This document shows, one piece after another, positions 1-64,000 of a DNA stretch of 64,000 bases. Under the pieces are notes generated by a model. It did no database searches. It was not told where the DNA came from and saw only the letters and a program-made list of their open reading frames with translations. The translations under genes were made by a program, and so were the position numbers. The stretch's first letter is position 1. Each line of letters starts with the position of its first letter. The stretch is from Nereocystis luetkeana (taxonomy: Eukaryota; Sar; Phaeophyceae; Laminariales; Laminariaceae), in the NCBI GenBank assembly GCA_031213475.1, contig JARUPZ010000007.1, forward strand, positions 3,963,586-4,027,585, read 5' to 3'.

Positions 1-71
1 GTCTTCGTTTTTCTTTATCTATTGGTGTATGCGTGCGTGCGTGCGTACGTGTCACTATAATTTTCCCTCAC

Positions 72-135
72 GTCGGCGTCATCGGCCACGGCCTTGCCCA
101 GAGCGCGGAGACAGGCGGCCCGCTGCGCCCCCGTG
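72..135 (-). CDS. ALDH exon 3
   Basis: Acceptor AG at 137-136 and donor GTGAGG at 71. Encodes [20 protein letters not shown] plus Asp, matching the helix that follows the N-terminal strand in ALDHs. Ends in phase 0. The acceptor is weak, and the join to exon 2 is the least certain part of the model. Confidence 0.68.
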
Positions 136-3100
136 CTCTTCAACCCCCAGTCTGGACCTTCGAAGCTGTTTCAAGTGGCGCGACACAGAAGCATGCGATT
201 AGGGCATACCCAATGGATTATCTCTTGCAGCAGTCAACCTCTACGTAGTCCTGCTTCGTATATAAAACACGGGAACAAGGCGCTCACAGCTCGTACCTGT
301 ACCCTCGCACACAGGTTCTTGCCGAGCTACGATTGTGGTTCGGGAGATTTGGCCGAGAGATTTGTCTGCGGACTTTAGGAGGATTCAGTGGTGGCCACTG
401 GGACCTGGTGTTAGATGGCGAGTCGTAGAGCTCTACCTTGCTGTGTGTGGTGCGGCAGTAGAGCCTACCCCTCTGCATTCGCACTGCAGTAGTGCAATAT
501 AAAATGCTGACAGGCTGACCCGCTCCGCTTCCTGTCGGCTTCGCGCGAATCCATCCCATCAATAATCCAAACGGAGTCGGAGAGGCCATCCTACGCGCGC
601 ACGCGATACGGGGTTCGCCAGCGGGGCGGGGACCGTGTCTGGGTGCCCCCACCCGCTCCCCGCCGCCCCGCCTATCATTGCGTGGAGTATGGTCGGCTGA
701 AATTTTCGTATTTTTTCAGGTTGTTCTTTTACATCTGGTGGTATGAAAACTGAAGCACAGGCTCATATAGGCCCAGATGCATGGTCATGATATTAGCGGG
801 GTAGAAAAACCCATCCCATCAACAACCCACGGTGTCGGAGGGGCTATCCTTGGCACGCAGGCTATCCTTGGCACGCATGCAATACGGGTTTTGTCACAGC
901 GGGCCGGGAAACGGGTCGGGGCTGCTACACCCCGGCTCGCTCCCCGCCGACACGCCTTCCTGACAAGACAAGTAAGCGTGACGTGTGGTGGGCCTATATG
1001 TGGGCTATGGCGAAGGACAGAGTGCTAAATTTTCGGTTTTAACTCCTTGAGAGCCGCAGTCCCGTTTTGGGGACAAAACACTTGAAATTTGAGTGGTTTG
1101 TCCCCAGAACGGGACTGCGGTTCTAAAAGGGTCAAGCACGGTTTTTGGTTGGTTTTTTTTTCGCGATATTTTTTACCCTGTACCGGTACGGATATCAAGA
1201 CTTGGACAGGCCCTTGGACTCCGAGCGGAACAGAACAAGTAAAAAAATTGACTCGAGCCAGAACAGAGGTAGTAAGGCCTGGTGGTGTATCGAATTGGAA
1301 AAAAAGGGACAACGGGAAAGCTACAGAGCAACATTGCGTGTACCCGACGAAATGTGGAGTAGCTGAAAGATGCGCTACAGAGCCAAAATCGTGTTTTGAC
1401 TTGGGCTAGCAGGGGAGGGGACTACTAAGAAAACAAGGAATTAGACCTCGTGACAGAGTTGAAAAGAGTTGAAAAGCAGGGGATTTGGGGATATAAATAG
1501 TTTCCGTGTCAGCCCAAGTCACTGAATAAAGTCACTGAGAATTTTGGAGATATTTTAATGCGGTTAGGAGGCGTTCTGTCACCATTTGTGAAAAATTACC
1601 AGAGGGGAAAAAATATCGGGAAACTTAAATTTCACATATATTTTTTGGAGAAAAAAAAACAGGAAAAAAAAGGAAGATGAAGAAAAGCATGTGCGAAAAA
1701 AAAACATGGAAATTATGGGGGGGGGGGGGGACTCTGCGATAAGAACGGGCTTCGGTATTTCAGCGAGGACAGCGCGACAACGCACGTGTAGGCCACGACC
1801 GAAACACGAAAATGCTCGTACGAGCGTGATTTTGACACTGCAAGACACGCCAACGCACCACATGAGACGACAAAGCACTCCCAAGAATGATACCCGATAC
1901 GACAATACGCTATCCTCCTCCCTGCCCACTACGGTTCGTGCCTTGCCTCTTTTTTATCGCAAGTAGGACTTCAGCACGTTAACCCCTCGTCGACTCGCGT
2001 CTTATTGCTACCTGGTATGGAATGGTATACGTATAATAGAATGGTGTAGGTATAATGGTATGGTATAGGTAAAATGGTATGGTATAGGTATAATGGTATG
2101 GTAGGTATAATGGTATGGTATAGGTGTAATGGTATGGCACAGGGAAGGATGGGATTGGATGCATCGGAGGGGGTCGGATAGAATCGGAGGTAATGAGCTC
2201 TGATGGGAAAGGAAAGGATGGGATAGAGTGGGATGAAATCGCGTGGCAGAGTAGTAGCATATGGCATAGCATGCGAGCACGGTACTGAACGGTTCTTACC
2301 ATTTACGGGCGGCCGCCACGGCATCGTCCACGTCCTCGGCCTGCGCGTTCGGGCACGCGCAGATGATCTCCTCCGTAGCGGGGTTTACGTTGTCGAACGT
2401 CACACCGCCCCTGCGTGGATGGGTGGGAAAGCACGTCAAGTCGTGTAACGGCACGTCAAGTTATGTAACGGTAAACTCGAGCCACGTAACGGCACGTCAA
2501 ATAATGAAACGGCAAACCCAGTCACGTATCGACACGTCGAGTCATACTACGGCATGCGAAGGAACTAATCGGCGCGTCACGTCACGAAACGGGACGTTAA
2601 GACACGTGACGGTAAACAAGTCATGCGACGGCAGATTAAGTTACTAATAACGACACTCAAGACATGTGGACATAACGTTACGCTAACTCACTGGCGCGTC
2701 AAGTCATGGAACGGCACGTCAAGTCATGTAGAGGCGCATCAAGTCGTGAAACGGCACGTCAAGTCATGGAACGGCACTTCAAGTCACGTAACAGCGCACG
2801 TCAAGTCGCGTCACGTCATGTCACGTCATGGAACGGCACGTCTAGTCATGTTACGGCGTTACGGCACGTCAAGTCATAAAACGGTACGTCAAGCCATGCA
2901 ACGGCACGTCAAGCCATGCGACCGCACGTCTAGCCATGTGACCGCACGTCAAGCCATGCAACGGCACGTCAAGCCATGCAACGGCACGTCAAGTCATGCA
3001 ACGGCACATCAAGCCATGCGACCGCACGTCAAGCCATGCGACCGCACGTCAAGCCATGCGACCGCACGTCAAGCCATGCAACGGCACGTCAAGCCATGCG

Positions 3101-6100
3101 ACCGCACGTCAAGCCATGCAACGGCACGTCAAGCCATGCAACGGCACGCCAAGTCACGCAAACAGCAAGTTAAGTCATGTAGCGGCACGCGAAGTCGCGG
3201 CACGTCACATCAAGTCGCATCACGCCACGTCAAGCCACGTAACGGTACGTTCAGTTTTGGTACTGCACGTCAAGCCAATACGAGTACACGGCGCCAACTA
3301 AAGCAAATCAAAGATGCCTCCAAATTCATAGAAGTCCAGCTAAGTCGTAGTCAAGCCGAATCAAAGCAAGGCCAATTCAAGCCAGTGTAACGTACCAGGT
3401 AAAGGTCAACACTTACACTTTGTCTGATAGTATTTGTCCGAGTCAAACCCTACTCAAACTGTTAATTAGAGCTAAGGAAAGTCAGGTAAAAAAAGACGCA
3501 GCCATAAACACTGGCTCTATACCAGTGGAACCCGGCCGGTCGAATACCCAGCCTCAGCCAATCAGCACAAACCGCGGTGCAGTGTTGCTATTTGGGCCTC
3601 TCACATAGACTTACATACTGTATTCTCCCCTACTTCGGAGCACGCTCTCGGTATATTCTCCCACCTCACAGCCCTCCTCACCCGTAGTTGCCGATCGAGA
3701 AATTAGTTGCTTTTTCCTCGAGGTCTTTGCTTTTTTCGCTTTCTCCCTTTTTTTCGTTTACTGCTCGTTTCTTCGCGAAAATCACACCCATCGCAGCTCA
3801 GCTGATAGTAAATCCAACACGAAAAATATCCCTCATTCACTCCAAGATATATATTTTTTCAAGAGTCGAAAAAAAAGTCGAGATACGGATCTTCGAAACT
3901 GGTGTCAGAATAGAAAATCTGTCAAAACCGAGCGAGAAAGCCGCTTCTACACTAAATTCGAGACAAATAGTCCGAATTTTCCTTTGTAAAGCGAAGTAAA
4001 AAAGGATTTTCGGAACTCGAATCTTAATCGAAACCAGCTAAAACCAATACCTGGTAGATCGAAACTGAGCTAAATAAAGCAGGTAGTCCTACCACACGTA
4101 CTTGGAGATAAACGGTATTTTCTCCTACCATGCAGTATAACAAAAAAGGCACAAATCACACTCAACTCAGGTCAGGTCAGGCCAGATCAGCGGCGCAGCG
4201 CTAGCTCAGCAGCGCAGCGCAGCTCAGCTCAGCTTAGCAGGACAGCAGTAGCTTTCGCACATACCAGGTATGTATATGTCATGTACATATACGAAATACC
4301 ACGTAAGAGTAAGGATACAAGAAAGCAAGGCGCACCCAGCTCAGCCCATCCCACGCAGCAGCGCAGTGCAGCGCCATGCGGTGCTGTACCGTGCTGTGCT
4401 CGTTCTTTCGTCCATATCAAAAGAGTGCGTACGCGCATACCGTACGTGCATGCGGCGTCGGGGTTGTTTTCTTACAGCATGGAGCTATTGGCATTTGCAA
4501 GTCGCCTGTTCGCACCTACAGTAGACGTTTGGGCCATCTATCTATATACCTATATATCTATCCATCTGTTGCGCTCCATTCTTCCTTGTGAGCGAGCTTA
4601 GCGTGCGGAACCGCCCGCTACGCGAAGCGCCTCGTACACGTTTACCTAAATCAACACCAACCAATTGGTACTGTAGCTATGTATCAAACGCGTTATCCCA
4701 CCCTGTCCAAGTCGACACCGCAGACATGCATGGTGCGAATCTGCCGAAACCTTGGCCGCATTCAAAATACTATGGACGAGGGAGGATGCGCGACAATTCT
4801 GGCGTGCCCACCCCCACCTCCGGGTTAGATCCGCGTGGAAGACTCCGAGATCTGGGTGTGCGAATCTGCAGGAGGCGATTGCCGCAGGAGTGCAGGCGTA
4901 CTTTGAAAAATTCCTCGCCGAAACCGAGAGACTCCTACCGTAGCGATTAACAACCAGAGAGGGTTCTACAAGCACCTCAAGAGTACGGTCCGATTGGAAG
5001 GGGCTAGACAAAGCGAGGGGCGAGCAGTACATGAGGGACGAGGATAGCACGCTGCTGTGGGATAAGGTGCGAATTCGTGAACGATGGTCGGGGTTCTACC
5101 ACAAGCTCTCGAGCACGACATCGCTGAAACTCGATCCCACGATCATCGGCTTCTTGCCACCGCGACCGCTTAAACTATCGCTCGGAGATGAACCATCCAT
5201 GAACGAGACGACGGAAGTTAAGCCCATGTAAAATTGAAAAGCTGCTGGGCCAGATGGCCTGCCTCCCAGCCGAACTCCTAAATCTCAACCACCCCGTATT
5301 CGCCCAGTGCTTTCACAACATCCTTGTCAACGCTTGGGCAACGGGAGAAGCCCCCCAGCAATGTAAAAATGCGACCAGCGAAGGTCCTGAACAAAAAGAA
5401 GGACCGAAGTGGTTGCAACAACTACAGAGGGATCTCGCTTGTTGCCCACCCAGGGCAAAGTGTTGCTGAAAATCGTCGCGTGCGGCCTTAGCAACTACTC
5501 ACTGTGAGACCAAGGAAATACTCTAGGAGGAACAGTGGGGGTTTCCGCCCCGCACGATCAATGATCGATATGCTGTTCGTCGTGCGCCGGTTGCAAGAGC
5601 TCGGACGTCAGAGGAAACTCCCCACCTGTGCATGTGCTTCATCGATCTGCAGAAAGCGTACGACTCCGTCGACCGAGGCCTGCCGTGGGAGGTACTCACA
5701 CGCCCTGGCGTATAAACCAAGATGCTTACAACTATCCGCAATTTCCATGAAGGCGTGCGAGGTCGCGTACGTACGTATGACGGCGAGCACTCGGAATGGT
5801 TTCATGTCACGCAGGGGCTGCGGCAAGGCTACATGCCATCACCATTACTGGTCAAAGCGTTGATCGTTGCTGCGTCACACGTCGTACTGGTACGCTTCGG
5901 CAAAGACGAACCCATCGTCAGAGATTGGGTTCAACTCAATGATGCTGGAGTAGAATGATGCTGGAGTAATCGAAACAGAGGAGCAGGAGCCGTTGGCAGG
6001 CGTGCAGAGGGCTGTGAGGGGCATGTGTGCGCCGATGACGCAGGAATTGTCTCCAAGTCGGCTGAAGGACTCGCTCAAAAGACACGATGACAGTCATCGT

Positions 6101-9100
6101 GACTGTTTTCGTTTTCGAATCAGCAGGCCTCACGGTATCGGAAAAGAAGACAGAGACGATGCTGCTACACACGCCGGACCAGACAACCCTCGCCCCACCG
6201 CTCGTCATCGATTCAGCAGGCCAGAGGTATAAACAGACGGGCAAGCTCTTATACCTCCAAATATAAACAGACGGCCCAGTTCTTACACCTATAAAGGCGG
6301 CACTGTCAACGAAACGCTGACCTCTCGCTCGAAACCGACCGACATATCCGTCTCATGCGGGCATGCCTCCAACGGTTCGGCCCGGGGTTGTATGATAGGA
6401 CGACCGCCCCGCTTAGTCTGAAAATCCGCAGACTGAAGGCCGAGGTGATTGAGACCCTGCTGTACGGGTGTGTGACGTGGACCCTCAGAGCGGAACACTT
6501 TGCCAAGCTCCGAACGGCTCACTACCAAGTTAAAGCCCTTTTGCGAGTCATTGGCTTCCAGCGCCGACTTCGTACCGACCAAACTACTCCCTCGTACGCG
6601 AAGGCCCTCAAAATGACACGTCACGAGAGCATCGAAACGACCATCCGTAAACGGCGGCCGTGGCGCGGCAAAGCAAGGAGCGGACACCCAGCCGGGTGAT
6701 GTTCGGGACGATGGCTGGTGGGGAAAACCCGAGATCTGGCGGGCACTTCAAGGCTTGACATAGATGCATAGTCGAAGACCTTTAGGGAGTTCCGAGCCAC
6801 CGAAGGGGACAGGGGGGGGTAACAGGAGGAATAGACTACAGTATTAAATGGTAAGTGGAACATGTTTAAGCTACTTGGTGCCGTCAACTGCTGCGAGCTG
6901 GTTCGAACGTGATCTTCCTTTCTTCTTTTTTCCTTCTACGCTTATGATCCCCCCCGTGATATATCGTATATTTTATTTCTGTTTATTTCTTGTCCCTATA
7001 GGAAAGGAGCCTTGTTTTGTGGGTGGATGACGAGCCTGCTTTGTTTGTTTTGTATTTTGTATCGTCTGGCGCATCCTGCCCGGGGGTGGGCATGGTTGAC
7101 GAAAGCAGGGAGGAGGCGGCGAACATGCACCACCCGGCTAGAATAGCACTCGCAGGTAGAACCTGCCTACCACCAGGTATGCTACGGCTGCCTGGAGGGT
7201 AATTTCGTATTTTATTCCTGTGCTTCGGTTTTCGCCTGTTGTCGTCATCTCTTATTGCCCTTCGTTCTTGGTTCTGTTTATGTGTGATACCTCCGTTCCC
7301 CTCGCTGCCTCGGCAAGGAATGCTGCGAGGCATGCCCTATCAGGCTTATAGCGAGTGGGGTAGGTCTTTCTGGCGGGTGTAAGGCCGGACTCACCCTCAA
7401 GGAGTGATACCTTCTTGCTGCTGCCTGTGGCCGCGAGGCTCAAGCGGCAGTAGAGTTGGGTCGTACGTGGTGCGTCAGGCACGGAGACCTACGATTCGCG
7501 CGTCTTTTTTAGGCAGCTGCGGCAGAGCAGCAATGCTCAATCGGGGTGTCCGTACGCGGAGGGCAGGCGCCACCACAGGCCACACTACGGCACAGTCTAT
7601 TGCGCCGGTAGGAGGCTGGGTTCGATGACGAGGGAGGAGGGAGACTGAGCGTCGACGTGCGGGGAAGAGACGGATTGACCTCCCCCTGCGCGAGAATTTA
7701 TATTTTTCAGATCAGAACCGCAAGTGCGAGGAGCATTTTGTTTTTCAGGATGACGGAGAAAGGAAATCGACTGGAAGGGAATGGCAACGAGTGCACGCGC
7801 AAAGGAGCGGGTGGATTGGGCCAAGGCGATGAGGCGGCCATGAAGAGCGGCAGGAAGACGGTGCACGGAGACCCATGATCTGCGCGCACACCATCATCAC
7901 GAGAGAAGCGGTCATAGTTTGTTTTTTCCTGGTATTGTTTTTCACGAGGCAGAATAGTATCTACCGGTACTTGTTATTAACGTCGTCACTGGTCTTTGTA
8001 GTTTAACGAGTTGTATACCCTTCATGGGGAATAACCTACGCAATTATCAGGGACGTGGTATCATAACTGTGCTGCACCTTTTTGTGTCAGACAATCCAGG
8101 AAGAGATAGCGATCGTTGATATTCGTGTGGTAGTAAGGTTCGATTGCTCCTTTTTTCACTGCATATCCGCGAGTCTTCACTCTGACAGCACTCCAGATAG
8201 CAGGCAGGTGTGTTCTTCTTTCGTTTTCACGACTACCGTGCGTTTCGTACGGTGCAGGCAGCACTTCAGACAGCATCCGCTGTAGTCAGCAGCCACGAGT
8301 TGGTTAGTGGTGGGAACGGGGGTACTCTATGTTATAGTTGAGAGGATATACCCGTGGCCATGTTAGTTCAGTTTGCACATTGGTTTTAGCTCGTGTGCGC
8401 TTTCTTCGTCTCGTGTACTTTGAGGCAGCCGAATTTTCGTTTTTTTACGTTTTTCGGATCTTCCTAGGGCTCCAGCACCTTTAGTGTGACCACGGACTCC
8501 TTCGTCAGAGAGTTAATGTGAGAACAACAACATATGTGGTGGTATTGTTTCAATCTGGAGTCATCACCGGCCAGTAGTCAATCGCCCAGAGGAAACAATG
8601 GAAAACGCGCGAACGGTTCACGCAGCTTGCAAAGTTGAGTATCGATCGATCTGCCGATCGGTTGAACTCACAGCTGACGTACTCTTTTAGTTTTAAAGAT
8701 GTACTGATATGAATAAAAAAATATAGCCCGCGTCGTTTGTATTATCTGCTCCGCGGATATACTACACGAGACTTTATTTTCCTTTTCTTTTTATTTTGTT
8801 CTTTCGATTTGTTTTTTTGTTTCTTTTGTTTTCTCTCTTTCATAGACTGCTGCTGCTGGGTATGTCGTGCCTGTAGCATCCATTACGATGACATGGCATT
8901 GTCTACTGCTGTGTGTGTCATGCATAGTTTTATTTATGGCCACGGTGGCTTGGTAGGTGGTCCGCGAGCCTATCAAGATCAATTTCGTGGGTTCAAATCC
9001 CACCGAGTGCATGCTCGTAGGGGCTTTTTCTTGCATACGAAGAAATTGATTATTAATAGCGGAAAGCGCGAGAGCGTGAGTTAGCTGCATTCTATGAAAA

Positions 9101-9720
9101 TCGACGAGCAGTGGGAATGCTGAACCCTATGCGCGACAAAAATTAAAGGCACGTACCGGGGGGGAAAAGGGTAAGACACCTGTGACCACGGCTTGTCCAG
9201 AAGGTCGTCGAGGGTAAAAACCTTCTACCTGGTACGAGTTAGGCTGGAAAGTGAAAGTGATGATTAAAAAAAAAAGAAGAGAAAAAAAAAGAGCTTGTAT
9301 CTCTCTACCTAGGGTTGACGAATCGGCAAGGGCATTGGTTGTGCTGGATGTCGACCAGTAGAAATAATAATGGTTTCTGAAGAACATACCTGGTACCTGG
9401 TACAACAAACAAAAAAAAAGAGATACCTGGTATCTGGTACCAGGTAGCTGACAGAGAAGTGGATGTGATCATGAGAGCACTGCCGCTGCTGTACTGCCTG
9501 CATGTAAACAAATCGGGTACCTTCTGGGTACTCGTACAATAGCAAACGCTAAAGGTGCATCGGGAACATGCCCACGAGCGAACACTTGTAACACACACAT
9601 GACGAACGCACGAGACTGAAAGGCAGGCCGGTTGTACTGTGGTCGGAACCCAGCATGCACCCACCGAGCATCCCGCCATTGGTTGTTGATGAACATCTTG
9701 GGTTCAGAAGAAGACGACAT
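72..9720 (-). CDS. Aldehyde dehydrogenase, N-terminal part (three exons; gene runs off the left edge)
   Basis: The three exons join in phase (9720-9665, 2410-2300, 135-72) and encode the start of an NAD(P)-dependent aldehyde dehydrogenase. Visible family features are the N-terminal strand [13 protein letters not shown], then [29 protein letters not shown], and [20 protein letters not shown]. This is the usual order (INN-x-W, NPATGE, AxxD-V-xxAVxAA, R-x3-LR-x-L) and resembles betaine/amino-aldehyde dehydrogenases. Catalytic Cys and Glu would lie beyond the window. Splice sites are GT-AG (donors GTGGGT, GTAAGA, GTGAGG). The first ATG at 9720 is chosen because the upstream open frame has no ATG before a stop at 9919-9921; that leader is rich in Arg, Ser and Ala and could belong to a spliced transit peptide. 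Joining exon 2 to exon 3 gives Lys-Cys where relatives have roughly eight more residues including Trp, so a micro-exon may be missed between 136 and 2299. Intron 1 is 7.25 kb of repeats. The gene is divergent from the transporter. Confidence 0.78.
470..1036. repeat. Diverged direct duplication in ALDH intron 2
   Basis: Two units of roughly 250-290 bases (about 470-715 and 740-1036) share blocks such as CCATCCCATCAA, a TCGGAG-G-CATCCT segment, CGCTCCCCGCC and AAATTTTCG in the same order. No coding signal. The rest of 136-1900 shows nothing recognisable beyond the listed repeats. Confidence 0.5.
1037..1135. mobile_element. MITE2 copy (TTAA-type foldback)
   Basis: Inverted arms GCCGCAGTCCCGTTTTGGGG and CCCCAGAACGGGACTGCGG around a short centre. 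This is one of about ten related hairpins in the window, whose better copies are bounded by TTAA-CCCTTTTAG. Confidence 0.7.
1905..1968 (-). mobile_element. Fragment of a SINE tail
   Basis: CCCACTACGGTTCGTGCCTTGC matches the tail segment also seen at 26.3 kb and 57.87 kb (reverse complement of GCAAGGCACGAACC-type sequence). Too short to classify alone. Confidence 0.4.
2022..2140. repeat. GGTATAATGGTATGGTATA tandem array
   Basis: Imperfect tandem repeats of about 18-20 bases made of ATGGTATGGTATAGGT variants. Simple-sequence DNA just downstream of ALDH exon 2, in intron 2. Confidence 0.75.
2300..2410 (-). CDS. ALDH exon 2
   Basis: Acceptor CAG at 2413-2411 and donor GTAAGA at 2299. The 111 bases give [20 protein letters not shown] and then [16 protein letters not shown], the conserved NPAT and AV-x-AA region of the family. 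It begins in the phase exon 1 leaves and ends two bases into a codon. Confidence 0.8.
2430..3290. repeat. 20-bp minisatellite (CGGCACGTCAAGCCATGCAA)
   Basis: Around 40 units of a 20-base repeat, most regular at 2885-3155, decaying at both ends. It begins 20 bases upstream of ALDH exon 2, inside intron 1. The unit lacks stop codons in one strand, which keeps a 255-codon frame open (2623-3390); its repeat period of 20 residues comes from the DNA period and is not evidence of a gene. Confidence 0.9.
3402..4590. other. Non-coding intronic stretch
   Basis: AT-rich to about 4130, then a CAGCTCAG/CAGCGCAG-rich patch (4160-4250). No exon, tRNA or element could be recognised apart from two TACCWGGTA copies. 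Confidence 0.5.
4590..6840 (+). mobile_element. Decayed LINE (reverse transcriptase ORF2 remnant), family A
   Basis: Broken frames carry, in order, a linker region ([10 protein letters not shown], 5080-5110), GPDGLP (5247), NNYRGI (5417), [20 protein letters not shown] (5530-5590), the [11 protein letters not shown] block of the catalytic core (5645-5675), [15 protein letters not shown] (5808-5850) and, after the active-site region, a C-terminal part [20 protein letters not shown] (6422-6480) and [15 protein letters not shown]. These are the ordered blocks of a non-LTR retrotransposon reverse transcriptase. At least five frame changes and several stops are present, for example stop codons at 4941 and 5229 and a frame change near 5640, so it is inactive. 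The FADD box is lost or scrambled near 5940-6040. It lies in sense orientation to the plus strand, inside ALDH intron 1. Confidence 0.85.
6841..7290. other. Non-coding stretch, nothing recognised
   Basis: T-rich sequence and a G-rich patch; no open frame with family features and no inverted repeat noticed. Confidence 0.4.
7291..8537 (-). repeat. R1 dispersed repeat, copy A
   Basis: About 1.25 kb, nearly identical in reverse complement to 11120-12371 and 19930-21171. In its own sense it opens with GTTGTTGTTCTCACATTAAC and closes with GCGAGGGGAACGGA. A 71-codon frame (8276-8061) is shared by all copies but resembles no family I know. No terminal inverted repeat or clear target duplication is seen; a solo terminal repeat of a larger element or a non-autonomous element are both possible. 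Confidence 0.8.
8937..9285 (+). mobile_element. tRNA-derived SINE, copy 1
   Basis: The head is tRNA-like: A-box TGGCTTGGTAGG and B-box GGGTTCAAATCC spaced as in a tRNA (8946-9005). A body of about 230 bases follows and ends in an A-rich tail (9262-9290). The same unit occurs in reverse at 26738-26411. The pair differs by point changes plus one TACCTGGTA insertion at 9226 in this copy. It lies in ALDH intron 1. Confidence 0.82.
9665..9720 (-). CDS. ALDH exon 1
   Basis: Encodes ATG to ...NNQWRDA plus two bases of an Arg codon. Donor GTGGGT follows at 9664. The frame is open upstream to 9922 without an ATG (phrase GLRAPAISFYATAAALGR), so a longer, spliced N-terminus with a targeting peptide is possible. 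Confidence 0.75.
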
Positions 9721-10911
9721 GTTCAAGAGTCTTTTCGATCTGCCGAGAGCAGCAGCAGTCGCGTAGAAGGATATAGCCGGCGCTCTTAGCCCCCACGCTG
9801 GCGCTGACGTAAACCCTGCGATTAACTGAATGGTTCTGCGTTGTTGCCAGACAAAAGTTCTGATCAAAAGCAGCAGAAGCAGCGAGTGAGCGGAGCTCAG
9901 GGCAGCGAATGAAACATCCTAATACATATCGAACTCCGTGCGTTGTCTTTTATTTGAGTTTTTGAGTTTTGGTGCCCGGGAGAAGAAGAGAGACCAGAAC
10001 GCACTCGCACAGCAGTAGAACGAGCATTGATCGTCTTGGGTTCTGCAGAAACCGGTGGGGGCATAATTTACCCTCGGCTAAGCATAGAAAGAAGCCGCGA
10101 GTGATCGCAGCGTACGGTAGGCAAAGTGTGTAGTTGCTGACGTAGGGGCTCTTCAAAGCCCGCGTCAGAAACGCGTTGGTCGGCCTTCTCGAGACCAAGG
10201 GGATGCTCATCCAGCGCGCCAACCTGGCCATTGCCTGGACTGTCGTCTTCCACCTAGGTCATTCGGAGGCTCTCGTACCATGTGAGCCACCTTCCGCTGG
10301 GCATGGTCTTGAGATCCCTTGTCGCAGGGGACCTAGAAACTGCAATAGTCGATACGTTTCGGGTTTGAAGCACAGAGCATGCACATGATGATAAGAAATC
10401 ACGACACATCATGTATGGGTCATAGAACAAACCGTCCCGCTCTATTCATCCCACTCATCGCTTTCGCCCATGTTGCACACGATGAGGCATACCTTCCATG
10501 AACACGCTACGCCCTCGTTCCATTGGGCTGATTGCCACGTACCTCTTCTCCTGCTGCTGCTCCGCTTTCTGAAACGCTCGCTCCTCCTTCCTCCTACGCA
10601 CATGCACAGCCTCTGCCCCCGCTGCCTTCGCGCGAGCGACGACGCCCCTCCTTGGGCAGCGAAACACCACCGGCAGTCGGCGGGACCGCGCTCCTCTCTC
10701 GACCTGCCCCGCGAACCTAACGGGGGCACCGACAACCCGCGATCGACAACAGCAACAACAACAACGCGGCCGCCACCACTGTCTTCGCCAAACCAGCGGT
10801 GACCTTCACCGAACGTCTTGCTCCAAGCCGCACCCACTTCCCCTCGCTTGGGGTGTAAAAACGCCTCTCGGTCCGGGCGGTGTGCTTCGACGTAGGCCCG
10901 GCGTTTTGAGC
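9721..10911. promoter_or_regulatory. Divergent upstream region between ALDH and the transporter
   Basis: The 1.19 kb between the two start codons must hold both 5' ends. No convincing TATA box or known motif was found. 10440-10860 is GC-rich with CT-rich runs. A minus-strand frame there (about 10760-10455) is open without ATG and reads RRRKEERAFQKAEQQQEKRY, a charged helix-like stretch, but no splice context supports it. Treat it as 5' region of unknown detail. Confidence 0.45.
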
Positions 10912-11113
10912 ATGACCGGGGGCGGGGGCGAGGAGGCTGACCTCCGTCGGTCGGCGGGAGGGGAAGGCCAGGGAGCGCCGTTAGCTCCTGCTGCTACGAC
11001 GGGCGCGGAAGAAGGAGAGGCAGCATCGAAGGTGCCCATGGTGTCTTGGGTTTCCCTGGCGATGCTGCTGCTGGTGTACGTCAGCAACCAGTGGACCAGG
11101 AGCCTTGTTTACT
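10912..11113 (+). CDS. Transporter exon 1
   Basis: Starts at ATG 10912. The frame is open upstream but has no ATG in the visible stretch. Encodes the low-complexity head and helix 1. Ends one base into a Tyr codon at donor GTGAGT; repeat R1 copy B begins within about ten bases of this donor. Confidence 0.88.
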
Positions 11114-14100
11114 GTGAGTGTTGTTGTTGTTGTTGTTCTCACATTAACTCTCTGACGAAGGAGTCCGTGGTCACACAAAAGGTGCTGGAGCCCAAGGAAG
11201 ATCCGAAAAACGAAAAAAAACGAAAATTCGGCTGCCTCAAAATACACGAGACGAAGAAAGCGCACACGAGCTAAAACTAATGTGCAAACTGAACTAACAT
11301 GGCCACGGGTATATCCTCTCAACTATAACATAGAGTACCCCCGTTCCCACCACTAACCAACTCGTGGCTGCTGACTACAGCGGATGCTGTCTGAAGTGCT
11401 GCCTGCACCGCACGAAACGCACGGTAGTCGTGAAAACGAAAGAAGAACACACCTGCCTGCTATCTGGAGTGCTGTCAGAGTGAAGACTCGCGGATATGCA
11501 GTGAAAAAAGGAGCAATCGAACCTTACTACCACACGAATATCAACGATCGCTATCTCTTCCTGGATTGTCTAACACAAAAAGGTGCAGCACAGTTATGAT
11601 ACCACGTCCCTGATAATTGCGTAGGTTATTCCCCATGAAGGGTATACAACTCGTTAAACTACGAAGACCAGCAGTGACGACGTTAATAACAAGTACCGGT
11701 AGATACTATTCTGCCTCGTGAAAAACAATACCAGGAAAAAAACAAACTATGACCGCTTCTCTCGTGATGATGGTGTGCGCGCAGATCATGGGTCTCCGTG
11801 CACCGTCTTCCTGCCGCTCTTCATGGCCGCCTCGTCGCCTTGGCCCAATACACCCGCCCCTTTGCGCGTGCACTCGTTGCCATTCCCTTCCAGTCGATTT
11901 CCTTTCTCCGTCATCCTGAAAAACAAAATGCTCCTCGCACTTGCGGTTCTGATCTGAAAAATATAAATTCTCGCGCAGGGGGAGGTCAATCCGTCTCTTC
12001 CCCGCACGTCGACGCTCAGTCTCCCTCCTCCCTCGTCGTCGAATCCAGCCTCCTACCGGCGCAATAGACTGTGCCGTAGTGTGGCCTGTGGTGGCGCCTG
12101 CCTCCGCGTACGGACACCCCGATTGAGCATTGCTGCTCTGCCGCAGCTGCCTAAAAAAGACGCGCGAATCGTAGGTCTCCGTGCCTGACGCACCACGTAC
12201 GACCCAACTCTACTGCCGCTTGAGCCTCGCGGCCACAGGCAGCAGCAAGAAGGTATCACTCCTTGAGGGTGAGTCCGGCCTTACACCCGCCAGAAAGACC
12301 TACCCCACTCGTTATAAGCCTGATAGGGCATGCCTCGCAGCATTCCTTGCCGAGGCAGCGAGGGGAACGGAGTGTACGAGGTACCAGGTACACGAGTATG
12401 ACGCCCGTACTGGTAATGGCTGTGGGTGACGCTGTCCGACGCTTGCTGCACGGGCTTGCGGGGGGACGTGCGTTGGGGGGGGGGGGGGGCGCTAGAGAAC
12501 CGCGAAGCTTATTATGCCTCACCAATTCCAAGTTAGTTTGCCCCCCGACACGTTGATTGGTGCAACTCCGAAACCCCTTTGGAAAGCGCACCCTCTATTT
12601 TAATGGTAAATACAATTAATAGATAAATATGAGTGGGATAACTTGTGCTGCACTGAAAGGGTTAGTTGACCTTAACCTCCTAGGAATAGGACTGCAGTCC
12701 CGTTCTGGGGGCAAACCACTCAAGTTCCAAGTAGTTTGTCCCCAAAACGGGACTGCGGTCCTAAAGGGGTTAACCTTCAACCAACCTGTAGGGCAGCACC
12801 CACGTTGTGGGGACGAATGACAGCACTACCTGGAATTTTGATAGGAATCAGCCTCGCAGCGGTGAAAGTGATTGGCAAGTGTGACCGCCATTTATATTAT
12901 TACGTACCTGGTATACACAACACAGCAACACAGCAGTACGAAGATTGCGGGTATTGTAAGCTGTGACCGCTCCGGTAATAGACTCCGCCGTAGCTACTAA
13001 TAACATTAATACTGCTCTGGTATGTATGTACGTTCCGCAATACCACTCTCTCTGTCCCTAAATATAATAATCATTTTCACACTAATATTCAATCAAAACG
13101 GCCCTTGTATTGAGGGACAGAGTGATATGTACAACACTGCGCACCTCGGACAGGTCATGATCTATATATCTGTCTACAGTGCATAGATGCATCTAGTTCC
13201 TCTGACCTGCCGTTGCGAGAGGTTGTGCAGGATCTGTACAGTACATATCCAACCCGGGAAACACGTGCTACTGCTGTAGATCATTCAGATTATAGCGCTC
13301 TCTCACCCGGCAGCATGAGCTAGATCGTACAGATCCAGGGATGTACCTGGCCTACATGAGCTAGATCATCAAGTAGGAATGATCTGTAGATTATCTGCCT
13401 GAGGTGTGTAACATTGGTTGGTTTTAACCCTTTTAGGACCGCAGTTCCGTCTTTGGGGACAAACCAGTCAAAGTATAAGTGGGTTGTCCCCAAAACGGGA
13501 CTGCGGTTTGCCCCAAAAGGGTTACCAGGTACCAGGTATTAATTAAGCATGCGCTTGCTTGTAATGGTGCCAGGCGCCCCTGGGTTTTGTTTTTATGCTG
13601 CGGAGACGTTGCAACGCTAGTCCAATCGATCGAGTAAAAAGTCGTCAAAAACCAGCCGCGCTCGAGAAGGTCGTCCGCTTGATCGTGCCGCCGAAGGCGC
13701 CCCGGCTCCTGGAGAGGCGACGTAACCGTAGCTACGAACAGCTTCTGGCGCCGCAAAGCCCCCCGCGACGAAAATGAATGTACTGCTGTAGTTGGCTATT
13801 TCGTTTTGATCTCGGCTACGTCGGTGAATCGGCTCTGTCGACTGGACGACTACTGCTGTAAAACTCTCGCGACACACGGCGCTTTCTGTGATCAGTCACG
13901 GCCTGGGAGCGACCCTGGACATGACCCCGGTTTTTCCTGCACGCTGGCGAGTGGCGATAGGGCGCACACGGTTCACACCGTGCGCCTGCCCGATGTCACT
14001 GCAACGATGCAACGGTGGCCCCGCCATCTATAGAAGTTATGCTTTCCGTGTTTAGGCCGAGTCGGGTGAATTTCCCAGAAATGCGAAATACTAAGCTGTG

Positions 14101-15720
14101 AACTGGGAATTTCCCCGCGAAATGAGAAAAACGAAAGTCCGAGTGGACAAAGACCCGATTATAGAGTGCCATTTTTTGTTTTGCTATCAATAGCCGTTTC
14201 GTGATTGTCCGTCGACTCCACCAACCGCAGCAAGTTTGAGCGGCAGCTCATCGTAAACACCTGGTACCTGGTACCAGGTAGGGTGTTTGTAGTGATCTCC
14301 CGATCTGGTTGGGTTTTTAGAGTATTACGGGGGACCATAGTTGACAGGACCTATGGTATGCATAAAACCTTTCCATTCATCCATTTTTACTAATAACATT
14401 TGGTCCTATTAACTATGGTCCCCCGTAATAGTTGTTGCCGACGAACCGTGAGGAGATGATTGGTTAAAGCGTCGAAACAGGAGACTCAGAACTCAGAAGT
14501 ATTGCTCCGTTTGCCAACCAACCCACTGAGTTTAACCCAACCCAAGAATACCTTGGAGGTTAAAAAGCGTCATTCTGGTCACTTTTTTCCCACAGCAATT
14601 AGTTTTTTGTGAGCTAGGACTGCTATCTTGTTGTAATACCACTCTGTCCAATGTTATGACCGATTTCACATTTAAATCGAATAAAAACGGACATAAGGAA
14701 CGATTTCCTATTAAAATCAAGTAAAAAAGGTCCATGCATACTTCAGGACAGAGTGGTATGTATTAATAACAGACTACGAGAAACCCAACGTAACCAGATT
14801 CTCCGCAAAACATCCTATTTCTGGTATGACCGTTACCCCAGGGCAGGCGTCGCACTTTGACCACTTCTAGGATGAATCATGGTATAACCCTTTTAGATCG
14901 CAGTCCCGTTTTGGGGGACAAACCAGTCAAATTATAAGTATTTTGTCACCAAAACGGGACTGCGGTCCTAAAAGAGCTGACTCACACCCACATACGTAAT
15001 AATCCGATTTGTTTTTTTTTGTTTTTATTGCGGAGCGAGTGCGTGTTTCTTATTTTGACGACGGCAACAAAAATAGGGTGCCCAAAAAAATGCCTGAAGC
15101 CTCCCTTTTGGCGGACGACTGCGCAGCGGTGCGCAGTAGTTTAAAAAACAGTATGACCGCCTGGCGCGCGGGGGGGGGGTGTCAACAGGGAAATACGTAA
15201 TCAGAACACAATCAACATCATTTCGTGTCTCTTTTTTTGTTGCCTTCCTCCAACGCACACCATGTTATTTCCTGCCATTCCAGCAACGCACTAAAGTTGA
15301 CGACAGTTGTGAATACCCTGCTGCGCGAGCTCCTAGCGACAGATATACACTATCTTTCGCCGTCTCTGCTTGTTCTTCATTCCCCCGTCTGCTTCTTTTC
15401 CGCCTGCGGTTTTATTTCTTCCACGCACACCCTCCCGCTTCCTTCGTTTTTGTTTTCGTTTTTGTCTTCCTTGGTCGGCTGTTTTTGTTTTTTTTTCTCT
15501 TGTTTTTATTTTTGCTTTTCCGTGTCTGCTCCGCCGGCCGTGGTTGTGCTTGAAACAGACGTGCAGAATTTCGACGCGGCGACCACGGAGGCGACCGTGA
15601 AGGAGTTCATGAACATCGGCCTCGGCTTCGACGAGACGCAGTACGGTGAGCACGCACGCACGCACGCGACGCTGCGCTGCTCTGCGCCGAGCGCTTCTCC
15701 CAGTATGAGGCCTGCTGCTG

Positions 15721-15762
<42 letters not shown>

Positions 15763-15849
15763 TTACTACTACTACTACTGCTGCTACTACTACTACTACT
15801 ACTACTACTACTATTAACACTACTACTACTACTACTGCTACTACTACTA

Positions 15850-15927
<78 letters not shown>

Positions 15928-16068
15928 TTACTACTACTGCTGTACATATGTGTGCCGTGTATAGGATGGAAAGCGATGCGGAGCGGAGTGCGCCGTGGGC
16001 ATCGGGGCTATTGCGTGTCCACAGGACTGTTTTGTTTTTTTCGCCACCCGGTGGTATGGGTACAACGA

Positions 16069-16099
<31 letters not shown>

Positions 16100-16587
16100 T
16101 GCAGGATAAGCACAACCACCAACAACAGCGCTCCGTGTGCTTGCACAGCCAGTTTTTGCCCCTTCGAGTCAACCGAGCACAACCCTAAGGAGCCTCGGTC
16201 CATTTGACGAAGCCAATGATCGGCTGCGAACCGAAGTTGTGTTTTGCTCGGGCCGCGCATGTTTGCATCCGCCACGTTTTGGAACAACATAGAGGCCGCG
16301 CATCGAGTTATCTGCACTACTCGCTGATGCTCTTTTTGTTGATTTTTTTTTCTTCTTGCTCTCGCTGACGGTAGTTGTCCCTCTAATAGTGCCTAGTAGT
16401 GCCTGTTGAGCAGTACGGGTTGCCCGCCATAGTGCCTGTGGAATCGCGTGGCACAGATGGGATTAGCCAGCGTGGCTGGTGTGCGGAGGGAATAGTGCCG
16501 GTTGGCGCTGTACATAGTGCCGGTATTTGTTGGCTGGCGCATACACACCGGCATTATAGAGGGACTGGCACTACTGCACTGCAATGC

Positions 16588-16624
<37 letters not shown>

Positions 16625-17696
16625 TCTCTTGCCATCCGACAATGTGCAGCATGATCTTCAACATTGATCACTCATAACTTGCCCGAAAGAAGAAAACCTC
16701 GGAAACAAAAGGAATCCCATGCACCAAGTCTACCTCCCTTCCGTGCCAACTTTCGGCTTGTCTACTCTATTTGTTGTATTTGCTCCACTTTATAATTATT
16801 ATTTCTCTTGCCATGCGACAATGTGCAGCATGATCTTCAACATTGATCACTCATAACTTTCCCGAAAAGAAGAAAACCTCGGGAACAAATCATTGTTTTT
16901 GTTTTTGTTCGCAATTGTTCTCGCTTTTGTCGTTGTCTTAGCTCTTGTTCTTACTTGTTCTTGCCCTGGTTCTTGTTCTTGCTTTTGTTCTTATTCTTGT
17001 TTTTGTTCTTGTTTTTGTTCTCGTTCCTGTTCTCGTTCCTGTTCTTGTCCTCGTTCTTGCAGTTGATCTTGATTTTTATTTCGATATTTATATAAATTGT
17101 TAAATTGTACTTGTTGTTTTTTTTGGTTCGTCCGTCCGCCGTTGTCCGTGGCTGAAAAACGTCGGGGGGGTCGGGGGCGACGGACTGAAAAAACAACAGG
17201 ACTGCTCGCGTCTTTCAGCTTCACGCTCCTTTTCAGCACGTGCAGTCTCGTGGCGGGCCGCGCCGTGGACGTTGTCAGCCGCAAGACGGCCACGGTGGCC
17301 TCCTGCCTCGTCTGGTCCACCATGGCAGCCGGCACCGCGCTTTCGAACGGATTTCCCGCCGTGTTCGGGCTCAGGGTTTTGCAGGGCTCAGCGCAGGCGT
17401 TCACGGTGAGACAGCAGCAGACATTTTTGGTCGAGTCGACATGCTCACGCGCCCCGAGGTGGCGTAGCAGCGGCTTGGCCCGCTGTTGCTACGGGAGCAA
17501 CGAGTTAAATTGACACGCGACATGTGTTGTATGTTGTAGGAAAGTGTGGTGGCCTTTTCCCTTTTGGGACCGCGGTCCCGTTTTGGGGGCGAACTACTCA
17601 CACGTTGCCATCGAAAAAAAAAGTTGAAATTAGCACCGTGACGGAATGCTGCTATTCCGTGTCTGTGATCTGCCCACGAGCGCAGTTGTTATTGTT

Positions 17697-17780
<84 letters not shown>

Positions 17781-20700
17781 ATTGTTGCTGTTGTCGTTGT
17801 TGTTGTTGTCTTCACATCAAATCGTCCTTTTTCCCCAGCTTCATCAGCACACCCAGTGTCCGTCCTGATTCCTTATCCTAGAGAGATACTGATTCTGTGG
17901 TCACAGACTGTGAGACAGAGGAAGACCAAAAGAAAAAAAAGAAAAAAAAATCAAGTGTCCAGCAAGTGAGATGCCAGCGTACCGGGTACGACAACACAAC
18001 AGCACAAGCAAGACCAGAAAAATAAGAACAAAAAGACAAATAAAACCAAAACCAGAAATCTGAAATGAAACTGAATACAACTACATACGATACCTGGTGT
18101 GTAGCTTGAGTCCGCTTTGTTCTCCTTCGTACGAAGTATGTACATATTATATCGGAGGGCGCTGTGTTCCAGACTTGCGACTTACGTGGCAGCGAAGGGA
18201 TATGGTATCCGTGCACGTGTTTTTTTCCGAATCCTTCAGTGCGGGCGAGTTCCATGTTTTTTTCGGAAATGCGCGTGCGTGTGCGTGCCATGTTTTTTTC
18301 GGAGATGCGCTCCGCCCAAGCCGCCGCCGCCACCGCCACTGCCATCGCCTTCCATTCAACCGTGGCCATGTCCGTAGAGAATGGGTTGTTGACCGTTCGG
18401 CTTGTTTCAAGGCTGCGTTAACTGTTACTGTTACGGGGGGGCATAGTAAATAGAACCTACGGTAGAGACAATAACCTGTATACTTTCCTATTTTTACTCA
18501 CAATACTTGGTCCTAGTTACTATGGTCCTCCGTATTAGCGATTGGTGGTATTAGTATTACAGGAGGCCATAGTAAATAGGACCAAACATTGTTAGTAGAA
18601 ATAGGTAAGTACAAGGCGCTTCGCTCCGCGGGCGGCCTACGCCGCCCGCTACGCTCGCTCAGGAAGGAAAAAAGTACATCAAATTATGCGAAGCGAACAG
18701 AGGCCCACGATTGAGTTTAGTTTTTCCAAGGATCGTAATTGCAAACCGGCGACTTGATGATGCCAAGAGTCCCGCCGTGCTTCAGGAAAAAACAGCTCCG
18801 ACGTCAGCTTGGATGCCACATATACGCTTCGCATCGCGGATGTCGTACGTACGTACATACCCCAGGTAGGGTACTACTGTCTGTACTTATTTTCTTCTTT
18901 CGATATGCTCTATGTCTGTACTGTATGTACGAAGAAAGCGAAAGCACAGCACGGCACAGCAGCAAAAAAAATGAAAATGAAACCGAAAACTCGGAAAGGA
19001 AAAAAAGTCCCCGTCCCCTCTCGTGTAATATTTTTCTGCCTGATTGGAACACCTTACACCCGGTCGAAAAGAAGAAAAGAAATATCGCACAGAAGAGCTT
19101 CTCTCTCAGCCTCGTACGCCGCCCGCCCTTCTCGCGACCACCTCGCTACAGATTCGGTCCGGGTAAAGCTTTTATCACTCTCTGCCACAATCAGCCCCGT
19201 CGCCCGCCTCGCGTGAAGCCCGGTGCTCTCCGTGGCCGTCGTTCGCCAGCTCGATAACGTTGGTGTTCAAACTGCACACATCCCTCTTTCAACTTCAGCG
19301 TGGTCGCAAAAATAAGCCCCGCTTGAATATTATCTTGCCGTCCCGAACGACCTTTATAACTCGTACATACTCTATCAACAATCATAAACCGAGGCCAGAC
19401 AAAACCCGTTCATGCATCCCTCGTGTCTCGAGGCACACGCGACGCCTAGGCACGAAAGCGGCGACCGCGCTCCTTGCAACCCCCCCTCTACCCGCCAGGA
19501 CCCGCTGGCACCCGCGACGGTGCCGGGTCCTCCCGCGATGCCGTGCTCGGAGAACACGCACGCACACGAAACGAAAGAAGAAAAAAGGAAGAAAGGACCG
19601 AGAAAACAAAGAACTGCTGGAAAGGTCCGGCAAGTAATGGAAGGAGGCGGTTTTGAAGTGGGACCTGTTGAGAGGCCAGGGATGCACCAACCGAGCACGC
19701 TCAGGGGTTGTGATCTAAGCATGTAGTTCTATATAGGTTTTTGTGTGTACCATAGGTCCTGTTAACTATGGCCCCCCGTAATATTACGGGGGGCCATAGT
19801 AAATAGGACCAAATATTGTTAGTAGAAATAGGTAAGTACATAGGTTTTTTGTGTGTACCATAGGTCCTATTTACTATGGCCCCCCGTAATAGTGAGGCAC
19901 GACCTCAATACCTGCAGTAGTCGAGTCTGCGATGTTGTTGTTGTTGTTGTTCTCACATTAACTCTCTGACGAAGGAGTCCGTGGTCACACAAAGGTGCTG
20001 GAGCCCTAGGAAGATCCGAAAAACAAAAAAAACGAAAATTCGGCTGCCTCAAAATATACGAGACGAAGAAAGCGCACACAAGATAAAACCAATGTGCAAA
20101 ACTGAACTAACATGGCCGCGGGTATATCCTCTCAACTATAACATAGAGTACCCCCGTTCCCACCACTAACCAACTCGTGGCTGCTGACTACAGCGGATGC
20201 TGTCTGAAGTGCTGCCTGCACCGTACGAAACGCACGGTAGTCGTGAAAACGAAAGAGGAACACACCTGCCTGCTATCTGGAGTGCTGTCAGAGTGAAGAC
20301 TCGCGGATATGCAGTGAAAAAAGGAGCAATCGCACCTTACTACCACACGAATATCAACGATCGCCATCTCTTCCTGGATTGTCTGACACAAAAAGGTGCA
20401 GCACAGTTATGATACCACGTCCCTGATAATTGCGTAGGTTATTCCCCATGAAGGGTATACAACTCGTTAAACTACGAAGACCAGTGACGAGTACCGGTAG
20501 ATACTATTCTGCCTCGTGAAAAACAATACCAGGAAAAAACAAACTATGACTGCTTCTCTCGTGATGATAGTGTGCGCGCAAATCATGGGTCTCCATGCAC
20601 CGTCTTCCTGCCGCTCTTCATGGATGGCCGCATCATCGCCTTGGCCCAATCCACCCGCTCCTTTGCGCGTGCACTCGTTGCCATTCCCTTCCAGTCGTTT

Positions 20701-21318
20701 CCCTTTCTCCGTCATCCTGAAAAACAAAATGCTCCTCGCACTTGCGGTTCTGGTCTGGGAAATAAAAATTCTCGCGCAGGGGGAGGTCAATCCGTCTCTT
20801 CCCCGCACGTCGACGCTCAGTCTCCCTCCTCCCTCGTCGTCGAATCCAGCCTCCTACCGGCGCAATAGACTGTGCCGTAGTGTGGCCTGTGGTGGCGCCT
20901 GCCTCCGCGCACGGACCCCCCGATTGAGCATTGCTGCTCTGCCGCAGCTGCCTAAAAAGACGCGCGAATCGTAGGTCTCCGTGCCTGACGCACCACGTAC
21001 GACCCAACTCTACTGCCGCCTGAGCCTCGCGGCCACAGGCAGCAGCAAGAAGGTATCACTCCTTGAGGGTGAGTCCGGCCTTACACCCGCCAGAAAGACC
21101 TACCCCACTCGCTATTAGCCTGGTAGGGCATGCCTCGCAGCATTCCTTGCCGAGGCAGCGAGGGGAACGGATATCAATGTATCATGCTGTGGGTGCCTAC
21201 GGGATTATGCTGAACCAAAACGAACGAACGTAGGTATTACGTATTCTACCTGTCTGTGGTGTGCACCATGGTATGGCTCGTACTTCTCCGTGGATAAACT
21301 ATTAATATATACCGTCAT

Positions 21319-21359
<41 letters not shown>

Positions 21360-24300
21360 TGGTGGCGGCGGCAGCAACGACAACAGCAACAGCACAGCAT
21401 CAGCAGCAGCAGCAGCAGCAGGAGAACACACCAGGCAAGGGCCAGCGTCGACGTACGCCCGGCTCGTCGGTCTGTGACCCTTGAGCTCTCCGTGCACTAG
21501 CTCGATTGTTGTGTGTTTCCTGATTCCCGAACGCGGGTTTCGGTTTCGATTTTGCTTCCAACACGAAAATTCTGCGCCTGACATCACCAACACGAGCTAC
21601 CACTGCTACCACTGCCGTGTGCTGGTAGCAGGGGTGCCACCACTACATGTACTAATGCTGTACCAGTACGATATCCACGGCAGAGCTTCTCCGTCCCCTC
21701 ATCAGCAGGAGGTTGGGTCTGACAATAGCACCTGCCGCATGTCTTGGGGGACACGGCCCAAACGTTGCTGTGGACGGACACATTCTGCCTGTAGAGTTGT
21801 GGGCATAACTCGGCAGAACTCTTGATTGTGAATCAAAAAAAAAAAAAACAAGAAAACATTGATGGTATTTTTTTTCACGTGCCGATTCTGTTTTTAAAAC
21901 ATGGTCCAGCCTCTATTATAGTAACACACGTTGCCGCGCCTCGCTCGATCAACTCTGAACGAGTCACAACCACACCAACAGCACGAGAAGGGTTTGTTCG
22001 TTTTGTGTGCGTGCACAGAGCCCGCCGGGGCTGGGATTGGTGCTGTGTGCATTGAGCGCGGGGAAAACACAGCGTTGAATCACACACGCAAACACACAAA
22101 AACACGTTCACAGAGAAACTAGCAACAAGGCACCTTACGCTCGTATGATCCATCACCAAGAGTTTTTTTTTCCCTTGCAGGTCGAGAAAAAAAGACTCGC
22201 GCTTCGCGCTCGCGCGCCTCATTACTAGGGTATATACTCTGGGGTACCCGGGTATCAAACCCAGTTGTTGCGGTCATAGTCTGGTAGGCGCCCGGGTACC
22301 CCGCGGTGCACTTGGGTTGGTACCCGGGTACCCCGTAGCCATGCTCGAAGTTTTATCAAGGGGGTGTCTGCAGTAGTAGGGTACACACTCGGGTATCAAA
22401 CCTAGTTGTTGTGGTCATAGTAGGATAGGCACCCGGGTACCCCCCGGTACACTTGAGTTGGTACCCGGGTACCTCCCGAGTACACTGGGGTAGGTATCCG
22501 GGTACCCCCCGGGTATACCGGGGTAGGTACCCGGGTACCTCCCGAGTACACTGGAGTAGGTATCCGGGTATCCCCCGAGTATACCGGAGTAGGTACCCGG
22601 GTACCCCCCGAGTGCACATGGCTAGGCACCCGAGTACCCCCCCGAGTACACTGGGGTTGCTACCCGGGAACCCCCCGAGTACACACGGGTAGGCACCTGG
22701 GTACCCCCCGAGTACACACGAATAGGTACCGGGGTACTCTCCGCGTACGTACCCTACAGACCACCACCCCTGAGCACTTTTGTTGCTTTTGCTCGCTCGT
22801 CAGCGTTTGTTGCCGATCGCTTTCGCCCGTGATCCGCCCCCCTCCGCACCCCGCCCTCCCCCCCCGGGCGTCCTGAGCTGAGCAGACACCGGCGGCGTAC
22901 ACGATGATAAGCGACCTCTTCCCGGCGTCCTCTCGTGGGACCGCCAACTCCATTTACTCGTCTGGGGTGTACCTGGGGGGAGCGTTGGCGAGCTTGTCTC
23001 TGCTCCTCAACGGTAAGCCGACCCCGCTTGTGTGTTCCTTCCGCCGGATTTGCTCGTACCCTATTGGTGTGTGTCTTGTTGGGTTTGATTATCTATTTGC
23101 GGGTTGGGCTGTGCCCCGAGTGGGATGGGGAGGGGGGTGGGAGGGGGGGGGCGCACTCATTTTGTTGCTTGCCTTAGTCATTGGACCATTGACCACGCAT
23201 CCCTTTCGAGACGGAGCAATGGGGGGGGGGGGGGGGGGACTGCTCTCATGAATAGCGTTGATATGCGTGGGCGACTCATGCGCTGGTTTGTTTGTTTTTT
23301 TTCCGATGTCTGCTTAATGTTGTAGCCTCCCACATTTCATACGATGTACTACGTATAATATATGTACTTTTGTTGAGTACCCAGAGGATGTATACCTACA
23401 TACTCGTTCAGCATCCATAGGGATGTGCTGTTACACGTGATCGTTCGGAGGCGTAGTCGCCTCTTGATAGTGAGTACCGAGGTTTTGTGCTTAGCGCCTA
23501 AAGCCGACCCTACAACCCGAACCCGAACCCGAACCCGAACCCCATGCCAGTGATCGGTGCTAGGATGCTGTGCTCGGTAAGACTCTAGGTTGGTCCGACC
23601 GGCTTCGATTGCTGTGCTTGGAAAGATTCCTTTTGGTTGATTCGGCTCGCTCGGGATGCTGTGGCCTGGAAGTGACTCGAGGTTGACTTGAGAACCGCGT
23701 ACAATTTGCCCCATGGGTAGCAAACCAGACCGCGCAAATACCTACCCTCGTACGAGGTACCTGGTATACCTTTTGGAAGATTCGCTATGAGCAGGCGACC
23801 ACTGCCTGATCGTTGAGTATCTGGCATCTCTCTAGTTCGAATGGCTGCGAAGGAATGCATGTTGTGCCGCGTGAAAATAGCATCAGTGTTGTAGGTAAAT
23901 GGCGTTGGAGCCGTTTTCGACTGTGCCCCCCACCCCCACCCCCCGCCTTTGGTTTTTGGCGGTCACCACGGCTGGTGGCCGAGTAGATCATTTTTGTGCG
24001 GGGAGAACCTTCCCTCCGCACAAAGGGGATGATCGTATCGCGTAGTATGTATATGGTAAAGCACCCACGAGGCAGGTCCATAGTACACCCATCGCTGTCT
24101 CTGGAACTGACCGCACCAGGAATTAAACAAATTCACTGACGCTGTCACCCATACGCAAGAAAATCCGCGTCGAACGCGGTTTTTAGTAGGATGCAGCTCA
24201 CCCTTCATGCGGCTCGCCCAACACCTCACGGCGCTTCGCGCTTGGTGCGAGCCATGTCTGCTTGATCGGTGAAAATCCGACGTGCTCCGTCCCGGCATTG

Positions 24301-27300
24301 TCGGGATGCGAGGGTCTATGGTCATATTGTATGACTACGGGCAGGCATGACAATCTGCTCACCCCCAACTTGCACGAAAAAGACAGATCACGATCTACTG
24401 TGTAGATCATCTAGATTTTATGTTGACGATTTGTTACGGGGTCTTTTGCGAGATAAGTATCATACGAAACCCCCCAACCCCCCCCCCCCCCCGACAAAAA
24501 TACGTGCCGTAGAGGCCGGTGTCATACAGATCCCACCCGAGAAGCATTGTCTTGAGGGTGGAAACCTTATCAGGGATATATATGTATACCTGGTAGTGCC
24601 GCAGAGGTCGGTGTGTCATAAAGATCCCACCTGAGAAGCATTGTCTAGAGCGTGGAAACCATATCAGAGATATATATGTGTACTGGTATAACGAAAAAGA
24701 TTATTAGAGATCGGGAACCGATATTGTAGTAATCTGGAGTTTGTTGTTGTAGAGAGAATTTGGCGTTGTGGTTCACATTATTTGGCTGAGTACGTATCAG
24801 TAGTACGTAGCTTACTTCGACAGCAGCAGCGGGCACTGTTTGGTTGATCGCGCTTGTGGGAGTACCAAGTGGATACCGCACGGAAAGGTGCTGGCAGACT
24901 GGTAGAACACGCGAACAGACAGGGCCCGTGGCTTGCACCTGGACAGCGGTCGCTCGCTGGGCCAGGTATTCGTGATTTATTGCTCTCAGGTATTTCGTGA
25001 ATTCTGATTCAACATCGGATGTGGAGCGGAGGTGGAGCGCTTCATGCGTGGCACAGGCAGCGAGCGAGCGCGGATGCATATATATAATATGTCGTTCGAG
25101 TCGGCGAGGGAAAAGAAAGGCTGAAGTCATCTCACGGTTACAGGAAAAAGCAAGGCATGAATGTTAGGGAGGAGATTCTGCTGTGTGACCCCCCCCCCCG
25201 GATCTGAGTTCCAACTGTTAGGAAGGAGAGAGAAAATAAGAAGGGCGAAGGCAATGAATGGGAACCCGAACAAAAAAAAAGCTATGTATCTGTCACGAAG
25301 TATCTATTGGTCATGAACTAGGGATCTGATATGATCTGATTTATCTGATATGATCTGATATGATCTGATCTGATCTGTATTTTTGTCCGACCGGTGTGTG
25401 AATGAAATCTGATCTGATCTGATCTGATCTGCATTTTTGTCCGACCGGTGTGTGAATGAAATCTGATCTGATCTGATTTGATCTGATCTGATCTGATCTG
25501 ATCTTCTCTGATCTGATCTGATCTGATCTTCTCTCATCTGATATGATCTGATCTGATGTGCATTTTCGTCCGACTGGTGTGTGAATGAAACCTTCGAAAC
25601 GTAACGAGAGCAGGCGCGATCGGCTGGCGCGACAGCCATCTCGTCGTGGCCGCCGTGGGCTTCGCGATCGCCCTCCTGTCCGCCTTGCTCATACAAGAGC
25701 CGGCGAGGGAATTTTCACCGGCTGAGCCCGCCGTCGGCGCGAAAGAAGGCGCCGCTTCAAACAAAAGCGGGGATGATGCGGCGGAACCACCAAAGGCGTC
25801 GGCGGCGGCAGTAGACGCGGTCGACCAAAAAGGGGCGGGGGGATTGGTGTCGCCGAGAGGTGGGGGGGAGGGGGGGGTGGAGCAGGCGGAGGATAGGGAA
25901 TCGTTTCAAGAGGCACTCCGTATCGTGTTCCAGTCCAACACGGCCAGACTGGTAAGTGTGCACCGGTGTTTGTGTGTTTTTGTTTTTTTGTTTTCGCTTG
26001 TTGTGGTAGAGGAGGAAAGAGAAAGTGTCATTTTTCAAGGTGGGCGCTCTCTACTCTGTCTCTCATCCCCCCCCCCCATAAAAAAGTGACTTTTGGCGAA
26101 ACCTTTGAAAGGTCAAAATCTCAACCTGATCAGAGCCATGTTTTTTTTTCTCCTATCTTGCCTGTCTCTCTTTCTTTCTATTTTTGGCATCTTCTCCGAT
26201 TATCAGCTCTGCCCTTCTTTTTTCTCTCCCCTCCTGTTGGTAGTCATACACTCAGATCCGGGGTCACGTACGTAGTAGGCTCTCCTCCTCCCCCTGCCCA
26301 CTACGGTTCGTGCCTTGCATTTTTTGCCCCGGTCGACCGGCGTCTTATTGCGTTGCCCAGCTATTGATGGGTATGCATGCACACCGAATATATATATATA
26401 TATATAATATTTGTAATCACTTTTACTTTCCAGCCTAACTCGTAGGAGGTTTTACCCTCAACGAGCTTCTGGACAAGCCGTGGTCACAGGTGTCTACCCT
26501 TCTCCCCCCCGGTACTGTACGTGCCTTTATTTTTTGTCGCGCTTAGGGTTCAGCATTCCCTCTGCTCGTCGGCTTTCATCGAATGTTGCTAACTCACGCT
26601 CTCGCGCTTTCCGCTAGTCGTTTTTTTTTAAATGCAAGAAAAAGCCCCTGCGGGCATGCACTCGGTGAGACTTGAACCCACGAAAATGATCTTGATAGGC
26701 ACGTGGACCACCTACCAAGCCACCGAAGGCGCCGGCAATATATATATATCGTACCAGGTATATATATATATTTTTTTTTCAGGAAAATTTGATTAGTCGT
26801 ACTGGGTACGACATTGGGCAGTAAGTTCCTCAGTTGGGGGAGGCTGTTTCTCGTCCAAAAAACGGTATACCGATACCATCTTATAGCAAGCCTTATTTGT
26901 GAGCTTCCCATTTACGGCAAGCAGTACAGCAGTACTGGACCCTCTACAAGCAGCGCCGGCTGAGTAGGGTCGGTTGCCCCGGTGTGCATAGCGCCCGTGA
27001 AATGGCTTGATGCAGATGGGATTAACCGGTGTGGTGGTGTGAGGAGCAGTTTTGCCGGTTGCCGCTACATATAGTGCCGGTTGCCGCTATATGTAGTGCC
27101 GGTTGCCGCTACATATAGGGCCGGTTGCCGCTACATATAGTGCCGGTTGCCGCTACATATAGTGCCGGTTGCCGCTACAAATAGTGCCGGTTGCCGCTAC
27201 ATATAGGGCCGGTTGCCGCTATAGATAGTGCCGGTATTGTTTGGCTGGTGCATGTATACCGGCACTACTATAGAGGGACCATTTACTGTACACGGTATGC

Positions 27301-30300
27301 TTATCTATGTGCAGGAAGAGCTCCTGCGACTTGAGCCGGAAAGTCAATTGTGACACATTGTTTTTGTGTAGAATGCGTTTGGAGTTTGAAGCATCTCTGG
27401 CACCGTGAACGCCACAACAGTTTTTGTGTTGTCTTTACCTGGCATATATGTGCATACGTATATGCGGTTTGTTATTTTGTAGCGTAGCCAGCTATGACGC
27501 CGAGAGGCGAGAGGCGAAAGGGATCGTTAACCCCGCGGACGCCGTTATCACCTCGTTCAAAACGCGGCGCACAATTTCCAAAACGCGGCGCAACGTTTCG
27601 AAACGCGGCGCAATGTTTTATAACGCGGTTGTCGGGACCTGTCTTTCGCGTTGGGCGTTTCACGCAACCCGTCACCGTGCGGCACGACTCAGCCAGAAGA
27701 GAAGCTACTACATACGTAAAGGTCTGCACTATTACGGGGGACCATAGTTAATACCTGGTAGGACCTACGGTACACACAAAAACCTACATATTTACCTGTT
27801 TTTGCTAACAATATTTGGTCCTATTTACTACGGTCCCCCGCAATAGAGGTGGCTGCTCGTTGAGTGCTGAACGCGGATGCGGGCATCCCGGAGTCTTCGT
27901 CGAACGCTACGTATACGCCGATGTTTCATTCCGAAGTTTTCTACTCGTGATATAATTTACAGCAAAACGAGAAACGCTCTCGTTCCAACTTTTAGTTCTT
28001 TTTTTCGCGCCAAACTGTTTTGGCCGAGCATTTTATCCCGAAAGGTCTTGCCTCGCGGGCTCTTTAGCCGGGGTGCTCCCTGCACCGGCATGCTCATTAT
28101 ACCATGCCCAAAGCAAGGGTATCTCAACGCCTATCCTTGAAAAGCAAAAATCCCTACAGAGGAAGAAAGGGTGTGTGGTCACACCATTCCAAAACTCTGA
28201 TTTGGGAGCCTTTGAGCGTTTTACAGCCTTGCAATTGGCCGGTGGCGTTTCGCGTGTCCGTTCAAGTCTACTACCGCAAGTGTTTTTTTTTCTTCCCAAT
28301 TACGTCTGCGAGGGGGAGCAATATGCTACTGCTGTACTCAGGTGTCATATGTATAGCTTCGGGTGCGCCCCGCTTTTTTTTTCTTGGGGTCTTGCTCAGC
28401 TACGCACGCGCGCGGCTTCCGTGTTGCCTCGCGACCGAAGACTACTACCACCACCACCACCACCACCACCCCTCGCCACCCCTCGTCACCCTCCTCCCTC
28501 CGTCGAAATGTGATCACCGCCACCACCACCACCAACACCGCCCGTCACCATGCTTTCTTGTTGTCCCCTTTTCCGCCCCCGTCGAAACGCCTCCCTTCCG
28601 TCGAAACCTTGACCGGTGCGGTTCGGTTCGGTCCGGTGGGGTGGGGTGGGGTGGGGTGTGCGCGCAGCTGTTTGCGGCCACGGCCTTCCGCTTCTGCGCC
28701 GGCTTCGGGATCGGCGTGTGGTGCGCACCGTTCTTCAGGGGGCGTTACCCTTCCTTCACCTCGGAGTTTTCGGTCCTGAACGCCTTCGTTGTCGCCGGCG
28801 GAGGGCTGTTTTCGTCCTTCTTGGGAGGCGTTATCTCGGACAAGTACTCCGTGCAGGTTAGTGGGGTTGGAAAAAAAATGCTGTGATTCTGATTGGGGCG
28901 GGCGGGCGGGCGGGTCTGCCTCTGTTATGCGGTGAAGCAGTTGTTGATTGAGTGCTTGGGGTTTTGGGGAAGGGGGGGAAGGGGGGGTGATGTTTTTATA
29001 CTTGGGGAGGGGGGCAAGGGGTTGGTGAAGTTTGGAGGCTTCTTCAGGAGGGGGGAGGGGGGCGTTTTGATATTTTGAAGGAGGCGCGGGGAAGGGGGGA
29101 GGGGGGGGGGAACTCGATAGGAGAGATGTACTCGATCTCATGCATGGCCGTAGTCGTGTGAGCATAGGCCCTAGCATCCCTACAATGCCGGGACGGAGCA
29201 TGTCGGGTTTTCACCGACCAGGCAGACATTGCTTACACCAGGCGCGAAGCGCCGTGAGGTGTCCGGCGAGTCGCATGAGGGGTGAGCTGCATCCTTCTAA
29301 GAACCGCTTGTGAGGCGGACTTGCATACGGATGACAGCTTCAATGAGTTGATTTATTTTCCGGTGTAGCCACTTCCAGAGACAGCAGTGAGAGTACTATG
29401 TAACTGCCTCTTGGGTGCCTCACCATGAACACTACGTGATACGATCAATTCACTTGTGTGGAGTACAGGCTGCTCACCTCGCACAAATGATCTAACTCGG
29501 CAACCAGCTGTGACCGACCGCCGAAAAAAAAAAAACGGTACCCTGGTTGTCCAGTCCGGTCGGTCGGGTCGGTCGGTCGGACTCGGCTCTGCTCGGCTCG
29601 GCTCGGCTGGGCTCGGGTCGACCCGACCCGACCCGATCCATGATATTTCGAAAAACCTCCAGCCCCGACCCGACCCATGAGGTTTTTTCAAGACCTCCTG
29701 ACCCGGACCCGCGGGTCGGGTGGTGACCCGCAAAAAAACGCCTCATTTTTATAGCTGCAAGAGCGACGGCTCGACCGACCGAGGCGTCCCTAAGCCGCCT
29801 ACAAAAATGTATACCAGGTATGAGCTGTCAACTGTTGCCACATCCGCCTCGCTCCCGCCGCCTGCTCCCGCCGTCTGCTCCCGCCGTCTGCTCCGCGCTA
29901 CTCGCTCCCGTGCTCTGCACTTCGTGCGCTTTTTTCTTCCAGGACGTGCGGGTGCGAGCGTGGGTGCCGATGGTGGGGTGTCTGCTCGCCGTCCCCTGCT
30001 GGATCGGGGTGGTGTCTGGCACGAACTTCTACGTGTCGCTAGGCTTTCTTCTGGCCGAGTACATCGTCGCGGAGTGCTGGTTTGGACCGACGGTGACGAT
30101 ACTCCAGGAAGGGCTTCCTCCTAACGTCCGAGGCGTTGGCCAAGGGGTGTTCAGGTGACTACCCCCCACCCGCCTGTCCTTCCTCTATACTATTACGGGG
30201 GGCCATAGTTAATAGGGCCTATGGTATACTTAAAAATCCGATATATTTTCGCATTTTTACTAACAATATTTGGTCCTATTAACTATGGTCCCCCGTAATA

Positions 30301-33300
30301 TACACCTGGTATAGAAAGGTTGGGTTGGCGTCGGTTGGCGACGATACTGTGAAACACGCCTCTCACTGCGTGAGCTAGACAACCAGGGTGCCGTTTTTCG
30401 TATTTTTGTTGTTTTTGGCGGTCACCATGGCGGGGCGGTCGAATTGGATCATTTTTTGTGCGGGGAGAACCTTTACTCCGCACAAGGGGGATGATCGTAT
30501 CACGTATTAACAGTGTGTACTCGTATGTGGTAAGGCACCCACGTGGCAGTTACATAGTAAACCCATTGCTGTCTCTGGAAGTGGCCACACCGGAAAATAA
30601 ATCAATTCATTGACGCTGTCATCCATATTCAAGAGAATCCGCCTCGAAAGCGGTTCTAAGTGGGATGCAGCTCACCTTTCATGCGGCTCACCGGACACCT
30701 CACGGCGCTTCGCGCTTGGTGCAAGCAATGTCTGCCTGGTCGGTGGAAAACCCGACGTGCTCCTTCCCGGCATTGCCGGGATGCGAGGGTCTATGGTCAA
30801 AAGACTACGGCCATGCATGATAATGAGCTCACCTCCCCCCCCTTGTCACGCGTTGAGTGGCCACGACGCTGTAAATCAAGTCACCAGGCACTAGACATGC
30901 AATGCACAGACTGCCCCTTCCCGCACAAATGCCACATAGATCGGACAGAGAGACACCATGCAAACAACAGCTCAATACCCAGACTCACCGGAACAGCAGA
31001 CACAACGCAAAAAACACGGTCGGCATCACGGTTTTTTTCCCTATACCAAAAACACAAAACAGATTGAGACATGGAATCAGTCAACTATCGATTTTTTCCC
31101 CCCATGCCAAAACACAAACGTGACGTAGCTCAGCTAACCACTTTTTTGTTCTCGGGCGAAAGCGCAAACAAGATTTTAAGCATGAAACGACTCAACTAGC
31201 CAGTTTCTTTTTCCCCCAAATCGAAACACAAACCAGACATTGAAATTACTCAACTAACCATTTTATTTTCCCGTACCAAAACACAAAACAGATGTGAACA
31301 TGACATTAACTCAACTCACCTTTTTTCTTCTCTATTATTACGGGGGACCCTAGTTAATAGGACCAAATACTGTTAGTAAAAATGGTTAAATATATAGGTT
31401 TATGTATACCATAGGTCCTATTAACTATGGTCCCCCGTAATAGTAAAACACAAAAAACCAGGTGTAGACGTGTTAGACATGAAACAAATCTCAGGAGGAA
31501 GTGCGAGGAAGTAGGACTGACTGTGTCTGCCTTGCGTCAAGATAAGTTTAAAAGGCAGGGGAAGCTTTCTCGAGTCACGCTAAAACCGAAAGCGAGCAGG
31601 GAGTGGCAGGGGGGGGTGGCAGGGGGGGGGGGGGGGAGGCGTACTCATTTGTTGCTTGCCTTAGTCATTTGACCATTGACCACGCATCCCTTTCGAGACG
31701 GAGCACCGTTCCTACTCCTAATAGAGACACCTCCAACAATTGGGCGCTCATTACGTTGTTTCCTTATATTACATACCTGGTAGAAAATTTTTGCTAATCT
31801 TGTCCCCTTCCTGTTTGGCCGCCTGTGGCCACCATCTATCTCCTAGGATAGCGATCGTCTTCTCGCTGCTATATAGTGTGTCAAACTTCTCCATGTCACA
31901 TTCGTCTATTTCCCTCATCTCCTCTTCTAAGACCTATGCCAATGGTACAGCGAAGTTGCAATAAAAAGTTTGAATTTCAAAGATACCCGCCAAAACAAAT
32001 CAGAACACTCTTCCTATGGGCCACCTAAAAAAAAAAAAAAGTTCCTAACTTTTGGAAACGCCCCAAAAAAGCAAATCTGGGGCCGATGTTGGGCCAACAT
32101 CGGCTTGAGAAAAACTCAGGCCGATCTTTGGTTCGAAGCGGCGAGATTCCGAGTCCTCGACAGACATCGATCAACAAAACCAACGATTGCGTCATGAATT
32201 CTGAACGGAGTGCGCTCGTTAGGGGCTCCGACCCACCCTAGGGTCACCGTCTTCACACCATGGCCGGTGTCATGTGGCGGGAGCTGACCAGGCGTGTGAT
32301 AAAAAAAAATTGGCCGCTGGTTTGCACAAAACAGAAGACAAAACTTCTCCATCCGTCTCGAATGGCAAAAAATAGACTTTTTTTCAGGTTTGGGAGGATA
32401 CCGTAGGACGCCGCCGGCAAGCTCTCGCCCCCTAGACCATGGATCCGCCTGATATCTTCGAGGCCGTCATCTATACTCGTTGGGCTTGCCAGATACCGAG
32501 CGGGTTGGCCGTGGGCTGAGTCTATGTCTAGATCGAGCGTCGATCGTCGCACGAGCTGGTTTCGATCACCGTGTTGACAATTTGCGACCAGAAAAACACA
32601 AAATTGCGCCGCCTGCAGCCGTTGGGGAAAAAAAAAAGAAAAAAAAAAACATTTTTCTCTTTTTTTCCCACAGCGGCGGTGCGAGAAATTTTTCGGCTGT
32701 TTTTTTAAAGCCATATCTTTGAAAAAAACTTTTGAACTTCGCGTTTCCATTGGCATAGGTTTAACACATCCCGTTCTTCCTTGTATATTTCACATTCTCC
32801 TACTATGTGAGTTCTACTTTCTATCGCTTTGCCACACGGGCACATCTGTGCATCTATTTCCTCCTCCTCCCGGCTACTGGTATACCTCTTCCTTCTTTCT
32901 GGCAGGTCCAGGTCACCTACACGAAAACGCAGCTTCAGCGTTTTCGCGAAGTCCATTGGGCCGTGCAAATACGTTTTCATTCCTATTCCTTCCCTCAATC
33001 TCCCGTATATCTCTAGGTCTTTTTCCGATTCCACCTTGTTTCGTAGCGCTAGCCTTTCCCTTCTTTCTATCCTTTCTTCTACTTCTGCCTTGTACTTCCC
33101 AAACTTCCCGGCGAACATCACCTCTTCTTGGTTTCCCCCTATATCCTTCCATACTTTCTCAACTACGCTATCCCACCTTATTCCAGTTCGCCCTTTTGTT
33201 ACTTTCTCCCATACAGCTCTATCAACTATGGCCGGCAACCTCTTTTTTGGCATGTTCCTTACTCTATGTTGCCATTTCAACTTTCTCATATCCCTGTTTG

Positions 33301-34785
33301 TCTTGAGTGGGTGCATTCCTAGTTCTGCTCTTAATCTGTATTACTTTTTTTTGTGCTGCTGTCATCGGTACTGTTTCCAACTGTTTTACGAGTTTCGCAT
33401 TCCCTTCCCATACTTCTCCTGCATATTCTAGCTTTGGTACTATCACATTCATCAGGATACATCTCTTAATCCTGGTGTCAAGGTGCGAGTCTGTTAGGAT
33501 CGCATCCATCTTGCCTATGTGTGATTTACCCTTTCCTATTACTTTTGCTATATGTGTATACCAAGAGCAGTCTTTTGAGATCTCTACGCCAAGGTACGTA
33601 TACTGGTCTACGATCGGCAATTCATATTCTCCCCAATTCCAACTAAAATTTATCGGGTTCACCTTATCTTCGTTACAAACAACTACTGCGCATTTCTTGA
33701 CGTTCGCCGTCACCCTCCATTTCCTAGTGTATTCTAGCGCGTTCTCTATTTGTTTCTGCAATCCTTCAGGTGTGTCTGATATCCCCACGATGTCGTCAGC
33801 AAACATCAATCCCGACACTGTATCTTCCCCTACCGTGACTCCCTGCCTTGCTGCTTCAACTGCTACTATCAGGTCGTTAATATGTATCTTGAATAGGTTG
33901 GGTGACCGTACATCCCTGTGCAACTCCTTGTAAAATATCAACATGCTTCGATATTTCTCCGTCCGGCATCACAGCACTTCTCGCACATTCCGTCATCTTT
34001 TTCATCATTCTCCACTTCTTTCCTCTGATTCCTATTTCCCATGGTTTTTTCCACAATCCATTTCTCCATACTGTGTCGTAGGCCTTCTGTACATCTAGAA
34101 AGAAACAGTACGTTGGTAGTCCCGCGTCTTTCCTACCTTGGATTATCTTACCTAGAGTGTACACATGGTCTACGCAGCTACGGTTTGGCCTAAACCCTGC
34201 TTGCCCTTCGCTTATTTTGTCTTCCTTCTCCATCATCGTTCCCATTCTATCGTTCAAAATCTTACAATTTTTTTTGCCTACTGTGCTTAGTAGCGTTATC
34301 CCTCTATAGTTCCCCGGGTCAGCCTTATCTCCTTTCTTGAATAAGTTTACTACTACTCCTTCTCTCCACCTCCTGGGTGCGTACTCGTTTTTCCATATCC
34401 AATTATACGACGTAAACAGCATGGTAAGCATTCGGGGCTTGCAGCTGTCTCTGCCCTCGTACTCACGCTACGTACACGTTATCAGATGGCATAACGAAAC
34501 AATAACATATAGCCCCCCCCCCCCCCCCCCCCCCCCCTTGTCCGGCGTTTTTCTCCCCGAAAACAAAAACAAAAAACAAAAAAAAACAGCACGCTGTCAG
34601 CTTTTGGGACGCTTGCGCCCCCCTTGATGGGCGCCCTGGTTCAGCAAGGAGGCTTCGACCTGCAGACCGTGCTCCTCTGGAGCGTGGCGGCTTTCTACGC
34701 GGTCAGCGCGGTGTTCTTTTTCTTCGTTGGCGAGTCGGTTTTGGCCGACCACCAGCGGGAGCAGAAGCAGCTCAAGGAGGCCTGA
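10912..34785 (+). CDS. Spinster-like major facilitator superfamily transporter, 8 exons, 518 aa
   Basis: Join 10912-11113, 15559-15645, 17200-17405, 22886-23012, 25614-25951, 28668-28856, 29943-30154, 34590-34785. All introns are GT-AG and all phases fit, giving 518 codons and TGA. The protein has a 40-residue Gly/Ala/Glu-rich cytosolic head and then 12 predicted helices. Landmarks: YVSNQWTRSLVYYV in helix 1; motif A-like GRAVDVVSRKTA after helix 2; LRVLQGSAQAFTTPAAY in helix 4; SDLFPASSRGTANSIYSSG leading into helix 5; GWRDSH before helix 6; a long Ala/Gly-rich central loop (about residues 236-318); AGFGIGVWCAPFF in helix 7; LGGVISDKYS after helix 8; VRGVGQGVFS before helix 11. This order is typical of spinster-type MFS proteins (sphingolipid or organic-solute carriers); the substrate cannot be told. 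It is an integral membrane protein. Introns of 1.1-5.5 kb are filled with repeats. No stop or frame defect is seen. Confidence 0.93.
11120..12371 (+). repeat. R1 dispersed repeat, copy B
   Basis: Same unit as 7291-8537 (inverted) and 19930-21171 (direct). It starts at the GTTGTTGTT run just inside transporter intron 1 and ends GGGGAACGGA. With copy A it forms a large inverted pair around the ALDH/transporter divergent region. Confidence 0.85.
12478..12492. repeat. G15 run
   Basis: Uninterrupted G tract in intron 1, one of many in the window; elsewhere such tracts mark ends of LINE-B and SINE2 copies, but no such element adjoins this one. Confidence 0.7.
12669..12774. mobile_element. MITE2 copy
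   Basis: Arms GGACTGCAGTCCCGTTCTGG and CCAAAACGGGACTGCGGTCC; TTAA-type flanks CTTAACC and GGGGTTAA. Confidence 0.8.
13041..13127. mobile_element. MITE3 copy
   Basis: TA-CCACTCTCTCTGTCC at the left and GGGACAGAGTGA-TA at the right: an 87-bp foldback element with TA flanks, sister to 14637-14758 and 40145-40227. Confidence 0.72.
13128..13400. repeat. R5 repeat, copy 1
   Basis: Shares GGACAGGTC-TGATCTAT, CATCTAGTTCCTCT, GAGAGGTTG and GAAA-CA-GTGCTA blocks in order with 49625-49790. A dispersed repeat of about 170 bases, unclassified. Confidence 0.55.
13424..13524. mobile_element. MITE2 copy
   Basis: TTAACCCTTTTAGGACCGCA at the left and CCAAAAGGGTTA at the right. The right edge is joined directly to a TACCAGGTACCAGGTA dimer. 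Confidence 0.82.
14323..14430 (-). mobile_element. MITE1 copy
   Basis: About 105 bp with terminal inverted repeats TTACGGGGGACCATAG, flanked by TA, AT-rich centre. The family consensus is recognisable in about 20 places in the window. Confidence 0.9.
14637..14758. mobile_element. MITE3 copy (best preserved)
   Basis: TA-CCACTCTGTCC ... GGACAGAGTGG-TA, 122 bp with exact 11-base terminal inverted repeats and TA at each end. Termini CCA...TGG are those expected for a source of CCWGG excision scars. Confidence 0.85.
14884..14979. mobile_element. MITE2 copy
   Basis: AACCCTTTTAGATCGCAGTC ... GACTGCGGTCCTAAAAG foldback. Confidence 0.8.
15559..15645 (+). CDS. Transporter exon 2
   Basis: After acceptor AAACAG. 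Encodes VQNFDAATTEATVKEFMNIG then LGFDETQYG, the loop between helices 1 and 2. Donor GTGAGC. A long CTA/CTG array follows 75 bases downstream. Confidence 0.9.
15717..15942. repeat. (CTA)n/(CTG)n triplet array
   Basis: About 75 triplets, mostly CTA with blocks of CTG, in transporter intron 2 close to exon 2. It creates a long antisense poly-Ser frame, which is a by-product. Confidence 0.97.
16377..16565. mobile_element. MITE4 copy 1
   Basis: Ends GTCCCTCTAATAGTGCC and GGCATTATAGAGGGAC form a terminal inverted repeat. The interior contains TAGTGCCGG motifs. Related to 26937-27280. Confidence 0.7.
16587..16624. repeat. (TTA)n microsatellite
   Basis: About 12 TTA/ATT triplets immediately before the first R3 repeat. 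Confidence 0.95.
16625..16890 (+). repeat. R3 repeat, two direct copies
   Basis: CTTGCCATCCGACAATGTGC opens both units (16630 and 16811), each followed by AGCATGATCTTCAACATTG and AAGAAGAAAACCTCGG. Other copies are at 46600, 60182 (reverse) and 62247. Unclassified, about 170 bases. Confidence 0.7.
16895..17060. repeat. GTTCTTGTTTTT-type low-complexity array
   Basis: Tandem hexamer-like TTGTTC/TTCTTG variants upstream of transporter exon 3; no coding feature. Confidence 0.8.
17200..17405 (+). CDS. Transporter exon 3
   Basis: After acceptor AACAACAG. Encodes helices 2, 3 and half of 4 with the motif A loop GRAVDVVSRKTA. Ends in phase 0 at donor GTGAGA. Confidence 0.93.
17550..17600. mobile_element. 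MITE2 half copy
   Basis: One arm only, CCCTTTTGGGACCGCGGTCC, without its partner. Confidence 0.6.
17686..17812. repeat. (TTG)n microsatellite
   Basis: About 40 TTG triplets with few interruptions in transporter intron 3. Confidence 0.97.
18430..18537 (-). mobile_element. MITE1 copy
   Basis: TTACGGGGGGGCATAG at the left and CTATGGTCCTCCGTATTA at the right; slightly diverged ends. Confidence 0.82.
18555..19783 (+). mobile_element. MITE1 copy split by about 1.1 kb, or a longer relative
   Basis: The left half (18555-18617) and right half (about 19731-19783) are the two ends of one MITE1 copy, separated by 1.1 kb of unrelated sequence. The insert (18618-19730) has no coding feature I recognise. 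Either another element landed inside the MITE, or this is a longer family member from which the short ones derive. Confidence 0.6.
19782..19891 (+). mobile_element. MITE1 copy
   Basis: Complete copy with ends TTACGGGGGGCCATAG and CTATGGCCCCCCGTAA, joined tail to head with the preceding copy through a shared TA. Confidence 0.9.
19930..21171 (+). repeat. R1 dispersed repeat, copy C
   Basis: Same limits as copy B (GTTGTTGTTCTCACATTAAC to GGGGAACGGA), in transporter intron 3, sense to the gene. A short deletion distinguishes it near 20485. Confidence 0.85.
21172..22240. other. Intron 3 stretch with (AGC)n, otherwise nothing recognised
   Basis: (CAG)n at 21330-21357 and 21399-21420. No exon-like or element-like signal in the remainder. 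Confidence 0.5.
22235..22745. repeat. 33-bp minisatellite built on TACCCGGGTACC
   Basis: Units alternate between GTACCCGGGTACCTCCCGAG and GTATCCGGGTACCCCCCGGG types, about 33 bases each, so a 66-base higher-order dimer is visible at 22460-22600. It ends about 140 bases before transporter exon 4. Confidence 0.88.
22886..23012 (+). CDS. Transporter exon 4
   Basis: After acceptor GAGCAG. Encodes TPAAYTMISDLFPASSRG and helix 5. Ends one base into a Gly codon at donor GTAAGC. Confidence 0.93.
23130..23238 (-). mobile_element. LINE-B 3' fragment between two G runs
   Basis: Reverse complement of the LINE-B 3' end (ACTCATTTTGTTGCTTGCC to CGAGACGGAGCA). G runs lie on both sides (23140-23151 and 23221-23238). 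Heavily 5'-truncated. Confidence 0.75.
23928..24367 (+). mobile_element. SINE2 copy
   Basis: Plus-strand copy of the roughly 520-base non-autonomous family: GGCGGTCACC, GTGCGGGGAGAACC, GACGCTGTCACCCATAC, GATGCAGCTCACC, GAAAATCCGACGTGCTCC and GCGAGGGTCTATGGTCAT in order, ending in a C run. A C-rich run also precedes its 5' end. Confidence 0.8.
24505..24695. repeat. Tandem duplication of about 92 bases
   Basis: Two units share GTGCCG-AGAGG-CGGTGT, CATA-AGATCCCACC and GAGAAGCATTGTCT. One unit carries TACCTGGTA at 24587. Intron 4. Confidence 0.7.
25199..25281 (+). mobile_element. SINE tail fragment with poly(A)
   Basis: GGATCTGAGTTCCAACTG ... GGAAGGAGAGAGAA ... CAATGAATGGGA and A9 match the tail found in reverse at 57.75-57.9 kb. 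5'-truncated. Confidence 0.6.
25319..25590. repeat. (TCTGA)n array with a repeated 32-base spacer
   Basis: Pentamer TCTGA runs separated by three copies of GCATTTTTGTCCGACCGGTG plus TGTGAATGAAA. It ends 23 bases before the exon 5 acceptor, so the polypyrimidine region of that acceptor lies within or next to it. Confidence 0.92.
25614..25951 (+). CDS. Transporter exon 5
   Basis: After acceptor GAGAGCAG. Encodes AIGWRDSHLVVAAVGFAIA (helix 6) and the long central loop, Gly/Ala/Glu-rich with one poly-Gly patch from a GGGGGGGAGGGGG run. Phase 0 at donor GTAAGT. The acceptor directly follows a TCTGA tandem array. Confidence 0.9.
26232..26330 (-). mobile_element. SINE tail fragment
   Basis: CTCAGATCCGGGGTCAC, then CCCACTACGGTTCGTGCC; reverse of the segment at 25.2 kb and parallel to that at 57.83 kb. 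Confidence 0.55.
26411..26738 (-). mobile_element. tRNA-derived SINE, copy 2
   Basis: Reverse of 8937-9285. The head (26738-26660) has A-box TGGCTTGGTAGG and B-box GGGTTCAAGTC. The TA inside CCTACGAGTTAGG is the empty site for the nonamer present in copy 1. Confidence 0.82.
26937..27280. mobile_element. MITE4 copy 2 with internal minisatellite
   Basis: Ends GGACCCTCTA and TATAGAGGGACC. The interior holds eight to nine tandem units of GCCGGTTGCCGCTACATATA (27056-27235), absent from copy 1, which has one or two. Confidence 0.72.
27553..27628. repeat. AAACGCGGCGCAA short tandem repeat
   Basis: Four spaced units of AAAACGCGGCGCA, about 20 bases apart, in intron 5. No coding feature. Confidence 0.7.
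27730..27845 (-). mobile_element. MITE1 copy with an internal TACCTGGTA
   Basis: Consensus GTTAATAGGACC reads GTTAATACCTGGTAGGACC here, an exact 7-base addition at a TA. Confidence 0.9.
28437..28548. repeat. (CAC)n-rich stretch
   Basis: CCA/CAC triplets upstream of exon 6; intronic. Confidence 0.8.
28668..28856 (+). CDS. Transporter exon 6
   Basis: After acceptor TGCGCGCAG. Encodes helices 7 and 8, AFRFCAGFGIGVWCAPFF and LNAFVVAGGGLFSSFLGG. Phase 0 to phase 0. Donor GTTAGT. Confidence 0.92.
29092..29552 (-). mobile_element. SINE2 copy
   Basis: Minus-sense copy starting at a G run on the plus strand; contains CGGGTTTTCACCGACCAGG, GGATGACAGC and ACTACGTGATACGATCAATT. It passes into GGTCGG/GGCTC simple sequence at its 5' side (29550-29720). 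Lies in intron 6. Confidence 0.8.
29553..29735. repeat. GGTCG/GGCTC simple sequence
   Basis: Runs of GTCGG, GCTCG and GACCC, partly inverted to each other (GGGTCG/CGACCC), able to fold. Intron 6. Confidence 0.75.
29943..30154 (+). CDS. Transporter exon 7
   Basis: After acceptor TTTTTTCTTCCAG. Encodes helices 9 and 10, ending PPNVRGVGQGVF plus two bases of Ser. Donor GTGACT. A MITE1 copy lies 35 bases into the intron. Confidence 0.92.
30190..30300 (-). mobile_element. MITE1 copy
   Basis: Complete, TA-flanked; 35 bases after the exon 7 donor. Confidence 0.9.
30308..30846 (+). mobile_element. SINE2 copy (near full length)
   Basis: Begins AGGTTGGGTTGGCGTCGG and runs through all family blocks to GAGCTCACCTCCCCCCCC. 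The most complete plus-strand member. Confidence 0.82.
31005..31500. repeat. Tandem ~62-base AT-rich repeat
   Basis: Five diverged units of CCAAAACACAAAACAGAT ... CATGA-A---ACTCAACTA-CCA with T-rich ends. A MITE1 copy (31334-31442) sits between two of them. Confidence 0.65.
31334..31442 (+). mobile_element. MITE1 copy
   Basis: Ends TTACGGGGGACCCTAG and CTATGGTCCCCCGTAA, TA-flanked. Confidence 0.9.
31611..34431 (-). mobile_element. LINE-B copy 1 (5'-truncated, C-tailed)
   Basis: Minus strand, antisense to the transporter, in intron 7. The open part begins within the RT domain: RWREGVVVNLFKKGDKADPG, NYRGITLLSTVGKK, AGFRPNRSCVDHVYTLG, FFLDVQKAYDTVWR, then (other frame) LMFADDIVG with the catalytic Asp pair, then YLGVEISKDCSW. 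The C-terminal part (33316-32705) has LRFRVGDLDLPERRKRY and CPCGKAIESRTHIVGEC, a CCHC-like knuckle. One frame change near 33880-33940 separates FADD from the upstream part, another near 33320 separates the C-terminus, and a TTAA element interrupts it. Its 3' end lies in a G run on the plus strand, so the sense tail is C-rich. No A tail is seen. Confidence 0.9.
31932..32760. mobile_element. 829-bp TTAA-type DNA element nested in LINE-B
   Basis: Terminal inverted repeats ACCTATGCCAATGG / CCATTGGCATAGGT, extending inward with GCGAAGTT and TTTCAAAGATA matches. The target duplication is CTAA/TTAA: the intact LINE at 54.54 kb reads CTCTTTTAACACATCC exactly where this copy is split. It carries no transposase, so it is a non-autonomous, probably piggyBac-type element. 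The interior has a 167-codon minus-strand frame without recognisable similarity. Confidence 0.82.
34513..34537. repeat. C25 run
   Basis: Uninterrupted C tract 50 bases before the exon 8 acceptor. Confidence 0.9.
34590..34785 (+). CDS. Transporter exon 8 (last)
   Basis: After acceptor AAAAAACAG. Encodes helices 11 and 12 (LSAFGTLAPPLMGALVQQ, LLWSVAAFYAVSAVFFFF) and a short polar tail ending KQLKEA before TGA. A run of about 25 C lies 50 bases upstream in the intron. Confidence 0.92.
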
Positions 34786-35716
34786 TTGTTTTTTTTTTTC
34801 GTTTGTTTTTTTTGTGTGTTGTCGTGTCTTGGGTGGCTCTTTGAAATTTCTCAGCGTCTTGCTGCTGCTGCTGCTGCTGCTGCTGCTTAGCGGCAGTGTG
34901 AAGCCAAGATTGGTTGCTGTGCGGTTACCAAAAGTGTCGCGGGGTGGTGATCTTGTCTCCTCGTGGTGCTTGCTTTGCTGCCGCTGCTCATCCTGCTAGG
35001 GTGCTACAGACGGTTACCAGGTATGGATGTAGCTGGTGCTGCTGCTGGCGCTGCTGCTGCTGCTGCTGCTGCTGATGATGACGATGTATTATTATAAGCG
35101 CACACCTCTGTAGGTTGTGAAGGCGTAGTGTTGGGGGGGGGGGCGGTGATGAGTGCTGTAAAAGTTTTTCTGTCGCGGTCGTTCAGGTGTCGTTTTTTTG
35201 CTGATGTCTCGTTTTGCACCCTTGCTGCAGACAAGGCGGCACAATACTACCAGGTACGTGATTAACATCCCATCGAGGCCCTGAAGGGCCAAAAAGTGCC
35301 CGAAAAAAGGTGACGAGTAAGTGTTATACAGCATCAATCGGCGGCCCAGAAACAGCTCAGGCTGCTGGAGGAGGGGCAGGGGGGGGTCTGTCCCAAGTCC
35401 AACGGAAGGAAGAGAGAAAACTACAACACGCACTCGGCATGATGATCACTTGCACTGCCTGTTGCATGCCACTGCTGCTGCCTGTTGCATGCTCTACTTC
35501 CTTATGTTTATGAATTTGAAAAAAGATCAGCTGCGAGATAAGACACGTCGAACCTCATTTTTTGCAAGCTGCTTAATAGGTGCATGCGTCTATAGAAGAT
35601 TGGTAAAACCGCTATATAGAAGATTGATAAACCGCGTTTGCTTGTCGTTTTTTTTTGTCGTTAATACTCATACGATAACCAAGTCCCAAGAGGGTGGAGA
35701 GGCGGAAATAGACCGG
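34786..35716. other. Transporter 3' flank
   Basis: (CTG)n at 34861-34887 and (GCT)n at 35036-35073. No polyadenylation motif stands out, and no gene is recognised up to the SINE2 pair. Confidence 0.5.
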
Positions 35717-35978
35717 GCGGGGGGGGAGAGGGGGGGGTGTGCTCATGATCGTGCATGACCGTAGTCGTATGGCCATAGACCCTCGCATCCCTACAATGCC
35801 GGGACGGAGCACGTCGGGTTTTCATCGACGAGGCAGGCATTGCTTTCACCAAGCGCGAAGCGCCTTGAGGTGTTGGGCGAGTCGCATGAAGGGTGAGCTG
35901 CGCCCTACTAAGAGCCGCTTTTGAGGCGCACTTTCTTGCATATGGATGACAGCGTCAATGAATTGATTCAGTTTATGG
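35717..35978 (-). mobile_element. SINE2 copy (5'-truncated)
   Basis: From a G run through GCATCCCTACAATGCCGGGA and GGTGAGCTGCGCCCTACT to TGAATTGATTCAGTTTATGG, where it abuts the G run of the next copy. Confidence 0.82.
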
Positions 35979-35988
35979 TGTGACCGAG

Positions 35989-36375
35989 GGGCGGGGGGGG
36001 GGGGGGGGGGGGTACTCGATATCATGCATGGCCGTAGTCGTAAGACCATAGACGCTCGCATCCCTAGGATGCCGGGATGGAGCACGTCCGGTTTTCACCG
36101 ACCAGGCAGACAGTGCCTGTACCAAGCGCGAAGCGCCGTGGGGTGTTGTGGCGAGCCGCATGAAGGGCAAAGATGTCAGGAGACGCGTCCAGCAACGCCA
36201 AACGTGCGGTGTCAAGGGTGTAAGGTCGAGTGTTCCACACTAAAACCTAGTAGTGTGGTGTCAGTCAAGGCATGTCAAGGCAAAGTTGCCGTCTGTTAGG
36301 GGTGAAAGTGCTGTCTCCTTTCTTTGAAGAAGGGTGGCCTGCATGCTACTGTAAGAACCGCTTTTGAGGCGGGGG
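35989..36375 (-). mobile_element. SINE2 copy with an internal insertion
   Basis: Starts at a G22 run. Family sequence runs to CGCATGAAGGGC (36165), then about 185 unrelated bases, then GTAAGAACCGCTTTTGAGGC (36352-36371) followed by another G run. Confidence 0.75.
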
Positions 36376-36847
36376 GGGGGACCACTACGTAAGGACGATC
36401 TACTCTTGGTGTGTGTAGGCTGTGGTATGGCTGTACCGGCAGCTCTTTCGCGATAAATCTCTAATAGAGCGAGTGGGTGGGTGCACAGGGGGAACTATGC
36501 ACGAGTACGTATTTGCTTCGCGTGTATGGCACCTGGTGTTCGACGTTCGACATCGGGTACGAGAGGCCACGTAGTTACACGTATAGTAGCAGACTGGAAG
36601 CTCCGATCACTCTACACCTGATGAATGGGTTGAGTTTAAATTATATGGGCGCCGAAGAAAAGTTAATGCGACGCTGCTGTTGTTCGGATGCGAGCTATTA
36701 ATAGCTGGTTGTTTTGTATGACGCCGGTTCGTGAGATGGGACCTCTTCGCCTGCAACCGGCTAGTGAGGTCGGAATGTCGGGGGGTGTGCGTTCGGCCGA
36801 GCATACTGTTCTGCACTTCCCGCCAACTACCCGCTTACAAAACATGC

Positions 36848-36975
36848 CTATTACGGGGGACCATACCTGGTACCTGGTAGTTAATAGGACAGATGGTTTA
36901 CCCAAAAACCTACCAGGTATATATTTGCCTATTTTTAATAACAATATTTGGTCCTATACTATGGTCCCCCGTAAT
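36848..36975 (-). mobile_element. MITE1 copy with three nonamer insertions
   Basis: CCATAGTTAATAGG reads CCATACCTGGTACCTGGTAG-TTAATAGG (two in tandem), and CCTATATATTT reads CCTACCAGGTATATATTT. Confidence 0.9.
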
Positions 36976-37012
36976 GGTTTAGCAGTACCATGGAGTGTAT
37001 CATCACTAGTGG

Positions 37013-37160
37013 GGGCGGAAAGGGCGTACTCATTCTCTTGTTGCTAGCCTCCGCCATTTGACCATCGGGCACGCATCCCTTTCGAGACGGAGCACCGTTT
37101 CTCCTTGCAGGGACGCCCCAAACACTTGGGGCGTTCCGTACGTTCTTTTTCCAATGTATG
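37013..37160 (-). mobile_element. LINE-B 3' fragment
   Basis: GCGTACTCATTCTCTTGTTGC through CGAGACGGAGCACCGTT and GCGTTCCGTACGTT, parallel to the other 3' ends but more diverged. Confidence 0.65.
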
Positions 37161-37559
37161 TGTTCGAGCACTGAACCTTGTAAGGCTTTTCTTGGTGTAA
37201 TTTCGCCCTCAGCTGCAAAATTAACTGGACGATGTTTTTTTTTTCGGCTGGACGATGCTTTTTTCGGGGCTAGAAGCCCCTCTGAAGGGAAGGAACACTC
37301 GTAAAGGAAAATACAAAACAATTTTGCCTGACATAATAATAACCCGCCTTCTCAATTGACCAATAATAGGAACAGAGAGGCAGTGACGAAGTCCGCACAC
37401 GCCACCAGTAACTTAACTGCGGGAAGGAGCCCAAGGAACGAGTGCGGACCAACGCCCGGATGGGTAGGGTGACTCGTGCACTGGGTCAAGCTGAGGAAAC
37501 TATTGAGAGGTTTTAGTGGGTTCCACTCCTACATACACTACCTGAGTCGGGAGAGATAA

Positions 37560-37860
37560 AATCTAGACTCAGGTGCCTGCCTCTGTTTTACTTGAGGTAT
37601 TTCTTCCACTCCAGAGTTATTGGGGCCTGTCCTGCGACCACGGACTGCATTGAATTGTGAGTTAATGTGAGAACAACAACAACAACTACAATCCTCGGAG
37701 TAGAACCATACGACGGTCAGAGACAGATCCGACCAAGGTGGAAGAACCGAACTATTAATAACCGGGTTCGAACCGGTACACGAAAACTTGATAAATAACT
37801 GTGGACAGGGGTTTCCTCTCTCTTGCTCTCCGGGGAGCAACACAAAAAAACAAGGAGGGT
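37560..37860 (-). repeat. R1-related repeat edge
   Basis: GTTAATGTGAGAACAACAACAACAAC (37660-37686) and GACCACGGACT (37636) match the R1 start in reverse, and the rest differs. A perfect GGGTTCGAACCGG lies at 37761 but no tRNA fold surrounds it. Confidence 0.45.
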
Positions 37861-38303
37861 CTCAGACGACAACGCAGAGTGCACCGAACACATCATATAC
37901 CAGGTACCCTGGTATAAATGAAAGGCTAATCGATGCCAGGGAGGTTCGGTATGTGACCCACAAGTTGGAGCAACAGCGTTTGTACGGTTTACCCAAAGCA
38001 TTTGTACCCACCGATGATGCCATGACAACGTCTTGCAACCCCCATCCATGCGCGCGAGAGACGACTACAATAACAAACAGCGTTTGTTTCCACATGACCT
38101 ACGGCAGTACCAGTATTATCACCTGTAGTGATGCCCTGTGCAATTAAAAACAAACGTGTATCATAGTTGGTGAATCCTAAACCTGTTTTATAACCCCTCT
38201 CGAGGAAAGCCTTCGAAGTCTCGAAAGCACGATGATAACATAATACGTACTGATACCGCCGGAAGCGAGCTAGAATACACAGCAGCACGATACCTGGTAC
38301 TCT

Positions 38304-38400
38304 TTAACCCCCTTCGTACCGCAGTCCCGATTTGGGGACAAACCACTCTAATTCCAAGTGGATTGTCCCCAAAACGGGACTAGGGTCCTAAAAGGATTAA
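38304..38400. mobile_element. MITE2 copy
   Basis: TTAACCCCCTTCGTACCGCA ... GGGTCCTAAAAGGATTAA, TTAA at both ends. Confidence 0.85.
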
Positions 38401-38689
38401 TAGGGCCAAAAATACTTCGGGGTACACCATTCACTTCTGTACGCCGCATACACCATTCCTACTCTGATCATACAAACGGTACGTAGACGTACTTGAACAT
38501 CATCACGCATTACGCAAAAGACCAAGGATTTTCCACCGACCAAAAATTCCAACAACAAAAAACACAAAACTGAGGGCACCCAATGTCTTACACTCGCTCA
38601 AATAGAGCCGTTTTCATCGGAGGGATTATTTTCAAGAATTTCCAGTACGTGCGAAATTTGTATCAAGATACTCGTACGCAGGAGATGTT

Positions 38690-38895
38690 CTTTAAAAAAA
38701 TGGTGAAATTTTAGACTGAGCGGGGCAAAATATAAAATATCAAGAAAAGATAAATTTCACATGCAACAGTTGGGAAAAAAAAATCAGGAAAATCTGGAAA
38801 ACGAAGAAAAAATGCGCGACCCTCCCCCCCCCTGGAAATTCTGGGGGGGGAAAGACTCCAAGAATAACGGGCCTTTTACTCTTCTCGAACACCTC
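38690..38895. repeat. Repeat shared with 1590-1760
   Basis: TAAATTTCACAT, AAAAAATCAGGAAAA, TGGAAATT-TGGGGGGGG and GACTC-A-GAATAACGGGC blocks recur in order in ALDH intron 2. Unclassified dispersed repeat. Confidence 0.5.
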
Positions 38896-39164
38896 ATGCG
38901 CTATCAATAGCTCATGAGTTAAATAATTTTGCTATTAATAGAACTCCGAATCAACGCCACAAGGGATCAATCACACCTCCCTTCGAGTATAGTCTTGAGC
39001 AGTAAAAACGTGTGCCACTCCCACCCAAGCTCAAGTGCCAACCCTTATACCAGGTATACCACGAAGAAAACAAAAACAAAAAAACATCAAGCAGCGGTTA
39101 CAAAAGCGAGCCGTCCGAAAATCGATGTTGGCTATTAAAAGCATGCATGTACGCCTTCAACCCA

Positions 39165-39402
39165 TTTTTTGAGACTCCAGTCCCGTTTTTCGGGTGGGGT
39201 TTGCCACTCCCACTCACGGTGAAGCGCCGACCCTCACCACAAAGAAAAAACACCAACCAGTGGTCACAAAGCGAACCGTCCAAAAATCGATGTTGGCTAT
39301 TATAAGCATGCAGTGGACGCCTTCAACCCATTTGGAGCTCCAGTCCCGTTTTGGGGTGTGGTTTTGCCCCCAAAACGGGACTGCAGCCTTAATAGGGTTG
39401 AA
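39165..39402. mobile_element. MITE2 remnants in a local duplication
   Basis: Two units share AAAATCGATGTTGGCTATTA, GCATGCA-GTACGCCTTCAACCCA and CCAGTCCCGTTTT. The second (39323-39400) closes the hairpin with CCCCAAAACGGGACTGCAG. Confidence 0.7.
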
Positions 39403-40025
39403 TAAACTGCACACACGCACGGCACCGATGACGGTGATGATATCTATTATACACACGATGATATCTATTATACAGACGACCGACGGAACACAACCATGAC
39501 AGCTTTCTTGCGCGAACCACCTGCGCACAGCACAGCGAGCAGCTAAAATACAACAGCAGTACTTCGAAGCTATATGGGCTACGTAAGGATGTATGAGCTA
39601 TATATGACTGGTGTACCATAAGAGCAACATTTTTTGGAGCGTCATATTTTATACACGGCCCACAACAGTTTCGAAAGTACGCTACACAGTAGTAGAACTG
39701 TATTACATTCGGTAGAAAACTAGGGCGGCTGTGAGCTAGCTGCCTGGGGTTCCACGTTATCGCTTGGGTGGCGAGTGGCCAAGGTAAGCCAGCTCTTTCT
39801 GCGACAACCAATTTTAGATGTGTACCGGGTATGTATGTGCGTAGGTCTCCTTCAAATAAAAAACACTCGTCGAGCAAAGCGTCGAGCCAACAAAAAATAC
39901 ACTACGAGCTACGAGTACGTATACGTATTGCAAGTCAAAGGCAAAGAAGCAAGCCCGCCGGCAGATTACAGCCGAATACGTACTAATGATAGCCAAAAAA
40001 CAAACCACAACCAATAGTCCGCAAC

Positions 40026-40111
40026 TTAACCCTTTTAGAACCGCAGTCCTGATTTGGGGACAAACTACTTAAAATGGATTGTCCCCAAAATGAGACTGCA
40101 GTTCTAAAAGT
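40026..40111. mobile_element. MITE2 copy
   Basis: TTAACCCTTTTAGAACCGCA ... GACTGCAGTTCTAAAAG. Confidence 0.82.
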
Positions 40112-40144
40112 CAGGTAAATCACAGCCCTGTATTATACCTGGTA

Positions 40145-40227
40145 TACCACTTTGGACGGAAACATAAGGCCCGTTTAGACCGTAACATGAAAACCAAGTG
40201 CTCCTTATATTTTCGTCCAGAGTGTTA
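40145..40227. mobile_element. MITE3 copy next to a nonamer
   Basis: TA-CCACTTTGGACG ... CGTCCAGAGTG-TTA, 83 bp. TACCTGGTA (40137-40145) abuts its left TA. Confidence 0.7.
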
Positions 40228-40559
40228 TGTAGAAAACCTTATTTTACTTCTTTTACTTTAACAATACGAGCTACCAGGTACTGCTGTACGCACTGCTGTA
40301 TAATACCTCTCAGGTAATCTATGAATGCATAACTTCACCCACGTCTTGCGAGTAGGAGCCAAAAGCTACGCGTAAACAGCAGTGTGGGGGAAAAGAAACA
40401 GTCCAAAAAGGGTTTGAAGAGACGCCGCCATGGACGCCTAATACTGCTGTATTATACCTGGTATCTGGTATGATACAACCAAATATATCTTCTAGTGTAT
40501 CAGGATGCCCCCGCCCATCTACTGTAGAAAACAGAACAAATACAACAACGACAACCAAA

Positions 40560-40700
40560 CATCAACCGACGACCAGGTATATATAATACCGAAGGCACAC
40601 TATGAGTAAGATACCAGGTACATCAATAAGATACTATTGATACTATACCTGGTATATAATACCGAAGGCACACTATGAGTAAGATACCAGGTACATCAAT
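40560..40700. repeat. Tandem duplication of 70 bases
   Basis: ATATAATACCGAAGGCACAC then TATGAGTAAGATACCAGGTA and CATCAATAAGATACTA appear twice (40581-40637 and 40653-40709). Confidence 0.85.
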
Positions 40701-41014
40701 AAGATACTACTAATATTAATATCAAGATACCATCATTACCATTTACTGCTGTTGCATACGTACAGCGGTAGTATAAATAGTTGAAGACGGAGGCATGCTA
40801 CGTACAAACAAACTGTAAATACCAGACTACAAAATATCATACAATGTACACATTAATTCATTCATTCATACAATACAACAATACAATACCGGTACGATAC
40901 ACATACCGCCGTGCGTAGAGAACCGGGGTATCACAAAAGATTGCGGAAAATAAGCAAAACAAAGAAAAAAAAAAAAGAAGATACTCCCAAGCATCAAGAA
41001 CAACAACCTCAAGA

Positions 41015-42121
41015 CTAACTCCCTTTGGGGCAGCCGTTAGCGCGAGCCCAGGCAAGCAGAGCGCGGTGCCCCCCCCTGAAAGCATCCCGCCCGATCCGCT
41101 CGTCCCAGGGGCACCCTTCCCGCCTCGCCCACTGGAGCACCTCCAGCCTACCGCCGCGCGCAGCGCCCAGACAGGTACCCGAATCCCACGGACAACCGTT
41201 CCGCCTCGCCCACTGCAGCACCTCGAGGTGCCCGTTTTCCGCGGCGCTCTTGCACGCCCGCTCGTCCCAAGGGCAGCCGTTCTCCCGCGCCCACTTGAGC
41301 ACGTCGAGGTGGCCCCCTTCCGCCGCCCCGATGCACGTCGTCTCGTCCCACGCGCTGCCTATCTCCCGCGCCCACTGCAGCACCCCGAGCTGCCCCCCGA
41401 GGGCGGCCTTCGCGCACGTCCACTCGTCGAGGGGGCAGCGGTTCGTCCGCTGGGCCCAGCGGAGCAGGTGCAGGTGCCCCCGCTCGGCGGCCAGCGCGAG
41501 GGCTCTCGGGGGGCAGCTGCACCCGTTCCGGAGGGCCCACTTGAGCGCCTCCACGTGACCCCCCTTCACGACCGCGGTGCAGACCCTCGTGTCCCAGGTG
41601 TCCCAGGAGCAGCCGGCGCCCTTCGCCCACTGGAGGACGGCGACGTGCCCCCCCTGGAGGGCCCCGAGATACATGATCATGCCCCAGGGGCACCCCTTGA
41701 GGCGAGCCCACTGGAGGAGGTGCAGCTGGCCCCTGAGGGCGGCGAGCCAGAGGGTCCACTCGTCCCAGGGGCAGCCGTGCTCCCGCGCGCACTGCAGCAG
41801 CTGGAGGTCGCCGAGGCGGACGGCCGCGTTGCACACCCCGACCTCGTTCTTCGGGAGGCCGAGGTGCTCGAAGCTGTGCCGCAGCTGGGACGCCGAGGAG
41901 TGGGGGGTCATGTAGCTCGTCAGCTTGGGGCGCTTGTTTCCGTTCCAGGCGTCCCGCCAGGCTCGGGACACCGGGGCGAAAAAGAGGTACTGCCTGTGGT
42001 CGACGAAGTCTGCCACCCGGCAGATGACCGTCGCGTCGTTGGTCAACGACGCCGCCCCCACCGCCGCGTTGTTAGCCGCAGCCGCGGCTGTATCGGGGCG
42101 GGGGAGCGCGGCGTTCCGCAT
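41015..42121 (-). CDS. F-box-like/ankyrin-repeat protein (EsV-1-199 type), 368 aa
   Basis: A single uninterrupted frame from ATG 42121 to TAG 41017, more GC-rich than its surroundings. Residues about 31-60 (ICRVADFVDHRQYLFFAPVS, then RAWRDAWNG) look like the short F-box-like head seen in this family. From about residue 96 there are ten ankyrin-type repeats of 25-30 residues with consensus C-x2-AA-x2-GHL-x-VLQWAR-x2-GCPWDE-x2. The sequence diverges most in repeats 3, 4 and 5 (SCPPRAL, TNRCPLDEW). The gene probably encodes a cytosolic protein-interaction scaffold, possibly a substrate adaptor if the F-box is functional; partners are unknown. Expanded families of such genes are known from brown algae, and similar repeats occur in the phaeovirus EsV-1. 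The C-terminus stops right after the tenth repeat. No intron is needed, and no defect is seen. The plus-strand frames across it are shadows. Confidence 0.88.
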   Translation of the reverse strand: MRNAALPRPDTAAAAANNAAVGAASLTNDATVICRVADFVDHRQYLFFAPVSRAWRDAWNGNKRPKLTSYMTPHSSASQLRHSFEHLGLPKNEVGVCNAAVRLGDLQLLQCAREHGCPWDEWTLWLAALRGQLHLLQWARLKGCPWGMIMYLGALQGGHVAVLQWAKGAGCSWDTWDTRVCTAVVKGGHVEALKWALRNGCSCPPRALALAAERGHLHLLRWAQRTNRCPLDEWTCAKAALGGQLGVLQWAREIGSAWDETTCIGAAEGGHLDVLKWARENGCPWDERACKSAAENGHLEVLQWARRNGCPWDSGTCLGAARGGRLEVLQWARREGCPWDERIGRDAFRGGHRALLAWARANGCPKGS

Positions 42122-43803
42122 GGGTGCGGCCGTAGTTGCACCGCGCAGTCGCGGGAAGTGAGTCGGGGAGATGATCGTGCCGTGCTGGTGTACTGCTGCT
42201 ACGACGCAAGCAGTAGATGGGCTCGATTAATTTTATCAATGGTTCCCTGCGGTTCAGCGCGTGTGTGTACAGTAGTACCCGGCTCCAAGCAGTAGCAGCT
42301 GTACAAGCAGTAGCAGCACGTATGGCAGTAGTAGTGGTATTAATAGTAGGTAAGTAAGGGTGGTCCGCAGTCAGTCGTGGCCTTTTCCGCGTGATCTCTG
42401 GTAGCGAAATCAGTACGACAAGAAAACAGCGAGTCGCCTTATCGCTCTGTTCCTCCTCCTCCTGCTCCCGTTATTGTTGTCGTCGTTCCGCGCGACGGGG
42501 GGTCGGGGGGGGGGGGGGGGGGCGTCATCGTCATCGTGAAAGGAATAATGGATCATGCAGTACGTACGACACATACCTGGCACCAAACACCTCCCGCGTA
42601 AACTATGTACATACCAGGTACGTACCTCGAAGAAGTATGCAATTAATTCGAGCGTCCCGTTGAGGGGGGCATGTAGCATGTATGACACATCCACCGCAAG
42701 CAGAGAGTGCTACGTACCAACACGGCTCCTACCAGGTACCAGGTGCAGCAGGCAGCGAGGAGTTACTACTGTAGCAGGTGGTGCTTGGTACCTCTGGTAG
42801 CCCGGTACTATCAATACGACGTGGATACGTGTACGTACGCAGGTCCGATGGGCGAAGGTCACCAAGTAAGTCGTCGTTGCATTATTTTGTGCCTTCGTTA
42901 CATCACATCATACAACAGTACGCTGGTATATATATGCCACAGCCACAAGAAACTATTAATATTAATAAGTAAAACACAGATAGATCGTGACGCGGAAGAT
43001 GCAGCAGCAGCCTTATGTACAGCAGTACCGGATATTATATATTATCATGTGTGTGGGCACGGCAGGGTGGAAGTGTGGAGTGTGGGCGGGTTGGGTCGGA
43101 CGGGAAAAAAAAAAACGCTACGAGTGCCTACAACTATTAATATTAATAACTGGTACCAGCTACCAGCTATATGGTACGATTCCGAACAAGCACTACGAAT
43201 CAGTGGGCATTTAAATTATCCTACGCTCGTTCTATTCATGTTGTATCTGCTGCTATTTACCTGGTACAACCAGTATACACTTCTCCAAGCATGCAAAGGA
43301 GGAGGAAAAGCGGTGTTGGTGATGGATGCCACTGCTGCTGCTGCTGTTGCCGCTACGATTGCTGGATTGTTGCAATTAATTATTTATTTTACACCAGGTA
43401 CCTTGGTATTTAAATAATCAAAACGTACGTATCTCGTTCTTTTGTTTAATAATAAAGCGGCAACCACCTATTACATAGTCTTCCAAGAAAGACGAGAAAA
43501 CCCACATCAGAAAAAAAAAAAGATCCTATAAAAAGAACACCATACGCGAAATACCTGGGACAAAATACCAGAGGCATGTTTTTATAGGTACCAGGTCTCA
43601 GATCCAGGGTGGTTGTAATGGTACGAGTGCCAACCTGTTGGCTACGGATACCATGGCTGCGAATACCCCATGGCTCAGGCTCTGCTTGCTGGTGAACTCA
43701 CTACTACTGCTTACTCGTACCTGCTTTCTGTTGGTGCTACTTGTAGTCTACCACAGACCAGGTATAATATGAGAAGATGAACGGGCGTGTACAGCAGTTA
43801 TTA
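42122..43803. other. Upstream flank of the ankyrin gene
   Basis: Contains GCAGTAG-type triplet patches, a G18 run (42506-42523) and several nonamers. No promoter element is identified and no gene recognised. Confidence 0.45.
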
Positions 43804-43921
43804 CTATTACGAGGGACCATACCAGGTAGTTAATATGACCAAATATTGTTGATAAAAATGGTTAAATATATAGGTTTTTATCTTCACCATAGGTCCTATT
43901 AACTATGGTCCCCCGTAATAG
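43804..43921 (+). mobile_element. MITE1 copy with a nonamer insertion
   Basis: GACCATAGTTAATA reads GACCATACCAGGTAGTTAATA; both terminal repeats are otherwise intact. Confidence 0.9.
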
Positions 43922-44511
43922 TATCATGTATGTATTGTTTCTGCTGTTTGTTTTATGGTGAGATACGATTTTGCTTACGATGGTGTCGCAATTCTGCGTC
44001 GTCTGTCTCTCAAAGACTGACTGCTGTGGGGAGCTTTCGCAGTTCGTACTATTTTAATACCGCTTCCTTCTCTTCTGTCGGATAATCATTTTTTCCCCAC
44101 AGCCCACTCTGCTGCGCGACGCTCATCGCCCTGAGATGATGATGCATGATGATGATGAGACCACAAACCGAACAAAAAAAAGCAGTAACATATTTGAGTA
44201 ATCGTACATACCTGGCTGCTGGTACCCCTTACGAGCCTAGGGAGAGCGGTGCACATCAACGGTGGGAGGTTGGAACAATATATATGTGTATGTGCACCTT
44301 CTCCCAACACACACAGCACAGAGCGACGTGTCTTGGTTGTGCAGCATACAGCGGAGGCGGAGGCAGGAAGCGTTCACAAAGTGAAACTGCAAGCAGCGGC
44401 GCCAGCAGCACGCACGAGAGTTCACACACCAAGCATATTCACAGAAAAAAAGTACGTGCATCCATGCATGTGGTACGTTTCGTAAATTCGTAAATTCGGT
44501 CGCTTCGAACT

Positions 44512-44516
44512 ACAGC

Positions 44517-44582
<66 letters not shown>
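44512..44582. repeat. (GTA)n microsatellite
   Basis: About 23 perfect GTA triplets. Confidence 0.98.
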
Positions 44583-44583
<1 letters not shown>

Positions 44584-46236
44584 AGTGCGCTTTGTTGAAA
44601 TGAAATCATGTTTTCACAGGCTGCTGTGCTCTCTGCTGGTGCTGGTGCCTTGACCCCTCCTGTGTGAAGCATCTCGTCACTGCTGCCGCCCGAGCGACTG
44701 CGCATACACACGCTGTGCCAACAACGCCGACGCCGTGCGCAGGGCAAAGCTGCCTGCTGCGGCGCGAGAATCCTGTGCCGTACGTACGGAATGCCAGAGG
44801 TCGTTGAGAATGGCGTTGCGATTCTATCTCTCAGGAGGGCCTAGGCCTCTGATGAGCTCTGAGACTGCCGCTGTGGCAAAAGACGATCACAGAGTTCACA
44901 AAAGAGAAATTCTCAAGCATCCACTTACTTGGTCAACGTCGACCAGCGCGCGCCAGACGGACCACAACGACCACCCGCAACAAGAGCCTCGGCATACACA
45001 GCAACTGTGTGGAGAGGCAGGTGTCGTGGCTCTCCGTCGCAGGAAGGCTGGGGGGCTGAGGAGAGGGTGGGCGTTCAGGGTTCGGCGCTTGCGAAGTGGG
45101 GAGGGTGCGGCGAAACCCGATACACTTGTGGGAAAAAATAATTGCGAAAACAAATGTTGTGATGTGACACAACAAATTCCACGCACGAAAATTAAAAAAT
45201 TATTTGTTTCTCTTTTTACGAAAATTGGGCTGTTCTCGTTTCATTTTCGGAGGCGTGCAGCATGCGGTCTCAGGGGAAGGAACGATGGTTGCACGAGCCA
45301 CATGCCACATACTCGTACATGTTGGTAGTGTGTTTGCTTGTCGTCAGATCCAGATCATACAGCAGACAGACCTATGCATGTCATTTAGAGCCGGGCTCTG
45401 CTTCGCCCCCCCCCCCCGCTCCCTTCCCCTCCGTGATTTTATGCACTGCTTGGGGCATAACAACCAGTATTAATAGTACCAAACGATCGGGCGATAGCTG
45501 ACTTGCCCCGTGAAAAAGATAGGAGCGGGGGCAAAGCAGAGAAGGAGACCAAACACATACCTGGCACGTACTCGTATCAGGATTTCAGAATTTTCTGGAT
45601 CTTGAACCGTTGCGTATATATGTGTCGGCGGCAGCTTTCAGCCCGTTTTGCCTTCTGAGGGGGGAGGGGGCGCAGAAAGAAGAGACAGAGAGGAGGGGAC
45701 ACGGTGAGCGATAAAATGAGTGTGTTTTGGGAAGTAAGTGCAGACCACGCGGCGAATGCTCCCACCATGCTTACTGGGGGATGTATGTCCACACGGTTGC
45801 TTTGGGAGAGTAGAGCATGAGAACTCTCGTTGAGCATCACCTCTCCACCGAAACAAGGCGTTTTGTTTTATGTACGAGCCGGTCGACGTATCACAGCAAA
45901 AGAGAAAGAGGGGGTCTTTTTTTTTAGACCATCATCATGATCGCACATCCATCCGTGTTTTGTTCGAGCTTGGAGACCAAAAGACCTCTCTCATCTACCA
46001 GTATAAATAAGTAGAAGACCACGACCGACCATCAAAGACCAGAGATCAGAGATCAGTAGGGCTGAGCACTGACTGACTGACTCAGCCAGTCAGTAGCGAT
46101 TATACTGCTGTTCTTGTTGCGGTGGTCAACATCAATCAGTACAACAATCCCGAGCGTCTCGTGCCGTCGGCGCCAAGTGTATATTACAGTAGTAGTAGAA
46201 ACCGAGTGTCGAGGTAGAGGAATGCAAAGCAGGGCC
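44583..46236. other. Long stretch without recognised gene
   Basis: An open plus-strand frame at 44735-45328 (197 codons) begins with GTG, has no family similarity and ends in low-complexity residues, so it is not called a gene. No repeats of the listed families. Confidence 0.4.
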
Positions 46237-46354
46237 TATTACGGGGGACCATAGTAAATAGGACCGAATATTTCTAATAAAAAAATCGAAATATACCTGG
46301 TATAGTTTTTTTTGTGTGTACCGTAGGTCCTATTTAATATGGTCCCCCGTAATA
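46237..46354 (+). mobile_element. MITE1 copy with a nonamer insertion
   Basis: AAATATATAGGTTTTT reads AAATATACCTGGTATAGTTTTT. Confidence 0.9.
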
Positions 46355-46599
46355 TCTGAACTGACTACTCCTAGGAAGGTAGCTTCTCTTGTTCAGGAGA
46401 TTTCTTTTTGTGTTGTCGTATGATGGGAGAGAAAAGGGGGTTGAGAGTGATTCGATAGGGGCTTGATTCAAGGCATCAAGCTCACTCTGCTCTTATTCTA
46501 TTAATCCGCTAAACGGGTGAAGACACCTGTCCGAGGAACTTCCTCGGGTGCTTGTCTACTCTTTTCTCCTATCGGCTATACTAACCATCATTACTATAC

Positions 46600-46795
46600 T
46601 TGCCATCGGACAATGTGCAGCATGAGCTTCGATGTGTTTCAAAATCCCCGGAAACAAAGAAAACCTACGAGTTTGCGCAAGGTCTATCTACCTTCCATAC
46701 CTACGTTCTATCCTTTATCTACGATCCTATATTTATTTGTTGTCTTCGCTCCCTCCTCCATCTCAGTATGTAGTACTCTTTACGTTCTATTCTTA
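46600..46795 (+). repeat. R3 repeat copy
   Basis: CTTGCCATCGGACAATGTGC ... CCGGAAACAAAGAAAACC ... AAGGTCTATCTACCTTCC, parallel to 16.63 kb. Confidence 0.65.
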
Positions 46796-46839
46796 AATCC
46801 GACCAGTACCTGGTAAGTCGCATCCAAGCTCCATCCCCA

Positions 46840-46980
46840 CGCCATCGGTGTGGGTCTGCCATCCCCCCACCCCCCTGCTCCGTCCCGGCATAGTAGGTGA
46901 TGCGAGGGTCTATGGTCATACGACTACGGCCATGCATGATACCGAGTACATCTCTCCTATCGAGTACACCCCCCCCCCCT
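46840..46980 (+). mobile_element. SINE2 3' fragment
   Basis: CTCCGTCCCGGCAT, GCGAGGGTCTATGGTCATAC, CTCTCCTATCGAGTACACC and a C11 run. Confidence 0.8.
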
Positions 46981-47439
46981 GCTCCTTCTCGATTCCTGTC
47001 GAGTTTGAACCATTGTACTGCAAAGAAACTTCAGATCCCCGGGAATACTCTTACGTAGGGTATTCAGTATTCAGGGCTTTGTTTGTACGGGCTATCTCAT
47101 AACTACTTCGATAACCCGATACTATATCATACCACAAATAACACTTCTGGCCGATGGATTGCAGCAGCAGTGTGTAATATTATAGTGGCCACGCTGAGCC
47201 AATCGGCCTCCCCCGGCTGGTGAGGGGGTGGTGCTGGAGGGCGCCGTAGGAGGTATGAGGCCAAACAAACACCAGGCACATAACTGATACACGTTTGTTT
47301 TCGCCTCATTTCCCATCATAATAACCAGGATTAATTCTTGGTCGCGGGTGATTGCAGTCATCGTCACAGAAAAAAATACAAGAATATCAAGAAGAAGGGA
47401 TGCAGCACGTGGCGATGATGTGACGATGTTCCTTTCTCC

Positions 47440-47660
47440 TCTCTCCTCCCTCTTCCCGACTCGCAAACGCATTTGGTGGGTTTCCGTACTTAATTTTGGC
47501 GTGCTTCTTTGACGTGCTGAAGAAAAAAAAGCTTGTGAGACTCTAAACATATACTGGCGACTCCCGACTCCCAAACGCATTTGGTGGGTTTCCGTACTAT
47601 ATCATGGCGTGTTTCTTTGACGTACTGAACAAAAAACTGCTGGTGAATATACTGGCCGAC
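47440..47660. repeat. Tandem duplication of about 108 bases
   Basis: CTTCCCGACTCGCAAACGCA/CTCCCGACTCCCAAACGCA followed by TTTGGTGGGTTTCCGTACT and GGCGTG-TTCTTTGACGT in both units. Confidence 0.8.
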
Positions 47661-47729
47661 TCAATCAGTAGATTACTACCACCAGTACTGCAGTATATTA
47701 CTACTACCGTCAGTACATATACCAGGTAG

Positions 47730-48840
47730 GTACTGTGTCAGCGCCCAGCCCTAGATATCAGAGAGCAGATAATCAGAGAAAAAATGTACCACAGTGGTAT
47801 ACCTGTATATGTCTGCGAAACGTTCAGCAGTATGTGACAGAAAATAAAAGCAATCCTCATTTTCCCGTCATCTGTCGGGACACATGATGAGAGTTGACAG
47901 AGCCCACAATAGTCGAGAAACCTCAGAATAAAAAACAAAACAAAACAAAACAAAAAGAAAATCCGGTCTGGTCTTCGGGTGGATGTCTTTGCCCAAACCT
48001 GCCTGTCGTGGATGTCTCGTCTGTCTCCCTCCGCCGCCGCCCTTCGGCTTCTTCACTGAAACATAATGTCTGTGTAGCTCGTGCAAAACCGTGGCTCGCC
48101 TCGTCTCTTTCGTGAAGAACAGGAAGGAAGTCCTTGCGAGCGCGCGAAAGGACTTACTATCGATATTCATAAGTGCTGCCACCGTTGTCCCGTGCTATCG
48201 TGCTGCCAATAATACCGCTACCACCGCGATCGCTCATGAAACAAATTACGAATCAATGCATACCTGTACAGACTATACGGCAGTGAATGTAGAGATATAT
48301 AAACCAGTAGGCACCTGGTGTGGTATGCCAGTATACCGCACAAACGAGATAGTATACCACACAAACAAGCAGCGCGTATAAACCGGTATATAACTGCCGA
48401 CCTTCAGACTACGTACAGCGTATCTATCTATACCCATTGCTCGTGCAGCGGAGTCAGTACGGCTACACTGCAGGACCACAGCCTGCGGAACAACTCGGTC
48501 CCATATCGATGGGCCATTGCGGTCCAGAAGTGTACGGCAGGGATCCGCACGAACACGGCTGAGATGTTGGATACCCGTGACACGGCACAAACTCACCCCC
48601 GCCGGCGGCGGCCAGAAGCCTAGCTTCTCTTGGATGCGCATGCAGCGAGAAAATATGGGAGGGAGGGGGGGGGCATAATGGAGATCAGGCATGGAAGACC
48701 TGCATACACGCCCGTTCGAAAGCCCCATAGCTTTTCTTTGGCGCGCATACAACAATCATACAGGGTGGGGGGGGGGGGGGCAGTCGTCGCAAGCATGACG
48801 GGCCTGTTCGAGGACCTACCTGGATATCACCTCAGGTGCC
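47730..48840. other. Stretch without recognised gene
   Basis: Mixed sequence; G13 run at 48768-48780. No intron-exon pattern found. Confidence 0.4.
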
Positions 48841-48847
48841 GCTAGCA

Positions 48848-49440
48848 CCAGTCAACACCATCATCACCAACACAAACACAAACACCAACACCAACACTAA
48901 CACTAACACTAAAACCAGCACCAACACCAACATCCACACCCACCCACACCGGTACCAACACCAACACCCACACCAACACCAACACCCACACCAATACACC
49001 AATACCAACACCCACGTCAACACCCACACCCACACCAACACCACCACCACCACCACCACCACTAACACCAACACCAATATCCCCTCCCACACCCACACCC
49101 ACATCAACATCAACACCAACACCAACACCAACACCAACACCAACACCAACACCAACACCAACACTAACACCAACACCAACACCCACTCCCATACCCAGAC
49201 CGGCACCAAACCAACACCCACACCAATACTAACACCAATACCAACACCAATACCAACACCAACACCGACACCACCAAAACCAACACCAACACCAACACCA
49301 ACACTACCGAAACCACCACCAACACCATCACCACCAACAACACCACCACCAACACCACCACCACCAACACCACCAACACCAACACCACCACCAACACCAC
49401 CAACACCAACACCAACACCAACATCATCACCGAAACCAGA
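48848..49440. repeat. (ACCAAC)n minisatellite
   Basis: About 590 bases of ACCAAC/ACCCAC/ACCACC hexamer variants. Open in several frames on both strands, but only as Thr-Asn or Val-Gly repeats. Confidence 0.97.
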
Positions 49441-49624
49441 ACCAACCCATATGCAATACCATGGTATACTCGTAGCTCAAATCAAGCCGAGGGGGGCCAT
49501 GCCGTTGCCTGTGCACCAATCAATTCATGTCAATGAAGATTCACAGGTGGCGAAGGCACCGCGGCAGGAAAACCGACATCGGCTTCTCGCTATGCTTACA
49601 GTGAGGCCGATGGTGACAATGTTT

Positions 49625-49790
49625 CACACCGCGGACAGGTCGTGATCTATCTATTTGATCTGTCCTCAGCGGATCATCTAGTTCCTCTTCTGCCGCTGTG
49701 AGAGGTTGCGGAGGAACTGCAAGATAGTACACATCTTACCACCCAGAAAACATGTGCTATCAATAGACCACGCAGGTTATGCGGGTCCCA
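49625..49790. repeat. R5 repeat, copy 2
   Basis: Shares ordered blocks with 13128-13300 (GGACAGGTCGTGATCTAT, CATCTAGTTCCTCT, GAGAGGTTG). Confidence 0.55.
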
Positions 49791-50182
49791 CTCGTCAACA
49801 TCGGCTAGAAAATTCAAGATCGGAAATCGACACATCTGTCTTCAAATATCTACTGCTGTAGATCGCGACGACGATTGGGAATCGATAATCTGTTTGGGGT
49901 GTGTAGTGTTTCCTCGGGTAATGCTGCGATTGGGCTGGCGTGTCGTTGCCAGCAAAAACGATGCTACTTTTAGTTCGAAGTATAGGGTGATCACACACAC
50001 AGCCTGCAAAGATTAGTTTCGACGAAATCCTCGATCTCGCAGTACTCGTAGTTGCTTTTTCTGTTTCATTTTTCAAATATATATGTCTGAGACCACGGGG
50101 TGACACCTTGACTATAGCCACCACCTCCCTCCCCCTACACACGGGCTAGATTTCAGGGAAATGGGCTAATAAATTTGAGAAC

Positions 50183-50405
50183 ATCATTATCATCGCCATC
50201 ATCATCATCGTCGTCATCCTCATCATGGTCGTCGTTATCCTCGCCATCCTCATCATCCTCATCCTCATCATCCCTCATCCTCGTCCATCATCATCATCAC
50301 CACCATCATCGCCATCGTCATCATCATCATCCTCATCATCATCGTCATCTCATCCCCATCATCATCATCATCCTCATCATCATCGTCATCTCATCCCCAT
50401 CATCG

Positions 50406-50439
<34 letters not shown>

Positions 50440-50440
50440 T
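50183..50440. repeat. (CAT)n array
   Basis: About 85 CAT/CGT/CCT triplets, the last block a nearly perfect (CAT)12. Confidence 0.97.
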
Positions 50441-50570
50441 CCACGAGCGGGCACAGATAACAAGAACCAGAACCCACGATGGACCCAATTGGCAGGTATT
50501 CCCCCTGCAGTATGTTCACAACAGCGTATTTAGTCTTCACTACCAGAATCTCCCGGGGAAAGTGGTGTAT

Positions 50571-50666
50571 TTAACCCTTTTAGGACCGCAGTCCCGTTTT
50601 GGGGACAAACTGCTTGGAATTTGACTGGATTGTCCCCAAAATGGGCTCGCGGTTCTAAAAGGGTTA
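50571..50666. mobile_element. MITE2 copy (well preserved)
   Basis: TTAACCCTTTTAGGACCGCA ... CGCGGTTCTAAAAGGGTTAA: TTAA duplication and 17-base-plus terminal inverted repeats. The CCCTTTTAG terminus is of the piggyBac CCC type. Confidence 0.9.
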
Positions 50667-50762
50667 AGGCCAACAGAGACCTTGATGCGCCCGAAAGGAC
50701 TGCTATTCTCCTACTTCGTGTAAAGTACGAAGCACCATTGGCCATATACCGTAGTACCGTTA

Positions 50763-51500
50763 AGAAGGCCGTTGAGTGCACACAGGGGGGGGGATGCGAT
50801 CGTTTTTCAGCGCTCCTTTTTTTTCTCGACAACAGAGTGGCGAAGGGGCTCACGTCGAACATGATAATAAGGTGTTTTAGGAAACGTCTGGTCGAGGTAG
50901 AGAGGTCTCTTCCGAATCTGCCCTGTTCGACTTAAAAGACGGTCGCTGGAAAGTGTTTTCGGAAACATCTGGTCGAGGTAGAGAGGCCTTTTCCGAAACC
51001 GTCATGTTCGACTTTACAGACGAACATTGTAAGGTGTTTTCGGAATCATCTGGCCGAGGTGGAGGCCTCTTCCGAAACCGTCATGTTCGACTTTAAAGTC
51101 AAACATGATGGTATTTTCGGAAACATGTGGTTGAGGTAGAGGCCTCTTCCGAAACCGTCATGTTCGACTTTACAGACGAACATTGTAAGGTGTTTTCGGA
51201 AACATCTGGTCGAGGTAGAGAGGCCTCTTCCGAATCTGCCATGTTCGACTTTAAAGTCAAACATGAAGGTATTTTCGGAAGCATGTGGCTGAGGTAGAGG
51301 CCTCTTCCGAACCTGTCATGTTCGATTGATTGTAAAAACGAACATTGTAAGGTGTTTTCGGGAAGATCTGGTCGAGGTAGAGGCCTCTTCCGAAACTGTC
51401 ATGTTCGACTGTTAGCGCCCACTTTTCCAGTCGTCGGAAAAAAAACGACCGTTGAAAAACAATCGTACCTCTCCCTGTGTGCACACTCAACGCTCTTTTT
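50763..51500. mobile_element. Long-arm foldback element with a minisatellite core
   Basis: The left arm (50763-50835: CGTTGAGTGCACACAGGG, GCGATCGTTTTTCA) pairs with the right arm (51425-51500: TGTGTGCACACTCAACG and TGAAAAACAATCG). Between them are seven units of about 80 bases carrying GGTGTTTTCGGAAACATCTG, GAGGTAGAGGCCTCTTCCGA and CATGTTCGACTTTA. No transposase frame. Confidence 0.75.
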
Positions 51501-51589
51501 TCTTTTGTCTGTAACGTAGGCTCCAACCTTCTGGAATGGATAAAAATTAACAATATCCACGGGAAAACAAAAACGGAAAATAGTCACGT

Positions 51590-51795
51590 ATATATGACTA
51601 CGATATGTATGTAAATATATATTCTCGTATATATATAGCTGGTATATATTTGTATGATACCACTCCTTTACACTATAACCGCCTCCTAGTCGCGTAGATA
51701 TGATAACGATATGTGTGTATATATATGTATACCTGGTATATATATTTGTATGCTACCCCTCCTATACACTATAACCGCCTCCTCTTCGTTTCGGT
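51590..51795. repeat. Tandem duplication of about 110 bases
   Basis: ATGA-ACGATATGT, TATATATTTGTATG and ACACTATAACCGCCTCCT occur twice. The second unit contains TATACCTGGTATATA where the first has TATAGCTGGTATATA, so this is not a clean filled/empty pair. Confidence 0.75.
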
Positions 51796-52493
51796 CTTTT
51801 TAGTGATCGTGGTTGTGTTTGTGGTGTGACTATCTTTACGATCGGGGTTCGTGATAATCCGTGTTTTTGCTCTTGTCATGCGTATATATAGTTGTTGTTT
51901 TTTTTCATGCGTCAGAGTCCTCTTCTAGCTCCTCCGCCTTGTGTTTCCATCGAGCTGCCTGTCATGTTTTCCTTTTTCCGACCACTATCTCCACCCTTAC
52001 TTATGCAGACACCCGCGTCCTCCAACCCGAGTCCTACCTCGTACGTACCTGGTACGATTTTGGAGTGCTCGCTGTGTTTCGTCACCCTCACAAGGGAGTC
52101 TGTCTCTCCTGGCCCGCACATGATGCGCTTCCCGAAGTTTTTGGGGTCACCCCTCTCTAGAGCGTGGCGTCTTCCCGAAATACAGGGCTTGCTTCCCATG
52201 TTTTCCGGAATCCCCATCCGAACTCATGAGGCAGTTAGTTGGGCTTGCAATCGTTAGCCTGCTATATTTACGTTTCCAGCTGTCTCGGTATCCAGGTATG
52301 AAATAGCTGTTGTTGGGCGCGGCCCATCTCGGTTGCGACGTTTTCCGCTCGTTCCACCTGCTGCTCTCCGCTCGAAAACATCACCCTCTCTTGTCTAACT
52401 CTATTGCTGTACTGAAACGCTGCATGTATTCCTCGTAGCAACCTCACGAGCGCCGCCGATTTGAGCGTCCTCCTTCCCCCCCCCCCCCCTCCC

Positions 52494-52650
52494 GCTTCGC
52501 GCTTGGTGCAAGCAATGTCTGCCTGGTCGGTGAAAACCCGACATGCTCCGTCCCGGCATTGTAGGGATGCGAGGGTCTATGGTCATACGACTACGGCCAT
52601 GCATGAGATCGAGTACATCTCTCCTATCGAGTACACCCCCCCCCCTCCCG
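52494..52650 (+). mobile_element. SINE2 3' fragment
   Basis: CTTCGCGCTTGGTGCAAGCA through GCGAGGGTCTATGGTCATAC to ATCGAGTACACCCCCCCCC. A C run also precedes it (52478-52490). Confidence 0.82.
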
Positions 52651-53190
52651 CCCCCGCCCCCAAAGTCAATTCAGTACCCCCACTCGCACTGCCGAAGAGC
52701 TGTTGTTGCCTCCACGATACCTCGCCCCCCGCCCCCCCCGCCCCCCCCTCCTCCCTCTCTCTTTATTTGTGGCTTCTCTTCTCTCGCCGCTGCGATAATC
52801 ACTCGTACCGATCTCGTCGCGGCCATCTCTATCCAGAACCCTCAACATTTTTTTTTATCGACATCCGAAGTTTTTTTTTTTTGTGTTCTTTTGGTTTTCT
52901 GCCCTTGCTTCTCACGGTTCTTGTCGCCGCAAAGTCTGCCTGTTCTATCACCGAGTGTGGATCCGTTTCTCTCTCTGCGCGGCGAAGAAAAAAAAACATT
53001 GTGATTTTCTCTCGTCGCGGTGTCTAAATCCCATCGAACCCTACAAAAAAACGCCTTTTCGTGTGTCGGGCTTCTCCCTTAAAAATGATGCATGGCGTTG
53101 ATTTTCCTCTTTTTTTTTGTTTCCCGTGCGCCAATGACGCCTCTCCCTTTTCGTGTGTCTGCCCCCTGTTGTTGCGGGTTGTGGCGGCAC

Positions 53191-53307
53191 TATTACGGGG
53201 GACCATAGTAACTGGAACCAAATATTGTTAGTGAAAAAAATATAAATATATACCAGGTATGTTTTTGTGTGTACCATAGGTCCTATTTAATATAGCCCCC
53301 CGTAATA
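53191..53307 (+). mobile_element. MITE1 copy with a nonamer insertion
   Basis: ATATATAGGTTTTTG reads ATATATACCAGGTATGTTTTTG. Confidence 0.9.
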
Positions 53308-53511
53308 GAGAAGAACAAACAGAAGTATACGACGTACCATTACTACCATGGACAGGTGGTGTGTCAGTTACTGAGTGCCAGTGGCTACTACTGTGAGAGG
53401 TGCCAGCACCGCTCGGCCTCGGCATCCCATCGGGACCTCGACGGAAAGGGCTTCATGCAACCCGTCATACAGAGCGAATAGAGAGAGAGAGGGGCGGGTG
53501 GGAGGGGAGGG

Positions 53512-53661
53512 GGGGGAAGGGGGGGGGGGCGTACTTATTCGTTGCTTGCCTTAAGTCATATGACAATTAACCACGCATCACTTTCGTACCATCAGGGTTC
53601 CTAATAGAGACACCTCCAACATGTGGGCACTCACTACCAGGTACGTTGTTTCCTTATATTT
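53512..53661 (-). mobile_element. LINE-B 3' fragment with a nonamer insertion
   Basis: G run, GCGTACTTATTCGTTGCTTG, CACCTCCAACATGTGGGC, then CACTACCAGGTACGTTG, where other copies have CATTACGTTG or CATGACGTTG. First member of a same-orientation stack. Confidence 0.82.
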
Positions 53662-53704
53662 CGGGGGAGGGGATGGGCAGGGGAGGGGGGGGTGGGGAGG
53701 GGCA

Positions 53705-54240
53705 GGGGGGGGGGGGAGAGGCGGGGGGGGTACTCGATAGAAGAGATGCACCCGATCTAATGTATGGCCGCAGTCGTATCACCATAGACCCTCGCATCCC
53801 TACAATGCCCGGGCGGAGCATGTCGGGTTTTCACCGACCAGGCAGGCATTGCTTGCACCGAGCGCGAAGCGAAACGTGAGGTGTCCGGCGAGTCGCCTGG
53901 AGGGTGAGCTGCATCCTACTAAGAACCGCCTGTGAGGCGGACTTGTATATGGATGACAGCGTCAATGAGTTAATTTAATTTCCGGTGTAGGCACTTCCAG
54001 AGAGAGCAATGGGAGTGCTATCTAACTGCCTCTTGGGTGCCTTACCTTGAACACTACGTGATACGATCAATTCCCTTGTGCGGAGTAAAGGTTCCTCATC
54101 TCGCACAAATGACCAGCTTTGGGCGACCGCCAAAGCAAACAAAACAAAAAAAAACGGTACAGTGGTTGTCTAGCTCGCGTAGTGAGCGGCATGTTTTACA
54201 GTGTCGTTGCCAACCGACGCCAACCCAACCTATATAAAAT
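53705..54240 (-). mobile_element. SINE2 copy (full length)
   Basis: From a G run through all family blocks to the sense 5' end ATTTTATATAGGTTGGG. The 5' end abuts the G run that terminates LINE-B copy 2. Confidence 0.88.
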
Positions 54241-55766
54241 AGGGGGGGGGGGGGGGGGGGGGGAATCATATTTTGCTTGCCTTACTCATTGGACAATTGA
54301 CCACGCATCCCTTTCGAGACGGAGCCCCGTTCCTGCTCCTAGCAGAGACACCTCCAACATGTGGGCACTCATGACGTTGTTTCCGTATATTACATAGTTT
54401 ATTTTTGCTGGTATTATCTCCTTTCTGTTTGGCCGCCTGTGGCCACCATCTACCTCCTAGGATAGCGATCGTTTCCTCGCTGCTGTCTAGTGTGTCAAAC
54501 TTCTCTATGTCACATTCGTCTATTTCCCTCATCTCCTCTTTTAACACATCCCGTTCCTCCTTATACATTTCACATTCTCCTGCTATGTGAGCTCTACTCT
54601 CTATTGCTTCGCCACACGGGCACATCTGTGCATCTACCTTCTCCTCCTCCCGGCTACTGGTACACCTCTTTCTCCTTTCTGGCAGGTCCAGGTCCCCTAA
54701 ACGAAATTGCAGTTTCAGCGCTTTCGCGAAGTCCATCGGGCCGTACAAATTCGTTTTCGTTTCTTTCCGTCTGCTTAATCTCCCGTACTTCGTATATATA
54801 CAAGTGTTTCTCCGATTCCACCTTGCTTCTTAGCGCTAGCCTTTCTTTTCTTTTTTTTATCATTCCGTCTACTTCTGGCTTTTACCTCTCAAACTTCCCT
54901 GCGGACGTCATGTCTTCATAGTTTCCTTCTACATCCTCCCATACTTTCTCAACTACGCTACCCCACCTTATTCCAGCTCGCCCTTTCGTTATTTTCTCCC
55001 AGACAGCCGCATCAAATACGGCTGGCAACCTCTTTTTTGGCGTGTTCCTTGCATTATATTGCCATTTCAACTTTCTCATATCCCTGTTTGTCTTGAGTGG
55101 GTGCATTCCCAGTTCTGCTCTTAATACTGTATTACTTGTCGTACTTGAGCATCCCCAGACGTCGTATTTCCGCTTTTTCTGCCGTGGGTAGAAAAATGGA
55201 AATCAGGTGGAGAGAACCACGATAAAAGAACACTCGACTAGAGAGTCGGAAGTGGAGTGAACCACTTGAGTAAAAGAACTCACGACTAGGGAGGGGGACA
55301 ATATGAAGGAAAAACCAGGCGCTGACTAGGGGCTTGATCAACCCCGGAGGATGTTATCGGCGGGAGGTCGTATCGAGCCCAAAGGTACTTCTTTTGTTCG
55401 ATTATAAAGGATAGGGAGAGATAGAGACTACTTGTTTAGCTACTAGTAATGTTTCCAAATGTTTCACGTGTTTCGCGTTCCCTTCCCCTACTTCTCCAGC
55501 CTATTCTAGCTCTGGCACTATCACATGCATTAGGATACATCTCTTGGCTCTAGCGTCAAGGTCCAAGTCTGTTAGGATCGCATCCCTCTTGCCTACGTGA
55601 GCTGTACGCTTTCCTATTACTCTCGCTATATGTTAATCCCAAGAGCACAGTCTTTTTGAGATCTCTACGTCAAGGCACGTACACTGGTCTACGATCGGCA
55701 AATAATCTTCTCCCCGCTTCCAAACTGAATTTTTCCGGGTGCACCTTATCTTTGTTACATACAACT
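54241..55766 (-). mobile_element. LINE-B copy 2 (5'-truncated, twice interrupted)
   Basis: Matches copy 1: LQFRLGDLDLPERRKRC, CPCGEAIESRAHIAGEC, then KKRLPAVFDAAVWEKITKGR and (55441-55766) the segment encoding the palm/thumb side. A 300-base insert of unknown type lies at 55134-55440 and MITE1 at 55766. Frame changes near 54865 and 55130. The 3' end sits in a G24 run. Confidence 0.88.
55134..55440. mobile_element. 300-base insert in LINE-B copy 2
   Basis: Absent from copy 1, where TGTATTACTT continues directly. Contains a B-box-like GGCTCGATACGACC on the minus strand (55364-55377). Its class is unknown. Confidence 0.55.
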
Positions 55767-55874
55767 ATTACGGGGGACCACAGTTAATAGGACCAAATCT
55801 TGTTAGTAGAAATGGTTAAATATATAGTTTTTTATGTATACCACAGGTCCTATTAACTATGGTCCCCCGTAATA
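55766..55874 (+). mobile_element. MITE1 copy inserted in LINE-B copy 2
   Basis: The empty site is seen in copy 1 (CAACTACTGCGC, 33680). Here it is CAAC-TA-MITE-TA-CTGCGC, which proves a TA target duplication for the family. Confidence 0.93.
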
Positions 55875-55881
55875 CTGCGCA

Positions 55882-56005
55882 CTTAGAATGGGGGGTGTTC
55901 TCGAGAGGAGAGATGCGCTCGACCTCATGCATGGCCGTAGTCGTATGACCATAGGCCCTCGCATCCCCGCAACGCCGGGACGGAGCATGTCGGGTTGTGT
56001 GTGTG
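55882..56005 (-). mobile_element. SINE2 3' fragment
   Basis: GGGGGGTGTTCTCGAGAGGA through GCATGGCCGTAGTCGTATGA to GGAGCATGTCGGGTTGT, between G runs. Confidence 0.8.
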
Positions 56006-56040
56006 GCGGGGGGGGGGGGGGGGGGGTGAATGGAGGGGGA

Positions 56041-56235
56041 AGGCGGGGGGGCGTACTCATTTGTTGCTCGCCTTAGTCATTTGACCATTGATCACGCACT
56101 CCTCTCGAGACGGAGCACCGTTCCTAGCACCGTTCTTACTCCTAATAGAGACACCTTCAACATTTGGGCGGCGTTCATTGCGTTTTTTTTTTCCATATAT
56201 TACGTGGAACATTTTGCCAATCTTATCCCCGAATG
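56041..56235 (-). mobile_element. LINE-B 3' fragment
   Basis: GCGTACTCATTTGTTGCTCG through GAGACACCTTCAAC to CAATCTTATCCCC. G runs on both sides; a 14-base local duplication at GAGCACCGTTCCTA. Confidence 0.82.
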
Positions 56236-56261
56236 AGGGGGGGGGGGGGGGGGGGAATGAT

Positions 56262-56795
56262 CGGGGGCGCGGGGGGGGGGGGGGGGGGGTACTCATTGTC
56301 TAGCATGGTCGTTAGTCGTTTGACCATAGACTCTCGCCTCCCTCCAGCAGTGCCAGGACGGAGCACGTGGGGTTTTCACCGACCAAGCAGGCATTGCTTT
56401 CACCAAGCGCGAAGCGAAACGTGAGGTGTTGGGCGAGTCGCATGAAGAGTGAGCTGCATCCTACAAAGAACCGCTTGTGAGGCGGACTCGCATACGGATG
56501 ACAGCGTCAATTAGTTAATTTAATTTCCGCTGTAGGCATTTCCAGAGACAGCAATGGGAGTACTATCTAACTGCCTCTTGGGTGCCTTACCTTGAACACT
56601 ACGTGATACGATCAATTCCTTTGTGCGGAGTAAAGGTCCTTTGCCTCGCACAAATGATCTAACTCGACGACCAGCTTTGGGCGACCGCCAAAAAGAAGAA
56701 AAAAAAACGGTGCCCTGGTTGTCCAGCTCACGTAGTGAGCGGCATATTTTACGGTGTCGTTCCCAACTGACGCCAACCCAACCTATATAAAACAG
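56262..56795 (-). mobile_element. SINE2 copy (full length)
   Basis: Family blocks complete to the sense 5' end TTTTATATAGGTTGGGTTGG; G runs at both ends. Confidence 0.87.
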
Positions 56796-57279
56796 GGTGG
56801 GGGGAGAGAGGGGGGTTCTTCCTCCTGAACGGAGGTACAGCGAGGGTGCAGTCCTGAAGAGCTTAACGTAAAAACACAATGGCTGCGATATTAAGGCTTA
56901 TGAACGAATATGATGGTTACTGACAAGTACCATCTCTAACATGCGAGAACGCCACAAGAAAAATATACCCGGTATCATACCCTGGTATGGAACACGCATG
57001 CACGGCACGATGGCTTAATAATGCAGAAAAGAGCGGCTGCAGCAACGCTATAAGAACAAGAGACGGAAAGAAAACAGCGCGATGGCTTCACAAGGAAGGG
57101 TAAAAAATAACGGTTGCAGCAACGCCTAAATTTTAAAAGAAGAAGACAAGAAGAGATGGAAGGCACAGCAAGGCAACAAGGAGGAAGGACCAAGTCTCGT
57201 CTTCGGCCTAGGCCCTCTACCGCTCGAAACGGAGGCATAAGGACCCTGAAAAAGGTTCCCCCCTTCGGCGGGGTGACTG
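56796..57279. other. Stretch without recognised feature
   Basis: AAAG-rich and CAACG motifs repeated twice (57020-57060 and 57100-57130); no gene. Confidence 0.4.
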
Positions 57280-57388
57280 TATTACGGGGGGGCATAGTAA
57301 ATAGGACCAAATGTTGTTAGGAAAAATAGGTAAATATATAGGTTTTTGTGTACCGTAGGTCCTACTTACTATGGTCCCCCCGTAATAG
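57280..57388 (+). mobile_element. MITE1 copy
   Basis: Ends ATTACGGGGGGGCATAG and CTATGGTCCCCCCGTAATA. Confidence 0.88.
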
Positions 57389-57560
57389 TTGAATTGAAAT
57401 CCCGCGGGGGGAGGGGGGGCGGGGGGGGTGTCGCAAGCTAAAATAGGGGAGAGCACGAGAGCACAATCAGGCGTTCGTTGTCCTCGTACTTACGCACGTA
57501 CGTACGTAAGCCACCTACCCGGGGAAGGACGAGTAGTAGTGTTGCTCTAAAAAAGACTAC

Positions 57561-57668
57561 CATTACGGGACCATAGTTGATAGGACCTACGGTACACACA
57601 AAAACCTATATATTTCCATATTTTTACCATCAATATTTGGTTCTATTAACTATGGTCCCCCGTAATAT
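57561..57668 (-). mobile_element. MITE1 copy
   Basis: Left end shortened (ATTACGGGACCATAG), right end complete; shares the TA of the next copy. Confidence 0.85.
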
Positions 57669-57925
57669 TACGGGGGGCCATAGTTAATAGGACCGAACGT
57701 TGTTAGTAAAAATGGTTAAATATCTAGGTATTTATGTGTACCATTTTTTTTTTTTTTTTTTTTTTTTTCCATCCCATTCATTATCTTCGCACATCTTCTT
57801 CTCTCTCTCCTTCCAACTCGTAACTCAGATCCGGGGTCACATAGCAGGCTCTTCTCCCCCCTTCCCGCTACGGTACGTGCCTTCATTTTTATCATAGGTC
57901 CTATTAACCATGGTCCCCCGTAATG
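57667..57925 (+). mobile_element. MITE1 copy interrupted by a SINE tail
   Basis: The left part runs to GTGTACCAT (57744), the right part resumes at CATAGGTCC (57893). The 150-base interior is a minus-sense, 5'-truncated SINE with T23 (its poly-A) at 57746-57768. Confidence 0.85.
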
Positions 57926-59319
57926 GTAAGGAAAAACATACATACATTAAAAAAAAAGCTCCTGCAACCAAAGAAAAAGTAAGTGCTTACTACTGCAGCC
58001 ACTGCAGGCAAAAGTAGCCGTGTAAATAACACCGACCAGCCCAGATGACTCTATTATAGTTGTGTTGCTCAAACTGTAGTTCGTCACGGACGCCTTCAGG
58101 CTTTGGGCGGAAGCATGTAAAACTAGTATACGGGCCGTTATTTGTTATTTTTCTTCGTAATATACATATCACCCAACGGTCCTAACGATTCCGTCCCGAT
58201 TTTTTCTTGTACATACAGACGGCACAGTCAGTATCCACACAGGATACCTTGAGGACACACCGCCATATTCTCTCCTGTGCTTGTACACGCTGTGGGGTTT
58301 CTGTCAGCAATCATGAAATAATGCTGTCCGTCGGTCCATCCGTCCGTCATACATACATACCTGGTACATACATACGTACATACATCCATACATCCATAGA
58401 TACCCTAGGCCTCAGGCGTGTGTCACAACGCTCAATTCAACATAAAAAACGGGGGGGGGAAGCAGGGAGGGGTTGTCAGGGACTGAATTTCTCGCTCGAG
58501 AACGAACGGGTGCGTTCTGTTTTCTACACTACCAGGTACCTGGTATTAAATCAACTACTACTGCTGCTGTTGTACTACAGCAACTGCTCCAGCATCACAG
58601 ACAGACACCGTCTCTCCCGAGAGCCTGTGATTTTTCCTGACAAATCTCATCCCGGCCTTTCTTTACGTATTATTATCATTCAATTTGGTTGTTGTTTCCA
58701 TTGTGACCCATGTTATATACCCCAGGCGGTATAGGCGTCTGTCTGTCTGCTGTACGAGTACTATTTCTTCGAAGTAACTGCTGTATGTAAGCAGCTCCTC
58801 CCTCCAACACCGTGTGGTAAGAAATATAAGTACTACCACACCCGCGCGTCTTCCTTGCTATTAATAGAGTGAGTGACGATGATGCAATGGCCCGTCCGGG
58901 GGGATGAGAGTGATGATGATGCAGATGATGATGACGATGATGCAGCTTTCTGTCGCATCCAATCTTTTATCGGTGGTGGTGGTGGTGGTGGTGGTGGTGC
59001 CTAGTAGTGTGGTTTCTCCCACAGACGGAACTTCTTCTTCCACACCAAGAAAAATCTTCCAGGAACAAACTATTGTTATACTCCTATTCCTATCAACCAC
59101 TTTGTTTGGGACCGCGAGATCTATAGAGAGCAAAACATGGATATAATATGTGTGTATACGTACCGTACGTATACTCAAAGTACTGCTGAAAACAAAACCA
59201 CAAAGATGTCAGGAGACAGCATCATCACTTTCAACCCCTTGACAGACAGCAACTTTTTGCCTCGACATGCTGCCTTGACTAATACCAAAAACACGAACTG
59301 CTGGGTTTTATTTATTATA
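57926..59319. other. Stretch without recognised gene
   Basis: ACATAC and ATGATG simple sequence (58340-58395, 58905-58945), (GGT)n at 58973-58999. No element of the listed families. Confidence 0.45.
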
Positions 59320-59412
59320 TTAACCCTTTTAGAACCGCAGTCCCGTTCAGGGGACAAACCAGTCAAATTTCAAGTATTTTTGTCCCCAGACGGGACTGCG
59401 GTTCTAAAGGGT
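59320..59412. mobile_element. MITE2 copy
   Basis: TTAACCCTTTTAGAACCGCA ... GGACTGCGGTTCTAAAGGG. Confidence 0.85.
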
Positions 59413-59999
59413 ACTCGGCCCTATTACACCCTTGACAGCGCACGTTTTTGCATTTTGATGGCTCGACTGACATATATATATATATATTATATTTGTACAC
59501 AAAAACCTTCGTGCCGTGAACGGAACGAAGGGCGTGGAAACCCAGAAGAAGTACGCACGGTATACGGGTATACTGCGGTATGTGGGATCAACATGATTGG
59601 TCCGCGCGGCACGTACGTGCGCGTACTCCTTGCATTATTGTGCCACTCGGACACTCGGATACCGTATTTATTTGTTATCACCCCACCCATCACACCTCCC
59701 AATCACGCAGTGGTCACAATGGTTTGATGTATAACGGTCACTTTTTAATCGCCACATACATCGCCACTCCTTCGCCTCTGAAACTCCCAATAATATTATA
59801 TCTATATCTATGGGATTAAAATTACATAGATAGTGTGTCGCACAATCTGCTGCTGTATGTGAATACAATGTACAAGAGGGGGGGGCTTCGCCTCGGCGGG
59901 CTGACGGCCGCCATCTCGGCTGCGCGCATGCCCGCCGTATAATAACCGAGGATGGATCTAGCAGGTATGTGGGGCAAAAGTCGAGAGAGGCCGTGGTTG

Positions 60000-60184
60000 T
60001 ACGACAATAATAATAAAGCAAATAAATAGAGTAGACAAAAAAAGTCGAAAGTTGGCACGGAAGGGAGGTAAACTTGGTGCATGGGTTTCGTTTTGTTTCC
60101 GAGGTTTTCTTCTTTCGGGAAAGTTATGAGTGGTCCATGTATGTTGAAAATCATGCTGCACATTGTCGGATGGCAAAAGAAACA
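60000..60184 (-). repeat. R3 repeat copy
   Basis: Reverse of the 16.63 kb unit: TTGCCATCCGACAATGTGC (60181-60160) through GGTAGACTTGG-type sequence to TCTACTCTATTT. Confidence 0.75.
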
Positions 60185-60542
60185 CCTGGTAATAATAATA
60201 CTGCCAAGATCTTAGAGGGGTATACGTAGTGCGCTATAGAAATAAGTCGTCGTGCTTCTTGGGTGAAGAGGAACGAAACGTCTGTATTAGGTTCTCCCCC
60301 AAGCAGAGAGAGGGTGTGAATGATATATCGGGTTTTGTGCGTATACCTAGCTATACCCATGCATGGCTGTTTGCTGTCGATATATACGTACGCGTGTGGA
60401 AACACCGCCTACAGCAGGGGGCGCTCTCGCAGGTAAGAAACAAAACATTATCAGTAGTACGTGAAGAAAAAGAGGCTCTCAGATCGGCAAAATCAGAAAA
60501 TTGGCTTGAGAAACACGGCGGGACCAACTCTACTACCTGGTA

Positions 60543-60564
60543 CTGCTATAATACTACTATACTG

Positions 60565-60662
<98 letters not shown>

Positions 60663-60668
60663 TACTAC
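60543..60668. repeat. (CTA)n microsatellite
   Basis: About 38 CTA triplets with two single-base breaks. Confidence 0.97.
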
Positions 60669-60676
60669 TTATATAC

Positions 60677-60796
60677 TATTATGGGGGAACATAGTAAATA
60701 GGACCAAATATTGTTATTAATACTAAAAATCGGGAAATATATAGGTTTTTGTGTACCAGGTATACCGTAGGTCCTATGTACTATGGTCCCCTGTTA
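60677..60796 (+). mobile_element. MITE1 copy with a nonamer insertion
   Basis: GTATACCGTAGG reads GTACCAGGTATACCGTAGG; terminal repeats slightly diverged (ATTATGGGGGAACATAG). Confidence 0.85.
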
Positions 60797-60825
60797 AGAT
60801 CATGGATAGCGGGACATTTTGTATC

Positions 60826-61072
60826 CCTGGGCAGGTCTGCCTAGTAAGCCGGTACTCATTGGTACTCACGTTGATGTTCGCTTAGAGATAGAAGAGCCAC
60901 TTCATTCCTTTCGTGCACGACGGGGACTGTGAGACCACGCTCGTGCCTCTCTGGAAAACCCCCCTGGTTTTCCACCTAAGATACGCCTTCCAAGTACTAC
61001 AAATACGATCCCAGAGCCAGAACCCAGGTAATTCCCGGGCTTTCAGCCTCACCCAGAGCAGTATCATAACAC
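60826..61072 (+). repeat. R4 repeat, copy 1
   Basis: GGGACATTTTGTATCCCTGG ... CGTGCACGACG ... GGAAAACCCCCCTGG ... CGCCTTCCAAGTACTACAAA. Partner at 63250. Confidence 0.7.
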
Positions 61073-61191
61073 CCCCGTAATACTATTAATACTACCACTA
61101 TACCACTACCATTACTGCCTATACTTCTACTACCACTACGACGTATTACTACTAAATGCTACTACTCCTACTACTACTGCCACTGTTACAC

Positions 61192-61311
61192 TATTACGGG
61201 GGACCATGGTTAATAGAACCAAATATTGCCAGTAAAAATGGTTAAAAATACCAGGTATAGGGTTTCATGTATACCATAGATAGGTCCTATTAACTATGGT
61301 CCCCCGTAATA
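61192..61311 (+). mobile_element. MITE1 copy with a nonamer insertion
   Basis: Contains AAAATACCAGGTATAGGG in place of AAATATATAGG. Confidence 0.88.
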
Positions 61312-61338
61312 CTACAACCACCACTGAAGACTATACTC

Positions 61339-61447
61339 TATTACGGGGGACCATAGTAAATAGAACCAAATATTGTTAGTACAAATAGCGAAATATATAG
61401 GTTTTTGTGTGTACCGTAGGTCCTATTTACTATGCCCCCTCATAATA
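61339..61447 (+). mobile_element. MITE1 copy
   Basis: Full element without a nonamer; right end CCCCCTCATAATA diverged. Confidence 0.87.
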
Positions 61448-61606
61448 GCGCGAGCCCCTTGTTTCGGGTGAGACATCGAGCCCCTTTTGTGCGACCCCCC
61501 TCAGGCATTAATTTGCTCTTCGTGCACGTAGATACAGGACACACGTACACCAGGGTGCACGTAGATACAGGACATACATACGTACACCAGGTACTACTCG
61601 TACAGG

Positions 61607-61716
61607 TATTACGGGGGACCATAGTCAATAGGACATGTCGCGTACATAAAAACCTACATAATTAACCATTTCTGCTACAAATATTTGGTCCTATTAACTA
61701 TGGCCCCCCGTTATAG
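61607..61716 (-). mobile_element. MITE1 copy
   Basis: TATTACGGGGGACCATAG ... CTATGGCCCCCCGTTATA. Confidence 0.87.
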
Positions 61717-62246
61717 GTAGGTGTTAAAAAAAATTGTTTCCCTTTTTTTGGCTTTCTTGTGTGTGTGTTTTTTTTGGGGGATTCGTGACACTTGTAGTCA
61801 GGAGTGAGAGTGCGTGATTCGCGTAGATAATATTCATGCTGCCGGATGGCGGACACAACATCGGAAAAAAAAACTATGATAGCGACGAACTGGCATCATC
61901 ATCATCATCATCATCAGCTTTGTTTGCTGGCCGAAAATGGTAGTATGTATGTGGTCCTCACCGATGTGCGCTCGCCGTGGGCTCCTCGTTTATTTCCGCT
62001 GTCATGGAGAATCTTTGATGAGACATACATCCCCCCCCCCCCCCCCGCCGCCTGGCAGCAGTGTATCCATACAGTACAGTACACCATACAGACTCACAAA
62101 CACCTGTCCAGTACCGTGCACCTGCCAGTAAATGATCCAGAGAACGTGCAAAAGTAGGGCACATCCAGCAGTAGTGGATGGTTTGCGTGAGCTCAGCTAT
62201 TATTTATACGACTTTTTTATCATTAATACTCGTAGTGCTATTAGGC

Positions 62247-62400
62247 TTGCCATCCGACAATGTGCAGCATGAGATGAGCTTTCACGTTGATCACTCAAAA
62301 CATTCCTGAAAGAAGAAATCTCCGTGTACGAAGGAAACCTATACACCAAGTCTATCTATTATGAATACCTTCTGTGTCTACTTCTATATTCTCATGTACG
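62247..62400 (+). repeat. R3 repeat copy
   Basis: CTTGCCATCCGACAATGTGC ... GTTGATCACTCAAAACATTC ... CACCAAGTCTATCTA. Confidence 0.65.
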
Positions 62401-62530
62401 ACAATAATTCGTACCTGGCATACTTCAGCCCACAGGAAGAGGGAGAGGGGGAGCCCCTGCTACGTATATAGCCCCCACGAAAGATTCCTCCGTGAAGAGA
62501 GGAAGAACATTGAAAACTTCGGGGCATTGA

Positions 62531-62674
62531 TATGAGGCTTAGATTGGGTAGGCGATTGGTTAACCTTTTTACCTTTAGCCCAACGGACTAAGACCTCATA
62601 AATTTGTGAGGTCTTAGTCCGTTGGGCTAAAGGTAAAAAGGTTAACCAATCGCCTACCCAATCTAAGCCTCATA
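62531..62674. mobile_element. Perfect 144-nt palindromic foldback
   Basis: Arms 62531-62598 and 62607-62674 appear perfectly complementary over 68 bases, loop TAAATTTG. It opens TATGAGGCTTAGATTGGG and closes with its complement, with TA at each outer edge. No mismatch means very recent origin or selection for the hairpin. Confidence 0.9.
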
Positions 62675-62743
62675 ACAGCATTATGAAAATAATTATTTCG
62701 CTACGAGGTATTTATACATAGAACTGCTTGTTGTAAGTCGGTA

Positions 62744-62871
62744 CGTTTGGTACTGCAGTCGTCCTGTTTTTGGGGGCAAAGCAGTCGTCCTGTTTTGGGG
62801 GGGGCAAACTACCTATAATTTGAGTGGTTTGTCCCCAAGACGGGACTGCAGTGTGACCTAAAAGGATCAAA
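62744..62871. mobile_element. MITE2 copy with a duplicated arm
   Basis: GCAGTCGTCCTGTTTTTGGG occurs twice on the left; the right arm CCCCAAGACGGGACTGCAG occurs once. Confidence 0.7.
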
Positions 62872-63244
62872 TCACCAGCAACAAACTAGTCATCATTGGT
62901 CGGACTAATAGTTACTACAGTACCTGGCACCAGTAGTCGTTTTTCCGGACGCGGAAGCGCCAACTGCCCGACTGACATTGGGTTTCCATACTTCTAAGGA
63001 GGATTATTAATGAATGCAAGATACATGTTTTCATATTCTGTTGATTCAGGCGGACTCCCCTCGCGGCCGACAAGCAAGGGCTGGTTTTGCTCGCTTCTTC
63101 GCTCGCCTGGCTCATAACGAGAAGTCGGTTTGCCGTCTGTTGGCTCATTCACCAACCGACCGGCCAAATAATAATTAAAGCATATTCCTATAGTTGGCCA
63201 ATGGCACCTACCGATCAGGCTATTATATTATTTGCCATCGTTAA

Positions 63245-63482
63245 GATCAAGGTCGGGACACTTCGTATCCCTTTGTTAGGTTTGCCATTGAGCAGGTACG
63301 CGTTGAGACTCACGTGTGGTTGTTTGCGTAGAGAAAGAAGAAGATAAGCTATATTCCTTCAGTGCACGATGAGAGACTGAAATCGAGGCTCCTCGTTGGG
63401 AAAACCCCTGGTATTCCAATCTACGAAACGCCTTCCAAGTTCTACAAATACGATCCCAATACTTGAACCCAAACCCCGATTC
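63245..63482 (+). repeat. R4 repeat, copy 2
   Basis: TCGGGACACTTCGTATCCCT ... AGTGCACGATG ... GGGAAAACCCCTGG ... CGCCTTCCAAGTTCTACAAA, same order as copy 1. Confidence 0.7.
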
Positions 63483-63659
63483 AACGAACTAGAATATGAG
63501 TCGAAGATGCGGCTCCTCAAAACCCACTTCCACACCTCTGAACGGCGAGGCAACGAAGCCGACAAGGTACGTCAAACAAAAAAAAGAGAGAAAGGAAGGC
63601 CTAACCGTAAAGGACTGGAAGAAATCGTCAACGAAAGTCATCGCCATGCCACCCGCAAC

Positions 63660-63975
63660 GGGGGGGGGAGGGGGGGGTACTCGATAGGAGAGATGTACTC
63701 GATAGGAGAGATGTACTCGATCTCATGTATGGCCGTAGTCGTATGACCATAGACCCTCGCATCCCTACAAGGCCGGGACGGAGCACGTCGGGTTTTCACC
63801 GACCAGGCAGACATTGCTTGCACCAAGCGCGAAGCGAAACGTGAGGTGTCTGGCGCGTCGCATGAAGGGCGAGCTGCATCCTACTAAGAACCGCTTTTGG
63901 GGCGGACTTGCATATGGACGACAGCTTTAATGAGTTGATTTAATATTTAATTTCCGGTGTAGGCATTGACGGGGG
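63660..63975 (-). mobile_element. SINE2 copy at the window end
   Basis: G run, GTACTCGATAGGAGAGATGT duplicated once, then family blocks to GGTGTAGGCATTGAC, where another G run begins and reaches the window edge. Confidence 0.82.
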
Positions 63976-64000
63976 GGGGGGGGGGGGGAGGGGGGGGGGG

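What the first reader, a model, noticed from the sequence alone, without database searches (positions are those of the whole stretch)
3393..61257. A palindromic nonamer, TACCWGGTA, is scattered about 100-fold above chance
About 50 exact copies were read by eye in 64 kb; random sequence of this length would hold roughly 0.5 (2 in 4^9 per position). They lie in introns, intergenic DNA and inside other repeats, in no fixed family context, and none was seen in the transporter, ALDH or ankyrin coding exons. The word is not part of one longer repeat: flanks differ everywhere beyond a TA preference. A 9-bp unit this frequent and context-free does not match any element class I can name.
Basis: seen in the sequence. 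Interest (0 to 1): 0.92.

Follow-up and report, generated by a model that had tools for sequence, protein, structure and literature searches.

The report
Genome-wide 7-bp scars at TA sites
A short palindrome, TACC(A/T)GGTA, is scattered through this probable brown-alga genome because something has added the same 7 bases at TA dinucleotides again and again, most likely a jumping gene that leaves an unusually uniform scar each time it moves out.

Summary
TACCWGGTA occurs 52 times in the window (0.39 expected) and 182,395 times in the 465-Mb genome (reversed-word control 1,744).

It is not part of a longer repeat. In alignments of repeat copies, a plain TA in one copy is TACCWGGTA in another: a precise 7-bp gain (CCWGG plus a duplicated TA). 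Of 30 distinct five-base TA-bounded insertions in the sample, 23 are exactly CCWGG; no other length from 1 to 13 has a class above 5. Copies under 2% diverged already differ, at 4 distinct sites. Flanks of the empty TA show a symmetric preference (A next to TA; A and W at 6-7 bp) that partly matches the Tc1 target CAYATATRTG.

Best reading: excision footprints of a TA-specific, Tc1/mariner-like transposon with 5-nt overhangs CCAGG. They anneal except for a central A:A mismatch, repaired to A or T. Footprints reused as targets explain the 7-bp tandems.

The donor was not found, and published footprints are far less uniform, so a more exact scar-making mechanism remains open. The insertion step is well supported; the excision step is inferred.

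The parts
2009..2017 (.). TACCTGGTA
3393..3401 (.). TACCAGGTA
4048..4056 (.). TACCTGGTA
4262..4270 (.). TACCAGGTA
9226..9234 (.). TACCTGGTA
9387..9402 (.). double scar TACCTGGTACCTGGTA
   Evidence: two overlapping matches
9424..9432 (.). TACCTGGTA, followed by a one-base-changed unit and 9438
9438..9446 (.). TACCAGGTA
12382..12390 (.). TACCAGGTA
12905..12913 (.). TACCTGGTA
13523..13538 (.). double scar TACCAGGTACCAGGTA
14265..14280 (.). double scar TACCTGGTACCAGGTA, preceded by a third, altered unit
23758..23766 (.). TACCTGGTA
24587..24595 (.). TACCTGGTA
26752..26760 (.). TACCAGGTA
27752..27760 (.). TACCTGGTA inside a MITE-like repeat; repeat copies have TA
   Evidence: 27 paralogue alignments, up to 83.8% identity
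29812..29820 (.). TACCAGGTA
31774..31782 (.). TACCTGGTA; paralogue has TA
   Evidence: 1 alignment
35015..35023 (.). TACCAGGTA
35248..35256 (.). TACCAGGTA
36864..36879 (.). double scar TACCTGGTACCTGGTA; repeat copies have TA (+14 bp)
36911..36919 (.). TACCAGGTA; repeat copies have TA
37898..37906 (.). TACCAGGTA, sharing its right TA with the 6-nt variant
37905..37914 (-). 6-nt variant TACCAGGGTA (+ strand TACCCTGGTA)
38291..38299 (.). TACCTGGTA
39048..39056 (.). TACCAGGTA
40136..40144 (.). TACCTGGTA
40272..40280 (.). TACCAGGTA
40455..40463 (.). TACCTGGTA
40612..40620 (.). TACCAGGTA
40646..40654 (.). TACCTGGTA
40685..40693 (.). TACCAGGTA
42612..42620 (.). TACCAGGTA
42730..42738 (.). TACCAGGTA
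43258..43266 (.). TACCTGGTA
43820..43828 (.). TACCAGGTA; repeat copies have TA
   Evidence: 31 paralogue alignments
46294..46302 (.). TACCTGGTA; repeat copies have TA
46807..46815 (.). TACCTGGTA
47720..47728 (.). TACCAGGTA
51730..51738 (.). TACCTGGTA
52046..52054 (.). TACCTGGTA
53251..53259 (.). TACCAGGTA; repeat copies have TA
53635..53643 (.). TACCAGGTA; paralogues have TA or a changed TA
56978..56987 (-). 6-nt variant TACCAGGGTA (+ strand TACCCTGGTA)
58358..58366 (.). TACCTGGTA
58530..58545 (.). double scar TACCAGGTACCTGGTA
60534..60542 (.). TACCTGGTA
60754..60762 (.). TACCAGGTA; repeat copies have TA
   Evidence: 25 paralogue alignments
61249..61257 (.). TACCAGGTA; repeat copies have TA

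Best explanation
Each TACCWGGTA is the excision footprint of a TA-specific cut-and-paste DNA transposon of the Tc1/mariner kind. SHOWN: a 7-bp gain, CCWGG+TA, at a pre-existing TA; its uniformity; its recency; its symmetric target preference. INFERRED: the element inserted at TA, duplicating it; its ends begin CCAGG; the transposase cut the non-transferred strand 5 nt inside the element, leaving 3' overhangs TA-CCAGG on both flanks; these paired CC/GG and GG/CC around one central A:A (or T:T) mismatch, were ligated, and the mismatch was fixed to A or T, giving TACC(A/T)GGTA. The new footprint carries two TAs that can be hit again, giving 7-bp overlapping tandems. A few active copies hopping over a long time would be enough; the donor need not be abundant.
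For: Genome count 182,395 against control 1,744. TA-to-TACCWGGTA presence/absence between repeat copies: one search lists 24 CCWGG among 31 five-base TA-bounded insertions; one site is listed twice because loci L005 and L006 overlap, so 23 of 30 distinct; 10 window places are supported, one of them a +14-bp double. Direction is gain: one copy has it, up to 31 alignments of other copies do not. Recent: repeat copies under 2% diverged differ by the scar, 8 rows that reduce to 4 distinct sites (L005/L006 against each other and L017). Central base almost always A or T (180 of each against 7 C and 7 G, pooled strands). Target preference on non-redundant sites, each side alone: A at -1 (0.53 and 0.42 against 0.30; p 1.8e-5 and 1.4e-4), A at -6 (p 2.4e-3 and 4.1e-4), W at -7 (p 3.5e-7 and 1.2e-6); Y at -2 and A at -3 on pooled flanks. 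AYA-TA-TRT is the core of the Tc1 target consensus CAYATATRTG (PMC9635669, passages). In Sleeping Beauty, footprints are identical to the 3-nt 3' overhangs (PMC7827188, passages). Tandems 15,917 against about 1,302 expected if hits were random. Minor 6-nt form TACCAGGGTA, 11,422 sites, with the mirror centre nearly absent in the sample (9 against 1; p 0.02), as a CCAGGG... end cut one base deeper would give.
Against: No donor: in 309 kb no repeat family ends at TA|CCWGG with differing outsides. PF13358 gave 0 matches in the genome (30 candidates scored; its control rang in 3 of 14); PF01359 gave 0, but its control rang nowhere, so that result is empty. PF03184 did not complete. Uniformity is far above published footprints: Stowaway footprints hold 1-4-bp end fragments in several distinct forms (PMC1925063, passages); Tc1/mariner footprints are given as 2-4 bp (PMC7913693, passages); in rice only 8 of 94 putative excisions of DNA transposons were perfect (PMC4423477, passages). 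The tandem excess (about 12-fold) is larger than the flank preference explains (my hand estimate: about 2-fold on the CCAGG side, about 1.15 on the CCTGG side). By hand count of the 59 plus-strand tandems listed, 40 have the same centre and 19 mixed, so part may be slippage. The outer C/G of the Tc1 consensus (-4) is not seen, and the strongest preference (-7) is not part of it. The 2-5% divergence bin held no differences, but also no shared scars (28,537 aligned bases).
Confidence: 0.7

Rival explanations
1. Not an excision scar but a direct micro-insertion: an enzyme (transposase, integrase or end-processing polymerase) adds CCWGG and duplicates TA in one step, without a full element ever residing at the site.
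For: Extreme uniformity (TA-CC-X-GG-TA spectrum on pooled strands: 36 hits for no X, 374 for one-base X, 48 for two-base, 14-26 for three to seven bases, 106 for eight bases, which are doubles) and lack of any donor end in 309 kb.
Against: No enzyme known to me (recalled) does this; the strict A/T centre and the Tc1-like target preference are explained more simply by end annealing after excision.
Confidence: 0.13
2. Scars of programmed, developmentally exact excision of TA-bounded germline elements, the sequenced DNA being after excision, with repair coupled to cutting (works like ciliate IES removal, but leaving 7 bp).
For: Uniform junctions; TA boundaries; scars very numerous and including recent ones.
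Against: Scars are polymorphic between repeat copies and one-mismatch forms are in excess, so they look inherited and decaying; brown algae have no known germline/soma nuclear split (recalled); ciliate IES excision leaves a single TA (recalled).
Confidence: 0.07
3. A functional or selected genomic word (protein-binding or methylation site, like cyanobacterial HIP1) built up by point mutation and selection.
For: Palindromic, very frequent, contains CCWGG.
Against: Where it can be compared it arises by a 7-bp insertion at TA, not by substitution; flank preference lies outside the word.
Confidence: 0.03
4. Simple 7-bp tandem-repeat expansion or fragments of one degenerate repeat family.
For: Overlapping 7-bp tandems exist (15,917); some bacterial contigs hold (TACCTGG)n arrays.
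Against: Most copies are single (11 tandems among 128 copies in the unselected sample), in unrelated flanks; repeat copies lack them.
Confidence: 0.02

Closest known systems
Sleeping Beauty / Tc1-mariner excision footprint (TAC(A/T)GTA type; the exact word is recalled, the 3-nt overhang rule read in passages of PMC7827188)
   Same: TA on both sides, palindromic with a mismatched centre resolved to A or T, derived from 3' overhangs of the element ends, AT-rich palindromic target.
   Different: 5 nt instead of 3 (2-4 in general, PMC7913693 passages); one form dominates instead of a spectrum; 182,395 exact copies; donor not found.
Stowaway/mariner footprints in grasses (PMC1925063, passages)
   Same: Short pieces of the inverted repeats left between duplicated TAs, so total length can be similar; re-insertion into a used TA recorded there.
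   Different: Several distinct, asymmetric forms at one locus (1-4-bp fragments); here one symmetric 5-bp form.
HIP1, highly iterated palindrome of cyanobacteria (PMC4390886, search listing and start of abstract only)
   Same: Short palindrome at very high genome density.
   Different: Here the word arises by insertion at TA; methylation or selection was not tested.
Mariner-Tc1 families of Ectocarpus (PMC12477816, passages)
   Same: 17 Mariner-Tc1 families in a brown alga, most copies non-autonomous: plausible relatives of the donor.
   Different: The words footprint and excision do not occur in that main text; end sequences were not visible.

Membership tests
Excision footprint of a TA-specific (Tc1/mariner-type) transposon | Extra bases bounded by TA on both sides where homologous copies have one TA | tested here: met
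   23 of 30 distinct five-base TA-bounded insertions are CCWGG; +14-bp doubles too
Excision footprint of a TA-specific (Tc1/mariner-type) transposon | Residue is a self-complementary overhang with a mismatch only at the centre | tested here: met
   CCWGG; centre 180 A, 180 T, 7 C, 7 G on pooled strands; that it was an overhang is inferred
Excision footprint of a TA-specific (Tc1/mariner-type) transposon | Symmetric AT-rich target preference around TA | tested here: met
   partial match to CAYATATRTG
Excision footprint of a TA-specific (Tc1/mariner-type) transposon | A donor element with ends TA-CCWGG...CCWGG-TA | tested here: inconclusive
Excision footprint of a TA-specific (Tc1/mariner-type) transposon | Tc1/mariner-type transposase gene in the genome | tested here: inconclusive
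   PF13358 0 matches, PF01359 0 with a silent control, PF03184 not answered
Excision footprint of a TA-specific (Tc1/mariner-type) transposon | Usual heterogeneity of footprints (a usual trait rather than a strictly defining one) | tested here: not met
   near-uniform here against varied forms in print (passages)
MITE or other repeat family | Longer conserved element with terminal inverted repeats | tested here: not met
   nothing conserved beyond the 9 bp except a weak target preference
HIP1-like selected/methylated palindrome | Maintained by methyltransferase or selection rather than created by insertion | tested here: not met
   arises as a 7-bp insertion; methylation itself not testable with these tools

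The most novel reading that the evidence does not exclude
The genome carries one near-uniform scar type at about 180,000 exact places, made by a process that cuts and reseals TA sites far more exactly than the transposon excisions I found described: either a transposon with a 5-nt stagger whose breaks are resealed by a coupled, high-fidelity joining step, or an enzyme that inserts CCWGG+TA directly with no resident element.
Probability: 0.3. Interest if true: 0.9.

Novelty: new variant of a known kind. Interest (0 to 1): 0.74.

Why it matters
If these are excision footprints, one genome holds a datable, base-exact record of well over a hundred thousand transposon departures. Excision is usually hard to see, because elements are counted where they are, not where they were. 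That would let excision rate, repair fidelity, target choice and the age of activity be measured from sequence alone. It would also add a steady source of 7-bp frameshifting insertions to the mutation spectrum. If no element ever sat at these sites, a new kind of insertion enzyme is at work.

Tried and rejected
Longer repeat family: flanks read at all window sites and window repeats catalogued (the 20 largest of at least 60 direct families and 25 of 254 inverted pairs shown); rejected. RNA family: Rfam 0 hits at gathering scores. Known word: 'TACCAGGTA' is in 119 papers; the 20 listed look unrelated by title and start of abstract; 'TACCWGGTA' 0 papers.

Donor hunt in the 309-kb sample: paired TACCWGG/CCWGGTA with matching inner repeats gave nested footprints or matches of chance size (892 pairs; the best, L022:7235-8537, lies in an inverted-repeat region); recurrent ends at TA|CC with different outsides gave tandems of the scar, scars before similar flanks, and low-complexity or simple-repeat sequence; large insertions between paralogues gave no CC...GG ends in what I saw, but that listing was cut. 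TACCAGGG without TA after it: 9 places; L018 and L024 hold oppositely oriented ends, whose inner sequences are not alike by eye.

Other candidate footprint words: TACCGGTA (36 against 7.9) and TACAGTA (103 against 46), pooled strands, are enriched but do not show the same flank preference, so were not added. TACCCGGGTA: all 5 copies of the sample lie in the window.

The 6-nt asymmetry (TACCAGGGTA against TACCTGGGTA) rests on 9 against 1 in the sample plus a genome count for the first word only; the second count did not complete. The 11,422 includes a satellite-like run at 528-bp steps near C1:1305185-1308353.

Species: not named; see the full report. Genome size as a clue to the species: 0 papers.

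Full report
OBSERVATION. TACCWGGTA occurs 52 times in the 64-kb window against 0.39 in shuffles; among 9-mers with at least 14 pooled copies it leads the order-3 Markov ranking (52 against 0.88). The window is G000:C7:3963586-4027585 of a 465,085,209-base genome in 1,987 contigs; genome-wide there are 182,395 copies against 1,744 of the reversed word, one per 2.5 kb. The tandem 16-mer TACCWGGTACCWGGTA occurs 15,917 times against 2. In a 264-kb sample not chosen for the word (window plus 20 stretches) there are 128; the window itself (52) is denser than the 20 stretches (76 in 200 kb).

WHAT IS ADDED. Aligning repeat copies within 309 kb (window, 20 stretches, 15 tandem-selected loci) shows that the word is a gain of exactly 7 bp at a TA. 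Example: window 27752 reads ATAGTTAATACCTGGTAGGACC where other copies of that MITE-like family read ATAGTTAATAGGACC or close to it; 36864 has two units (+14 bp) where other copies have TA. I catalogued small insertions that can be written TA to TA-X-TA: for X of 5 bases one search lists 31, of which 24 are CCAGG or CCTGG; one is counted twice because loci L005 and L006 overlap, so 23 of 30 distinct. For lengths 1, 2, 3, 4, 6, 7 and 9 to 13 there were 10, 11, 9, 15, 3, 2 and 12 sites, with no class above 5; two of the four 12-base ones are exact doubles of CCWGG. The spectrum of TACC-X-GGTA words is dominated by one-base X (374 pooled) and its doubles (106 at eight bases), with a minor two-base class, CT/AG (9 each).

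DIRECTION AND AGE. One copy has the word while up to 31 alignments of other copies have TA, so it is a gain. Copies less than 2% diverged already differ: 8 rows over 10,102 aligned bases, which reduce to 4 distinct sites in L005/L006 (picked for tandems and overlapping each other, so this is not a rate). The 2-5% bin had no differences and no shared scars over 28,537 aligned bases. One-mismatch forms exceed expectation by about 106 (my sum) against 180 exact, so scars also decay: if all were one age this would be some 6% divergence. This estimate is rough and includes the tandem-selected loci.

TARGET PREFERENCE. After removing flanks that are themselves old scars, the empty TA is preferred where A lies at -1 (0.49 against 0.30; T avoided, 0.06 against 0.19), Y at -2, A at -3, A at -6 and W at -7 (0.79 against 0.51), on pooled flanks, n 217. 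With 107 non-redundant sites of 128 and each side tested alone (95 left and 97 right flanks), -1, -6 and -7 stand on both sides; -2 and -4 are significant on the left only, -3 and -8 weakly on the right only. Two other enriched TA words do not share this pattern, so it is not a by-product of asking for TA. AYA-TA-TRT is the core of the Tc1 consensus CAYATATRTG (PMC9635669, passages); the preference at -6/-7 is not in that consensus.

MECHANISM. In Sleeping Beauty the first nick is three nucleotides inside the element, giving three-nucleotide 3' overhangs, and the footprints equal those overhangs (PMC7827188, passages). Scaled to five nucleotides with ends CCAGG, the two flanking overhangs pair at four positions and mismatch at the centre; repair gives A or T. 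That predicts the observed features: TA borders, palindrome, A/T centre, both TAs reusable (tandems), gain of 7 bp. It also makes sense of the 6-nt class: an end CCAGGG cut one base deeper on one side gives TACCAGGGTA or its complement by either repair route, never TACCTGGGTA; the sample has 9 against 1 (p 0.02) and the genome 11,422 of the former against 409 of its reversed word. The count of the latter could not be obtained. All of this paragraph beyond the cited facts is inference.

AGAINST. No donor was seen. PF13358 gave no match; PF01359's silence is uninformative. Published TA-element footprints are more varied: in grasses several forms with 1-4-bp end fragments (PMC1925063, passages), 2-4 bp in general and 0-3 for ZB (PMC7913693, passages); in rice only 8 of 94 putative excisions of DNA transposons left just the duplicated target (PMC4423477, passages). 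The uniformity here is the strangest point. The tandem excess, 15,917 against about 1,302 for random re-hitting, and the same-centre bias (40 of 59 by hand count of the plus-strand rows) suggest extra local re-hitting or some slippage.

CODING. None in 6 open frames totalling 7,194 bp, 3.5 expected (P 0.03): three reverse transcriptase frames, a NADAR frame and a pentapeptide-repeat frame with Pfam support, and the ankyrin frame at 41018-42226 by homology search. Transporter and ALDH exons were not tested.

ORGANISM. Not named. For a reverse transcriptase of the genome (L035), names are given for few of the 120 listed hits: two are Ectocarpus sp. (54% and 60% identity) and one a bacterial MAG (77%, perhaps algal contamination, inference); the best hits (74-77%) are unnamed. 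A NADAR-domain frame resembles the Gypsy-NADAR fusion reported for Ectocarpus (PMC12477816, passages), though its own protein search gave almost only unnamed hits. The ankyrin search gave mixed names. A brown alga other than Ectocarpus is likely but not proven.

LITERATURE. 'TACCWGGTA' is in 0 papers; 'brown algae' + 'transposon' + 'excision footprint' 0; the Ectocarpus TE paper's main text contains neither 'footprint' nor 'excision'. These searches cover only the held open-licence PMC text. I did not read any paper whole.

VERDICT. A real, genome-wide feature; ordinary in kind if it is a footprint, extraordinary in number and uniformity. Insertion at TA: shown. Tc1-like target choice: shown in part. 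Excision of a resident element and the end CCAGG(G): inferred. Donor: unknown.

Noticed in passing
window, e.g. 14385-14439, 18492-18546, 19738-19900, 30255-30309, 46236-46363, 61191-61456: A MITE-like family with ends TATTACGGGGGACCATAG... and TA borders, 18 pieces of one end in the window (family D7); it hosts many of the scars with paralogue evidence.
   Followed up: partly
7291-8532, 11128-12372, 20099-21171: Near-identical (96-100%) inverted arms of over 1 kb: perhaps a large recent element with long inverted arms at 7291-12372 and a partial third copy at 20099-21171.
   Followed up: no
1038-1136, 12676-12774, 13424-13522, 14883-14981, 38303-38401, 50570-50668, 59319-59417: Family with TTTAACCCTTTTAGGACCGCAGTCCCG... 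ends (D16), looks like another short DNA transposon.
   Followed up: no
L028:3901, L022:8736: Two longer TA-bounded gains, CCCTGCCTGG and CCTGCGTCTAGG, absent from paralogues; possibly long footprints that keep more of the donor end.
   Followed up: partly
L089, L095, L122, L133 and other GTDB loci: Bacterial contigs with head-to-tail 7-bp arrays of TACCTGG/TACCAGG and near variants; several GTDB hits come from the same genomes (an Acidimicrobiia bin and a Chitinophaga MAG).
   Followed up: no
309-kb sample: TACAGTA/TACTGTA (103 against 46) and TACATGTA (26 against 10) are enriched on pooled strands, and CTG is the commonest 3-base TA-bounded gain (4 of 9): possible footprints of other TA elements.
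   Followed up: partly
G000:C1:1305185-1308353: TACCAGGGTA recurs at exact 528-bp steps: a satellite-like tandem array.
   Followed up: no
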